The position numbers were made by a program, and so were the translations under genes. From Sthenelais limicola (lineage: Eukaryota > Annelida > Polychaeta > Phyllodocida > Sigalionidae), in assembly GCA_942159475.1 (NCBI GenBank), contig OW804097.1:2211357-2275356 (forward strand): DNA of 64,000 nt, given 5' to 3'. The notes beneath the pieces were generated by a model. The model had not been told where the DNA came from and did no database searches. It was given only the letters and a program-made list of their open reading frames with translations. Every line of letters begins with the position of its first letter. Position 1 is the first letter of the stretch. Shown here piece after piece: positions 1 through 64,000 of this stretch.

Positions 1-330
1 GGGGAGAGAGGGAGAGAGAAGAAGGGAGGGGATTAAGAGGAAGAGAGAGAGAAAGACAGAGAGAGGGGAGAGAGAAGGGAGAGAAAGAGAAGAGAGCTAG
101 GGACTAGAGCTAGAGGCACGGGAGGATGAGAAGAGAGGAGAAGAGAGGAGAAGGAGGAGGGTTGTAAAATGGGAGTAGTAAAAGAAAGTGGATGACGAAA
201 ACATAGAGATCTATAGGACAGCCATACAGACAGACAGCCAGACAGGAGAGATACTGGTAACACCTTCAGGAGTGTAACGTTACTTTTCCTAAGGTAACAA
301 ACACAGGTGCCCTGCCAACACCCTCCCGCC

Positions 331-366
331 CACTCCTCCCCCCTCCCCCCCCTCCCCCCGCCCCCT
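331..366 (-). other. Second G-run cluster, possible G-quadruplex
   Basis: The plus strand has successive C6, C8, C6 and C5 runs, giving G-tracts in the pre-mRNA of the F37C4.5-like gene. Confidence 0.45.
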
Positions 367-565
367 GCCAGCCTCCCACCACAAACACAGGCTGGCACCC
401 ACATGAAGGAGAATAGATTGGAGCATGACCGCTAGAGATGAGGAGGGGGAGGAGGAGGGGAGAGCGGGGGGAGAGAGGAGAGAAGGAGAGGGGAGGAATG
501 AGAGGAGGGGGGAGGAGGAGGAGCAATACACACACGTAATACACATGTAACCCACATGTAATACA

Positions 566-594
566 CCCCCCCCCCATCCCCCCGCCCCCCGCCC
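566..594 (-). other. Predicted G-quadruplex just inside the intron
   Basis: On the minus strand this is four or more runs of 3-10 G separated by 1-2 bases (the plus strand shows C10, CCCCCC, CCCCCC, CCC). It begins about 19 bases downstream of the 5' splice site. G-runs near donors are known intronic splicing enhancers; folding here is inferred. Confidence 0.55.
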
Positions 595-613
595 AACAAC
601 AACAACAACTGAC

Positions 614-1107
614 CGTATAGAATCCTTGTCCACACATGACGACACCTTCTTCAGTATCACCTCGTTCTCCCCCGGGCCGTAGGTTGGTTCCTGGAAGGAC
701 CGCGATATCTCGGCCCTGTCTAGGTACACTACCACCGTCTCCACTTTACAGTTCTGTATGTCCATGATACACCTGGGTATATTGTCCCGGGGTCTACTGG
801 TCGAACCCTCACAGTCGGACGAACTCTCCCCACCTCCAGCCTTCACTCCTCCATCCTCAGCCTCGGCCATGTTGACACTGTCCAAGAGCTTCTTGGCGAA
901 AGCACTGAAGTCTGTAGTGTTGCTGCTGCCTGGGCTTGTTGTGGTGGAGTGTAGTGGTCTGGTCGTTGTACCAGGGCCCGGGTGTTGGGGGCGAGTAGAT
1001 GTGCGCGGTCTCCCTGCTCCACTACCGGCCCCACACTCACCACCGCCCCGGCCCTGCTCCTCCACACGCCGCCCCACCGCCGCCCCGCGCTCCTCCCCGG
1101 CCATCAT
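614..1107 (-). CDS. First coding exon of F37C4.5-like protein (DUF4140/DUF4139 family), partial
   Basis: Reads leftward from an ATG-ATG pair at 1107; the 164 complete codons end at a GTCAGT donor (613 downward), phase 2. The first about 90 residues are low complexity, rich in G, R, T, P and S. They are followed by a Ser/Glu/Asp-rich linker and then a conserved block containing VVVYLDRAEISRSF and GENEVILKKVSS, which I recognise as the start of the DUF4140 domain of the C. elegans F37C4.5 / bacterial mucoidy-inhibitor (MuiA-like) family. The molecular function of that family is not established. The rest of the gene, including DUF4139, lies beyond the left edge. The reading frame is open further upstream but only from a GTG at 1122, so the ATG at 1107 (A at -3) is preferred. 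An internal in-frame ATG (MAEAEDGG) is a possible alternative start nearer the domain. Confidence 0.8.
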
Positions 1108-1330
1108 TCTCACCGCCGACACTAATTGTTCTCAGATTCGTGTAAAAAGTGTGGAGGGAAACTGAGTCTGGCGCGGTGACAAGCGCCGGTTCTGTAATGG
1201 GCCGGTAGCGGGGAAACACAGATATTATATGCGGTGTATTAGCCCGGTTAATGTACATAAGTATTTCCTGATATTAGCCCATATTTATTGTTGTTTTCTG
1301 CCTGATAACAGACCGCCGCCATATTGGGTG
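1010..1330 (-). promoter_or_regulatory. CpG-rich promoter region of the F37C4.5-like gene
   Basis: CpG-dense DNA covers the start codon region (about 1010-1215), unlike the AT-rich surroundings. A YY1-like motif (CGCCGCCATATTGGG) lies at 1314-1328. No TATA box is apparent. The start site cannot be placed. Confidence 0.4.
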
Positions 1331-1601
1331 CAGGGACCGGGAACACGTCTACTGTAGCGCACGCCCATGACGTCTGGTGGACAGCGGGAGAACTAGGATT
1401 GTCAGGTGCTGCCATCTGCCGAGAGACGAAGAAGGCACTAGCTTTGGGAAAATTAGCTGTTAACGAAAACAGTAAAGATGTAAAAATGGCACCGAGATGG
1501 CACTCTTGTACACTCTTGGAAGAACTTATAATCACAAAAAGTGATGTAATTTTCCTGCTTTTGTATTTGTAGGCAAAAAGAAATAAAAACAATTAAATAT
1601 A
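1331..1601. other. Non-coding flank, no supported feature
   Basis: An 82-codon frame at 1324-1572 has no recognisable family and is probably chance. I see nothing else. Confidence 0.4.
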
Positions 1602-1603
1602 TA

Positions 1604-1789
1604 CTGTAAACGTATTAATGTTCGCGCAGTATTTATTTTCGCGATTTTCGTAAATCCTGTGCGAACCTATAATTATTACATAAACAAAGTGTGAGGCTTC
1701 CTTGCTGCGCGAATTTAAATCCGCGCGAAAAGGTGTCAAAGTACTTAGTGCGCGAAAATTTATCCGCGCGAAAATAAATACGTTAACAG
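1604..1789 (+). mobile_element. MITE family 2, copy 1 (TA target duplication)
   Basis: Starts CTGTAAACGTATTAATG and ends with the near inverse (ATAAATACGTTAACAG), flanked on both sides by TA (1602-1603 and 1790-1791). The inside is CGCG-rich, with repeated GCGCGAAAAT motifs that pair with each other. A second copy in inverse orientation is at 59428-59637. The TA duplication suggests a Tc1/mariner-type transposase acting in trans. Confidence 0.75.
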
Positions 1790-1791
1790 TA

Positions 1792-2834
1792 ATATATCCG
1801 AAACGCTTTTAGAAAGGGATGATTAATATTGATGGCAGTAAAAGAGATTGTAGGCTAAATTAAGGAGACTGTAAGGAAGGGCAGTGGAAGGATAATTGAC
1901 CGCCAATAGTTAGTAATTACCTTTTCCAACTGACCTCATTATTATTCATGTTAATTACAATATTTCACTTGTCAACTTATTAATTATCGCCATTCATAAT
2001 TAATCATGGTTCAGGCAGTCAATTATTATTGACTTAATTTCTTGGTTATTTAATTGTCAATTTTCATAATGTAGACGAAGCTATGGAGTATGCAAATACA
2101 AGATAGAGTATCTTGCCCCTCTGGGTTCTGAGATAAAGCTAAAGGAGCTAAAGGAAGGTATGGTCATTTATATCAATACACTCTAGGTCCAAACCCTCAG
2201 ATCAGATAAGAATGGTATGTCAGCCTACTTCGCTAATCGGTTTCCTGGCCTAGGACTAGGCATTTTAATGGGAATGTAATGGCATTTTGTGGTCTTAATG
2301 GAATTATAATGGGACTTTGCGGTTTGAGGCGAGAGGCTTTCCCTTCATTTGAAGGGACTCTCTCAACTTTGGGTCTAGACTGAATACACATACTTGACCA
2401 TTAAGTATCACCAATGTTCAGAAGATATAGGTCAGGTAAAATAATTACATATTGTCAAAAATATTAAAGATAATATTATTAAGATGTGAAAAGAAGACTT
2501 TAATTCAGTTAAACATGGTATATTAAGTTTCTTATATAATAGATCGCAGTATGTCAAATATGTAGTGTGAATGCTTCTTAAGTATTATTTTCCTTGATAT
2601 ATACATATACTATCTCTCGTCACTAAGAGTATGATGGTAAAACTTGAAGAAAAATAAACTTCATAGAGATAATTGGTGTAATTCCAACAGTTAATTGCTC
2701 TCCCATGTTACTGTTTGCTAATCCACTCACTGGAAGTTTCTCCCTCACAGATTAACTGACACAAAAGTGGAAAATTTTCCCTCACTTAAAGCTGCTTTCT
2801 CAGCTATTACGACAAAACAAATCTTACCAAATTT
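1792..2834. other. AT-rich intergenic DNA
   Basis: About 1 kb with no open frame, RNA gene or repeat that I can support. Confidence 0.5.
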
Positions 2835-3607
2835 ACTCCTATTATGACTTATAGGACTGAATTTAGCAATATTCTGCTGCTGTTATATGTTTATACAAGA
2901 GTTACTCATATCATGACTTATAGGACTGGATTTATCAATATTCTGCTGCTGTTATATGTTTATACAAAAGTTACTCATATTATGACTTATAGGACTGCAT
3001 TTATCAATATTCTGCTGCTGTTATATGTTTATACAAGAGTTACTCATATTATGACTTATAGGACTGCATTTATCAATATTCTGCTGCTGTTATATTTTTA
3101 TACAAGAGTTACTCATATTATGACTTATAGGACTGCATTTATCAATATTCTGCTGCTGTTATATGTTTATACAAGAGTTACTCATATTATGACTTATAGG
3201 ACTGCATTTATCAATATTCTGCTGCTGTTATATGTTTATACAAGAGTTACTCATATTATGACTTATAGGACTGCATTTATCAATATTCTGCTGCTGTTAT
3301 ATGTTTATACAAGAGTCACACTTATTATGACTTATAGGACTGCATTTATCAATATTCTGCTGCTGTTATATGTTTATACAAGAGTTACTCATATTATGAC
3401 TTATAGGACTGCATTTATCAATATTCTGCTGCTGTTATATTTTTATACAAGAGTTACTCATTAAATTTTTATGACTTATAGGACTGAAGTTATCTATATT
3501 CTACTGCTGTTATATGCTAATACAAGAGTTACTCATATTATGACTTATAGGTCTGAATTTATCAATATTCTGCTGCTGTTATATGTTTATACAAAAGTTA
3601 CTTATAT
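2835..3607. repeat. 69-bp tandem array, about 11 copies
   Basis: The unit begins ATGACTTATAGGACTGCATT and ends TTACTCATATT. Copies differ at a few bases; one junction near 3462-3470 carries a small insertion. Because 69 is a multiple of 3, one frame stays open and would read as a repeated 23-residue hydrophobic peptide. There is no other sign of coding. Confidence 0.9.
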
Positions 3608-3809
3608 TAAGATTAAGATTAAAGCTGTCTCTACACCACTCCCGATACCGTATCCCGATACTGGCAACACTTGCGATCACCATTTTGTTCCCGATAGTAC
3701 AGATTTCCCCGATACAAGCAAGCACGTCGGGACCTGTTGGGAACGCCTCTACACTGGCGATGTTCGTTGGCCGACTGTCGGCGACGCACACAATATTTCA
3801 AACAAGCTC
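3608..3809. other. Unique spacer between two arrays
   Basis: About 200 bp of ordinary sequence containing a repeated CCCGATAC motif. No gene seen. Confidence 0.4.
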
Positions 3810-6800
3810 TCTGTCTCCCCTCCCTCTCTGTCTCTCCCCCCCTCTCTGTCTCTCCTCGGTCTCTCCTCCCTCTCTGTCTCTCCTCTGTCTCTCCTCCCTC
3901 TCTGTCTCTCCTCCCTCTCTGTCTCTCCTTCCTTTCTGTCTCTCCTTCCTCTGTCTCTCCTCCCTCTCTGTCTCTCCCCTGTCTCTCCTCCCTCTCTGTC
4001 TCTCCTCCCTCTCTGTCTCTCCTCCCTCTCTCTCCTCCCTCTCTGTCTCTCCTCCCTCTCTGTCTCTCCTTCCTTTCTGTCTCTCCTCCCTCTCTGTCTC
4101 TCCTTCCTTTCTGTCTCTCCTTCCTCTGTCTCTCCTCCCTCTCTGTCTCTCCTCCCTCTCTGTCTCTCCTTCCTTTCTGTCTCTCCTTCCTCTGTCTCTC
4201 CTCCCTCTCTGTCTCTCCCCTGTCTCTCCTCCCTCTCTGTCTCTCCTCCCTCTCTGTCTCTCCTTCCTCTCTGTCTCTCCTCCCTCTCTGTCTCTCCTCC
4301 CTCTCTGTCTCTCCTCGCTCTCTGTCTCTCCTCGCTCTCTGTCTCTCCTGTCTCTCCTCCCTCTCTGTCTCTCCTCCCTCTCTGTCTCTCCTTCCTCTCT
4401 GTCTCTCCTCTGTCTCTCCTCCCTCTCTGTCTCTCTCCCCTCTCTGTCTCTCTCCCCTCTCTGTCTCTCCTCCCTCTCTGTCTCTCCTCCCTCTCTGTCT
4501 CTCCTCCCTCTCTGTCTCTCCTTCCTTTCTGTCTCTCCTTCCTCTCTGTCTCTCCTCCCTCTCTCTCTCCTCCCTCTCTGTCTCTCCTCCCTCTCTGTCT
4601 CTCCTCCCTCTCTGTCTCTCCTCCCTCTCTGTCTCTCCTCCCTCTCTGTCTCTCCTTCCTTTCTGTCTCTCCTTCCTCTCTGTCTCTCCTCCCTCTCTGT
4701 CTCTCCTCCCTCTCTATCTCTCCTCCCTCTCTCCCTCTCTGTCTCTCCTCTGTTTCTCCCCTCTCTGTCTCTTTCCCCTCTCTGTCTCTCCTCCCTCTCT
4801 GTCTCTCCTCCCTCTCTGCCTCTCCTTCCTCTCTGTCTCTCCTCCCTCTCTGTCTCTCCTCCCTCTCTATCTCTCCTCCCTCTCTCCTCTCCCCTCCCTC
4901 TCTGTCTCTCCTTCCTTTCTGTCTCTCCTTCCTCTGTCTCTCCTCCCGCTCTGTCTCTCCTCCCTCTCTGTCTCTCCCCCCTCTCTGTCTCTCCTCCCTC
5001 TCTGTCTCTCCTCCCTCTCTGTCTCTCCTCCCTCTCTGCCTCTCCTCCCTCTCTGTCTCTCCTCCCTCTCTCTCCCTCCTCCCTCTCTCCTCTGTCTCTC
5101 CTCCCTCTCTCTCCCTCCTCCCTCTCTCTCTCATCTCCCTCTGTCTCTCCTCCCTCTCTCTCTCTCCTCCCTCTCTGTCTCTCCTCCCTCTCTGTCTCTC
5201 CTCCCTCTCTGTCTCTCCTCCCTCTCTGTCTCTCCTCCCTCTCTGTCTCTCCTCCCTCTCTGCCTCTCCTCCCTCTCTGTCTCTCCTCCCTCTCTCTCCC
5301 TCCTCCCTCTCTGTCTCTCCTCCCTCTCTGTCTCTCCTCCCTCTCTGTCTCTCCTTCCTTTCTGTCTCTCCTTCCTCTCTGTCTCTCCTCCCTCTCTGTC
5401 TCTCCTTCCTTTCTGTCTCTCCTTCCTCTCTGTCTCTCCTCCCTCTCTGTCTCTCCTCCCTCTCTATCTCTCCTCCTTCTCTCCCTCTCTGTCTCTCCTC
5501 TGTTTCTCCCCTCTCTGTCTCTCCTCCCTCTCTGTCTCTCCTCCCTCTCTGTCTCTCCTCCCTCTCTGCCTCTCCTTCCTCTCTGTCTCTCCTCCCTCTC
5601 TGTCTCTCCTCCCTCTCTATCTCTCCTCCCTCTCTCCCTCTCTGTCTCTCCTCCCTCTCTGTCTCTCCTCCCTCTCTGTCTCTCCTCCCTCTCTGTCTCT
5701 CCTTCCTCTCTGTCTCTCCTCCCTCTCTGTCTCTGTCTCTCCTCCCTATCTGTCTCTCCTCCCTCTCTGTCTCTCCTCCCTCTCTGTCTCTGTCTCTCCT
5801 CCCTCTCTGTCTCTCCTCCCTCTCTGTCTCTCCTCCCTCTCTCTCCCTCCTCCCTCTCTGTCTCTCCTCCCTCTCTGTCTCTCCTCCCTATCTGTCTCTG
5901 TCTCTCCTCCCTCTCTGTCTCTCCTCCCTCTCTGTCTCTCCTCCCTCTCTCTCCCTCCTCCCTCTCTCTCCCTCCTCCCTCTCTCTCTCATCTCCCTCTG
6001 TCTCTCCTCCCTCTCTCTCTCCTCCCTCTCTGTCTCTCCTCCCTCTCTGTCTCTCCTCCCTCTCTGTCTCTGTCTCTCCTCCCTCTCTGTCTCTCCTCCC
6101 TCTCTGTCTCTCCTCCCTCTCTGTCTCTCTCCTCCCTCTCTGTCTCTCCTCCCTCTCTGTCTCTCCTCCCTCTCTATCTCTCCTCCCTCTCTCTCTCCTC
6201 CCTCTCTGTCTCTCCTCCCTCTCTGTCTCTCCTCCCTCTCTGTCTCTCCTCCCTCTCTGTCTCTCCTCCCTCTCTGTCTCTCCTCCCTCTCTGTCTCTCC
6301 TCCCTCTCTCTCCCTCCTCTCTCTCTGTCTCTCCTCCCTCTCTGTCTCTCCTCCCTCTCTGTCTCTCCTCCCTCTCTCTCTCCTCCCTCTCTGTCTCTCC
6401 TCCCTCTCTCTCTCCTCCCTCTCTGTCTCTCCTCCCTCTCTGTCTCTCCTCCCTCTCTGTCTCTCCTCCCTCTCTGCCTCTCCTCCCTCTCTGTCTCTCC
6501 TCCCTCTCTCTCCCTCCTCCCTCTCTCTCTCATCTCCCTCTGTCTCTCCTCCCTCTCTGTCTCTCCTCCCTCTCTGTCTCTCCTCCCTCTCTCTCCCTCC
6601 TCCCTCTCTCTCTCATCTCCCTCTGTCTCTCCTCCCTCTCTCTCTCCTCCCTCTCTGTCTCTCCTCCCTCTCTGTCTCTCCTCCCTCTCTGTCTCTGTCT
6701 CTCCTCCCTCTCTGTCTCTCCTCCCTCTCTGTCTCTCCTCCCTCTCTCTCTCCTCCCTCTCTGTCTCTCCTTCCTCTCTGTCTCTCCTCCCTCTCTGTCT

Positions 6801-7872
6801 CTGTCTCTCCTCCCTCTCTGTCTCTCCTCCCTCTCTGTCTCTCCTCCCTCTCTCTCTCCTCCCTCTCTGTCTCTCCTCCCTCTCTGTCTCTCCTCCCTCT
6901 CTGTCTCTGTCTCTCCTCCCTCTCTGTCTCTCCTCCCTCTCTGTCTCTCCTCCCTCTCTCTCTCCTCCCTCTCTGTCTCTCCTCCCTCTCTGTCTCTCCT
7001 CCCTCTCTGTCTCTGTCTCTCCTCCCTCTCTCTCCCTCCTCTCTCTCTGTCTCTCCTCCCTCTCTCTCCCTCCTCCCTCTCTCTCTCATCTCCCTCTGTC
7101 TCTCCTCCCTCTCTCTCTCCTCCCTCTCTGTCTCTCCCCCCTCTCTCTCTCTCCTCCCTCTGTCTCTCCTCCCTCTCTGTCTCTCCCCCCTCTCTCTCTC
7201 TCCTCCCTCTCTCTCTCCTCCCTCTCTGTCTCTCCCCCCTCTCTCTCTCTCCTCCCTCTCTCCCTCCTCCCTCTCTCTCTCATCTCCCTCTGTCTCTCCT
7301 CCCTCTCTCTCTCCTCCCTCTCTGTCTCTCCCCCCTCTCTCTCTCTCCTCCCTCTCTCTCTCCTCCCTCTCTGTCTCTCCCCCCTCTCTCTCTCTCCTCC
7401 CTCTCTGTCTCTCCTCCCTCTCTCTCTCCTCCCTCTCTGTCTCTCCCCCCTCTCTCTCTCTCCTCCCTCTGTCTCTCCTCCCTCTCTGTCTCTCCTCCCT
7501 CTCTGTCTCTCCTCTCTCTCTGTCTCCCTCCCTCTCTGTCTCTCCTTCCTCTCTGTCTCTCCTCTGTCTCTCCTCCCTCTCTGTCTCTCCTCTGTCTCTC
7601 CCCCCTCTCTGTCTCTCCTCCCTCTCTGTCTCTCCTCCCTCTCTCTCTCTCCTCCCTCTGTCTCTCCTCCCTCTCTGTCTCTCCTCCCTCTCTGTCTCTC
7701 CTCCCTCTCTGCCTCTCTGTCTCCCCTCCCTCTCTGTCTCTCCTTCCTCTCTGTCTCTCCTCTGTCTCTCCTCCCTCTCTGTCTCTCCTCCCTCTCTCTC
7801 TCCTCCCTCTGTCTCTCCTCCCTCTCTGTCTCTCCTCCCTCTCTGTCTCTCCTCTGCCTCTCCTCTGTTTCT
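3810..7872 (+). repeat. 4-kb polypyrimidine minisatellite (CTCCCTCTCTGTCTCT)n
   Basis: Almost wholly C and T apart from one G per unit (and rare A). Units of about 17 bp with many indel variants build local higher-order patterns. All three plus-strand frames stay open as Ser/Leu/Pro repeats and the minus strand reads as Arg/Glu/Gly repeats, so the long frames here are artefacts of composition. The purine-pyrimidine asymmetry favours triplex (H-DNA) formation. Confidence 0.9.
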
Positions 7873-8991
7873 CTCTACAACAAGTTAATCATAGCTTAAC
7901 AAGCTTTATAACATACAGTGATACAGTGTACTGGTGTTGCTCCCGCGCTGTTAGACTGTTGCTACTGGCGCACACGTGCCATCACAATACCTGACTACTG
8001 TAGTACAAGCTTGCTCACCACCCACCTGAGTGTGGAGAGAGAGCCACAAGCTCCTCAAGTCTCGACCTGTCTCACCCTCTCAGTGTCTAATAGTCTACAG
8101 GTGCAACTTTCATGTACGCTTTCTCTGATGTACAATGTACATCATTCCTTGTCTGGGGCTAATATACATTATTCAGTAAAGCTTTGTTTACATTGCCTAA
8201 GTTGTGTTTGTCATCCCCCCCCCCCCCCACCACACGCACACAGGTGAAAGTTAAGTAACGTAGGGAAACAAATCTTTTTTAAAAAAAACAAAAAAAACCC
8301 CTTAAAATGCATATTTCTCTCGTTTAAAAAACTATTTTTATGACATGAACATTATTTGTTGGTGTGGGTGTGTGGGTGCGGTGAGTAGTGCGGGGGGGGG
8401 GGTGTAAATGAGGGTGAGGGGCGGGTTAAATGGACCAACACTTATCGACGTGTAGTGTTTGCTGCTGAGCACATCTGTCATACAGTAGTCCCCAGTACTG
8501 CTGCATTATCCGGCCTGGCGTACGGTGGATTATATTAATGTAATACACACTGGTTACTAACCCTGCCGTGCATACTCAGGTCAACCAACAGACCAGTTAT
8601 TATCGTATAGCTGAATAATGGCTACTGTCACACTCATATAGACCTGTGGTGTAGGAGGAGTTACTATAGGGAGTCTGGAGGCCTGTCTGGTGGAGTCCCA
8701 CTGTCTCTAGGAATAAGGTGAGTCGGTGTACATTACATGTGTTTGGCTTTGATTCTGTATTTGGTATCACAGCTTGTATACAGCAATCGTCAGGTGACAA
8801 TTGGATTGAATTATAAAATTGGATTGAATTATAAACCATTAATTGAGATCAATAACCAATAGATGTTATTTATATATAACGAGATGTGGGCAATGGTTAG
8901 GTACAGAGTAACCTTGGTCTTCCACCCACTGCCGATTGTTGTGTTTATGTCGGTCTATGTGTTGTTGATTGCATGCTGACAGGGACTATAT
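7873..8991. other. Intergenic DNA with simple sequence
   Basis: Contains a C15 run followed by CACACG (8213-8241), an A-rich patch (8279-8300), GGGTGTGG/G10 simple sequence (8359-8404), and a direct repeat of TTGGATTGAATTATAAA (8801-8835). No gene recognised. Confidence 0.45.
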
Positions 8992-9229
8992 GGGTCAGAT
9001 TTTCAGAAAATGTACAATTGGCAGCTGTATATATATTTAGTAAATTCTCCTAAATTAGGCTGCAATTTGGTCAATACTAGGTAAATACGAGTATATTTGG
9101 CATTGCATTGATTCTAGTAATCTGTTTGGTTAGGTTGAACTGTGTTTTGAACTTTATTTTCGTCTGAAATTAGGGTTATTTGAGAAGATTGGTGAAAGTG
9201 AATTGTACATTTTCTGAAAATCTGACACA
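8992..9229 (+). mobile_element. MITE family 1, copy A
   Basis: Begins TGGGTCAGATTTTCAGAAAA and ends with its inverse (TTTTCTGAAAATCTGAC); about 240 bp. The interior shared with other copies includes GGCAGCT, TAGTAAATTCT and GGCATTGCATTGATTC. Flanked on the left by TATA. Confidence 0.75.
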
Positions 9230-9245
9230 CATGCATATGGGCGAG

Positions 9246-9476
9246 GAGTCAGTAAATGTACGATCGCCAGCTCTACACTTTTAGTAAATTCTGCTGACAA
9301 ATGGTTGAGAAGTTATCACTACTGGGTGGGCTTACATCTGGGTATATTTAATTGGTATTGTGTGTTGAATCAAGTTATTTTTTCGTTTTTGTTGAATTTT
9401 ATTTCTAACCTAATATTTTGTCTTAGATTTGTGTGATTTGATAGGATTGGTGAAAGTACACTTTCTAAAGACTCGA
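9246..9476 (+). mobile_element. MITE family 1, degenerate copy
   Basis: Keeps the order GTCAG, ATGTAC, CAGCTCTACAC, TTTAGTAAATTCTGCT ... GGTATTG ... GATTGGTGAAAGTACACTTTCT, but both termini are eroded. It lies immediately after copy A. Confidence 0.5.
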
Positions 9477-9559
9477 TGTATTATTATATATATTTTTTTA
9501 AAAACAAACTTTATTTCCATTTTTTTTGTATACAGTCTACAAAAATACTATTTAATATT

Positions 9560-9770
9560 TGTCAGAATGTGTACAATTGGTCTTCACTAATTCTCTCGAA
9601 TAAACCCAAATTTATGACAAAAGTGAGGTGAGAAATACGGTTCAACCGCACAGATCTTTCAAAGATTTCTTTTATAGCAATATACTCAGATATGCCCAAT
9701 ATTTATAATTTCTCAGCCTGATAAATTCAGCAGAATTTACTGAATGTGTGTTACTGATTGTACATTTGGC
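9560..9770 (-). mobile_element. MITE family 1, degenerate copy, inverted
   Basis: Inverse orientation: GTCAGAATGTGTACAATTGG at one end, then AATAAACCCAAATTTATGAC, CAGCAGAATTTACT and TGTACATTTGG. Third copy within 0.8 kb. Confidence 0.45.
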
Positions 9771-9827
9771 GTTGTTCGTTATATATTTTTTTTAAATTTA
9801 AAATTATATTCATGGAAACTTATATTT

Positions 9828-10850
9828 ATGAGTCACAAATGATATTTTCTAAAGTGTTTATTTTACAAGATCACTTTATTGTAATGATCTGATTTTTGGA
9901 GAGTTTATTACTTATAGTCATATCGACCGATGTATCAAATTTCAGGACAATGTATGTAATAAATCCTTTCGCTTTAAAGGTCCTTATATGGACTATATTT
10001 AGTTACTTTACTGTTTATAGCCCCCCAGAAATATTGGAAACCTTTTTTTTCAAAATGAAAATATCAAACTTAAAATCTAAAAATACTTATTACATTATTA
10101 GACTGTTTACTATCATTGGAATCGGCTTGATCTCATCTTTTCAAATATAATGGTATCTCAAAATCCGTTTTTTCAGCTTATGACTCATTTTCCTGAAACA
10201 CATCACATGTAAGTGATCTATGTTATATGCTGTTATCTATGTCTATTTAGTGTGTAGAATCCCAGGTGCCAGGTGTGAAAAACAACATTATCTTATCTTA
10301 TCAGCCCGCCAGCCCATTAGCCCAGGCCCTGAGCCCGGCCCACGTTTTCACACCATTAACACCATTTCACACCATTAACACCATTTCACACCATTAACAC
10401 CATTTCACACCCTTATGTTTACTGACAGCTGATGTGATCCATTTAAGCAAAATAAGTCATAAGTCGCAAAATATGGATTTTAAGATATCACCTTATTTGA
10501 AAAGAGGAGATCAAGGTGATTCTTATGATAGTAAACACTAGGACGGCTAAAATGTATTTCTATGTTTTAAGTTGATATTTTTATTTTTGAAAAAAAGTAA
10601 TTTTGCAATGTTTCTGAGCGGCCAATTACTAGTAAATAAACTAAATATACTCCATACGAAGGCTTTCAAAACCCAAGGGTATATATTCAATACAATATCC
10701 TGAAATTTTTCACATTGATTTATGTGACTATAAGTGCTAAACCAACTAAAAATCAGAACATTTCAATAAAGAGATCTTGTGAAAAAACCACTTTGAAAAA
10801 TATCAAAAAAATATCAATTTTGCGACTTGTGACTCATTTTCCTAGAACAC
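9828..10850. mobile_element. Long fold-back (inverted-repeat) element
   Basis: The left arm (about 9828-10210) is the diverged reverse complement of the right arm (about 10428-10850). Matched blocks include ATGAGTCACAA, CTTTATTG..ATG.TCTGATTTTT, AAATTTCAGGA, GTTTACTATCAT and TGATCTC.TCTTTTCAAATA. The roughly 215-bp loop holds a short (CCATTAACACCATTTCACA)n array. No transposase frame is seen, so this is a non-autonomous fold-back type element. Confidence 0.65.
10344..10411. repeat. Short tandem repeat in the fold-back loop
   Basis: About three and a half copies of a 20-bp unit containing ACACCATTAACACCATTTC. Confidence 0.75.
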
Positions 10851-12380
10851 ATCAGATATAACATGCCAATCAAAATAGTCCTGACCATTGGTGTTGGCAA
10901 AGAATTTTCTAAAAAGTTTGCTGGTTGTTTTCACTTGTAATCCAACTTCTACCAACTAGATTTACAAATGAAAACAGATTCTAAGAGGGAAGTGTTCAAT
11001 CTATGGGGCGGATCGTTTTTATAATTCTACAAAGATTAGTTCATTTTGATTCAGCATTTCGAACACGGCCGAAAAGCTACGGCGATCGGTAGTCCATACG
11101 GACAACCTCACTGACAGTTTGGTGCTTTCTCAAAGATTACTCAACTTACAAATGAATAGTTATATCCTTCGCACATTAACATATCATACATGGTGTTAAC
11201 TCTCCTTTTCTCAGCTTGCCGATGGTATCAATGAAATATTTATGAGAAGAAACTGTGACCGATTAAAGATGATCGTAGTTACACATAATGACGGGAATTT
11301 AGTTTAGGGATGGAAGTAGTTCCTGTATACGCCGCAAGGTACCTAACAACAACTTGTCAACAAACTTGTCAACTTTTGTCATCAAAACCAATTTTGATGA
11401 GTTAATAATTAACAGAATTGTTAGTTTTGGCTTAAAACCGATTTATTACTTTGAATAACGTCTTTAGTTATCATTCTTTAACAACTTTATTAGTATTATT
11501 ATGATCTTAGTAAATTATTATAAGAATACTCCTTATTCGGATCTCGCATCTGTATTTCAAGTCATACATAACCATCAATGATGAAAACAGTTTTTATCTA
11601 TACATGTATGCCTTGGTTTAGAAAACTAGGCTGTTAATTATTCTAGACGTCATGTGACTTAGTTGTGGCCCCCGAAAGGTGCCGCTTAGGTACCAATCAA
11701 TCCCTGTAGGTGTCACCCCCATGTCTCTATTTCAGAGAAAGTATGTATGCTCAAAACGACACACAAACACCTTTTTACAGGGATCTGATATATCTAGTCA
11801 TTTCCGTTGCCACAGAAGGCCCCCTGAATATCGCTAGATCGTTGTTTAAAGTAATATAGTCATCCATATAATATAAAGCTAGAGCGATTTCTAGGAAAGG
11901 AGGTAGAAAAGAAATGGTAGAAAGAAGGTTTTCTTTGTCCAGAATGTTCTCGGAATTTGTTGTTTTACAAACCACTTTACTCATCTTTAGAGGTCTGTCC
12001 CCCCTCTCTGGATGTCGTCGTATGTGGTTTGTGAAGGTTAATGTGATTTTGAAGCCCTTTTTTAAATTGCAATCTCTACACTCTATTTATAGCCTGGGAA
12101 AGCCCCTGTGAGATACTACGTCATATCCCACAACCTACGTCCAGGGGGACCTATTTAACAGAGTATAAAATTAGCACCCATAGGATTTCATTGAGAAGTT
12201 ATTTGAGGGCTGGTAAATTTCTTCCCTCTCTCCTCCCTCTTCCTCTCTTTCTCCCTCATTTGTTACATTTATCAGAGCTATGTATAATAGCTCTGCATTT
12301 ATGGATCTGTTAGACATTAACTTAGATTAAAACAAAAACTCTATCAAACGAAAGGATGATATTTCATAATTTAAACTTAT
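10851..12380. other. Intergenic DNA, nothing identified
   Basis: Open frames at 11775-11984 (minus) and 11914-12111 (plus) are short and match nothing I recognise. A short CT-rich patch lies at 12222-12257. Confidence 0.4.
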
Positions 12381-12414
12381 TTAATTTAGGGTAATTTGTG
12401 GGAGGGTAAATTCA

Positions 12415-12756
12415 TGGGGTTGGGAGAGAAAAACAGATAGAGAAGAATGGGAGGGAAAAGAGGGAGAGGAGGAAGTATGGGGAGAGAGGATGGCCGTCCT
12501 ACATGCAGAGGAGTGGGAGAGTGAAGAAGAGGGTGTAGGAATAGGAGAGGGGGAGGGGGAGGGAAAGAAGAGGGGGGAGGAGAGGAGGGAGAGGATGTAG
12601 GGAAAGGGAGAGAAAGCGGGGAGGGGGAGCATGAGGAAGAGGGGGGAAAATCGGAGATGGGGTTGGGAGAGAAAAACAGGTATAAAACTCAGAGAAGAGG
12701 GGGAGGGGAAAGAGGGAGAGGGGGAAGTGTGAGGAGAGAGGGTGACCGTCCAGAGG
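12415..12756. repeat. Purine-rich tract with a tandem duplication of about 240 bp
   Basis: GGGA/GAGA-rich DNA. The block starting ATGGGGTTGGGAGAGAAAAA at about 12414 recurs at about 12657 with the same order of motifs (GGGAGAG, GGAAGT.TG, GAGAGAGG.TG.CCGTCC). Confidence 0.6.
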
Positions 12757-12868
12757 ACGGGTACTTTGCTAGTAGCATGAATAAAGGAGTAATGGACGTT
12801 TTTCCCTCCTCTGCCATGTGTTGGTCCTGCTCATATGACTGGCAAAGTTCTGTTCACACTCCACCCAA

Positions 12869-13080
12869 GGGCCATAGCCCAGTGGATAGAGCACTGGCAT
12901 TGAGAGTGACGGTTTGGGAGTTGGAGCCTCGGTCGGGTCTCGCAGCTTTGTTTTTTTTATCTCTGGGTCGCGTAGATGCTGTCATTCTACATGACAGGGA
13001 CGGAGGGTGGGTTGGCGTGGTTGGTGGCAATGGCAAAGGCAGGAGAAACAACATATACCCATATAATGTTTCACACATAA
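12869..13080 (+). mobile_element. tRNA-derived SINE-like element
   Basis: The head looks like a tRNA gene: A-box-like TAGCCCAGTGGATAGAGC (12875-12892) and a B-box-like GAGTTGGAGCCTCGG (12918-12932) at tRNA-like spacing, then T8 (12951-12958), a possible Pol III stop. It does not fold as a convincing functional tRNA. The 3' boundary is uncertain. Confidence 0.5.
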
Positions 13081-13944
13081 TTACCCATCGATATTCAATG
13101 GGCTATTGATAATACTAAAGGAAAAAAATGAGCGTTCAGGCCAGCGCTAGCATATCGCCACTCTTCCTGGAGTTCAAGTTGTCGTCTTTGAATCCCAACA
13201 AAATGTCAACTGGGTTTAAATCTATGTTACCATAGATCTATTTGTTTAACAATTTCCTTGTGCCTAAGGGTTTATCTCTGCTTGGTGGAATACCTATACA
13301 TAGCCTCTACCTGTAGTAATACACCACATCAATACACACTATGACAGGTACATACATGGTCTGTACCACACACACATGTACAGGTGACTGCTAGAAACCA
13401 CACAAAAGTGCAAATTATCTATTGAAACTGGGTGAAATTAATGTATTTACACTAGAATGTGTTCATATGTTCCATCTTCCATCACCTATCTAATAGTTTT
13501 GCTGTGTCGGAGCGTGAGTTAGGAAATCTGTTGATATTGGTGAAATTGATTAACATGTTCAATCGTTCATATTGTTATGAACTGATTCACTTTTATTGAG
13601 CTATAGTGCAGTCATATCTACAGCTTACCGTCTGCTCCTATATACATGTATTCATTGTTCATTACATGTTCTACAGTGGTGCTCACTGGAGTGGTTCACA
13701 ATAGGATCGGCTGTCAACGCCTCACCCATATGTAACCTTTTACTTTGCTTCCGGCAAATAAATTATTTTTCAATTCAATTCCATCTCACTACAAGTGATA
13801 GAAACAGCTCACAACACAGCAGATTTATTGGTGAATTTACATTATTTTCTTCTTTTTTTTTATTCGATTACAGGCCAAAGACATTATAGAATACGAGTAA
13901 TTACCAATTTTGTGCTCTCTATAGTACTGCAATCATTTAGTATA
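13081..13944. other. Intergenic DNA, nothing identified
   Basis: Open frames at 13596-13889 and 13795-13995 are low-complexity chance frames. Confidence 0.4.
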
Positions 13945-14181
13945 TGGGTCAGATTTTCAGAAAATATACAATTGGCAGCTCTACACATTTATTAGATTCT
14001 TTTAAATTAGACTGAAATTTGGTCAATACTAGGTAAATTCGAGTATATTTGGCATTGCATTGATTCCAGCAATCTGTCTGGTTAGGGGGAACTTTATTTT
14101 AAGAGTCATTTTTGTCTTAAATATGCGTTATTTGGTAGGATTGGTGAAGACGAATTGTACACTTTCTGGCGATTTCACCCA
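13945..14181 (+). mobile_element. MITE family 1, copy B
   Basis: GGGTCAGATTTTCAGAAAAT at the left, the full family interior (GGCAGCTCTACAC, GGTCAATACTAGGTAAATTC, GGCATTGCATTGATTCCAGC), and GAATTGTACACTTTCTGGCG at the right. The right terminal repeat is partly eroded. Confidence 0.7.
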
Positions 14182-15128
14182 TTAACACAGCACATAAGTG
14201 TAACACAACATTAACACATAGTATTAGTGCTTACACGGCTCTACTTTAGTCTTGTTGTAAATCTACTGTTCCTTATGATGGCAGTCACTTGGCTTGCACG
14301 CTCTGAAGTTATTAACCCATAGTCATTGCTGGTATATTAGAGGTTGTAAACAAGGCCAAATAATCTTAGGGATTAGGTACCTGCCATTGACATTGAGTTC
14401 CAATTAGAATTGCTTTTAATTATAGCTTTAGTCAATAGGGGATTTGCATGTCTCACTGCGCATGTCTACTGCAGTGCATGCTGGGATGGATTCTGTTGAA
14501 ATCTGACATACAGATATTTGACAGTATTTCCTAAAAAAATTGCAAGAATGTATTCACCAATAGCAGAGCTTGTATGAATGATCTATGAAAACCAAATGCA
14601 TTATGGGAAAGATGGGGACTTCTGTCATGGAAACATGTATAACACATGGACATATTGACATTAGAGCATTATTGATACATATTCCATGCTAAACATAACA
14701 TGTTTTCTATAGATTTTAGACTGTACTAATACTCCCGTAATTGCATGCGAATCTAGATTCAAAAGGGCGGCTATGCAACTCCCCTATTATATACTTTATG
14801 ACGATTCAAAACCCAAGGTCTATATTACAATATTGTTCTACACTGTAAAAAGCCTTCTCGTTAAATTACAATCGATTGATGGACATCAGTCTTCCAGTCT
14901 TCTAGATTTCAAGCCTATCATATGGATCAACATTGTTTGTGGTTGAACCATGGCTGGGAGGGGTTGGGGTTGGGGTGAGGGTGGCAAAGGTGGCTGCACA
15001 AGACTTAGAGGAACACTTAAAGGGGCCGAGGGAGAGTACTCAGTGGCATGAGATGGTATTATGGAAGAATACTGATTTATATCTGAACCCATTATGATTT
15101 CACAATATGAGACATGATTGATAATACG
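14182..15128. other. Intergenic DNA, nothing firm
   Basis: A patch with CACTGCGCATG and GCATGCTGGGA (14455-14487) resembles promoter motifs (NRF1-like, ZNF143-like) but is weak. A G-rich/GGTTGGGG stretch lies at 14948-14985. Confidence 0.35.
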
Positions 15129-15363
15129 AGTCAGATTTTCAGAAAGTGTACAATTGGCAGCTCTACACATTTGGGAAATTCTCCTAAATTAGGCTGAAAA
15201 ATGAAGAATACCGGGTATATCTGAGTATATTTGGTATTGCATTGATTTATAGTATCAGTTCTGTTATGTTAAACTGCATTTTGAAGCCTATTTCTGTCTT
15301 AAATGTGGGTTATTTGAGAGGATTGGTAAAGGCGAATTGTACATTTTCTGAAAATCTGACCCA
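15129..15363 (+). mobile_element. MITE family 1, copy C
   Basis: Well-preserved ends (GAGTCAGATTTTCAGAAAGT ... TTTTCTGAAAATCTGACCCA) with TA flanking the 3' end; the interior matches copies A and B. Confidence 0.75.
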
Positions 15364-15845
15364 TACACTCATTGTCAGTAACAGTTTCAAGCTGAGTTAT
15401 TACCTTGGTGAAGAGTGAGTCCATGTAATTCCATTCTCCAGACTTACTCAATTATGGTAATGCGGGTAAAGTTATTGAAACATGTGGAATGACACAAAAA
15501 ACTTGCAAATAGATCAATTAATATAAGTGGAACGTTAATATTAATTTGTCACTCTCTGGCATGCACCAGCATGCCTGAAATGGAGATTATTAATTCTTTT
15601 AGTCCCTGCATTGGGTTGTTATAGCCCCTACACTGTACAAAACCATCACTTATTCACTACAAATACTAGAATTGTTCACAAATAATTGATGAAATGAAAT
15701 ATTGATAGATGCAATCAATACTGTCCTTGTCTAACATGGAAATATTGATTATTGGACATTAAACTTTGCACTACGCAGCAAGAGAGGCAACGGGTTCATA
15801 TTGTTGATAGTTCCCTTGTTCTTTGAAGCAAGCAAGAGCCTTCAG
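15364..15845. other. Intergenic DNA, nothing identified
   Basis: No open frame, RNA gene or repeat that I can support. Confidence 0.4.
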
Positions 15846-16425
15846 TCTCTTCACAATCCATGCAATAGGGGAGTTGTATGTTGTGAGGGGAGTGTGTCTG
15901 AAGTGAAAGGTTATGTGATACACAATAGGGGACTTGTATCAGCCACTGTGTATATCTGAAGGGTTATGTGATACACAATAGGGGGGTTGTATCAGCCACT
16001 GTGTATGTATGAAGGGTTATGGGATACACAATAGGGGAGTTGTATCAGCCACTGTGTTTGTCTGAATGGAAAGGTTATGGGATACATAATAGGGGAGTTG
16101 TATCAGCCTCTGTGTATATCTGAAGGGTTATGGGATACACAATAGGGGACTTGTATCAGCCACTGTGTATGTCTGAAGGGTTATGTGATACACAATAGGG
16201 GAGTTGTATCAGCCACTGTGCATGTCTGAAGGTTAATGGGATACACAATAGGGGAGTTGTATCAGCCACTGTGTATGTCTGAAGGTTTATGGGATACACA
16301 ATAGGGGGGTTGTATCAGCCACTGTGTATGTCTGAAGGTTTATGGGATACACAATAGGGGGGTTGTATCAGCCACTGTGTATGTCTGAAGGTTTATGGGA
16401 TACACAATAGGGGACTTGTATTTGT
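15846..16425. repeat. 53-bp tandem array, about 10-11 copies
   Basis: The unit contains GATACACAATAGGGGAGTTG, TATCAGCCACTGTGTATGTC and TGAAGGGTTATG. Successive CACAATAGGG motifs lie at 15921, 15974 and 16027, giving a 53-bp period; a few units are longer. Confidence 0.9.
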
Positions 16426-16740
16426 CTGAAATGAAGGTTAATAGTGTTGTAAGTGTAAGAATAATTTATTTGGTCAAGACTGCTCTGCAAAACAGACAAG
16501 GCCAGAAGTATTTAGTCTATTTTGCCCACCATGTTGAGATTGATTACCAACCAGACAGGTTGGCGTTTATTAATAAATGTGTTGAACATTAGTAACTCAA
16601 TTCATTCTATGAATGGTGACTTTTGTGTTCCCAGCATTCTGTGTGGCGCGACTGTTGTAAGTTCTCTAATGAAAGCACTGTTTGTATTATTTAGAAAGCA
16701 ACTTCATACATGACAGTAATAACAGTACATGAATCTAATA

Positions 16741-17057
16741 GTTTACTGTTTATCTCAGTCTAATGTCTCAATGGTTGCCTCTCCATGTATGTAATAGTTT
16801 ACTGTTTATCTCAGTCTAATGTCTCAATGGTTGCCTTTCCATGTGTGTAATAGTTTACTGTTTATCTCAGTCTAATGTCTCAATGGTTGCCTTTCCATGT
16901 GTGTAATAGTTTACTGTTTATCTCAGTCTAATGTCTCAATGGTTGCCTTTCCATGTGTGTAATAGTTTATTGTTTATCTCTAATGTCTCAATGGTTGCCT
17001 TTCCATGTGTGTAATAGTTTATTGTTTATCTCTAATGTCTCAATGGTTGCCTTTCAG
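16741..17057 (+). repeat. 56-bp tandem array abutting the exon 1 acceptor
   Basis: About six units (period 56 bp, then about 50) containing GTTTACTGTTTATCTCAGTC and CAATGGTTGCCTTTCCATG. In the final unit TTTCCATG becomes TTTCAG, the putative 3' splice site at 17057. The repeat thus ends exactly where the exon begins. Confidence 0.85.
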
Positions 17058-17094
17058 ACGTTTCACGGGTGACCGATACACTTAATACCACACG
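17058..17094 (+). other. 5' UTR segment of calpain exon 1
   Basis: Follows a good acceptor (TTGCCTTTCAG). It has no upstream ATG and leads into CACACGATGG, with A at -3 and G at +4. At least one untranslated upstream exon is implied but not located. Confidence 0.55.
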
Positions 17095-17609
17095 ATGGGG
17101 TGCGGCTCTTCCACCTCTGAACATCCTCCCTCCACCATCCAGGATGATAAACATCTCCTGGACAATAAGAAACACAGGAAGGTACGGCCTGGGTTTGGGC
17201 TGAGAGACCCGTGCAAGAAGCAGGTCATAGAATATGTGCCTGACCACAAGGATGTCACGCCGGGAGACAAGCAACCTCCTCCACCCGACTACAATGAGAA
17301 CCCGGAGAACGAGGTTGAGGATGACATGAAGACAGAGGTAGCAGAAACTATAGCTGACAAGGATCATCTGAGGGATGACTTGGCCAGCTTGGTGAGTGAG
17401 AAGGAAGAGGAGGAAGAGGATGTAAGAGATGAGGCACCTGCTCCTCCAGCTCCTCTTATAAGAAGTGAGGAGGATGTGGAGAGGGTGGAGGTGGTGGTAG
17501 GGGAGGAGGAGGAGATAGAGGAGATAGGAGGGAACAGCGATGAAGAGTCGGCCACATTTGTTAACACTGATAAGACCATGGGTAGAATCATCACTACGTT
17601 TGACTTCAG
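17095..17609 (+). CDS. Calpain exon 1: lipidation motif and acidic region
   Basis: Encodes residues 1-171 plus two bases. MGCGSS is followed by basic stretches and then a Glu/Asp-rich segment (residues about 100-155, with EKEEEEEDV and EEEEIEEI) broken by a Pro/Ala patch. Donor CAG|GTGGGT, phase 2. Confidence 0.85.
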
Positions 17610-20600
17610 GTGGGTACTTATCTTATTTATTCCTTTATCTTCATCCATCTACATGAATATCAGCAGCCATAATATCATTTGATTTCTTGGGGAGGCATAT
17701 TATATTGGTAAGACCTATGTACCACCATGTTTTCCCTAATTACAAATATTTCATTAGGTAGTTTCACAAACTGATGATTCTCTTATGTGTACATTGCATA
17801 CATGACTGATCACAATAAATACTCTCTCAGGTTCATAAGAGTCCCGGTTCAAATCCCTTAAGTGACTTGCCAGAGTATGATTTCCCTCCCACCCAATGCT
17901 TGGATATATGGGACAGATTTTCAGAAAATGTACAATTCAATTTTGCCAATCTTCTCCAATAAACCAAATTTCAAACAAAAATAAAGTTCAAAATACAATT
18001 CAACCTAACCAAACCGATTGCTAGAATCAATATAATGTCGAATATACTCGAATTTACCTAGTATTAGCCAAATTTCAGTCTAATTTAGCAGAATTTATTA
18101 AATGAGTAGAGCTGTCAATTGTACATTTTCTGAAAATCTGACCCATATATAGTCCCTCTACCTACCCTCTATCATCATTGTCTATCTAGTGGCTGAGGGA
18201 GTGGTCACTTATCACAATACTTAATTAATTAACTACCGCTCCCTTACAGAGAGGAGAAAACATTCCCACCCCAGAGAACCAGACCAGTGGTGCCCCCTGG
18301 TGAGTTATGGGTGGATGAGGAGTTTAGCCTGGAGGTGGCACTGCAGGGGCTTGGGCAGGACTTCTATGACAAGCAAAATATGGAATATAGGAGACCCAAG
18401 GTGAGCAGGAAATATGCTAACCACTTATATTTCCCCATATAACAGACGCATTATATTGTATAAACTATTTACACTTATTAATTCACACATATTTACAAAT
18501 CCGAACTAATCTGATGGAAAAGTGGTGTTTGCAGCACTTGGTACCAAAACCAGTGCTGTATGATGACATGCCCTCTAGTGTGTATATTTATAACTGACAG
18601 TAAAGTGGTGTTTGCAGGACTTGGTACCAGAACCAGTGCTGTATGATGACATGCCCTCTAGTGTGTATATTTATAACTAACAGTAAAGTGGTGTTTGCAG
18701 GACTTAGTACCAGAACCAGTGCTGTATGATGGCACACCCTCTAGGTTTGACATAGAACAAGGCCGAGTAGGAACCTGCTACTTCCTGTCTGTACTTCAGT
18801 CCATGGCAGAGAAACCAGAGTTTATGAACCAGGTGAGAAGGAAATGATTACACATTTTCTAATCGTACAAGGACATTCTATTATGATAGAAAAATTGAGC
18901 AACCAGAGATATGTCATCGTCATAATGGTCTTTCACAAGGAAAATTTTGTTTAAAAATTGGCTGTGAGTAATCGTTAATGATAAAGGCAGTTTAGTTGTA
19001 GTTTTTCTAGCAATGAACAATTGTGTTGAGTTGTGTCAGCCCATGTATAATGAAAGATAAACATCTAAAACAATAATAGTGTTGATGATGGTGAATAAAT
19101 TATAGTAATTTCTGTGCAGGTTTTACCAGAAGGCTCCTACAGAATAGGCACACCAGAGTATGATGGTGTCTTCCACTGCCGGTTCTGGAGGTTTGGTCAC
19201 TGGGAGGATGTGTTTATAGACGACCAGATCCCAAGCTACCCCAACACCTACTGGGGCGCCCACAACAAGGATCCTAACCACCTCTGGGTAGCTCTCATGG
19301 AGAAGGCATTTGCCAAGTGAGTTACTCTTTGTATTAGATCTATAACCTTCCACTGGGTAGCCCTCATGGAGAAGGCCTTCACCAAGTGAGTTACTCTTTA
19401 TATTAGATCTATAACCTTCCACTGGGTAGCCCTCATGGAGAAGGCCTTCACCAAGTGAGTTACTCTTTATATTAGATCTATAAGCTTCCACTGGGTAGCT
19501 CTCATGGAGAAGGCCTTCACCAAGTGAGTTACTCTTTGTATTAGATCTATAACCTTCCACTGTGTAGCCCTCATGGAGAAGGCCTTCACCAAGTGAGTTA
19601 CTCTTTATATTAGATCTATAACCTTCCACTGGGTAGCCCTCATGGAGAAGGCCTTCACCAAGTGAGTTGCTCTTTGTATTAGATCTATAACCTTCCACTG
19701 TGTAGCCCTCATGGAGAAGGCATTTGCCAAGTGAGTTGTTTGTCACACTAGTCCAATAATTTGTTCTTGGGTTAACGCTAATAGTTATATGTGTAATGAA
19801 CCCTGAAAAAGAGTTGCTTGACTTCACACTTCACACTATCCTCTTCTTCAAATGGACGAAATTTATAAGATTTCACCCCTGGGAGCAATAGTGCTGTCCT
19901 CACATGGTAGCCAATGGCACCAATTTAATGGACCCCAACAATTAGTCACCTCAACTGGGAATGGAACTGCGGACCTCTGAAGAACTAGACCACTGAGGTT
20001 GTCTGCTTAGTGAAGTTCACTAGCACTAACTCGTTGACACTCGTTGACACCAACTCATTTAAAAACCAAGCTAGAGCTACTCATATTTGGAATGACGAAT
20101 ACTTTATATAACTGTTTTACCCGGTCATCAGAGAGCGTATTATATTTTATTCTATCCTATCTTATACTATTGTCTGTATCTCATTTATTATATATTTTCC
20201 ACAGATCTCATTTTCAACTAGTGTATTATTATGTACATTGAGTGCCATATTGTACTACGATTGAACTTACTATAAAATGTAAAACTGTAGAGTATCACTC
20301 TGGTCATTGATAAGAGTGACATTGTTCTCTACATACCATTGAGTGTAATATCATCAAAGAGGCTGAGAACCTCCCGTTAGCTGGAGAGACCCTCTTCTTT
20401 GCGACATACTGTCAAATAAAAAAGTTTTCTAATCTAATCTAATCTAACTAGATCCACCACAGCCACACCACATATTTAGTTTATCTTCCTGTTCAACATA
20501 TACCAGAACTAACTGCTACTGTTTATCCCCAGGTTCCACGGGTCCTACCAGGGCTGCTGGTCTAATAGTGAACTAACTGCTCCTGTTTATCCCCAGGTTC

Positions 20601-23600
20601 CACGGGTCCTACCAGGGCTGCTGGTCCGGTAACACCAGCTATGCATTCATCACGATGACGGGCGGCATGTCTGAGTTCCTGGACCAGGCTCAAATGGCCG
20701 CCAGCAAGAACCTGCGGACCAGGATGAAGAACGCACTCAACTGTGGTGCTGTGGTCGCCTGCAGTGTCCCAAATGTAAGGACATCGGTCTCTGTTTGTAA
20801 CAATCTTAATAAAGTTGAGTTTTCATTGTCTGATTCATTTCATAAAAGATTATTGTGGAAGATTTTTTTCTACATCATTGTGTATTTTGCTTTGCCCAGA
20901 ACAATGACAGTAAGAATGGGTTGGTGGGAAACCATGCCTACAGCGTGACGGCCTTGTGCAAGGTGAGTGACAACATCAGTACCTAATAATAATCTCCAGC
21001 ATGAAGAAGGATATAATTATGATCAATTAAAGATATATGTAAGATATTCAATTACTTTTTTAGAAATCTGAAGGTTGTGCTTCCCAGATCAGCAAAGATC
21101 ACAAATTCTATTATATAGTGTCAAGTTTGGTGGAATTAACTTCCCACCAAAGCTCACAAATATGAAGCCTTGCAAACTACATTGATAAATTGTCTGCCAC
21201 CTAACTGTATTATTTTAATACTATTTTCTAAATCTGTCATCAATACTGAAAAATTCTCACCACTTTTATGTCACACTATATTGCCTTACCTACATAGTTT
21301 CTTATAGTTTCTATTAGTTCTGTAGCATGGCATGCACTGGAAGACCAGATTCTAAAACTAAAGACCAATACCAAAGTTATAATCTCTTAGTCTTGCAATG
21401 AAAGAGTTTATTACTATTATTATGATTATTATGATTATATTGTATCTTACAAGTGTGCATCAATATCCACTCATCTTGTTAGTAAACTTGAGGTTCTGAT
21501 GCTACCTGATGATTTATTCATGGCTGCATGTATGTAGGTGCCATACCAGTCCAAGATGGTGTCCCTGATCAGGATACGCAATCCGTGGGGCAGTGCTAAG
21601 GGGGAGTGGACAGGCGCCTGGTCTGATGGGGCACCACAGTGGAACGATGTGCCAGATGACATCAAGCAAACATTAGAAGGTGGGACATCAATGGCATCTT
21701 TAAACATGTTTGATGAATTTGTGTGTAACTTTTGTTATATTTCAATGAATTGTGTTGTAATTTTAATGCTGTTATAAATCTATACCAAGTTAGATCAGTC
21801 TGACACTTGTAGTGTACAGCGTGATAACAGTGTGTGCTAATATAGACTAAGAAGAGAATCTTACTGGAGCTATGCTACTATTTCAAACAGTTTACGAGAG
21901 TATAGAGTAGTTATAATAAGACATAATGAACAGAGAATGACCGTTATATTACAGTAAAGAGTGAGGGGGATGTTCTACAGTAATTCTACAGTATTGTGTA
22001 GTTATAGTAAGACATTATAAAACAGTGAGTGACCGTTATATCATAGTAAAGAGTGAGGGGGATGTTCTACAGTATTGTTTAGTCATAATAAGCCATACAG
22101 TGAATGACCGTTATATTACAGTAAAGAGTGAGGGGGATGTTATACAGTGTAGTTATAATAAGCCATACAGTGAGTGACCGTTATATTACAGTAAAGAGTG
22201 AGGGGGATGTTCTACAATATTGTGTAGTTATAATAAGCCATACAGTGAATGACCGTTATGTTACAGTAAAGAGTGAGGGGGATGTTCTACAGTATAGTGT
22301 AGTTTTAATAAGCCATACAGTGAATGACCGTTATATTACAGTAAAGAGTGAAGGGGATGTTCTACAGTATAGTTTAGTTATAATAAGCCATACAGTGAGT
22401 GACCGTTATATTACAGTAAAGAGTGAGGGGGATGTTCTACAGTATAGTGTAGTTATAATAAGCCATACAGTGAATGACCGTTATATTACAGTAAAGAGTG
22501 AGGGGGATGTTCTATAGTATAGTGTAGTTATAATAAGCCATACAGTGAATGACCGTTATGTTACAGTAAAGAGTGAGGGGGATGTTCTACAGTATTGTTT
22601 AGTTATAATAAGCCATACAGTGAATGACCGTTATATTACAGTAAAGAGTGAGGGGGATGTTCTACAGTATAGTGTAGTTATAATAAGCCATACAGTGAAT
22701 GACTGTTATGTTACAGTAAAGAGTGAGGGGGATGTTCTACAGTATAGTTTAGTTATAATAAGCCATACAGTGAATGACTGTTATGTTACAGTAAAGAGTG
22801 AGGGGGATGTTCTACAGTATAGTTTAGTTATAATAAGCCATACAGTGAATGACTGTTATGTTACAGTAAAGAGTGAGGGGGATGTTCTACAGTATTGTTT
22901 AGTTATAATAAGCCATACAGTGAGTGACCGTTATGTTACAGTAAAGAGTGAGGGGGATGTTCTACAGTTTAGTTATAATAAGTCATACAGTGAATGACCG
23001 TTATGTTACAGTAAAGAGTGAGGGGGATGTTCTACAGTATTGTGTAGTTATAATAAGACATACAGTGAATGACTGTTATATTACAGTAAAGAGTGAGGGG
23101 GATGTTCTACAGTATTGTTTAGTTATAATAAGCCATACAGTGAATGACCGTTATGTTACAGTAAAGAGTGGGGGGGATGTTCTACAGTATTGTTTAGTTA
23201 TAATAAGCCATACAGTGAATGACTGTTATGTTACAGTAAAGAGTGAGGGGGATGTTCTACAGTATAGTTTAGTTATAATAAGCCATACAGTGAGTGACCG
23301 TTATATTACAGTAAAGAGTGAGGGGGATATTCTACAGTATTGTTTAGTTATAATAAGCCATACAGTGAGTGACCGTTATGTTACAGTAAAGAGTGAGGGG
23401 GATGTTCTACAGTATAGTTTAGTTATAATAAGCCATACAGTGAGTGACCGTTATATTACAGTAAAGAGTGAGGGGGATGTTCTACAGTATTGTGTAGTTA
23501 TAATAAGCCATACAGTGAATGACTGTTATATTACAGTAAAGAGTGAGGGGGATGTTCTACAGTATAGTTTAGTTATAATAAGCCATACAGTGAATGACCG

Positions 23601-26600
23601 TTATATTACAGTAAAGAGTGAGGGGGGTGTTCTACAGTATAGTTTAGTTATAATAAGCCATACAGTGAATGACCGTTATGTTACAGTAAAGAGTGAGGGG
23701 GATGTTCTACAGTATAGTTTAGTTATAATAAGACACACAGTGAATGACCGTTATGTTACAGTAAAGAGTGAGGGGGTTGTTCTACAGTATAGTTTAGTTA
23801 TAATAAGCCATACAGTGAATGACCGTTATATTACAGTAAAGAGTGAGGGGGATGTTCTACAGTATAGTTTAGTTATAATAAGCCATACAGTGAATGACCG
23901 TTATATTACAGTAAAGAGTGAGGGGGATGTTCTACAGTATTGTTTAGTTATTTATAATAAGCCATACAGTGAATGACCGTTATATTACAGTAAAGAGTGA
24001 GGGGGATGTTCTACAGTATTGTTTAGTTATAATAAGCCATACAGTGAATGACCGTTATATTACAGTAAAGAGTGAGGGGGATGTTCTACAGTATAGTGTA
24101 GTTATAATAAGCCATACAGTGAATGACTGTTATATTACAGTAAAGAGTGAGGGGGATGTTCTACAGTATTGTTTAGTTATAATAAGACATACAGTGAGTG
24201 ACCGTTATATTACAGTAAATAGTGAGGGGGATGTTCTACAGTATAGTTTAGTTATAATAAGCCATACAGTGAATGACCGTTATGTTACAGTAAAGAGTGA
24301 GGGGGATGTTCTACAGTATAGTTTAGTTATAATAAGACACACAGTGAATGACCGTTATGTTACAGTAAAGAGTGAGGGGGTTGTTCTACAGTATAGTTTA
24401 GTTATAATAAGACATACAGTGAGTGACCGTTATATTACAGTAAATAGTGAGGGGGATGTTCTACAGTATAGTTTAGTTATAATAAGCCATACAGTGAATG
24501 ACCGTTATATTACAGTAAAGAGTGAGGGGGATGTTCTACAGTATTGTGTAGTTATAATAAGCCATACAGTGAGTGACCGTTATGTTACAGTAAAGAGTGA
24601 GGGGGATGTTCTACAGTATAGTTTAGTTATAATAAGCCATACAGTGAATGACCGTTATATTACAGTAAAGAGTGAGGGGGATGTTCTACAGTATTGTTAG
24701 TTATAATAAGCCATACAGTGAATGACCGTTATATTACAGTAAAGAGTGAGGGGGATGTTCTACAGTATTGTATAGTTATAATAAGCCATACAGTGAGTGA
24801 CCGTTATATTACAGTAAAGAGTGAGGGGGATGTTCTACAGTATAGTTTAGTTATAATAAGCCATACAGTGAATGATTGTTATGTTACAGTAAAGAGTGAG
24901 GGGGATGTTCTACAGTATAGTGTAGTTATAATAAGCCATACAGTGAATGACTGTTATGTTACAGTAAAGAGTGAGGGGGATGTTCTACAGTATAGTGTAG
25001 TTATAATAAGCCATACAGTGAATGACTGTTATGTTACAGTAAAGAGTGAGGGGGATGTTCTACAGTATAGTGTAGTTATAATAAGCCATACAGTGAATGA
25101 CTGTTATGTTACAGTAAAGAGTGAGGGGGATGTTCTACAGTATAGTGTAGTTATAATAAGCCATACAGTGAATGACTGTTATGTTACAGTAAAGAGTGAG
25201 GGGGATGTTCTACAGTATAGTGTAGTTATAATAAGCCATACAGTGAGTGACCGTTATATTACAGTAAAGAGTGAGGGGGATGTTCTACAGTATTGTTTAG
25301 TTATAATAAGCCATACAGTGAGTGACCGTTATATTACAGTAAAGAGTGAGGGGGATGTTCTACAGTATTGTGTAGTTATAATAAGCCATACAGTGAGTGA
25401 CCGTTATAATACAGTAAAGAGTGAGGGGGATGTTCTACAGTATTGTTTAGTTATAATAAGCCATACAGTGAGTGACCGTTATATTACAGTAAAGAGTGAG
25501 GGGGATGTTCTACAGTATAGTGTAGTTATAATAAGCCATACAGTGAGTAACCGTTATATTACAGTAAAGAGTGAGGGGGATGTTCTACAGTATAGTTTAG
25601 TTATAATAAGCCATACAGTGAGTAACCGTTATATTACAGTAAAGAGTGAGGGGGATGTTCTACAGTATAGTTTAGTTATAATAAGCCATACAGTGAATGA
25701 CCGTTATATTACAGTAAAGAGTGAGGGGGATGTTCTACAGTATAGTTTAGTTATAATAAGCCATACAGTGAGTGACCGTTATATTACAGTAAAGAGTGAG
25801 GGGGATGTTCTACAGTATAGTGTAGTTATAATAAGCCATACAGTGAATGACCGTTATATTACAGTAAAGAGTGAGGGGGATGTTCTACAGTATTGTTTAG
25901 TTATAATAAGCCATACAGTGAGTGACCGTTATGTTACAGTAAAGAGTGAGGGGGATGTTCTACAGTATAGTTTAGTTATAATAAGCCATACAGTGAGTGA
26001 CCGTTATATTACAGTAAAGAGTGAGGGGGATGTTCTACAGTATTGTTAGTTATAATAAGCCATACAGTGAATGACTGTTATGTTACGGTAAAGAGTGAGG
26101 GGGATGTTCTACAGTATTGTGTAGTTATAATAAGCCATACAGTGAGTGACCGTTATGTTACAGTAAAGAGTGAGGGGGATGTTCTACAGTATTGTTAGTT
26201 ATAATAAGCCATACAGTGAATGACCGTTATATTACAGTAAAGAGTGAGGGGGATGTTCTACAGTATTGTTAGTTATAATAAGCCATACAGTGAATGACTG
26301 TTATGTTACGGTAAAGAGTGAGGGGGATGTTCTACAGTATTGTGTAGTTATAATAAGCCATACAGTGAGTGACCGTTATATTACAGTAAAGAGTGAAGGG
26401 GATGTTCTACAGTATTGTGTAGTTATAATAAGCCATACAGTGAGTGACCGTTATGTTACAGTAAAGAGTGAGGGGGATGTTCTACAGTATAGTGTAGTTA
26501 TAATAAGCCATACAGTGAGTGACCGTTATATTACAGTAAAGAGTGAGGGGGATGTTCTACAGTGTAGTTATAATAAGCCATACAGTGAATGACTGTTATG

Positions 26601-29600
26601 TTACAGTAAAGAGTGAGGGGGATGTTCTACAGTATAGTTTAGTTATAATAAGCCATACAGTGAGTGACCGTTATGTTACAGTAAAGAGTGAGGGGGATGT
26701 TCTACAGTGTAGTTATAATAAGCCATACAGTGAATGACTGTTATGTTACAGTAAAGAGTGAGGGGGATGTTCTACAGTATTGTTTAGTTATAATAAGCCA
26801 TACAGTGAGTGACCGTTATATTACAGTAAAGAGTGAGGGGGATGTTCTACAGTATAGTTTAGTTATAATAAGCCATACAGTGAGTGACCGTTATATTACA
26901 GTAAAGAGTGAGGGGGATGTTCTACAGTATCCTTTAGTTATAATAAGCCATACAGTGAGTGACCGTTATATTACAGTAAAGAGTGAGGGGGATGTTCTAC
27001 AGTATTGTTTAGTTATAATAAGCCATACAGTGAGTGACCGTTATGTTACAGTAAAGAATGAGGGGGATGTTCTACAGTATTGTGTAGTTATAATAAGACA
27101 TACAGTGAGTGACCGTTATGTTACAGTAAAGAGTGAGGGGGATGTTCTACAGTTTAGTTATAATAAGTCATACAGTGAATGACCGTTATAATACAGTAAA
27201 GAGTGAGGGGGATGTTCTACAGTATTGTTTAGTTATAATAAGCCATACAGTGAATGACCGTTATATTACAGTAAAGAGTGAGGGGGATGTTCTACAGTAT
27301 TGTGTAGTTATAATAAGACATACAGTGAATGACTGTTATATTACAGTAAAGAGTGAGGGGGATGTTCTACAGTATTGTTTAGTTATAATAAGCCATACAG
27401 TGAATGACCGTTATGTTACAGTAAAGAGTGAGGGGGGTGTTCTACAGTATTGTTTAGTTATAATAAGCCATACAGTGAATGACCGTTATGTTACAGTAAA
27501 GAGTGAGGGGGATGTTCTACAGTATTGTTTAGTTATAATAAGCCATACAGTGAATGACTGTTATATTACAGTAAAGAGTGAGGGGGATGTTCTACAGTAT
27601 TGTGTAGTTATAATAAGACATACAGTGAGTGACCGTTATGTTACAGTAAAGAGTGAGGGGGATGTTCTACAGTATTGTGTAGTTATAGTAAGCCATACAG
27701 TGAGTGACCGTTATGTTACAGTAAAGAGTGAGGGGGATGTTCTACAGTATTGTGTAGTTATAATAAGCCATACAGTGAGTGACCGTTATATTACAGTAAA
27801 GAGTGAGGGGGATGTTCTACAGTATTGTGTAGTTATAATAAGCCATACAGTGAATGACTGTTATATTACAGTAAAGAGTGAGGGGGATGTTCTACAGTAT
27901 TGTGTAGTTATAATAAGCCATACAGTGAGTGACCGTTATGTTACAGTAAAGAGTGAGGGGGATGTTCTACAGTATAGTTTAGTTATAATAAGCCATACAG
28001 TGAATGACCGTTATATTACAGTAAAGAGTGAAGGGGATGTTCTACAGTATTGTGTAGTTATAATAAGCCATACAGTGAGTGACCGTTATGTTACAGTAAA
28101 GAGTGAGGGGGATGTTCTACAGTATTGTGTAGTTATAATAAGCCATACAGTGAATGACTGTTATATTACAGTAAAGAGTGAGGGGGATGTTCTACAGTAT
28201 TGTGTTGTTATAATAAGCCATACAGTGAGTGACCGTTATGTTACAGTAAAGAGTGAGGGGGATGTTCTACAGTATAGATTAGTTATAATAAGCCATACAG
28301 TGAGTGACCGTTATATTACAGTAAAGAGTGAGGGGGATGTTCTACAGTATAGATTAGTTATAATAAGCCATACAGTGAGTGACCGTTATATTACAGTAAA
28401 GAGTGAGGGGGATGTTCTACAGCATTGTTTAGTTATAATAAGCCATACAGTGAGTGACCGTTATATTACAGTAAAGAGTGAGGGGGATGTTCTACAGTGA
28501 TCTTTAGTTATAATAAGCCATACAGTGAGTGACCGTTATATTACAGTAAAGAGTGAGGGGGATGTTCTACAGTATTCTTTAGTTATAATAAGCCATACAG
28601 TGAGTAACCGTTATAATACAGTAAAGAGTGAGGGGGATGTTCTACTGTATTGTGTAGTTATAATAAGCCATACAGTGAGTGACCGTTATGTTACAGTAAA
28701 GAGTGAGGGGGGTGTTCTACAGTATTGTTTAGTTATAATAAGCCATACAGTGAATGACCGTTATATTACAGTAAAGAGTGAGGTGGATGTTCTACAGTAT
28801 TGTGTAGTTATAATAAGCCATACAGTGAGTGACCGTTATATTACAGTAAAGAGTGAGGGGGATGTTCTACAGTATAGTTTAGTTATAATAAGCCATACAG
28901 TGAGTGACCGTTATATTACAGTAAAGAGTGAGGGGGATGTTCTACAGTATTGTGTAGTTATAATAAGCCATACAGTGAGTGACCGTTATGTTACAGTAAA
29001 GAGTGAGGGGGATGTTCTACAGTATTGTTCAGTTATAATAAGCCATACAGTGAGTGACCGTTATGTTACAGTAAAGAGTGAGGGGGATGTTCTACAGTAT
29101 TGTTTAGTTATAATAAGCCATACAGTGAGTGACCGTTATATTACAGTAAAGAGTGAGGGGGATGTTCTACAGTATAGTGTAGTTATAATAAGCCATACAG
29201 TGAATGACTGTTATATTACAGTAAAGAGTGAGGGGGATGTTCTACAGTATTGTTTAGTTATAATAAGCCATACAGTGAGTGACCGTTATATTACAGTAAA
29301 GAGTGAGGGGGATGTTCTACAGTATAGTTTAGTTATAATAAGCCATACAGTGAGTGACCGTTATATTACAGTAAAGAGTGAGGGGGATGTTCTACAGTAT
29401 AGTTATAATAAGCCATACAGTGAGTGACCGTTATATTACAGTAAAGAGTGAGGTGGATGTTCTACAGTATTGTGTAGTTATAATAAGCCATACAGTGAGT
29501 GACCGTTATAATACAGTAAAGAGTGAGGGGGATGTTCTACAGTATTGTTTAGTTATAATAAGCCATACAGTGAGTGACCGTTATGTTACAGTAAAGAGTG

Positions 29601-32600
29601 AGGGGGATGTTCTACAGTATTGTGTAGTTATAATAAGCCATACAGTGAATGACTGTTATGTTACGGTAAAGAGTGAGGGGGATGTTCTACAGTATTGTGT
29701 AGTTATAATAAGCCATACAGTGAATGACCGTTATATTACAGTAAAGAGTGAGGGGGATGTTCTACAGTATTGTGTAGTTATAATAAGCCATACAGTGAGT
29801 GACCGTTATGTTACAGTAAAGAGTGAGGGGGATGTTCTACAGTATTGTTTAGTTATTTATAATAAGACATACAGTGAATGACTGTTATATTACAGTAAAG
29901 AGTGAGGGGGATGTTCTACAGTATAGTGTAGTTATAATAAGCCATACAGTGAATGACTGTTATGTTACAGTAAAGAGTGAGGGGGATGTTCTACAGTATT
30001 GTGTAGTTATAATAAGCCATACAGTGAGTGACCGTTATATTACAGTAAAGAGTGAGGTGGATGTTCTACAGTATTGTGTAGTTATAATAAGACATACAGT
30101 GAGTGACCGTTATATTACAGTAAAGAGTGAGGGGGATGTTCTACAGTATTGTGTAGTTATAATAAGCCATACAGTGAGTGACCGTTATATTACAGTAAAG
30201 AGTGAGGGGGATGTTCTACAGTATTGTGTAGTTATAATAAGCCATACAGTGAGTGACCGTTATATTACAGTAAAGAGTGAGGGGGATGTTCTACAGTATA
30301 GTTTAGTTATAATAAGCCATACAGTGAGTGACCGTTATATTACAGTAAAGAGTGAGGGGGATGTTCTACAGTCTTGTGTAGTTATAATAAGCCATACAGT
30401 GAGTGACCGTTATATTACAGTAAAGAGTGAGGGGCATGTTCTACAGTATAGTTTAGTTATAATAAGCCATACAGTGAATGACCGTTATATTACAGTAAAG
30501 AGTGAGGGGGATGTTCTACAGTATTGTTAGTTATAATAAGCCATACAGTGAATGACTGTTATGTTACGGTAAAGAGTGAGGGGGATGTTCTACAGTATTG
30601 TGTAGTTATAATAAGCCATACAGTGAGTGACCGTTATATTACAGTAAAGAGTGAAGGGGATGTTCTACAGTATTGTGTAGTTATAATAAGCCATACAGTG
30701 AGTGACCGTTATGTTACAGTAAAGAGTGAGGGGGATGTTCTACAGTATAGTGTAGTTATAATAAGCCATACAGTGAGTGACCGTTATATTACAGTAAAGA
30801 GTGAGGGGGATGTTCTACAGTGTAGTTATAATAAGCCATACAGTGAATGACTGTTATGTTACAGTAAAGAGTGAGGGGGATGTTCTACAGTATAGTTTAG
30901 TTATAATAAGCCATACAGTGAGTGACCGTTATGTTACAGTAAAGAGTGAGGGGGATGTTCTACAGTGTAGTTATAATAAGCCATACAGTGAATGACTGTT
31001 ATGTTACAGTAAAGAGTGAGGGGGATGTTCTACAGTATTGTTTAGTTATAATAAGCCATACAGTGAGTGACCGTTATATTACAGTAAAGAGTGAGGGGGA
31101 TGTTCTACAGTATAGTTTAGTTATAATAAGCCATACAGTGAGTGACCGTTATATTACAGTAAAGAGTGAGGGGGATGTTCTACAGTATCCTTTAGTTATA
31201 ATAAGCCATACAGTGAGTGACCGTTATATTACAGTAAAGAGTGAGGGGGATGTTCTACAGTATTGTTTAGTTATAATAAGCCATACAGTGAGTGACCGTT
31301 ATGTTACAGTAAAGAATGAGGGGGATGTTCTACAGTATTGTGTAGTTATAATAAGACATACAGTGAGTGACCGTTATGTTACAGTAAAGAGTGAGGGGGA
31401 TGTTCTACAGTTTAGTTATAATAAGTCATACAGTGAATGACCGTTATAATACAGTAAAGAGTGAGGGGGATGTTCTACAGTATTGTTTAGTTATAATAAG
31501 CCATACAGTGAATGACCGTTATATTACAGTAAAGAGTGAGGGGGATGTTCTACAGTATTGTGTAGTTATAATAAGACATACAGTGAATGACTGTTATATT
31601 ACAGTAAAGAGTGAGGGGGATGTTCTACAGTATTGTTTAGTTATAATAAGCCATACAGTGAATGACCGTTATGTTACAGTAAAGAGTGAGGGGGGTGTTC
31701 TACAGTATTGTTTAGTTATAATAAGCCATACAGTGAATGACCGTTATGTTACAGTAAAGAGTGAGGGGGATGTTCTACAGTATTGTTTAGTTATAATAAG
31801 CCATACAGTGAATGACTGTTATATTACAGTAAAGAGTGAGGGGGATGTTCTACAGTATTGTGTAGTTATAATAAGACATACAGTGAGTGACCGTTATGTT
31901 ACAGTAAAGAGTGAGGGGGATGTTCTACAGTATTGTGTAGTTATAATAAGCCATACAGTGAGTGACCGTTATGTTACAGTAAAGAGTGAGGGGGATGTTC
32001 TACAGTATTGTGTAGTTATAATAAGCCATACAGTGAGTGACCGTTATATTACAGTAAAGAGTGAGGGGGATGTTCTACAGTATTGTGTAGTTATAATAAG
32101 CCATACAGTGAATGACTGTTATATTACAGTAAAGAGTGAGGGGGATGTTCTACAGTATTGTGTAGTTATAATAAGCCATACAGTGAGTGACCGTTATGTT
32201 ACAGTAAAGAGTGAGGGGGATGTTCTACAGTATAGTTTAGTTATAATAAGCCATACAGTGAATGACCGTTATATTACAGTAAAGAGTGAAGGGGATGTTC
32301 TACAGTATTGTGTAGTTATAATAAGCCATACAGTGAGTGACCGTTATGTTACAGTAAAGAGTGAGGGGGATGTTCTACAGTATTGTGTAGTTATAATAAG
32401 CCATACAGTGAATGACTGTTATATTACAGTAAAGAGTGAGGGGGATGTTCTACAGTATTGTGTTGTTATAATAAGCCATACAGTGAGTGACCGTTATGTT
32501 ACAGTAAAGAGTGAGGGGGATGTTCTACAGTATAGATTAGTTATAATAAGCCATACAGTGAGTGACCGTTATATTACAGTAAAGAGTGAGGGGGATGTTC

Positions 32601-35600
32601 TACAGTATAGATTAGTTATAATAAGCCATACAGTGAGTGACCGTTATATTACAGTAAAGAGTGAGGGGGATGTTCTACAGCATTGTTTAGTTATAATAAG
32701 CCATACAGTGAGTGACCGTTATATTACAGTAAAGAGTGAGGGGGATGTTCTACAGTGATCTTTAGTTATAATAAGCCATACAGTGAGTGACCGTTATATT
32801 ACAGTAAAGAGTGAGGGGGATGTTCTACAGTATTCTTTAGTTATAATAAGCCATACAGTGAGTAACCGTTATAATACAGTTAAGAGTGAGGGGGATGTTC
32901 TACTGTATTGTGTAGTTATAATAAGCCATACAGTGAGTGACCGTTATGTTACAGTAAAGAGTGAGGGGGGTGTTCTACAGTATTGTTTAGTTATAATAAG
33001 CCATACAGTGAATGACCGTTATATTACAGTAAAGAGTGAGGTGGATGTTCTACAGTATTGTGTAGTTATAATAAGCCATACAGTGAGTGACCGTTATATT
33101 ACAGTAAAGAGTGAGGGGGATGTTCTACAGTATAGTTTAGTTATAATAAGCCATACAGTGAGTGACCGTTATATTACAGTAAAGAGTGAGGGGGATGTTC
33201 TACAGTATTGTGTAGTTATAATAAGCCATACAGTGAGTGACCGTTATGTTACAGTAAAGAGTGAGGGGGATGTTCTACAGTATTGTTCAGTTATAATAAG
33301 CCATACAGTGAGTGACCGTTATGTTACAGTAAAGAGTGAGGGGGATGTTCTACAGTATTGTTTAGTTATAATAAGCCATACAGTGAGTGACCGTTATATT
33401 ACAGTAAAGAGTGAGGGGGATGTTCTACAGTATAGTGTAGTTATAATAAGCCATACAGTGAATGACTGTTATATTACAGTAAAGAGTGAGGGGGATGTTC
33501 TACAGTATTGTTTAGTTATAATAAGCCATACAGTGAGTGACCGTTATATTACAGTAAAGAGTGAGGGGGATGTTCTACAGTATAGTTTAGTTATAATAAG
33601 CCATACAGTGAGTGACCGTTATATTACAGTAAAGAGTGAGGGGGATGTTCTACAGTATAGTTATAATAAGCCATACAGTGAGTGACCGTTATATTACAGT
33701 AAAGAGTGAGGTGGATGTTCTACAGTATTGTGTAGTTATAATAAGCCATACAGTGAGTGACCGTTATAATACAGTAAAGAGTGAGGGGGATGTTCTACAG
33801 TATTGTTTAGTTATAATAAGCCATACAGTGAGTGACCGTTATGTTACAGTAAAGAGTGAGGGGGATGTTCTACAGTATTGTGTAGTTATAATAAGCCATA
33901 CAGTGAATGACTGTTATGTTACGGTAAAGAGTGAGGGGGATGTTCTACAGTATTGTGTAGTTATAATAAGCCATACAGTGAATGACCGTTATATTACAGT
34001 AAAGAGTGAGGGGGATGTTCTACAGTATTGTGTAGTTATAATAAGCCATACAGTGAGTGACCGTTATGTTACAGTAAAGAGTGAGGGGGATGTTCTACAG
34101 TATTGTTTAGTTATTTATAATAAGACATACAGTGAATGACTGTTATATTACAGTAAAGAGTGAGGGGGATGTTCTACAGTATAGTGTAGTTATAATAAGC
34201 CATACAGTGAATGACTGTTATGTTACAGTAAAGAGTGAGGGGGATGTTCTACAGTATTGTGTAGTTATAATAAGCCATACAGTGAGTGACCGTTATATTA
34301 CAGTAAAGAGTGAGGTGGATGTTCTACAGTATTGTGTAGTTATAATAAGACATACAGTGAGTGACCGTTATATTACAGTAAAGAGTGAGGGGGATGTTCT
34401 ACAGTATTGTGTAGTTATAATAAGCCATACAGTGAGTGACCGTTATATTACAGTAAAGAGTGAGGGGGATGTTCTACAGTATAGTTTAGTTATAATAAGC
34501 CATACAGTGAGTGACCGTTATATTACAGTAAAGAGTGAGGGGGATGTTCTACAGTCTTGTGTAGTTATAATAAGCCATACAGTGAGTGACCGTTATATTA
34601 CAGTAAAGAGTGAGGGGCATGTTCTACAGTATAGTTTAGTTATAATAAGCCATACAGTGAATGACCGTTATATTACAGTAAAGAGTGAGGGGGATGTTCT
34701 ACAGTATTGTTAGTTATAATAAGCCATACAGTGAATGACCGTTATATTACAGTAAAGAGTGAGGGGGATGTTCTACAGTATTGTATAGTTATAATAAGCC
34801 ATACAGTGAGTGACCGTTATATTACAGTAAAGAGTGAGGGGGATGTTCTACAGTATAGTTTAGTTATAATAAGCCATACAGTGAATGACTGTTATGTTAC
34901 AGTAAAGAGTGAGGGGGATGTTCTACAGTATAGTGTAGTTATAATAAGCCATACAGTGAATGACTGTTATGTTACAGTAAAGAGTGAGGGGGATGTTCTA
35001 CAGTATAGTGTAGTTATAATAAGCCATACAGTGAATGACTGTTATGTTACAGTAAAGAGTGAGGGGGATGTTCTACAGTATAGTGTAGTTATAATAAGCC
35101 ATACAGTGAATGACTGTTATGTTACAGTAAAGAGTGAGGGGGATGTTCTACAGTATAGTGTAGTTATAATAAGCCATACAGTGAGTGACCGTTATATTAC
35201 AGTAAAGAGTGAGGGGGATGTTCTACAGTATTGTTTAGTTATAATAAGCCATACAGTGAGTGACCGTTATATTACAGTAAAGAGTGAGGGGGATGTTCTA
35301 CAGTATTGTGTAGTTATAATAAGCCATACAGTGAGTGACCGTTATAATACAGTAAAGAGTGAGGGGGATGTTCTACAGTATTGTTTAGTTATAATAAGCC
35401 ATACAGTGAGTGACCGTTATATTACAGTAAAGAGTGAGGGGGATGTTCTACAGTATAGTGTAGTTATAATAAGCCATACAGTGAGTAACCGTTATATTAC
35501 AGTAAAGAGTGAGGGGGATGTTCTACAGTATAGTTTAGTTATAATAAGCCATACAGTGAGTAACCGTTATATTACAGTAAAGAGTGAGGGGGATGTTCTA

Positions 35601-38600
35601 CAGTATAGTTTAGTTATAATAAGCCATACAGTGAATGACCGTTATATTACAGTAAAGAGTGAGGGGGATGTTCTACAGTATAGTTTAGTTATAATAAGCC
35701 ATACAGTGAGTGACCGTTATATTACAGTAAAGAGTGAGGGGGATGTTCTACAGTATAGTGTAGTTATAATAAGCCATACAGTGAATGACCGTTATATTAC
35801 AGTAAAGAGTGAGGGGGATGTTCTACAGTATTGTTTAGTTATAATAAGCCATACAGTGAGTGACCGTTATGTTACAGTAAAGAGTGAGGGGGATGTTCTA
35901 CAGTATAGTTTAGTTATAATAAGCCATACAGTGAGTGACCGTTATATTACAGTAAAGAGTGAGGGGGATGTTCTACAGTATTGTTAGTTATAATAAGCCA
36001 TACAGTGAATGACTGTTATGTTACGGTAAAGAGTGAGGGGGATGTTCTACAGTATTGTGTAGTTATAATAAGCCATACAGTGAGTGACCGTTATGTTACA
36101 GTAAAGAGTGAGGGGGATGTTCTACAGTATTGTTAGTTATAATAAGCCATACAGTGAATGACTGTTATGTTACGGTAAAGAGTGAGGGGGATGTTCTACA
36201 GTATTGTGTAGTTATAATAAGCCATACAGTGAGTGACCGTTATATTACAGTAAAGAGTGAAGGGGATGTTCTACAGTATTGTGTAGTTATAATAAGCCAT
36301 ACAGTGAGTGACCGTTATATTACAGTAAATAGTGAGGGGGATGTTCTACAGTATAGTTTAGTTATAATAAGCCATACAGTGAATGACCGTTATGTTACAG
36401 TAAAGAGTGAGGGGGATGTTCTACAGTATAGTTTAGTTATAATAAGACACACAGTGAATGACCGTTATGTTACAGTAAAGAGTGAGGGGGTTGTTCTACA
36501 GTATAGTTTAGTTATAATAAGACATACAGTGAGTGACCGTTATATTACAGTAAATAGTGAGGGGGATGTTCTACAGTATAGTTTAGTTATAATAAGCCAT
36601 ACAGTGAATGACCGTTATATTACAGTAAAGAGTGAGGGGGATGTTCTACAGTATTGTGTAGTTATAATAAGCCATACAGTGAGTGACCGTTATGTTACAG
36701 TAAAGAGTGAGGGGGATGTTCTACAGTATAGTTTAGTTATAATAAGCCATACAGTGAATGACCGTTATATTACAGTAAAGAGTGAGGGGGATGTTCTACA
36801 GTATTGTTAGTTATAATAAGCCATACAGTGAATGACCGTTATATTACAGTAAAGAGTGAGGGGGATGTTCTACAGTATTGTATAGTTATAATAAGCCATA
36901 CAGTGAGTGACCGTTATATTACAGTAAAGAGTGAGGGGGATGTTCTACAGTATAGTTTAGTTATAATAAGCCATACAGTGAATGATTGTTATGTTACAGT
37001 AAAGAGTGAGGGGGATGTTCTACAGTATAGTGTAGTTATAATAAGCCATACAGTGAATGACTGTTATGTTACAGTAAAGAGTGAGGGGGATGTTCTACAG
37101 TTTAGTGTAGTTATAATAAGCCATACAGTGAATGACTGTTATGTTACAGTAAAGAGTGAGGGGGATGTTCTACAGTATAGTGTAGTTATAATAAGCCATA
37201 CAGTGAATGACTGTTATGTTACAGTAAAGAGTGAGGGGGATGTTCTACAGTATAGTGTAGTTATAATAAGCCATACAGTGAATGACTGTTATGTTACAGT
37301 AAAGAGTGAGGGGGATGTTCTACAGTATAGTGTAGTTATAATAAGCCATACAGTGAGTGACCGTTATATTACAGTAAAGAGTGAGGGGGATGTTCTACAG
37401 TATTGTTTAGTTATAATAAGCCATACAGTGAGTGACCGTTATATTACAGTAAAGAGTGAGGGGGATGTTCTACAGTATTGTGTAGTTATAATAAGCCATA
37501 CAGTGAGTGACCGTTATAATACAGTAAAGAGTGAGGGGGATGTTCTACAGTATTGTTTAGTTATAATAAGCCATACAGTGAGTGACCGTTATATTACAGT
37601 AAAGAGTGAGGGGGATGTTCTACAGTATAGTGTAGTTATAATAAGCCATACAGTGAGTAACCGTTATATTACAGTAAAGAGTGAGGGGGATGTTCTACAG
37701 TATAGTTTAGTTATAATAAGCCATACAGTGAGTAACCGTTATATTACAGTAAAGAGTGAGGGGGATGTTCTACAGTATAGTTTAGTTATAATAAGCCATA
37801 CAGTGAATGACCGTTATATTACAGTAAAGAGTGAGGGGGATGTTCTACAGTATAGTTTAGTTATAATAAGCCATACAGTGAGTGACCGTTATATTACAGT
37901 AAAGAGTGAGGGGGATGTTCTACAGTATAGTGTAGTTATAATAAGCCATACAGTGAATGACCGTTATATTACAGTAAAGAGTGAGGGGGATGTTCTACAG
38001 TATTGTTTAGTTATAATAAGCCATACAGTGAGTGACCGTTATGTTACAGTAAAGAGTGAGGGGGATGTTCTACAGTATAGTTTAGTTATAATAAGCCATA
38101 CAGTGAGTGACCGTTATATTACAGTAAAGAGTGAGGGGGATGTTCTACAGTATTGTTAGTTATAATAAGCCATACAGTGAATGACTGTTATGTTACGGTA
38201 AAGAGTGAGGGGGATGTTCTACAGTATTGTGTAGTTATAATAAGCCATACAGTGAGTGACCGTTATGTTACAGTAAAGAGTGAGGGGGATGTTCTACAGT
38301 ATTGTTAGTTATAATAAGCCATACAGTGAATGACCGTTATATTACAGTAAAGAGTGAGGGGGATGTTCTACAGTATTGTTAGTTATAATAAGCCATACAG
38401 TGAATGACTGTTATGTTACGGTAAAGAGTGAGGGGGATGTTCTACAGTATTGTGTAGTTATAATAAGCCATACAGTGAGTGACCGTTATATTACAGTAAA
38501 GAGTGAAGGGGATGTTCTACAGTATTGTGTAGTTATAATAAGCCATACAGTGAGTGACCGTTATGTTACAGTAAAGAGTGAGGGGGATGTTCTACAGTAT

Positions 38601-41600
38601 AGTGTAGTTATAATAAGCCATACAGTGAGTGACCGTTATATTACAGTAAAGAGTGAGGGGGATGTTCTACAGTGTAGTTATAATAAGCCATACAGTGAAT
38701 GACTGTTATGTTACAGTAAAGAGTGAGGGGGATGTTCTACAGTGTAGTTATAATAAGCCATACAGTGAATGACTGTTATGTTACAGTAAAGAGTGAGGGG
38801 GATGTTCTACAGTGTAGTTATAATAAGCCATACAGTGAATGACTGTTATGTTACAGTAAAGAGTGAGGGGGATGTTCTACAGTATTGTTTAGTTATAATA
38901 AGCCATACAGTGAGTGACCGTTATGTTACAGTAAAGAGTGAGGGGGATGTTCTACAGTATTGTTTAGTTATAATAAGCCATACAGTGAGTGACCGTTATG
39001 TTACAGTAAAGAGTGAGGGGGATGTTCTACAGTATAGTTTAGTTATAATAAGCCATACAGTGAGTGACCGTTATGTTACAGTAAAGAGTGAGGGGGATGT
39101 TCTACAGTGTAGTTATAATAAGCCATACAGTGAATGACTGTTATGTTACAGTAAAGAGTGAGGGGGATGTTCTACAGTATTGTTTAGTTATAATAAGCCA
39201 TACAGTGAGTGACCGTTATATTACAGTAAAGAGTGAGGGGGATGTTCTACAGTATAGTTTAGTTATAATAAGCCATACAGTGAGTGACCGTTATATTACA
39301 GTAAAGAGTGAGGGGGATGTTCTACAGTATTCTTTAGTTATAATAAGCCATACAGTGAGTGACCGTTATATTACAGTAAAGAGTGAGGGGGATGTTCTAC
39401 AGTATTGTTTAGTTATAATAAGCCATACAGTGAGTGACCGTTATGTTACAGTAAAGAATGAGGGGGATGTTCTACAGTATTGTGTAGTTATAATAAGACA
39501 TACAGTGAGTGACCGTTATGTTACAGTAAAGAGTGAGGGGGATGTTCTACAGTTTAGTTATAATAAGTCATACAGTGAATGACCGTTATAATACAGTAAA
39601 GAGTGAGGGGGATGTTCTACAGTATTGTTTAGTTATAATAAGCCATACAGTGAATGACCGTTATATTACAGTAAAGAGTGAGGGGGATGTTCTACAGTAT
39701 TGTGTAGTTATAATAAGACATACAGTGAGTGACCGTTATGTTACAGTAAAGAGTGAGGGGGGTGTTCTACAGTATTGTTTAGTTATAATAAGCCATACAG
39801 TGAATGACCGTTATGTTACAGTAAAGAGTGAGGGGGATGTTCTACAGTATTGTTTAGTTATAATAAGCCATACAGTGAATGACTGTTATATTACAGTAAA
39901 GAGTGAGGGGGATGTTCTACAGTATTGTGTAGTTATAATAAGACATACAGTGAGTGACCGTTATGTTACAGTAAAGAGTGAGGGGGATGTTCTACAGTAT
40001 TGTGTAGTTATAATAAGCCATACAGTGAGTGACCGTTATGTTACAGTAAAGAGTGAGGGGGATGTTCTACAGTATTGTGTAGTTATAATAAGCCATACAG
40101 TGAGTGACCGTTATATTACAGTAAAGAGTGAGGGGGATGTTCTACAGTATTGTGTAGTTATAATAAGCCATACAGTGAATGACTGTTATATTACAGTAAA
40201 GAGTGAGGGGGATGTTCTACAGTATTGTGTAGTTATAATAAGCCATACAGTGAGTGACCGTTATGTTACAGTAAAGAGTGAGGGGGATGTTCTACAGTAT
40301 AGTTTAGTTATAATAAGCCATACAGTGAATGACCGTTATATTACAGTAAAGAGTGAAGGGGATGTTCTACAGTATTGTGTAGTTATAATAAGCCATACAG
40401 TGAGTGACCGTTATGTTACAGTAAAGAGTGAGGGGGATGTTCTACAGTATTGTGTAGTTATAATAAGCCATACAGTGAATGACTGTTATATTACAGTAAA
40501 GAGTGAGGGGGATGTTCTACAGTATTGTGTAGTTATAATAAGCCATACAGTGAGTGACCGTTATGTTACAGTAAAGAGTGAGGGGGATGTTCTACAGTAT
40601 AGATTAGTTATAATAAGCCATACAGTGAGTGACCGTTATATTACAGTAAAGAGTGAGGGGGATGTTCTACAGTATAGATTAGTTATAATAAGCCATACAG
40701 TGAGTGACCGTTATATTACAGTAAAGAGTGAGGGGGATGTTCTACAGCATTGTTTAGTTATAATAAGCCATACAGTGAGTGACCGTTATATTACAGTAAA
40801 GAGTGAGGGGGATGTTCTACAGTGATCTTTAGTTATAATAAGCCATACAGTGAGTGACCGTTATATTACAGTAAAGAGTGAGGGGGATGTTCTACAGTAT
40901 TCTTTAGTTATAATAAGCCATACAGTGAGTAACCGTTATAATACAGTAAAGAGTGAGGGGGATGTTCTACTGTATTGTGTAGTTATAATAAGCCATACAG
41001 TGAGTGACCGTTATGTTACAGTAAAGAGTGAGGGGGGTGTTCTACAGTATTGTTTAGTTATAATAAGCCATACAGTGAATGACCGTTATATTACAGTAAA
41101 GAGTGAGGTGGATGTTCTACAGTATTGTGTAGTTATAATAAGCCATACAGTGAGTGACCGTTATATTACAGTAAAGAGTGAGGGGGATGTTCTACAGTAT
41201 AGTTTAGTTATAATAAGCCATACAGTGAGTGACCGTTATATTACAGTAAAGAGTGAGGGGGATGTTCTACAGTATTGTGTAGTTATAATAAGCCATACAG
41301 TGAGTGACCGTTATGTTACAGTAAAGAGTGAGGGGGATGTTCTACAGTATTGTTTAGTTATAATAAGCCATACAGTGAGTGACCGTTATGTTACAGTAAA
41401 GAGTGAGGGGGATGTTCTACAGTATTGTTTAGTTATAATAAGCCATACAGTGAGTGACCGTTATATTACAGTAAAGAGTGAGGGGGATGTTCTACAGTAT
41501 AGTGTAGTTATAATAAGCCATACAGTGAATGACTGTTATATTACAGTAAAGAGTGAGGGGGATGTTCTACAGTATTGTTTAGTTATAATAAGCCATACAG

Positions 41601-44600
41601 TGAGTGACCGTTATATTACAGTAAAGAGTGAGGGGGATGTTCTACAGTATAGTTTAGTTATAATAAGCCATACAGTGAGTGACCGTTATATTACAGTAAA
41701 GAGTGAGGGGGATGTTCTACAGTATAGTTATAATAAGCCATACAGTGAGTGACCGTTATATTACAGTAAAGAGTGAGGTGGATGTTCTACAGTATTGTGT
41801 AGTTATAATAAGCCATACAGTGAATGACCGTTATATTACAGTAAAGAGTGAGGGGGATGTTCTACAGTATTGTGTAGTTATAATAAGCCATACAGTGAGT
41901 GACCGTTATGTTACAGTAAAGAGTGAGGGGGATGTTCTACAGTATTGTTTAGTTATTTATAATAAGACATACAGTGAATGACTGTTATATTACAGTAAAG
42001 AGTGAGGGGGATGTTCTACAGTATAGTGTAGTTATAATAAGCCATACAGTGAATGACTGTTATGTTACAGTAAAGAGTGAGGGGGATGTTCTACAGTATT
42101 GTGTAGTTATAATAAGCCATACAGTGAGTGACCGTTATATTACAGTAAAGAGTGAGGTGGATGTTCTACAGTATTGTGTAGTTATAATAAGACATACAGT
42201 GAGTGACCGTTATATTACAGTAAAGAGTGAGGGGGATGTTCTACAGTATTGTGTAGTTATAATAAGCCATACAGTGAGTGACCGTTATATTACAGTAAAG
42301 AGTGAGGGGGATGTTCTACAGTATAGTTTAGTTATAATAAGCCATACAGTGAGTGACCGTTATATTACAGTAAAGAGTGAGGGGGATGTTCTACAGTCTT
42401 GTGTAGTTATAATAAGCCATACAGTGAGTGACCGTTATATTACAGTAAAGAGTGAGGGGCATGTTCTACAGTATAGTTTAGTTATAATAAGCCATACAGT
42501 GAATGACCGTTATATTACAGTAAAGAGTGAGGGGGATGTTCTACAGTATAGTGTAGTTATAATAAGCCATACAGTGAATGACTGTTATGTTACAGTAAAG
42601 AGTGAGGGGGATGTTCTACAGTATAGCGTAGTTATAATAAGCCATACAGTGAATGACTGTTATGTTACAGTAAAGAGTGAGGGGGATGTTCTACAGTATA
42701 GTGTAGTTATAATAAGCCATACAGTGAATGACTGTTATGTTACAGTAAAGAGTGAGGGGGATGTTCTACAGTATAGTGTAGTTATAATAAGCCATACAGT
42801 GAATGACTGTTATGTTACAGTAAAGAGTGAGGGGGATGTTCTACAGTATAGTGTAGTTATAATAAGCCATACAGTGAGTGACCGTTATATTACAGTAAAG
42901 AGTGAGGGGGATGTTCTACAGTATTGTTTAGTTATAATAAGCCATACAGTGAGTGACCGTTATATTACAGTAAAGAGTGAGGGGGATGTTCTACAGTATT
43001 GTGTAGTTATAATAAGCCATACAGTGAGTGACCGTTATAATACAGTAAAGAGTGAGGGGGATGTTCTACAGTATTGTTTAGTTATAATAAGCCATACAGT
43101 GAGTAACCGTTATATTACAGTAAAGAGTGAGGGGGATGTTCTACAGTATAGTTTAGTTATAATAAGCCATACAGTGAGTAACCGTTATATTACAGTAAAG
43201 AGTGAGGGGGATGTTCTACAGTATAGTTTAGTTATAATAAGCCATACAGTGAATGACCGTTATATTACAGTAAAGAGTGAGGGGGATGTTCTACAGTATA
43301 GTTTAGTTATAATAAGCCATACAGTGAATGACTGTTATGTTACAGTAAAGAGTGAGGGGGATGTTCTACAGTATTGTGTAGTTATAATAAGCCATACAGT
43401 GAGTGACCGTTATATTACAGTAAAGAGTGAGGTGGATGTTCTACAGTATTGTGTAGTTATAATAAGACATACAGTGAGTGACCGTTATATTACAGTAAAG
43501 AGTGAGGGGGATGTTCTACAGTATTGTGTAGTTATAATAAGCCATACAGTGAGTGACCGTTATATTACAGTAAAGAGTGAGGGGGATGTTCTACAGTATA
43601 GTTTAGTTATAATAAGCCATACAGTGAGTGACCGTTATATTACAGTAAAGAGTGAGGGGGATGTTCTACAGTCTTGTGTAGTTATAATAAGCCATACAGT
43701 GAGTGACCGTTATATTACAGTAAAGAGTGAGGGGCATGTTCTACAGTATAGTTTAGTTATAATAAGCCATACAGTGAATGACCGTTATATTACAGTAAAG
43801 AGTGAGGGGGATGTTCTACAGTATAGTGTAGTTATAATAAGCCATACAGTGAATGACTGTTATGTTACAGTAAAGAGTGAGGGGGATGTTCTACAGTATA
43901 GCGTAGTTATAATAAGCCATACAGTGAATGACTGTTATGTTACAGTAAAGAGTGAGGGGGATGTTCTACAGTATAGTTTAGTTATAATAAGCCATACAGT
44001 GAATGACTGTTATGTTACAGTAAAGAGTGAGGGGGATGTTCTACAGTATAGTGTAGTTATAATAAGCCATACAGTGAATGACTGTTATGTTACAGTAAAG
44101 AGTGAGGGGGATGTTCTACAGTATAGTGTAGTTATAATAAGCCATACAGTGAGTGACCGTTATATTACAGTAAAGAGTGAGGGGGATGTTCTACAGTATT
44201 GTTTAGTTATAATAAGCCATACAGTGAGTGACCGTTATATTACAGTAAAGAGTGAGGGGGATGTTCTACAGTATTGTGTAGTTATAATAAGCCATACAGT
44301 GAGTGACCGTTATAATACAGTAAAGAGTGAGGGGGATGTTCTACAGTATTGTTTAGTTATAATAAGCCATACAGTGAGTAACCGTTATATTACAGTAAAG
44401 AGTGAGGGGGATGTTCTACAGTATAGTTTAGTTATAATAAGCCATACAGTGAGTAACCGTTATATTACAGTAAAGAGTGAGGGGGATGTTCTACAGTATA
44501 GTTTAGTTATAATAAGCCATACAGTGAATGACCGTTATATTACAGTAAAGAGTGAGGGGGATGTTCTACAGTATAGTTTAGTTATAATAAGCCATACAGT

Positions 44601-47600
44601 GAGTGACCGTTATATTACAGTAAAGAGTGAGGGGGATGTTCTACAGTATAGTGTAGTTATAATAAGCCATACAGTGAATGACCGTTATATTACAGTAAAG
44701 AGTGAGGGGGATGTTCTACAGTATAGTTTAGTTATAATAAGCCATACAGTGAGTAACCGTTATATTACAGTAAAGAGTGAGGGGGATGTTCTACAGTATA
44801 GTTTAGTTATAATAAGCCATACAGTGAATGACCGTTATATTACAGTAAAGAGTGAGGGGGATGTTCTACAGTATAGTTTAGTTATAATAAGCCATACAGT
44901 GAGTGACCGTTATATTACAGTAAAGAGTGAGGGGGATGTTCTACAGTATAGTGTAGTTATAATAAGCCATACAGTGAATGACCGTTATATTACAGTAAAG
45001 AGTGAGGGGGATGTTCTACAGTATTGTTTAGTTATAATAAGCCATACAGTGAGTGACCGTTATGTTACAGTAAAGAGTGAGGGGGATGTTCTACAGTATA
45101 GATTAGTTATAATAAGCCATACAGTGAGTGACCGTTATATTACAGTAAAGAGTGAGGGGGATGTTCTACAGTATAGATTAGTTATAATAAGCCATACAGT
45201 GAGTGACCGTTATATTACAGTAAAGAGTGAGGGGGATGTTCTACAGCATTGTTTAGTTATAATAAGCCATACAGTGAGTGACCGTTATATTACAGTAAAG
45301 AGTGAGGGGGATGTTCTACAGTGATCTTTAGTTATAATAAGCCATACAGTGAGTGACCGTTATATTACAGTAAAGAGTGAGGGGGATGTTCTACAGTATT
45401 CTTTAGTTATAATAAGCCATACAGTGAGTAACCGTTATAATACAGTAAAGAGTGAGGGGGATGTTCTACTGTATTGTGTAGTTATAATAAGCCATACAGT
45501 GAGTGACCGTTATGTTACAGTAAAGAGTGAGGGGGGTGTTCTACAGTATTGTTTAGTTATAATAAGCCATACAGTGAATGACCGTTATATTACAGTAAAG
45601 AGTGAGGTGGATGTTCTACAGTATTGTGTAGTTATAATAAGCCATACAGTGAGTGACCATTATATTACAGTAAAGAGTGAGGGGGATGTTCTACAGTATA
45701 GTTTAGTTATAATAAGCCATACAGTGAGTGACCGTTATATTACAGTAAAGAGTGAGGGGGATGTTCTACAGTATTGTGTAGTTATAATAAGCCATACAGT
45801 GAGTGACCGTTATGTTACAGTAAAGAGTGAGGGGGATGTTCTACAGTATTGTTTAGTTATAATAAGCCATACAGTGAGTGACCGTTATGTTACAGTAAAG
45901 AGTGAGGGGGATGTTCTACAGTATTGTTTAGTTATAATAAGCCATACAGTGAGTGACCGTTATATTACAGTAAAGAGTGAGGGGGATGTTCTACAGTATA
46001 GTGTAGTTATAATAAGCCATACAGTGAATGACTGTTATATTACAGTAAAGAGTGAGGGGGATGTTCTACAGTATTGTTTAGTTATAATAAGCCATACAGT
46101 GAGTGACCGTTATATTACAGTAAAGAGTGAGGGGGATGTTCTACAGTATAGTTTAGTTATAATAAGCCATACAGTGAGTGACCGTTATATTACAGTAAAG
46201 AGTGAGGGGGATGTTCTACAGTATAGTTATAATAAGCCATACAGTGAGTGACCGTTATATTACAGTAAAGAGTGAGGTGGATGTTCTACAGTATTGTGTA
46301 GTTATAATAAGCCATACAGTGAGTGACCGTTATAATACAGTAAAGAGTGAGGGGGATGTTCTACAGTATTGTTTAGTTATAATAAGCCATACAGTGAGTG
46401 ACCGTTATGTTACAGTAAAGAGTGAGGGGGATGTTCTACAGTATTGTGTAGTTATAATAAGCCATACAGTGAATGACTGTTATGTTACGGTAAAGAGTGA
46501 GGGGGATGTTCTACAGTATTGTGTAGTTATAATAAGCCATACAGTGAATGACCGTTATATTACAGTAAAGAGTGAGGGGGATGTTCTACAGTATTGTGTA
46601 GTTATAATAAGCCATACAGTGAGTGACCGTTATGTTACAGTAAAGAGTGAGGGGGATGTTCTACAGTATTGTTTAGTTATTTATAATAAGACATACAGTG
46701 AATGACTGTTATATTACAGTAAAGAGTGAGGGGGATGTTCTACAGTATAGTGTAGTTATAATAAGCCATACAGTGAATGACTGTTATGTTACAGTAAAGA
46801 GTGAGGGGGATGTTCTACAGTATTGTGTAGTTATAATAAGCCATACAGTGAGTGACCGTTATATTACAGTAAAGAGTGAGGTGGATGTTCTACAGTATTG
46901 TGTAGTTATAATAAGACATACAGTGAGTGACCGTTATATTACAGTAAAGAGTGAGGGGGATGTTCTACAGTATTGTGTAGTTATAATAAGCCATACAGTG
47001 AGTGACCGTTATATTACAGTAAAGAGTGAGGGGGATGTTCTACAGTATAGTTTAGTTATAATAAGCCATACAGTGAGTGACCGTTATATTACAGTAAAGA
47101 GTGAGGGGGATGTTCTACAGTCTTGTGTAGTTATAATAAGCCATACAGTGAGTGACCGTTATATTACAGTAAAGAGTGAGGGGCATGTTCTACAGTATAG
47201 TTTAGTTATAATAAGCCATACAGTGAATGACCGTTATATTACAGTAAAGAGTGAGGGGGATGTTCTACAGTATAGTGTAGTTATAATAAGCCATACAGTG
47301 AATGACTGTTATGTTACAGTAAAGAGTGAGGGGGATGTTCTACAGTATAGTGTAGTTATAATAAGCCATACAGTGAATGACTGTTATGTTACAGTAAAGA
47401 GTGAGGGGGATGTTCTACAGTATAGTGTAGTTATAATAAGCCATACAGTGAATGACTGTTATGTTACAGTAAAGAGTGAGGGGGATGTTCTACAGTATAG
47501 TGTAGTTATAATAAGCCATACAGTGAATGACTGTTATGTTACAGTAAAGAGTGAGGGGGATGTTCTACAGTATAGTGTAGTTATAATAAGCCATACAGTG

Positions 47601-50600
47601 AGTGACCGTTATATTACAGTAAAGAGTGAGGGGGATGTTCTACAGTATTGTTTAGTTATAATAAGCCATACAGTGAGTGACCGTTATATTACAGTAAAGA
47701 GTGAGGGGGATGTTCTACAGTATTGTGTAGTTATAATAAGCCATACAGTGAGTGACCGTTATAATACAGTAAAGAGTGAGGGGGATGTTCTACAGTATTG
47801 TTTAGTTATAATAAGCCATACAGTGAGTAACCGTTATATTACAGTAAAGAGTGAGGGGGATGTTCTACAGTATAGTTTAGTTATAATAAGCCATACAGTG
47901 AGTAACCGTTATATTACAGTAAAGAGTGAGGGGGATGTTCTACAGTATAGTTTAGTTATAATAAGCCATACAGTGAATGACCGTTATATTACAGTAAAGA
48001 GTGAGGGGGATGTTCTACAGTATAGTTTAGTTATAATAAGCCATACAGTGAGTGACCGTTATATTACAGTAAAGAGTGAGGGGGATGTTCTACAGTATAG
48101 TGTAGTTATAATAAGCCATACAGTGAATGACCGTTATATTACAGTAAAGAGTGAGGGGGATGTTCTACAGTATAGTTTAGTTATAATAAGCCATACAGTG
48201 AGTAACCGTTATATTACAGTAAAGAGTGAGGGGGATGTTCTACAGTATAGTTTAGTTATAATAAGCCATACAGTGAATGACCGTTATATTACAGTAAAGA
48301 GTGAGGGGGATGTTCTACAGTATAGTTTAGTTATAATAAGCCATACAGTGAGTGACCGTTATATTACAGTAAAGAGTGAGGGGGATGTTCTACAGTATAG
48401 TGTAGTTATAATAAGCCATACAGTGAATGACCGTTATATTACAGTAAAGAGTGAGGGGGATGTTCTACAGTATTGTTTAGTTATAATAAGCCATACAGTG
48501 AGTGACCGTTATGTTACAGTAAAGAGTGAGGGGGATGTTCTACAGTATAGTTTAGTTATAATAAGCCATACAGTGAGTGACCGTTATATTACAGTAAAGA
48601 GTGAGGGGGATGTTCTACAGTATTGTTAGTTATAATAAGCCATACAGTGAATGACTGTTATGTTACGGTAAAGAGTGAGGGGGATGTTCTACAGTATTGT
48701 GTAGTTATAATAAGCCATACAGTGAGTGACCGTTATGTTACAGTAAAGAGTGAGGGGGATGTTCTACAGTATTGTTAGTTATAATAAGCCATACAGTGAA
48801 TGACTGTTATGTTACGGTAAAGAGTGAGGGGGATGTTCTACAGTATTGTGTAGTTATAATAAGCCATACAGTGAGTGACCGTTATATTACAGTAAAGAGT
48901 GAAGGGGATGTTCTACAGTATTGTGTAGTTATAATAAGCCATACAGTGAGTGACCGTTATGTTACAGTAAAGAGTGAGGGGGATGTTCTACAGTATAGTG
49001 TAGTTATAATAAGCCATACAGTGAGTGACCGTTATATTACAGTAAAGAGTGAGGGGGATGTTCTACAGTGTAGTTATAATAAGCCATACAGTGAATGACT
49101 GTTATGTTACAGTAAAGAGTGAGGGGGATGTTCTACAGTATAGTTTAGTTATAATAAGCCATACAGTGAATGACTGTTATGTTACAGTAAAGAGTGAGGG
49201 GGATGTTCTACAGTATAGTTTAGTTATAATAAGCCATACAGTGAGTGACCGTTATATTACAGTAAAGAGTGAGGGGGATGTTCTACAGTGTAGTTATAAT
49301 AAGCCATACAGTGAATGACTGTTATGTTACAGTAAAGAGTGAGGGGGATGTTCTACAGTATAGTTTAGTTATAATAAGCCATACAGTGAGTGACCGTTAT
49401 GTTACAGTAAAGAGTGAGGGGGATGTTCTACAGTGTAGTTATAATAAGCCATACAGTGAATGACTGTTATGTTACAGTAAAGAGTGAGGGGGATGTTCTA
49501 CAGTATTGTTTAGTTATAATAAGCCATACAGTGAGTGACCGTTATATTACAGTAAAGAGTGAGGGGGATGTTCTACAGTATAGTTTAGTTATAATAAGCC
49601 ATACAGTGAGTGACCGTTATATTACAGTAAAGAGTGAGGGGGATGTTCTACAGTATTCTTTAGTTATAATAAGCCATACAGTGAGTGACCGTTATATTAC
49701 AGTAAAGAGTGAGGGGGATGTTCTACAGTATTGTTTAGTTATAATAAGCCATACAGTGAGTGACCGTTATGTTACAGTAAAGAATGAGGGGGATGTTCTA
49801 CAGTATTGTGTAGTTATAATAAGCCATACAGTGAGTGACCGTTATGTTACAGTAAAGAGTGAGGGGGATGTTCTACAGTTTAGTTATAATAAGTCATACA
49901 GTGAATGACCGTTATAATACAGTAAAGAGTGAGGGGGATGTTCTACAGTATTGTTTAGTTATAATAAGCCATACAGTGAATGACCGTTATATTACAGTAA
50001 AGAGTGAGGGGGATGTTCTACAGTATTGTGTAGTTATAATAAGACATACAGTGAATGACTGTTATATTACAGTAAAGAGTGAGGGGGATGTTCTACAGTA
50101 TTGTTTAGTTATAATAAGCCATACAGTGAATGACCGTTATGTTACAGTAAAGAGTGAGGGGGGTGTTCTACAGTATTGTTTAGTTATAATAAGCCATACA
50201 GTGAATGACCGTTATGTTACAGTAAAGAGTGAGGGGGATGTTCTACAGTATTGTTTAGTTATAATAAGCCATACAGTGAATGACTGTTATATTACAGTAA
50301 AGAGTGAGGGGGATGTTCTACAGTATTGTGTAGTTATAATAAGACATACAGTGAGTGACCGTTATGTTACAGTAAAGAGTGAGGGGGATGTTCTACAGTA
50401 TTGTGTAGTTATAATAAGCCATACAGTGAGTGACCGTTATGTTACAGTAAAGAGTGAGGGGGATGTTCTACAGTATTGTGTAGTTATAATAAGCCATACA
50501 GTGAGTGACCGTTATATTACAGTAAAGAGTGAGGGGGATGTTCTACAGTATTGTGTAGTTATAATAAGCCATACAGTGAATGACTGTTATATTACAGTAA

Positions 50601-53600
50601 AGAGTGAGGGGGATGTTCTACAGTATTGTGTAGTTATAATAAGCCATACAGTGAGTGACCGTTATGTTACAGTAAAGAGTGAGGGGGATGTTCTACAGTA
50701 TAGTTTAGTTATAATAAGCCATACAGTGAATGACCGTTATATTACAGTAAAGAGTGAAGGGGATGTTCTACAGTATTGTGTAGTTATAATAAGCCATACA
50801 GTGAGTGACCGTTATGTTACAGTAAAGAGTGAGGGGGATGTTCTACAGTATTGTGTAGTTATAATAAGCCATACAGTGAATGACCGTTATATTACAGTAA
50901 AGAGTGAGGGGGATGTTCTACAGTATTGTGTAGTTATAATAAGCCATACAGTGAGTGACCGTTATGTTACAGTAAAGAGTGAGGGGGATGTTCTACAGTA
51001 TAGATTAGTTATAATAAGCCATACAGTGAGTGACCGTTATATTACAGTAAAGAGTGAGGGGGATGTTCTACAGTATAGATTAGTTATAATAAGCCATACA
51101 GTGAGTGACCGTTATATTACAGTAAAGAGTGAGGGGGATGTTCTACAGCATTGTTTAGTTATAATAAGCCATACAGTGAGTGACCGTTATATTACAGTAA
51201 AGAGTGAGGGGGATGTTCTACAGTATTCTTTAGTTATAATAAGCCATACAGTGAGTAACCGTTATAATACAGTAAAGAGTGAGGGGGATGTTCTACTGTA
51301 TTGTGTAGTTATAATAAGCCATACAGTGAATGACCGTTATATTACAGTAAAGAGTGAGGGGGATGTTCTACTGTATTGTGTAGTTATAATAAGCCATACA
51401 GTGAATGACCGTTATATTACAGTAAAGAGTGAGGGGGATGTTCTACAGTTAGTTATAATAAGCCATACAGTGAGTGACCGTTATGTTACAGTAAAGAGTG
51501 AGGGGGGTGTTCTACAGTATTGTTTAGTTATAATAAGCCATACAGTGAATGACCGTTATATTACAGTAAAGAGTGAGGTGGATGTTCTACAGTATTGTGT
51601 AGTTATAATAAGCCATACAGTGAGTGACCGTTATATTACAGTAAAGAGTGAGGGGGATGTTCTACAGTATAGTTTAGCTATAATAAGCCATACAGTGAGT
51701 GACCGTTATATTACAGTAAAGAGTGAGGGGGATGTTCTACAGTATAGTGTAGTTATAATAAGCCATACAGTGAATGACTGTTATATTACAGTAAAGAGTG
51801 AGGGGGATGTTCTACAGTATTGTTTAGTTATAATAAGCCATACAGTGAGTGACCGTTATATTACAGTAAAGAGTGAGGGGGATGTTCTACAGTATAGTTT
51901 AGTTATAATAAGCCATACAGTGAGTGACCGTTATATTACAGTAAAGAGTGAGGGGCATGTTCTACAGTGTAGTGTAGTTATAATAAGCCATACAGTGAGT
52001 GACCGTTATATTACAGTAAAGAGTGAGGTGGATGTTCTACAGTATTGTGTAGTTATAATAAGCCATACAGTGAATGACCGTTATATTACAGTAAAGAGTG
52101 AGGGGGATGTTCTACAGTATTGTGTAGTTATAATAAGCCATACAGTGAGTGACCGTTATGTTACAGTAAAGAGTGAGGGGGATGTTCTACAGTATTGTTT
52201 AGTTATTTATAATAAGACATACAGTGAATGACTGTTATATTACAGTAAAGAGTGAGGGGGATGTTCTACAGTATAGTGTAGTTATAATAAGCCATACAGT
52301 GAATGACTGTTATGTTACAGTAAAGAGTGAGGGGGATGTTCTACAGTATTGTGTAGTTATAATAAGCCATACAGTGAGTGACCGTTATATTACAGTAAAG
52401 AGTGAGGTGGATGTTCTACAGTATTGTGTAGTTATAATAAGACATACAGTGAGTGACCGTTATATTACAGTAAAGAGTGAGGGGGATGTTCTACAGTATT
52501 GTGTAGTTATAATAAGCCATACAGTGAGTGACCGTTATATTACAGTAAAGAGTGAGGGGGATGTTCTACAGTATAGTTTAGTTATAATAAGCCATACAGT
52601 GAGTGACCGTTATATTACAGTAAAGAGTGAGGGGGATGTTCTACAGTATTGTGTAGTTATAATAAGCCATACAGTGAGTGACCGTTATATTACAGTAAAG
52701 AGTGAGGGGCATGTTCTACAGTATAGTTTAGTTATAATAAGCCATACAGTGAGTGACCGTTATAATACAGTAAAGAGTGAGGGGGATGTTCTACAGTATA
52801 GTTTAGTTATAATAAGCCATACAGTGAGTGACCGTTATAATACAGTAAAGAGTGAGGGGGATGTTCTACAGTATAGTTTAGTTATAATAAGCCATACAGT
52901 GAATGACCGTTATGTTACAGTAAAGAGTGAGGGGGATGTTCTACAGTATTGTTTAGTTATAATAAGCCATACAGTGAGTGACCGTTATATTACAGTAAAG
53001 AGTGAGGGGGATGTTCTACAGTATTGTGTAGTTATAATAAGCCATACAGTGAGTGACCGTTATATTACAGTAAAGAGTGAGGGGGATGTTCTATAGTATA
53101 GTTATAATAAGCCATACAGTGAGTGACCGTTATATTACAGTAAAGAGTGAGGGGGATGTTCTACAGTATTGTGTAGTTATAATAAGCCATACAGTGAATG
53201 ACCGTTATATTACAGTAAAGAGTGAGGGGGATGTTCTACAGTATAGTGTAGTTATAATAAGCCATACAGTGAGTGACCGTTATATTACAGTAAAGAGTGA
53301 GGGGGATGGAGAGTTCTGGATGACAACCAAGGACTACATGAAGAGCTTCACATCCACCACCATCTGTAACTTCACACCAGATGCTGATGGGGACGGGGAC
53401 GCAGACCAGCTGGGTGAGTCCTACATCATCATTGCATTATATTCATATTATGTCATGTTTTGACTTTTTTAGGCTCATAGGCATATTGAGATGGATATTT
53501 ACAGTATATATTACCCAGACCACCAATTTGATAAAGATAACTGCACCACTATGATTTGTAAAGCACATGATCAAAGTTAAGTTATGAACGTTTCCCACAA

Positions 53601-56600
53601 ATATTGGCAGTCGGTAGCAATATATATAGCATGCAAAAGTCTTTGTTTGGATCAATTTTTTTATGATCTATCTACATCTATAGTCTATATTTCTATTCAC
53701 TGCTATATTCTCCTTACATGACATACAGACAAGGAACATCTAATAAGGGGAAAATGGACTGATGAAGAGTTGGGAGATTTTGAAACCCGGCTGTACGCAC
53801 AGAAGTTTGTCTTTGAGATTCCAAAATGTGAGTATAAAAATAACAACTCAATCATTTTAGTCATATATAAAGGTGTAGTTATGGCTACATTCTCAGAGGC
53901 ATATTTTAAGGAGATCATGTGAAGGTCTATACTCACCCCTTGTAGCCATTTAAACATATATGGGTCAAATTTTCCGAAAACTGTACAATTGACAGCTGTA
54001 CACATTTAGTAAATTCTGCTTAATTAGGCTGCGGTTTGGTCTATACTAGGTAAATTCAAGTAAATTAAATTTTGGCATTGCATTCATTCTATCATTTTTA
54101 ATTAGGTTGAACTGTATTTTGTATAATTTGTTTAATTTTGTACTGAAATTGAGATTATTTGAAAGAATTGGTGAAAGTGAATTGTACATTTTCTGGCGAC
54201 TTCCCCCATAACACATTATGAGATTATTGAGGTTTTATGACAATTACAGGACATCAAATTGGATGTGGTTCAGCCTCCTTTGTTCCTTCCCTTCTTAAGT
54301 TATACTGGAAACAAATTTATCACACATGTTTATGAAATATGTTCTTCTGTAATTCCTGCAGCTGGTGGTGAGGGCGTGCCTGTTGTGATCCAGCTGATAC
54401 AGCAACTAGAGAACCGCAACTCTCGGGACTTCCTCGGCCTCAGGGCAGACCTTTTTAAGGTAGAGTTATTTCCTTAATTAAAGAAATATGATTGCTCACA
54501 TAGTATGCTTTCCTCAGTGCTACATCACGAGGGCAACCTGAGGTATAGAAAGGTCCACACCAAGAAGCTAATTTGTAGGGGGAAATACAGAGAAGTCCCA
54601 TTTGATGCATCCTGTCCACAATAAGGCATACACTAGAAGGCATAGTGCATTGTCTGATTGGATTTGAAAACTCTTTATTTGCCAATTACCATTGAGAGAA
54701 ATTGACTTACAGTGGACAGATGTACTAGTAACTACTAGTGCCCCCCCCCCCCAAAAAAAAAATAAAAATAAGTGTGTTTCCGATTTACGCCCCCCCCCCC
54801 CACTACCTAGAAAAACTTTCTCCCACTTAAAAACCAAACCTGATTTTTTTTTACCATACTTTTACCATCTTTTTTTTTACCATACTTTTTTTGGATTTTT
54901 TGACAAAAAAAAGCTAATAAAAGCAGTAATAATAATAAAAACAAGTTTTCCTTACTGTCAAATAACACATTTCCCTTGTTTAAAACAACTATTGTTATAA
55001 AATAGACATTTTTCTCAGTGCCTGGGAGGTGGTTTCCTAATTTAAACAAAAAAAAGTTACGACCCCTGCCCTACCTAGTTTTCAGCCAGATAAAACGGAA
55101 ACACACCTATTTTTTTTTGCCTAGTGTCAATACGAGTACATAGATTAAGTAGATAACAATTCAGGCAGATGTAAATAACTTTAAGGAGAATATCTATATT
55201 AACAGTGATGTATTAAATGGTTACATCTTTATATTTCCTAGATTGATGCAGATGTATCCAACAACAAGGATGGGCCATGTATGTTACTGTGTGAGATGTT
55301 TAATGATGAAGTATACTGCCTTGTATTTCCTAGATTGATGCAGATGTATCCAACAACAAAGATGGGCCATGTATGTTACTGTGTGAGATGTTTAATGACG
55401 AAGTATACTGCCTTGTATTTCCTAGATTGATGCTGATGTATCCAACAACAAAGATGGGCCATGTATGTTACTCTGTGAGGTGACAAACCAAACAACGTTC
55501 ATGATAGCTGAGAGTGTGACGTACCGCTACATGCATCTACTGCCTGGTAAATACATGGTGCTTCCACACTACATCAAGGGTAAGGGAGCACAGAGAGAGT
55601 TCATCACCAGGATATTCTGTCCCATCAATCTCAAAGTCAAGTAAGTACTCAAAAATTATGTCTGTTCTGTTGCGTTTCCGGTGTAGGAATCCCTCGGTGC
55701 TACACTGCGCTCCTCGGTGCTACACTGCGCTACACACCTTGGGATTCCTCCTGCCTTCAACTCAGTAAAGAACAATCACACAGACAGAATTAAGGTTCAT
55801 TCAAGATTTATTTGACCTCCTAGGAGTTTGACCATTTTCAAACTTATAGTATATTTCAAACTTATAGTATATGAACAGGTCGAGTATGGTACTACTGTGT
55901 TTACAGCATGACGTTCCCTCTGACATTGCATCAAATGATGGCTGTCACAAAATGCAATGCATCATTGAAACTTGCGTAACCCTTGACTACTTTCAAAGTA
56001 TTTAATGAAAACATATGAAGATAAATGGGTCATCTGTTTCTTCCCTAGGGAGGAATGAAACATATTTCTTCCTGCTTGCTAGCATATAACATAAGTCTAA
56101 GGACACTCTGTTCCTGATGTGAATTAATAAACACATGCTCCTCTGGTTGCAGTGTAATCAATGAGCGGCGGTGCTTCATGGACACAGTGAATGATGGCAC
56201 ATGGCAGGATCCCAGCAACAATAAGTTAGTCACAATGCGTAAGTAACCAGGCTTGGTATATTCTGTGTGGGGCTTTTAGGGTGTATAACAAGTACTGTTC
56301 AGTGCTTTCAGGGTATATAACCAGTACTGTGTGGGGCTTTCAGGGAGTGCATCGGTTGTACATCTTTATCTTAAATTTAGTGCAAGAACATACTGCTCTA
56401 GCAACCTTCTAACTAAATTATTTACTAAAGAGGATGCTGAAAGACTAAGTTTGTCCACAACAGATGTATTTTCACCCTCTTTGTTCTGGTTACAGCTTTG
56501 TGTCAGACGTTCTACGGCCAGTGGGTGAGCGGGAGTAATGCAGGAGGACAAATAGGACATAAGTCTCACCACACCAACCCCCAGTACCACTTCACTGTCA

Positions 56601-58532
56601 CAGGTGGGCTCTCATTTATACAAAACGTATTCAATATTGTCATTGGGCAGGTAACTATTCTCAGACAATTTATGATCTAAAGTATGATCTTAAGTATGCC
56701 ATTGCAAGTATTCCTTCAAGGTTTTACACTATTGACACATTTTGTATGACCTCTGTGTATGACCTCTTTATATGAACTCTGTGTATGACCTCTGTGTATG
56801 ACCTCTCTATATGACCTCTGTGTATGACCTCTTTATGTGACCTCTGTATGTGACCTCTGTGTATGACCTCTGTACATGACCCCTGTGTATGACCCCTGTA
56901 TATGACCTCTGTATATGACTTCTGTATATGACCTCTGTATATGACCTCTGTGTATGACCTTATGTATGACCTCTGTATGTGACTGTATGTGATTACAGGA
57001 AAAGGTGCCAAAGGTGGCCAGCTAGCCAAGGTGACCTTGGTACAGGAGGACGCTAATGCCCTGGCTATAGGCTTCATGCTCATGGACGTGAGTACAACTA
57101 TTCTCTTCCTCTTGTCATTCTGGTTAGACAAACTTTACTTTTAAATGAGTGAGCAGCAGTGTGATGTATGTGTGTTCCAATAGGGCAGGAATGGTTCAAC
57201 AGTTTACATTATCAGATAATTCACCTCCTCCTACATTAAGCACTAATCCGGCGTAAATTAAAATGTGCCAATGACAACACATTGTTCTAATTACAATAAT
57301 GTGCATCATTACAGGTGAGCCAGGGTGCCCAGGTGCCGATGACGTATGAGTGGATAGTGATGAACAAGAAGCAGCATTGTGTGAAGGATGTGACTGGTGC
57401 TGACATCAAGTTTGTCATGGGTGGAGAGGTGAGCAGTGTGTACAAGCTGCCCCCGGGCAAATACATGCTCATCATATTCACTGACAAACCCAACGACCCC
57501 CGCAAGTACTTCCTCCAACTCAACTCACAAACACCTGTCAAAGTCAAGTAAGTCTTATCATTTATTTATTTTATACAAAATACCATAGTTAGACATACCA
57601 AATACAATAGTTAGACATACCAAATACAATAGTTAGACATACCAAATACAATAGTTAGACATACCAAATACCATAGTTAGACATACCAAATACAATAGTT
57701 AGACATACCAAATACAATAGTTAGACATACCAAATACAATAGTTAGACATACCAAATACAATAGTTAGACATACCAAATACCATAGTTAGACATACCAAA
57801 TACCATAGTTAGACATACCAAATACCATAGTTAGACTCTTCTAAAGACAGTTAACACAAAGGTAACAAAGCAAAGGAGTTATAAGAAATACGTTTGAGGC
57901 CGATGATTTAGGAACAAATGAGTTATTGTGAATTACCTATTGGCATTTAACCCACTTGCTTACTATGTTCTAATTTAGTTCTTCTGTATTTATTATTTCA
58001 CTTGTATATAATAATATGATAGGATGTAAGGAGGCTGGTTTCTGACTTTCTGTACACAATGTCCGCAAGATTTTTTAGACCAGGGATGTCATGAGAAGCC
58101 ACAGGCTTAGAGTGACATCCCTGGTCAAAAAAACCAAACCGAGTGGGCATCGTATATGGTAAGTCAGAAACTAACTGAGTTACATCCTATTTTTGTACCA
58201 CAATCTTGTAAAATAAAATGAAGAAACAAATTATTTATTTACCTCGCTTTGCTCCGGTGACCCACCATATTGATTTTTGATACCAAAACGCTAGACAAGC
58301 GTATTATATTACTGATTGGCTAATCAACAACGGCACAGGCGGCATATGACATCACAAATAGGCGTGATGTCATGAGTGAGCACAACGTTAACCAAAAAGG
58401 TTCGCACATGGATCCATTTGACAAAACACAATAGCATGTATCCACCCATTTATAGCATCTACAACCTCGGATCATGGTAAAATACAATGATATTTTACTT
58501 TTTGTTACAGAGAATACAATGTGTGTAAGTGA
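17095..58532 (+). CDS. Atypical calpain (C2 family cysteine protease), 16 coding exons, 816 residues
   Basis: Calpains are intracellular Ca2+-regulated cysteine proteases that make limited cuts in target proteins. The spliced frame (2451 nt) has an N-terminal MGCGSS suited to N-myristoylation at Gly2 and palmitoylation at Cys3, and an acidic, probably unstructured region to about residue 190. The protease core follows, with QGRVGTCYF (Cys248), GNHAYSV (His403) and RIRNPWG (Asn427). The Cys-His and His-Asn spacings of 155 and 24 are normal for the family. Two C2-like (C2L/CBSW) domains follow, about 500-660 and 667-812. The tail EYNVCK has no penta-EF-hand domain, so this is a non-classical calpain whose tandem C2L layout resembles CAPN10 or CAPN7; true orthology is untested. 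All 15 introns are GT-AG and all phases agree. Exons are listed separately. Membrane attachment is inferred from the N-terminus only. Confidence 0.88.
17830..17905 (+). mobile_element. tRNA-like SINE fragment in intron 1
   Basis: Contains a B-box-like GGTTCAAATCC (17845-17855) in AGAGTCCCGGTTCAAATCCC; no good A box remains. It lies just before a MITE copy. Confidence 0.3.
17910..18150 (-). mobile_element. MITE family 1, copy D (intron 1)
   Basis: Complete element in inverse orientation: TGGGACAGATTTTCAGAAAA at one end and TTTTCTGAAAATCTGACCCA at the other, flanked by ATATA on both sides, so the target duplication is TA-rich. Confidence 0.8.
18250..18400 (+). CDS. Calpain exon 2: entry to protease domain
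   Basis: Residues 172-222. It carries the linker and the start of the core (PPGELWVDEEFSLEVALQG), then ends RRPK. Acceptor CTTACAG, donor AAG|GTGAGC, phase 0. Confidence 0.85.
18519..18700 (+). repeat. Tandem copies of the exon 3 acceptor and exon start
   Basis: AGTGGTGTTTGCAG plus the first about 45 bases of exon 3 occur three times with an 83-bp period. Acceptor AG ends at 18534, 18617 and 18700; only the last leads to a full exon. The two upstream copies read into a stop codon, so their use would truncate the protein. Confidence 0.9.
18701..18832 (+). CDS. Calpain exon 3: catalytic cysteine
   Basis: Residues 223-266. FDIEQGRVGTCYFLSVLQSM contains the oxyanion-hole Gln and the nucleophile Cys248. 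Phase 0 at both ends. Confidence 0.9.
19120..19316 (+). CDS. Calpain exon 4: protease core
   Basis: Residues 267-331 plus two bases. The block GVFHCRFWRFGHWEDVFIDD, then PNTYWGAHNKDPNHLWVALM, matches the calpain core (FRFWQ.G.W..V.iDD.LP; WVaLlEKAyAK). Donor CCAA|GTGAGT. Confidence 0.9.
19284..19735 (+). repeat. 69-bp tandem copies of the exon 4 3' end with its donor, 7 copies
   Basis: CTGGGTAGC(T/C)CTCATGGAGAAG, then the donor AA|GTGAGTT and the first intron bases, recur at 19284 (the real exon), 19353, 19422, 19491, 19560, 19629 and 19698. The six downstream copies are in intron 4 and keep the GTGAGT donor. Reading on from exon 4 meets a TGA at once, so using a later donor would end translation. 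Confidence 0.92.
19880..20010 (-). mobile_element. tRNA-derived SINE-like element, intron 4
   Basis: On the minus strand CAACCTCAGTGGTCTAGTTC is A-box-like, and GCAGTTCCATTCCCAGTTGA, about 35 bp on, is B-box-like. Confidence 0.45.
20255..20452 (+). mobile_element. Probable retroposon 3' end with (TCTAA)n tail
   Basis: The segment ends in GTCAAATAAAAAAG then repeated TCTAA (20431-20450), like the tail of a LINE or SINE. No coding part is recognised. Confidence 0.35.
20508..20596 (+). repeat. Duplicate of the exon 5 acceptor and exon start
   Basis: AACTAACTGCT(A/C)CTGTTTATCCCCAG plus the first about 27 exon bases (TTCCACGGGTCCTACCAGGG) occur twice, 64 bp apart: acceptors at 20532 and 20596. 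Using the upstream one adds 64 nt and shifts the frame. Confidence 0.88.
20597..20774 (+). CDS. Calpain exon 5: protease core
   Basis: Residues 332-391. FHGSYQGCWSGNTSYAFITM and TGGMSEF match the calpain segment between the two protease subdomains. Donor AAT|GTAAGG, phase 0. Confidence 0.9.
20900..20962 (+). CDS. Calpain exon 6: catalytic histidine
   Basis: 21 residues (392-412), NGLVGNHAYSVTALCK, with His403. Acceptor TTTGCCCAG, donor AAG|GTGAGT. Confidence 0.9.
20963..21537 (+). other. Intron 6, no feature
   Basis: AT-rich, with a short (ATT/ATG)n microsatellite at about 21411-21440. Nothing else seen. Confidence 0.5.
21538..21679 (+). CDS. Calpain exon 7: catalytic asparagine
   Basis: Residues 413-459 plus one base. 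SLIRIRNPWGSAKGEWTGAW contains Asn427; NDVPDDIKQTLE follows. Donor GAAG|GTGGGA, phase 1. It begins the 31.6-kb intron 7. Confidence 0.9.
24200..26600 (+). repeat. Array segment duplicated 12,110 bp downstream
   Basis: The pattern of variant units (including rare TAAATAGTG and GACACACAG variants and short units) recurs at 36310-38710 with a constant 12,110-bp offset. Example: TACAGTAAAT at 24211 and 36321. Confidence 0.8.
26266..30523 (+). repeat. Higher-order block 1 (4,258 bp)
   Basis: The order of frame-breaking units and rare variants repeats in the next block with a constant 4,258-bp offset, for example CAGTGATCTTTAG at about 28495 and 32753. There are very few base differences. Confidence 0.85.
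30524..34706 (+). repeat. Higher-order block 2 (4,183 bp)
   Basis: Near copy of block 1, lacking exactly one 75-bp unit near its end. The same marker unit (CAGTGATCTTTAG) recurs near 40820 and 45319, so related blocks continue to the right. Confidence 0.85.
36310..38710 (+). repeat. Copy of segment 24200-26600
   Basis: Constant 12,110-bp offset. A private change (CAGTTTAGTG at about 37099) distinguishes it. Confidence 0.8.
53291..53413 (+). CDS. Calpain exon 8: end of protease domain
   Basis: Residues 460-500 plus one base. VKSEGDGEFWMTTKDYMKSF, then TICNFTPDADGDGD, match the calpain DGEFWM..eDF...F..leiCNltPD block. The first 18 bases are shared with every array unit. Donor GCTGG|GTGAGT, phase 1. 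Confidence 0.9.
53729..53827 (+). CDS. Calpain exon 9: start of first C2-like domain
   Basis: Residues 501-533 plus one base. The segment with RGKWTDEELGDFETRLYAQK replaces the usual GxWxxGxTAGG opening of the C2L domain, so this first copy is diverged. Confidence 0.82.
53962..54209 (+). mobile_element. MITE family 1, copy E (intron 9)
   Basis: TGGGTCAAATTTTCCGAAAA to GAATTGTACATTTTCTGGCG; interior motifs as in the other copies; TA on both flanks. Confidence 0.7.
54362..54459 (+). CDS. Calpain exon 10: first C2-like domain
   Basis: Residues 534-566. VPVVIQLIQQLENRNSRDFL is a beta-strand segment typical of C2L. Donor AAG|GTAGAG, phase 0. Confidence 0.82.
54735..55127. mobile_element. Palindromic MITE-like insertion, intron 10
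   Basis: The left edge (CTAGTGC-C/A run, then AAGTGTGTTTCCG) is the inverse of the right edge (CGGAAACACACCTATTTT, GCCTAGTG). Inner blocks with CTACCTAG also repeat. The poly-C and poly-A runs make base-level reading uncertain. Confidence 0.45.
55229..55425 (+). repeat. Two extra copies of the exon 11 acceptor and exon start
   Basis: TTTCCTAG plus the first 54 exon bases plus a short intron-like spacer repeat with a 92-bp period: exon-like starts at 55242, 55334 and 55426 (real). Using an upstream acceptor adds 92 or 184 nt and shifts the frame. Confidence 0.92.
55426..55640 (+). CDS. Calpain exon 11: first C2-like domain, C-terminal part
   Basis: Residues 567-637 plus two bases. LLPGKYMVLPHYIKG matches the conserved C2L PGxYvivPst strand, followed by FITRIFCPINLKV. 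Donor TCAA|GTAAGT. Confidence 0.88.
56153..56238 (+). CDS. Calpain exon 12: linker between C2-like domains
   Basis: Residues 638-666 plus one base, INERRCFMDTVNDGTWQDPS. Donor ATGC|GTAAGT. Confidence 0.82.
56240..56347 (+). repeat. Short direct repeats next to the exon 12 donor
   Basis: About three imperfect copies of a 32-36-bp segment (TGTGTGGGGCTTT, AGGGT.TATAAC.AGTACTGT) start within the first bases of intron 12. Confidence 0.6.
56496..56603 (+). CDS. Calpain exon 13: start of second C2-like domain
   Basis: Residues 667-702 plus one base. GQWVSGSNAGGQIG then NPQYHFTVT is the classical C2L signature (GxWxxGxtAGG...NPQf). Donor ACAG|GTGGGC. Confidence 0.9.
56743..56990 (+). repeat. 13-bp tandem array ending at the exon 14 acceptor
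   Basis: About 19 copies of GTATGACCTCTGT variants. The array stops about 8 bp before the acceptor GATTACAG (56998). Confidence 0.88.
56999..57087 (+). CDS. Calpain exon 14: second C2-like domain
   Basis: Residues 703-732. AKVTLVQEDANALAIGFMLM is a C2L beta segment. Donor GAC|GTGAGT, phase 0. Confidence 0.85.
57315..57547 (+). CDS. Calpain exon 15: second C2-like domain
   Basis: Residues 733-809 plus two bases. KLPPGKYMLIIFTDKPNDPR and KYFLQLNSQTPVKV parallel the exon 11 ending, showing that the two C2L domains are homologous. Donor TCAA|GTAAGT, the same position as exon 11. Confidence 0.9.
57574..57836 (+). repeat. 22-bp tandem array close to the exon 15 donor
   Basis: About 12 copies of ACATACCAAATACAATAGTTAG, starting 26 bp inside intron 15. 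Confidence 0.92.
58019..58190. mobile_element. Palindromic element in intron 15
   Basis: Outer ends ATAGGATGTAA ... TTACATCCTAT are inverse, as are GGTTTCTGACTT/AAGTCAGAAACT and the inner TTTTTTAGACCAGGGATGTC / GACATCCCTGGTCAAAAAAA. About 170 bp, MITE-like. Confidence 0.6.
58191..58510 (+). other. 3' part of intron 15
   Basis: No repeat or exon firmly identified. Acceptor TTTTTGTTACAG at 58510. Confidence 0.4.
58511..58532 (+). CDS. Calpain exon 16: C-terminus and stop
   Basis: One base completes Lys810, then EYNVCK and TGA. The same VKV/VN...NV spacing is seen after the first C2L domain, which supports the join. No EF-hand coding follows before the probable poly(A) site. Confidence 0.75.
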
Positions 58533-59310
58533 GCCAGTCTACAGGGGGAGGAACAAGGCACAGCCTGTGATGGAGGGAGTGAGTGGAAGACCAGGGACAG
58601 TTATGAGGATGTGAGGAATATGGCCACCAGGTTGAGCAGCAACAATGACTACTATTTTTTTTTAATTCTTTTTATTCAGGTTAGATCACTACATCAGGAT
58701 CAATCAAATTAATTTTAACAGTATGGCTCCAGTATGACACCTACTGGTGGTCTTCCTTCCGATCCCTGAGCCGGCAGAAGGTGGACAATTTTAGCTGTAG
58801 TTTAAACCACTTGATGGTATCCTAAACACCCGCCTAGTCACTACAACACTGATTGTCCCACACCCTGGACAAGTGCAGCTATAATCTATAAACTCCCTCA
58901 TACTCTGACACAAAGAACTTACAAGCGATGCTTTACCCTAAACAGACATCTGTGAGGCCATAGCACTGTATCATGTCCTAGTATAACTGAAGTAGTATTA
59001 ATCTCGTAGATTAGAGTAAGGAGGTAGACTAGAGGTAGAGGTATTAATGTAATATATTTAGATCATCCAAATGTCTGTGATATTGTTTAATGTTTGTAAA
59101 TACAAAACATCAACCCAGCCATAATCATGAATGCGATCACAAAACAAAACAAGAGTTTTGTTTTATAGATATTTTTGTACAGTATTATTATTTATACACT
59201 GTGATATTGTCGAACATGACAACTATAAATAGGAAAATGTAAGAATGTGTGCAAGGGTTTCGCTCTTGCAGAAATGAATTTCCAAGAGTCAATAAAAGGT
59301 CACAAGTATT
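58533..59310 (+). other. Calpain 3' UTR (probable)
   Basis: No open frame. An AATAAA signal at 59291-59296 is the first good candidate for polyadenylation; the true end is unverified. Confidence 0.45.
59291..59296 (+). terminator. Candidate polyadenylation signal
   Basis: AATAAA in GAGTCAATAAAAGGTC, about 760 bp after the calpain stop codon. Confidence 0.4.
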
Positions 59311-59359
59311 ATACTAGATATGATGTAGAAAATGGCACCAAGTGATATTGTTCAAGTAT

Positions 59360-59757
59360 AAGGTTCAGAGCATCAAACAATTCTCTCAAATAACACAAAT
59401 TTAAGATAAACATGAGGTTAAAAAATACTGTAAACATATTTTTTTAGCGCAGATGAATTTTCACGCAATAAGTGCTTTGACACCTTTTCACGCAGATTTA
59501 AATTCACGCAGCAAGGACGTCTCACACATTGTTTATGCAATAATTATACCTTTCGCGCGGGACTTATTTTCGCGCACAAGCGTGGGTGCACAAAAATAGC
59601 GAAAATAAATACTGCGCAAACATTAATACGTTTACAGTAGCCCATAACTGAATAGATTTTCTGAATCAACATAAGCCAAATATACTCAGAGATCCCTAGT
59701 ATGAATCACATGTAAATCATAACCTGGTTGTACATTTCCTGACACTCTGACCTATAT
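59360..59757 (-). mobile_element. MITE family 1, degenerate copy, split by MITE family 2
   Basis: The left part (CAATTCTCTCAAATAACACA, ATTTAAGATAAACATGAGGT) and right part (AGCCAAATATACTC, CCTAGTAT, TGTACATTTCCTGACA) are in the order of inverse family 1 elements, interrupted at 59426-59639. Confidence 0.55.
59428..59637 (-). mobile_element. MITE family 2, copy 2 (nested)
   Basis: Inverse of the copy at 1604-1789: starts CTGTAAACATATT, ends AATACGTTTACAG, with TA on both sides. 210 bp against 186 bp for copy 1. Confidence 0.75.
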
Positions 59758-60435
59758 ATAATGTTGAACCCAAATGATGATGGACATAATTATGAGTAAA
59801 AAAATATCTCACACTTATAAAAAGAAAAGAAAAAGAGCTCATCAGTATATATCCATTTGTCACAAAATATCCAAGCATTATGCACTGGAATATTTGTTAA
59901 AAAGCAAACATGTCTGTCCATGGACATTGTGTTATATCTTGGATTTCAGGGATTTTATAACAACTTTTGGATGAAACTTTTCCTCCTAAACATGGAGGAG
60001 GCCATGCTGATCCTGTAGACAAGAAACTTTGAATGCAAAACTTAGAAAGGACCTGGATATGTAAAAGGAGGAAAGACAGAGTCATGTTTCATAGTAAATC
60101 ATAGTAATTTGTAAGTAAATTTCACAAAATAAAATAAAATGGTTGCAACTGTAACAATCAACTGTTGGTTGAGTTCTGAGGCTGGACCTCTCCAATAATG
60201 TGAACCACAAAATGTGACGTCACAGTTAGAGAATGTGAGAATGTTTTTAAGATAATAAAGTTTGATATTTGTCTGAAGCTGTGTTAGGTTTGTATATGTT
60301 CTGTCCAGGATTCCTCCTTCCCCGGCAATGTGTATAATATTGTCCCTTGGCTCCTGACTTGGCAGCATTTATAATCATATGCAAGGTGAAGATCAAGGTC
60401 ATAGAAAAACAACAATGCATAAAGGTGGTGCTATA
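59758..60435. other. Intergenic DNA, nothing identified
   Basis: Short frames at 59774-59974, 59897-60085 and 60099-60368 match no family I recognise. Confidence 0.4.
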
Positions 60436-60439
60436 ATTA

Positions 60440-60572
60440 TAGCAAATGGCACGATGAAGGGTTCAAACTGATCTTGACACATCAGAAAACTGGACGAACC
60501 CCGAAGGAGTGAGTTCCTGTTTTCTGATGTGTTGAGATCAGTTTGAACCTGAACAGAGTGCCACTTGCTATT
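60440..60572. repeat. Perfect-looking palindrome, about 130 bp
   Basis: TAGCAAATGGCAC/GTGCCACTTGCTA, GGTTCAAACTGATCT/AGATCAGTTTGAACC and CACATCAGAAAAC/GTTTTCTGATGTG pair around a centre at about 60507. Likely a small fold-back MITE. Confidence 0.7.
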
Positions 60573-60660
60573 TATTACACACTTTATTTGGATTTTAAAA
60601 AGTAAATTTAACTTGTATAGCCTATAGTTTCACTTGAGGAAGCTTGATTCACTGCAACTA

Positions 60661-63421
60661 GTAGGGGGAATAAGGGAATAACCGTGCACTTTTGGTTAAA
60701 AGCATGAAACTTCTAACGATTGGTCATTGACCCCTAGTGATTAAAATCTGATATGGATCACTGAAATTCAAGTCAGATCCTGCCGCTAGGGGGCGTTTTT
60801 GTGTGACCTTCCGTGCGTTTTTTGTTATAACGGCTAATCGCTTACTCTGAGGTACTTGGTTATATTAAACCATAAATAGAAGGGATTATCAGCTTTTACT
60901 TAATGTAAACTACATTATTCTACCATGAATATTCGCGACGTTATGAATTTTTTAAATTTTCACATAATTCAAAATTTTTAGAAACCTAATATTCCTTTAG
61001 CTACAGATCGGAAACTGTTCAGTTGAGACGTTAGTGACCCTTAAAAAAGTTAAAGACCTCTTCAAGAGCTTTCATTTGAGACCAATCCCAAACAGATCAA
61101 ACAAATATCAGTCCTTTACCACCTAATTTAATAAAAACAAAAAAAAGTGAATATTTTAGATTAATTGATATGACGAAAGGACAGTTGATAAGTTGCTAAA
61201 ACATACTGCCATTTCCAATCTTGTACATTGTTAATGCCATGAAATGATAATAGGATTGAAATGCACTAACTGTACAGGTTATTTTTCAAATAAATCAGAA
61301 AAATAGTACCTATATATATAATAAACTGTGGTTGCTGCTCAGCAATGCTCAACATCCACTGTACTTAGAGTCTGCCCCTTTTTTGAGGATATGGAGAGCT
61401 GCGAACAGTGAACATGGCGGTTCTTGTAAGATGGGATCCTTTTATCAATGAATCAGCAATACCACTGCTTGCAATCCCAGCTGAAACCAATGCAGTGGTT
61501 CAGCCACTACCCCCTAATCAGTTTCCTATAACCTTCATGGAGTCCTCCTAAAATGACCACATACTTGTCTTCTCCATGTGTTTCCTTGAAGTTTCATTGC
61601 AGTTTTTTTGTGATTGCAAACAGTGGTTGGCCCATAACAATAACTGGGACTTGGTTTTGGTTTAACTGCATAGTAGCTGCCTTAACCATATCCATAGCAT
61701 GCTTCATCATGGAATGAGAATGAGCAAACTTTGTGAACAATGGCAAGAGTGCAGTATTGAATACATGTTCTACTTTTTGCATCTGAATGGAAGCAAAGTA
61801 TAACATGGCCATGACAAAGAATTTTCTTTTTCAGAATCATCTTGCTCTAGAGGAATTGCTAAAGATTTAGCCATTCCCATTACCTTTCATTCACAGATGT
61901 TGGAATTTCAAACCTCAAGCACTCTTGATATGCGACGATTTGGTTCTTGTTTAGTAGCAGAGTTGGAGGAACATTGGTGTATGATACTGGAATGGCAGGC
62001 TTCTGTAGACTATTAGTATCAATGATACCACATCCAGGTTTAGGAGGGAGGTTAGTCTGAGGATGCTGTGTTAGTGAAATTGCAGTTCCATGGAATGAAT
62101 CAGTAGAAGTAGTTGAAAAGGGATTGTAATCAATATTATCAACTACTCCAGTAGTACAGGCATACTTATTCAAATGGGGTGGACAGAGCAAACCAGTGTC
62201 ATAATAGGAAGCAGACTGTATTTATTATATCAGTACTGAGACCCATCATATGTTTGTATGATATACATAAACCCAGATTATGCAGGGTGTCAACAACAGC
62301 CCTTTTCCTTGTTGCTGAATCACCTTTAGTACCAAGTAGATGGGTAATGAAGTTTTTGTGTCCTTATGTATCCTCTCTTTCCTTATTGTGACAAATGGTA
62401 GATGTGATACTGATGTTCTTCTTATTCTTGACAGTTATATATTATGATTTGTGAAATGGCTTTGCATACATCTGATTACTTTTTCCACAGTTGATTGATC
62501 CTTGATATCAGGTAAAAGAAACAGGGTTAGACATACATCAGGAAAAAAATATTATTCAGCTTTGAACTATATATATATATACACATGTACCCTTTTTTAA
62601 CTCATCATGAAAAAGGTTTGGCTGACACCCCCCTCCACATTTTTTTTAATGAAGTGTAAAATAATGTAAACTTTGTCTATATGCAAATTTGAAAGGAAAT
62701 CGCATAATTTAATCGTCTGCTATGGGGGGAAAGTGGAGAAAATACCCGTTTTCCCCATAGAAAATTTCAGTGGTCCCTGAAATAAAAACTAATCCTATGA
62801 CATATGTTTTTTAGGGCCTTTTGGGTTCCCACAAACATGTTCTTTCTGAATCAAAAGTTTAAAACAATTCCATGATTCTTTCTTTTTTGATTGATCACTG
62901 GCAATTATCTACAAAATTCACCATTTTATGTTTTTTCCTAAAATCAATTGTCAAAGGACAAATATTTGTCCGATCATTTTGGTATTGGTCTCAAATGAGA
63001 GCTCTTGAAGAGTTCTTTAACTCTATTAATGGTCACTAACATCTAAACTGAACAGTTCCCATACTATAGTTAAAATAATATTTGGTTTGGGAAAATTTCT
63101 GATATTATGGGAAATTTTAAAGATTCATAGCGTCACGAATATTTATGGTAGAATAATGTTATTTATATCAAATGATAGCTCATAATATCTTCTATTTATG
63201 GTTTAATATAACAAAATACCTCAGGTTAAAATTTTAGCCATTATAAGACAAAATGTGTGGAAGGTCATACACAAACGCCCCCTAGTGGCAGGATCCAGCT
63301 CGAATTTCAGTGATCCATATCAGATTTTGATCACCAGGGGTGAATGACCAATCGTGAGAAGTTTGATGCTTTTAACCAAAAGTGCACGGTTGTGGCCATT
63401 TTGATGCCTTATTCCCCCTAC
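60661..63421 (-). mobile_element. 2.76-kb DNA element with about 510-bp terminal inverted repeats
   Basis: The left arm (60661-about 61170) and right arm (about 62900-63421) are diverged reverse complements from the very ends (GTAGGGGGAATAAGG) inward. Shared blocks include CCGTGCACTTTTGGTTAAAA, CATATCAGATTTTGAT-type sequence and CTAGTGGCAGGATC-type sequence. TA lies on both flanks. The interior contains one decayed gene on the minus strand. Confidence 0.8.
61385..62460 (-). pseudogene. Decayed gene of a multi-copy metazoan protein family, inside the long-TIR element
   Basis: Read leftward, conserved blocks appear in order: a segment with TRKRAVVDTLHNLGLCISYK; CPPHLNKY then VDNIDYNP.STTSTDSFHGT; LPLFTKFAHSHSMMKHAMDM; VIVMGQPLFAITKKLQ; THGEDKYVVILGGLH; and finally AGIASSGIADSLIKGSHLTRT. 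From memory these match an uncharacterised protein family present in many copies in corals, molluscs, echinoderms and fish (blocks DNIDHNPSSTT, DQPLYALAK, GGLHIEMA, SGWTTAL). Here the frame is broken: stops, at least one frameshift near 61810, and TGA at two positions where the family has Trp. Function is unknown. The placement between long inverted repeats suggests it is carried by a transposon. Confidence 0.6.
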
Positions 63422-63423
63422 TA

Positions 63424-64000
63424 AACTTGTAGGCCTAAGTTATGTGGTTGGGGATGACATCATTTGTAACAGGTTTGTAGGTCAGGCCTACACTGCGCCA
63501 ATGAGATTAGGCATGTGTGACCATGGAAGCCCAAACTGATCACGCAAACAGTTCAGATCAACCAAACTGCACCATTGAACTGCACCTTTCTAACTGCTCA
63601 TGGGTGTAATGAAGGTCAAACTTTAGTCCTCCCAGAGGGTGCTGTCCACTCCCACGTCAGTAGACTCATGTACGTCTACTTCCTTGTGATGCTATTTAAT
63701 TACAATGTTATTGTGTACATACAATAAATATATCTTTATTGCACCCCGTTTATTACACCTCTCATAAGGAAAGCGCATTTATGCCATGATAGGTGTGCGT
63801 ATCCACAAAAACATGGCCAGATTAGCCCATGGCATACGCATTCACAAAAAACGTGTGTTATTTTTCCGTCTTTCCCGAAAACGGAATAACAACGCACTCG
63901 TATTTTGTGAATACGTCATCCTACATCCATCTCAAATTGGGTTATATCTTAATATATAATAATGTCATATATTGGTATGTAACCTGGATTTGGATAGTAA
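63424..64000. other. Right-end flank, no gene
   Basis: Contains a small hairpin (TTCCGT/ACGGAA around 63868-63888), part of a looser palindromic stretch (63800-63925, CACAAAAAC / ATTTTGTGAATACG). No coding frame recognised. Confidence 0.4.

Follow-up and report, generated by a model that had tools for sequence, protein, structure and literature searches.

The 64-kb window, meaning the whole stretch of Sthenelais limicola DNA analysed, carries calpain gene A, one of four tandem calpain paralogues (A to D). Its exons are placed as follows:

17095..17609, + strand: exon 1, start codon at 17095, open calpain frame
18250..18400, + strand: exon 2, open calpain frame
18701..18832, + strand: exon 3, open calpain frame
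19120..19316, + strand: exon 4, open calpain frame
20597..20774, + strand: exon 5, open calpain frame
20900..20962, + strand: exon 6, open calpain frame
21538..21679, + strand: exon 7, 3' end GAAG/GTGGGA, with the IRNPWG motif; placed by frame and calpain alignment
53291..53413, + strand: true exon 8, 123 bp; the array described below runs 18 bp into it with a final, partial unit; placed by open frame and homology
53729..53827, + strand: exon 9, zero differences from paralogue C
54362..54459, + strand: exon 10, open calpain frame
55426..55640, + strand: exon 11, donor AAG/GTAAGT, open calpain frame

The open calpain frame of gene A, 638 codons long, supports the junction of exons 7 and 8. With exon 8 starting at 53291 the frame remains open and aligns through this junction with solved calpain-1 chains. 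Phmmer scores gene A against a calpain-1 chain with an E value of 8.6e-23, and the homology of the protease core is collinear across exons 7 and 8. Peptidase_C2 matches at contig positions 2230476 and 2232891 correspond to exons 4 and 7. On codon comparison the gene is under purifying selection, dN/dS between A and C being 0.029 (5 nonsynonymous and 43 synonymous differences over 638 codons).

Intron 7 of gene A (21680-53290, 31,611 bp) consists nearly entirely of a 75-bp tandem array that occupies 31,336 bp of it (99.1%), in agreement with the share of about 99% given by the sequence-only reading. Its extent is:

21899..22074, + strand: left array edge, where units are longer (92 bp), resembling the left edge of the C array (92 bp) and the 95-bp unit of D
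21955..53290, + strand: satellite (mirage) array of 419 decoy units, mostly of 75 bp, delimited by unit segmentation

The tandem repeat analysis that this reading had called for confirms its count of about 418 repeats upstream of the true site. Tandem Repeats Finder reports an array at 21984-53308 with period 75, 419 copies and 95% matches; cyclic dynamic programming finds 420 units from 21955, the final one being the 18 bp that open exon 8, which leaves 419 decoys. Unit lengths are 75 bp (375 units), 70 bp (22), 74 bp (14), 79 bp (6), 92 bp (1) and 69 bp (1). Each unit spans the exon-intron boundary, opening with as many as 18 exon 8 bases and closing with the intron side of the acceptor, and the array ends exactly at exon 8. 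The sequence-only reading was thus right to derive this intronic satellite from the acceptor edge of a calpain exon 8. The AG is retained in 407 of the 419 decoys, the 18 coding bases are intact in 362, and 180 are identical to the true site over the acceptor and these coding bases together (-14..+18). Hundreds of near-identical 3' splice sites do therefore precede the true one, as had been proposed; that acceptor and coding bases recur with no change is correct for the consensus and fails unit by unit, given these 180 identical decoys. Full identity over 75 bp (-57..+18) is found in 10 decoys, so that nothing local upstream marks the true site.

Arrays are error-prone in assembly, and the size of this one is known here from the assembly rather than from raw reads. 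That the real array is much shorter is nevertheless quite improbable: three paralogues carry arrays of different lengths, the window has zero N, and the gene A array comprises 84 distinct unit types. Its longest exact repeat is 1,641 bp. Typical long reads exceed this length, which makes the array size plausible. Even less credible is a giant coding repeat of 25 amino acids per unit in an extended exon 8. The length of 376 of the 419 units is divisible by 3 and the exon 8 frame runs open through the last two 75-bp units, but the frame is broken by units of 70, 74 and 79 bp. Only 2 of the 419 acceptors reach the end of exon 8 in frame without a stop, which refutes a coding repeat except for these last two units.

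The exon 8 boundary is copied in all four paralogues, with 419 decoys in A, 104 in C, 18 in B and 2, decayed, in D. The AG is present in all decoys of B (18/18) and C (104/104) and is missing from one of the two in D. In one decoy of D the initial 27 nt of exon 8 survive with 93% identity, which identifies the exon edge as the source of the array; further upstream of true exon 8, D has non-satellite sequence. The opposite order of events, with a pre-existing satellite from which exon 8 took its acceptor, would account for the true acceptor being embedded in satellite sequence in A, B and C. We consider it very unlikely in view of the exon 8 coding sequence in the D decoy, of the homology of the exon 8 start to solved calpains and of the unit occurring only on this stretch of the contig among the places scored (4 of 5 candidates).

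A, B and C share one 75-nt consensus together with common variants; copy number has changed across the paralogues and the units have been homogenised, with repeated blocks up to 21 units long. The 80 intron bases preceding true exon 8 have 1 difference between A and B and 1 between A and C; beyond base 18 of exon 8, 22 of 105 positions differ between A and B. To the right of the array A and C have 0 differences over the first 360 bp, then a rising number, whereas 16 of 144 bp differ just to its left, an asymmetry that points to exchange of arrays between paralogues. The arrays of A, B and C have no run of at least 3 units in common order, so no array has recently been copied as a whole. As far as sequence comparison tells, origin from the exon edge and exchange between paralogues are both established. 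Variable columns number 9 of 18 in the exon-derived part of the A unit, 22 of 42 in the other intronic part and 8 of 15 in the acceptor; in the same order they are 4, 6 and 2 in B and 5, 19 and 6 in C. Mean diversity of the exon-derived part is 0.0147 in A (vs 0.048 and 0.064 for the other two parts) and 0.0084 in C (vs 0.047 and 0.055), and is not clearly lower in B (0.0285 vs 0.047 and 0.020). Since a few old variants dominate the diversity of decoy columns, the lower values need not reflect constraint on the decoys.

Four more exon edges of gene A (exons 3, 4, 5 and 11) are tandemly copied:

18519..18744, + strand: 83-bp x 2.7 array; upstream of true exon 3 (18701), two decoys repeat its acceptor edge
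19284..19737, + strand: 69-bp x 6.6 array; downstream of true exon 4, six decoys repeat its donor edge
20506..20626, + strand: 64-bp x 1.9; upstream of true exon 5 (20597), one decoy repeats its acceptor edge
55232..55479, + strand: 92-bp x 2.7 array; upstream of true exon 11 (55426), two decoys repeat its acceptor edge

All 11 decoys at these edges would produce a stop. An unlinked calpain carries an 8-unit acceptor array; beyond the cluster, the genome was sampled for copied edges at calpain loci only, covering 56 of 63 Peptidase_C2 matches.

Duplicated splice sites are reportedly the subject of Reed and Maniatis 1986 and Adh mirages of Canestro 2002, and the satellites in the introns of Drosophila kl-3 and kl-5 are said to be simple repeats, not derived from splice sites. 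The sequence-only reading knew of no described case with so many cloned acceptors. Relatives do exist, namely the mirages of amphioxus (PMC3087553) and the ABCA7 VNTR of humans (PMC5954066). Mirages are tandem copies of exon-intron boundaries, found in Adh3, the globins BflGb6 and BflGb9, troponin C and PGBD5; they are described as minisatellite-like, with splice signals, at acceptors or donors, and that of BflGb6 as variable in copy number and homogenised, all features shared with the gene A array (PMC3087553; PMC3902484). In BflGb6 the units measure 150-160 bp and number 3 or 6, unlike the far more numerous and shorter units of gene A (PMC3087553). The host here is an annelid by its COX1, not a lancelet, and its tandem paralogues hold differently sized arrays that exchange, unlike the amphioxus mirages as described. 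The VNTR in ABCA7 intron 18 is likewise intronic with a splice site in each unit, and its largest allele, of about 427 units (10.7 kb), matches the number of copied sites in gene A; it differs in repeating a 25-bp unit with the exon 18 donor, not an acceptor, in being polymorphic in people and in disturbing splicing according to its length (PMC5954066). Because the first two bases of its unit form the GT itself, it is not reported to include any exon sequence (PMC5954066). Further parallels are the gigantic kl-3/kl-5 introns, also satellite-rich and in need of splicing but megabase-sized (PMC6508621), and intron gain by tandem genomic duplication within a gene, which copies splice-site regions and creates a new intron, while here a boundary is copied and an old intron grows (PMC4974935). 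The literature search returned no acceptor array this large and no such exchange between paralogues; it met mirages only in lancelets, and an annelid-specific search found no paper, its narrow query making this a weak test. What is new is so large an acceptor array in an annelid; the kind itself is known, though rare.

We privilege as probable the hypothesis that the array is an extreme mirage, amplified and homogenised between paralogues, whose decoys are mostly ignored by the spliceosome through exon definition. We infer both the recombination mechanism of array growth and the choice of the true site. The process may have begun in an ancestral calpain gene with a tandem duplication that spanned the junction of intron 7 and exon 8; the oldest unit seen, of about 95 bp with 27 exon bases, would later have been trimmed to the 75-bp unit, which would then have been amplified and homogenised by exchange between the tandem paralogues. 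One more satellite unit is now formed, in A, B and C, by the true acceptor together with the first six codons of exon 8. The decoys would be mostly skipped because only the last acceptor adjoins the complete 123-nt exon 8 with its donor. A decoy has at most 18-27 exon bases, and splicing to almost any decoy would disrupt the reading frame; use of 417 of the 419 gene A decoys does predict a frame shift or a stop, the last two alone giving an in-frame extension of exon 8.

Every unit of gene A also has a GT motif at +53, GTGAGT in 250 decoys and GTGAAT in 169. By a small home-made matrix, with a rough background that includes introns with copied edges, GTGAGT at +53 ranks in the top 3.8% of intronic GTs and the GT at +6 in the top 2%. 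With such donor-like GTs, exon definition alone would permit short pseudo-exons. Appreciable use of decoys, whether as 53-nt pseudo-exons, as extensions by one unit or with exon 8 skipped, and with correct calpain mRNA falling as copy number rises, is a minority reading that we hold unlikely. The widely retained AG, the consensus-like donor 53 nt past 250 acceptors and the in-frame extension from just the last two decoys speak for it, as does ABCA7, where VNTR length tracks exon 19 skipping and lower expression (PMC5954066). However, purifying selection between A and C is strong despite 419 and 104 decoys, only 22 nt separate the pseudo-donor from the next acceptor in a 75-bp unit, and RT-PCR in amphioxus suggested regular splicing despite mirages (PMC3087553). 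The comparison of the sister genes suggests that gene A remains functional with hundreds of similar-looking splice sites next to it.

No decoy-hiding RNA hairpin stood out in two folded stretches (z 0.40 and -0.05), and no Rfam match at gathering scores lies within the window. The exon 8 acceptor seemed unusually weak, ranking lowest when exon 8 alone was left out of the matrix; this candidate was dropped, as leave-one-exon-out scoring ranks it fourth lowest among 14 exons.

Satellite exchange reaches here into coding sequence. A bolder and rather doubtful extension is that a working splice site has come under the rule of the satellite: through exchange with the 541 non-coding copies, turnover rather than point mutation would determine this site as well as part of the protein, and the ladder of copy numbers would act on mRNA output via hundreds of pseudo-exons. 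The cluster provides a natural experiment in splice-site choice, one acceptor edge being present in 2, 18, 104 or 419 extra copies across sister genes within a single genome. Transcription reaches the decoys up to 31 kb before the true site, and a rule by which the first acceptor made wins therefore predicts failure; whole-exon recognition predicts clean exon 7-8 junctions. The array extends mirages to an annelid.

Intron 7 of calpain gene A, the gene within the window, spans 21680-53290 and is filled to 99.1% by a tandem repeat whose units, mostly 75 bp long, each carry a copy of the exon 8 acceptor and of the first 18 exon bases. Cyclic alignment resolves 419 of these units, hereafter decoys, after which the array closes with a partial unit, the 18 bp with which exon 8 itself begins. 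The array is thus real and as large as announced by the sequence-only reading, which had counted about 418 units in about 99% of the intron. Unit lengths are 75 bp (375 units), 70 bp (22), 74 bp (14), 79 bp (6), 92 bp (1) and 69 bp (1). The decoy ends with AG in 407 units and with GG in the remaining 12, which fall into two unit types of 9 and 3 copies that are perhaps one amplified event. The 18 exon bases are intact in 362/419 decoys. Identity to the true site is found in 180/419 decoys over positions -14 to +18, in 109/419 over -40 to +18 and in 10/419 over the full 75 bp. Blocks up to 21 units long recur within the array at spacings of, for example, 57 and 162 units, indicating block duplication.

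Eleven exons of gene A, with GT/AG borders, together form a 638-codon open frame, the exon 11 donor being placed two bases earlier than first set. The protein aligns collinearly with PDB calpain-1 chains across the junction of exons 7 and 8, and the named proteins heading the 120 matches listed are mostly molluscan calpains with about 40% identity. The assembly's COX1, however, shows 94% identity to a Phyllodocida cluster and 90-91% to Alentiana and Branchipolynoe, scale worms of the Polynoidae, which suggests a scale-worm-like annelid as the source. Use of a decoy would lead to a frame shift or a stop in 417/419 cases. Every unit also has a possible donor 53 nt past the acceptor (GTGAGT in 250/419, GTGAAT in 169/419), a feature absent from the sequence-only reading. 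If used, this donor would generate 53-nt frame-shifting pseudo-exons.

When the unit was used to search the entire assembly, with 4 of 5 candidate places scored and the window itself absent from the rows, further places emerged on the same contig, downstream of the window. The region holds four tandem calpain genes.

Tandem calpain genes and decoys at their exon 8 (window coordinates, extended past the window end)
Gene A, about 17-58 kb: 419 decoys
Gene B, about 72-90 kb: 18 decoys, plus a degenerate left-edge copy without AG
Gene C, about 115-134 kb: 104 decoys
Gene D, about 151-177 kb: two decayed units, of which one lacks AG, lying 6.7-6.8 kb before exon 8

The gap between the D decoys and exon 8, in intron 7, contains 187-bp direct repeats that are 99.5% identical and 5.2 kb apart (161167-161353 and 166378-166564); it is probably a recent insertion that parted the decoys from the exon. 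A partial calpain copy matching exons 1 to 5 lies between B and C (104004-107981) and has one donor-edge copy at its exon 4. The exon 1 regions of B and D have open stretches of 1,216 and 1,038 codons (about 72.4-76.2 kb and 151.4-154.7 kb, partly in the fetched stretch L010) that abound in KDELRDELRGEV-like charged repeats, absent from exon 1 of A and C.

Despite their 419 and 104 decoys, the calpain sequences of A and C are constrained: their dN/dS ratio is 0.029 (dS 0.116 from 43 synonymous differences, dN 0.0033 from 5 nonsynonymous ones).

In D, 27 bases from the beginning of exon 8 are recognisable in the first decoy (93% identity), some of them missing in the 75-bp unit, and longer 92-bp units persist where the A and C arrays begin on the left. 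These remnants identify the exon edge as the source, and the 75-bp unit as a trimmed form amplified later. At distances above about 35 bp on the intron side of the true acceptor, the sequence is non-satellite in D and satellite-like in A, B and C, so in the latter three genes the satellite now includes the true exon 8 acceptor and the first six codons.

The A, B and C arrays have an identical unit consensus and variants common to them at several columns, whereas A and B differ at 22/105 positions of exon 8 past base 18. A and C have no difference in the first 360 bp to the right of the array, then 1, 0, 1, 1, 2, 2, 3, 2 and 0 differences per step of about 120 bp, and 3 to 10 per step farther on. 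To the left, 16/144 positions differ immediately beside the array, and each 300 bp of the following 1.2 kb has 5 to 14 differences. Exons 8 and 9 are identical over their 222 bp, whereas all eleven exons together have 48 differences in 1,915 bp. This divergence gradient points to an exchange between A and C with the array as its anchor. The A, B and C arrays have no run of at least three units in common between any two of them, so they have turned over since the exchange.

Decoys are found also at other exon edges of gene A, where use of any of the 11 would result in a stop (11/11).

Decoys at other exon edges of gene A
Exon 3 acceptor: 2 decoys
Exon 4 donor: 6 decoys
Exon 5 acceptor: 1 decoy
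Exon 11 acceptor: 2 decoys

Edge copies within 1.5 kb accompany 12/36 cluster exons (A 5/10, C 3/10, B 2/8, D 2/8; exons 2 to 11 in A and C, the same less exons 5 and 6 in B and D), versus one clear case among 56 exon matches (37 + 19, out of 63 outside the cluster) from calpain loci elsewhere, covered by 17 fetched stretches, a contrast that is descriptive since edge-crossing was scored by script in the cluster only, the first nine other stretches were chosen compact and the paralogues are not independent. The clear case, in an unlinked calpain gene on another contig (L040:7655-7964; C5, from 122279100), is a 38-bp x 8.1 array of acceptor-edge copies; the exon concerned is the apparent counterpart of exon 5 of gene A. 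By eye, stretch L037 shows one weak donor copy; in L029 two exons match each other at 75%, which does not amount to an edge copy. Gene A has other arrays nearby: a pyrimidine-rich one of 4 kb upstream of the first coding exon (3807-7854, about 17 bp x 241), and two that stop about 20 bp or less from an acceptor and copy no exon bases, at exon 1 (56 bp x 5.9, 16736-17055) and exon 14 (13 bp x 18.5, 56745-56983).

Tandem copies of exon-intron boundaries, termed mirages, are carried by amphioxus globins, with Adh3 cited as another case and RT-PCR suggesting normal splicing, according to PMC3087553; PMC3902484 adds PGBD5 and troponin C. The ABCA7 VNTR, as described in PMC5954066, has the exon 18 donor inside its units, reaches up to about 427 units, and is accompanied by exon skipping that depends on its length. 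No acceptor array of the present size, nor any in annelids, was found in the literature searched, which is weak evidence of absence as it was mostly without subscription papers. The intron 7 array is well explained as an extreme mirage. We favour exon definition as the mechanism by which splicing would proceed, the true site presumably being recognised through the only complete exon 8. What sets the calpain case apart from known mirages is its scale, the ladder of decoy numbers across paralogues and the apparent takeover of a working acceptor by the satellite.
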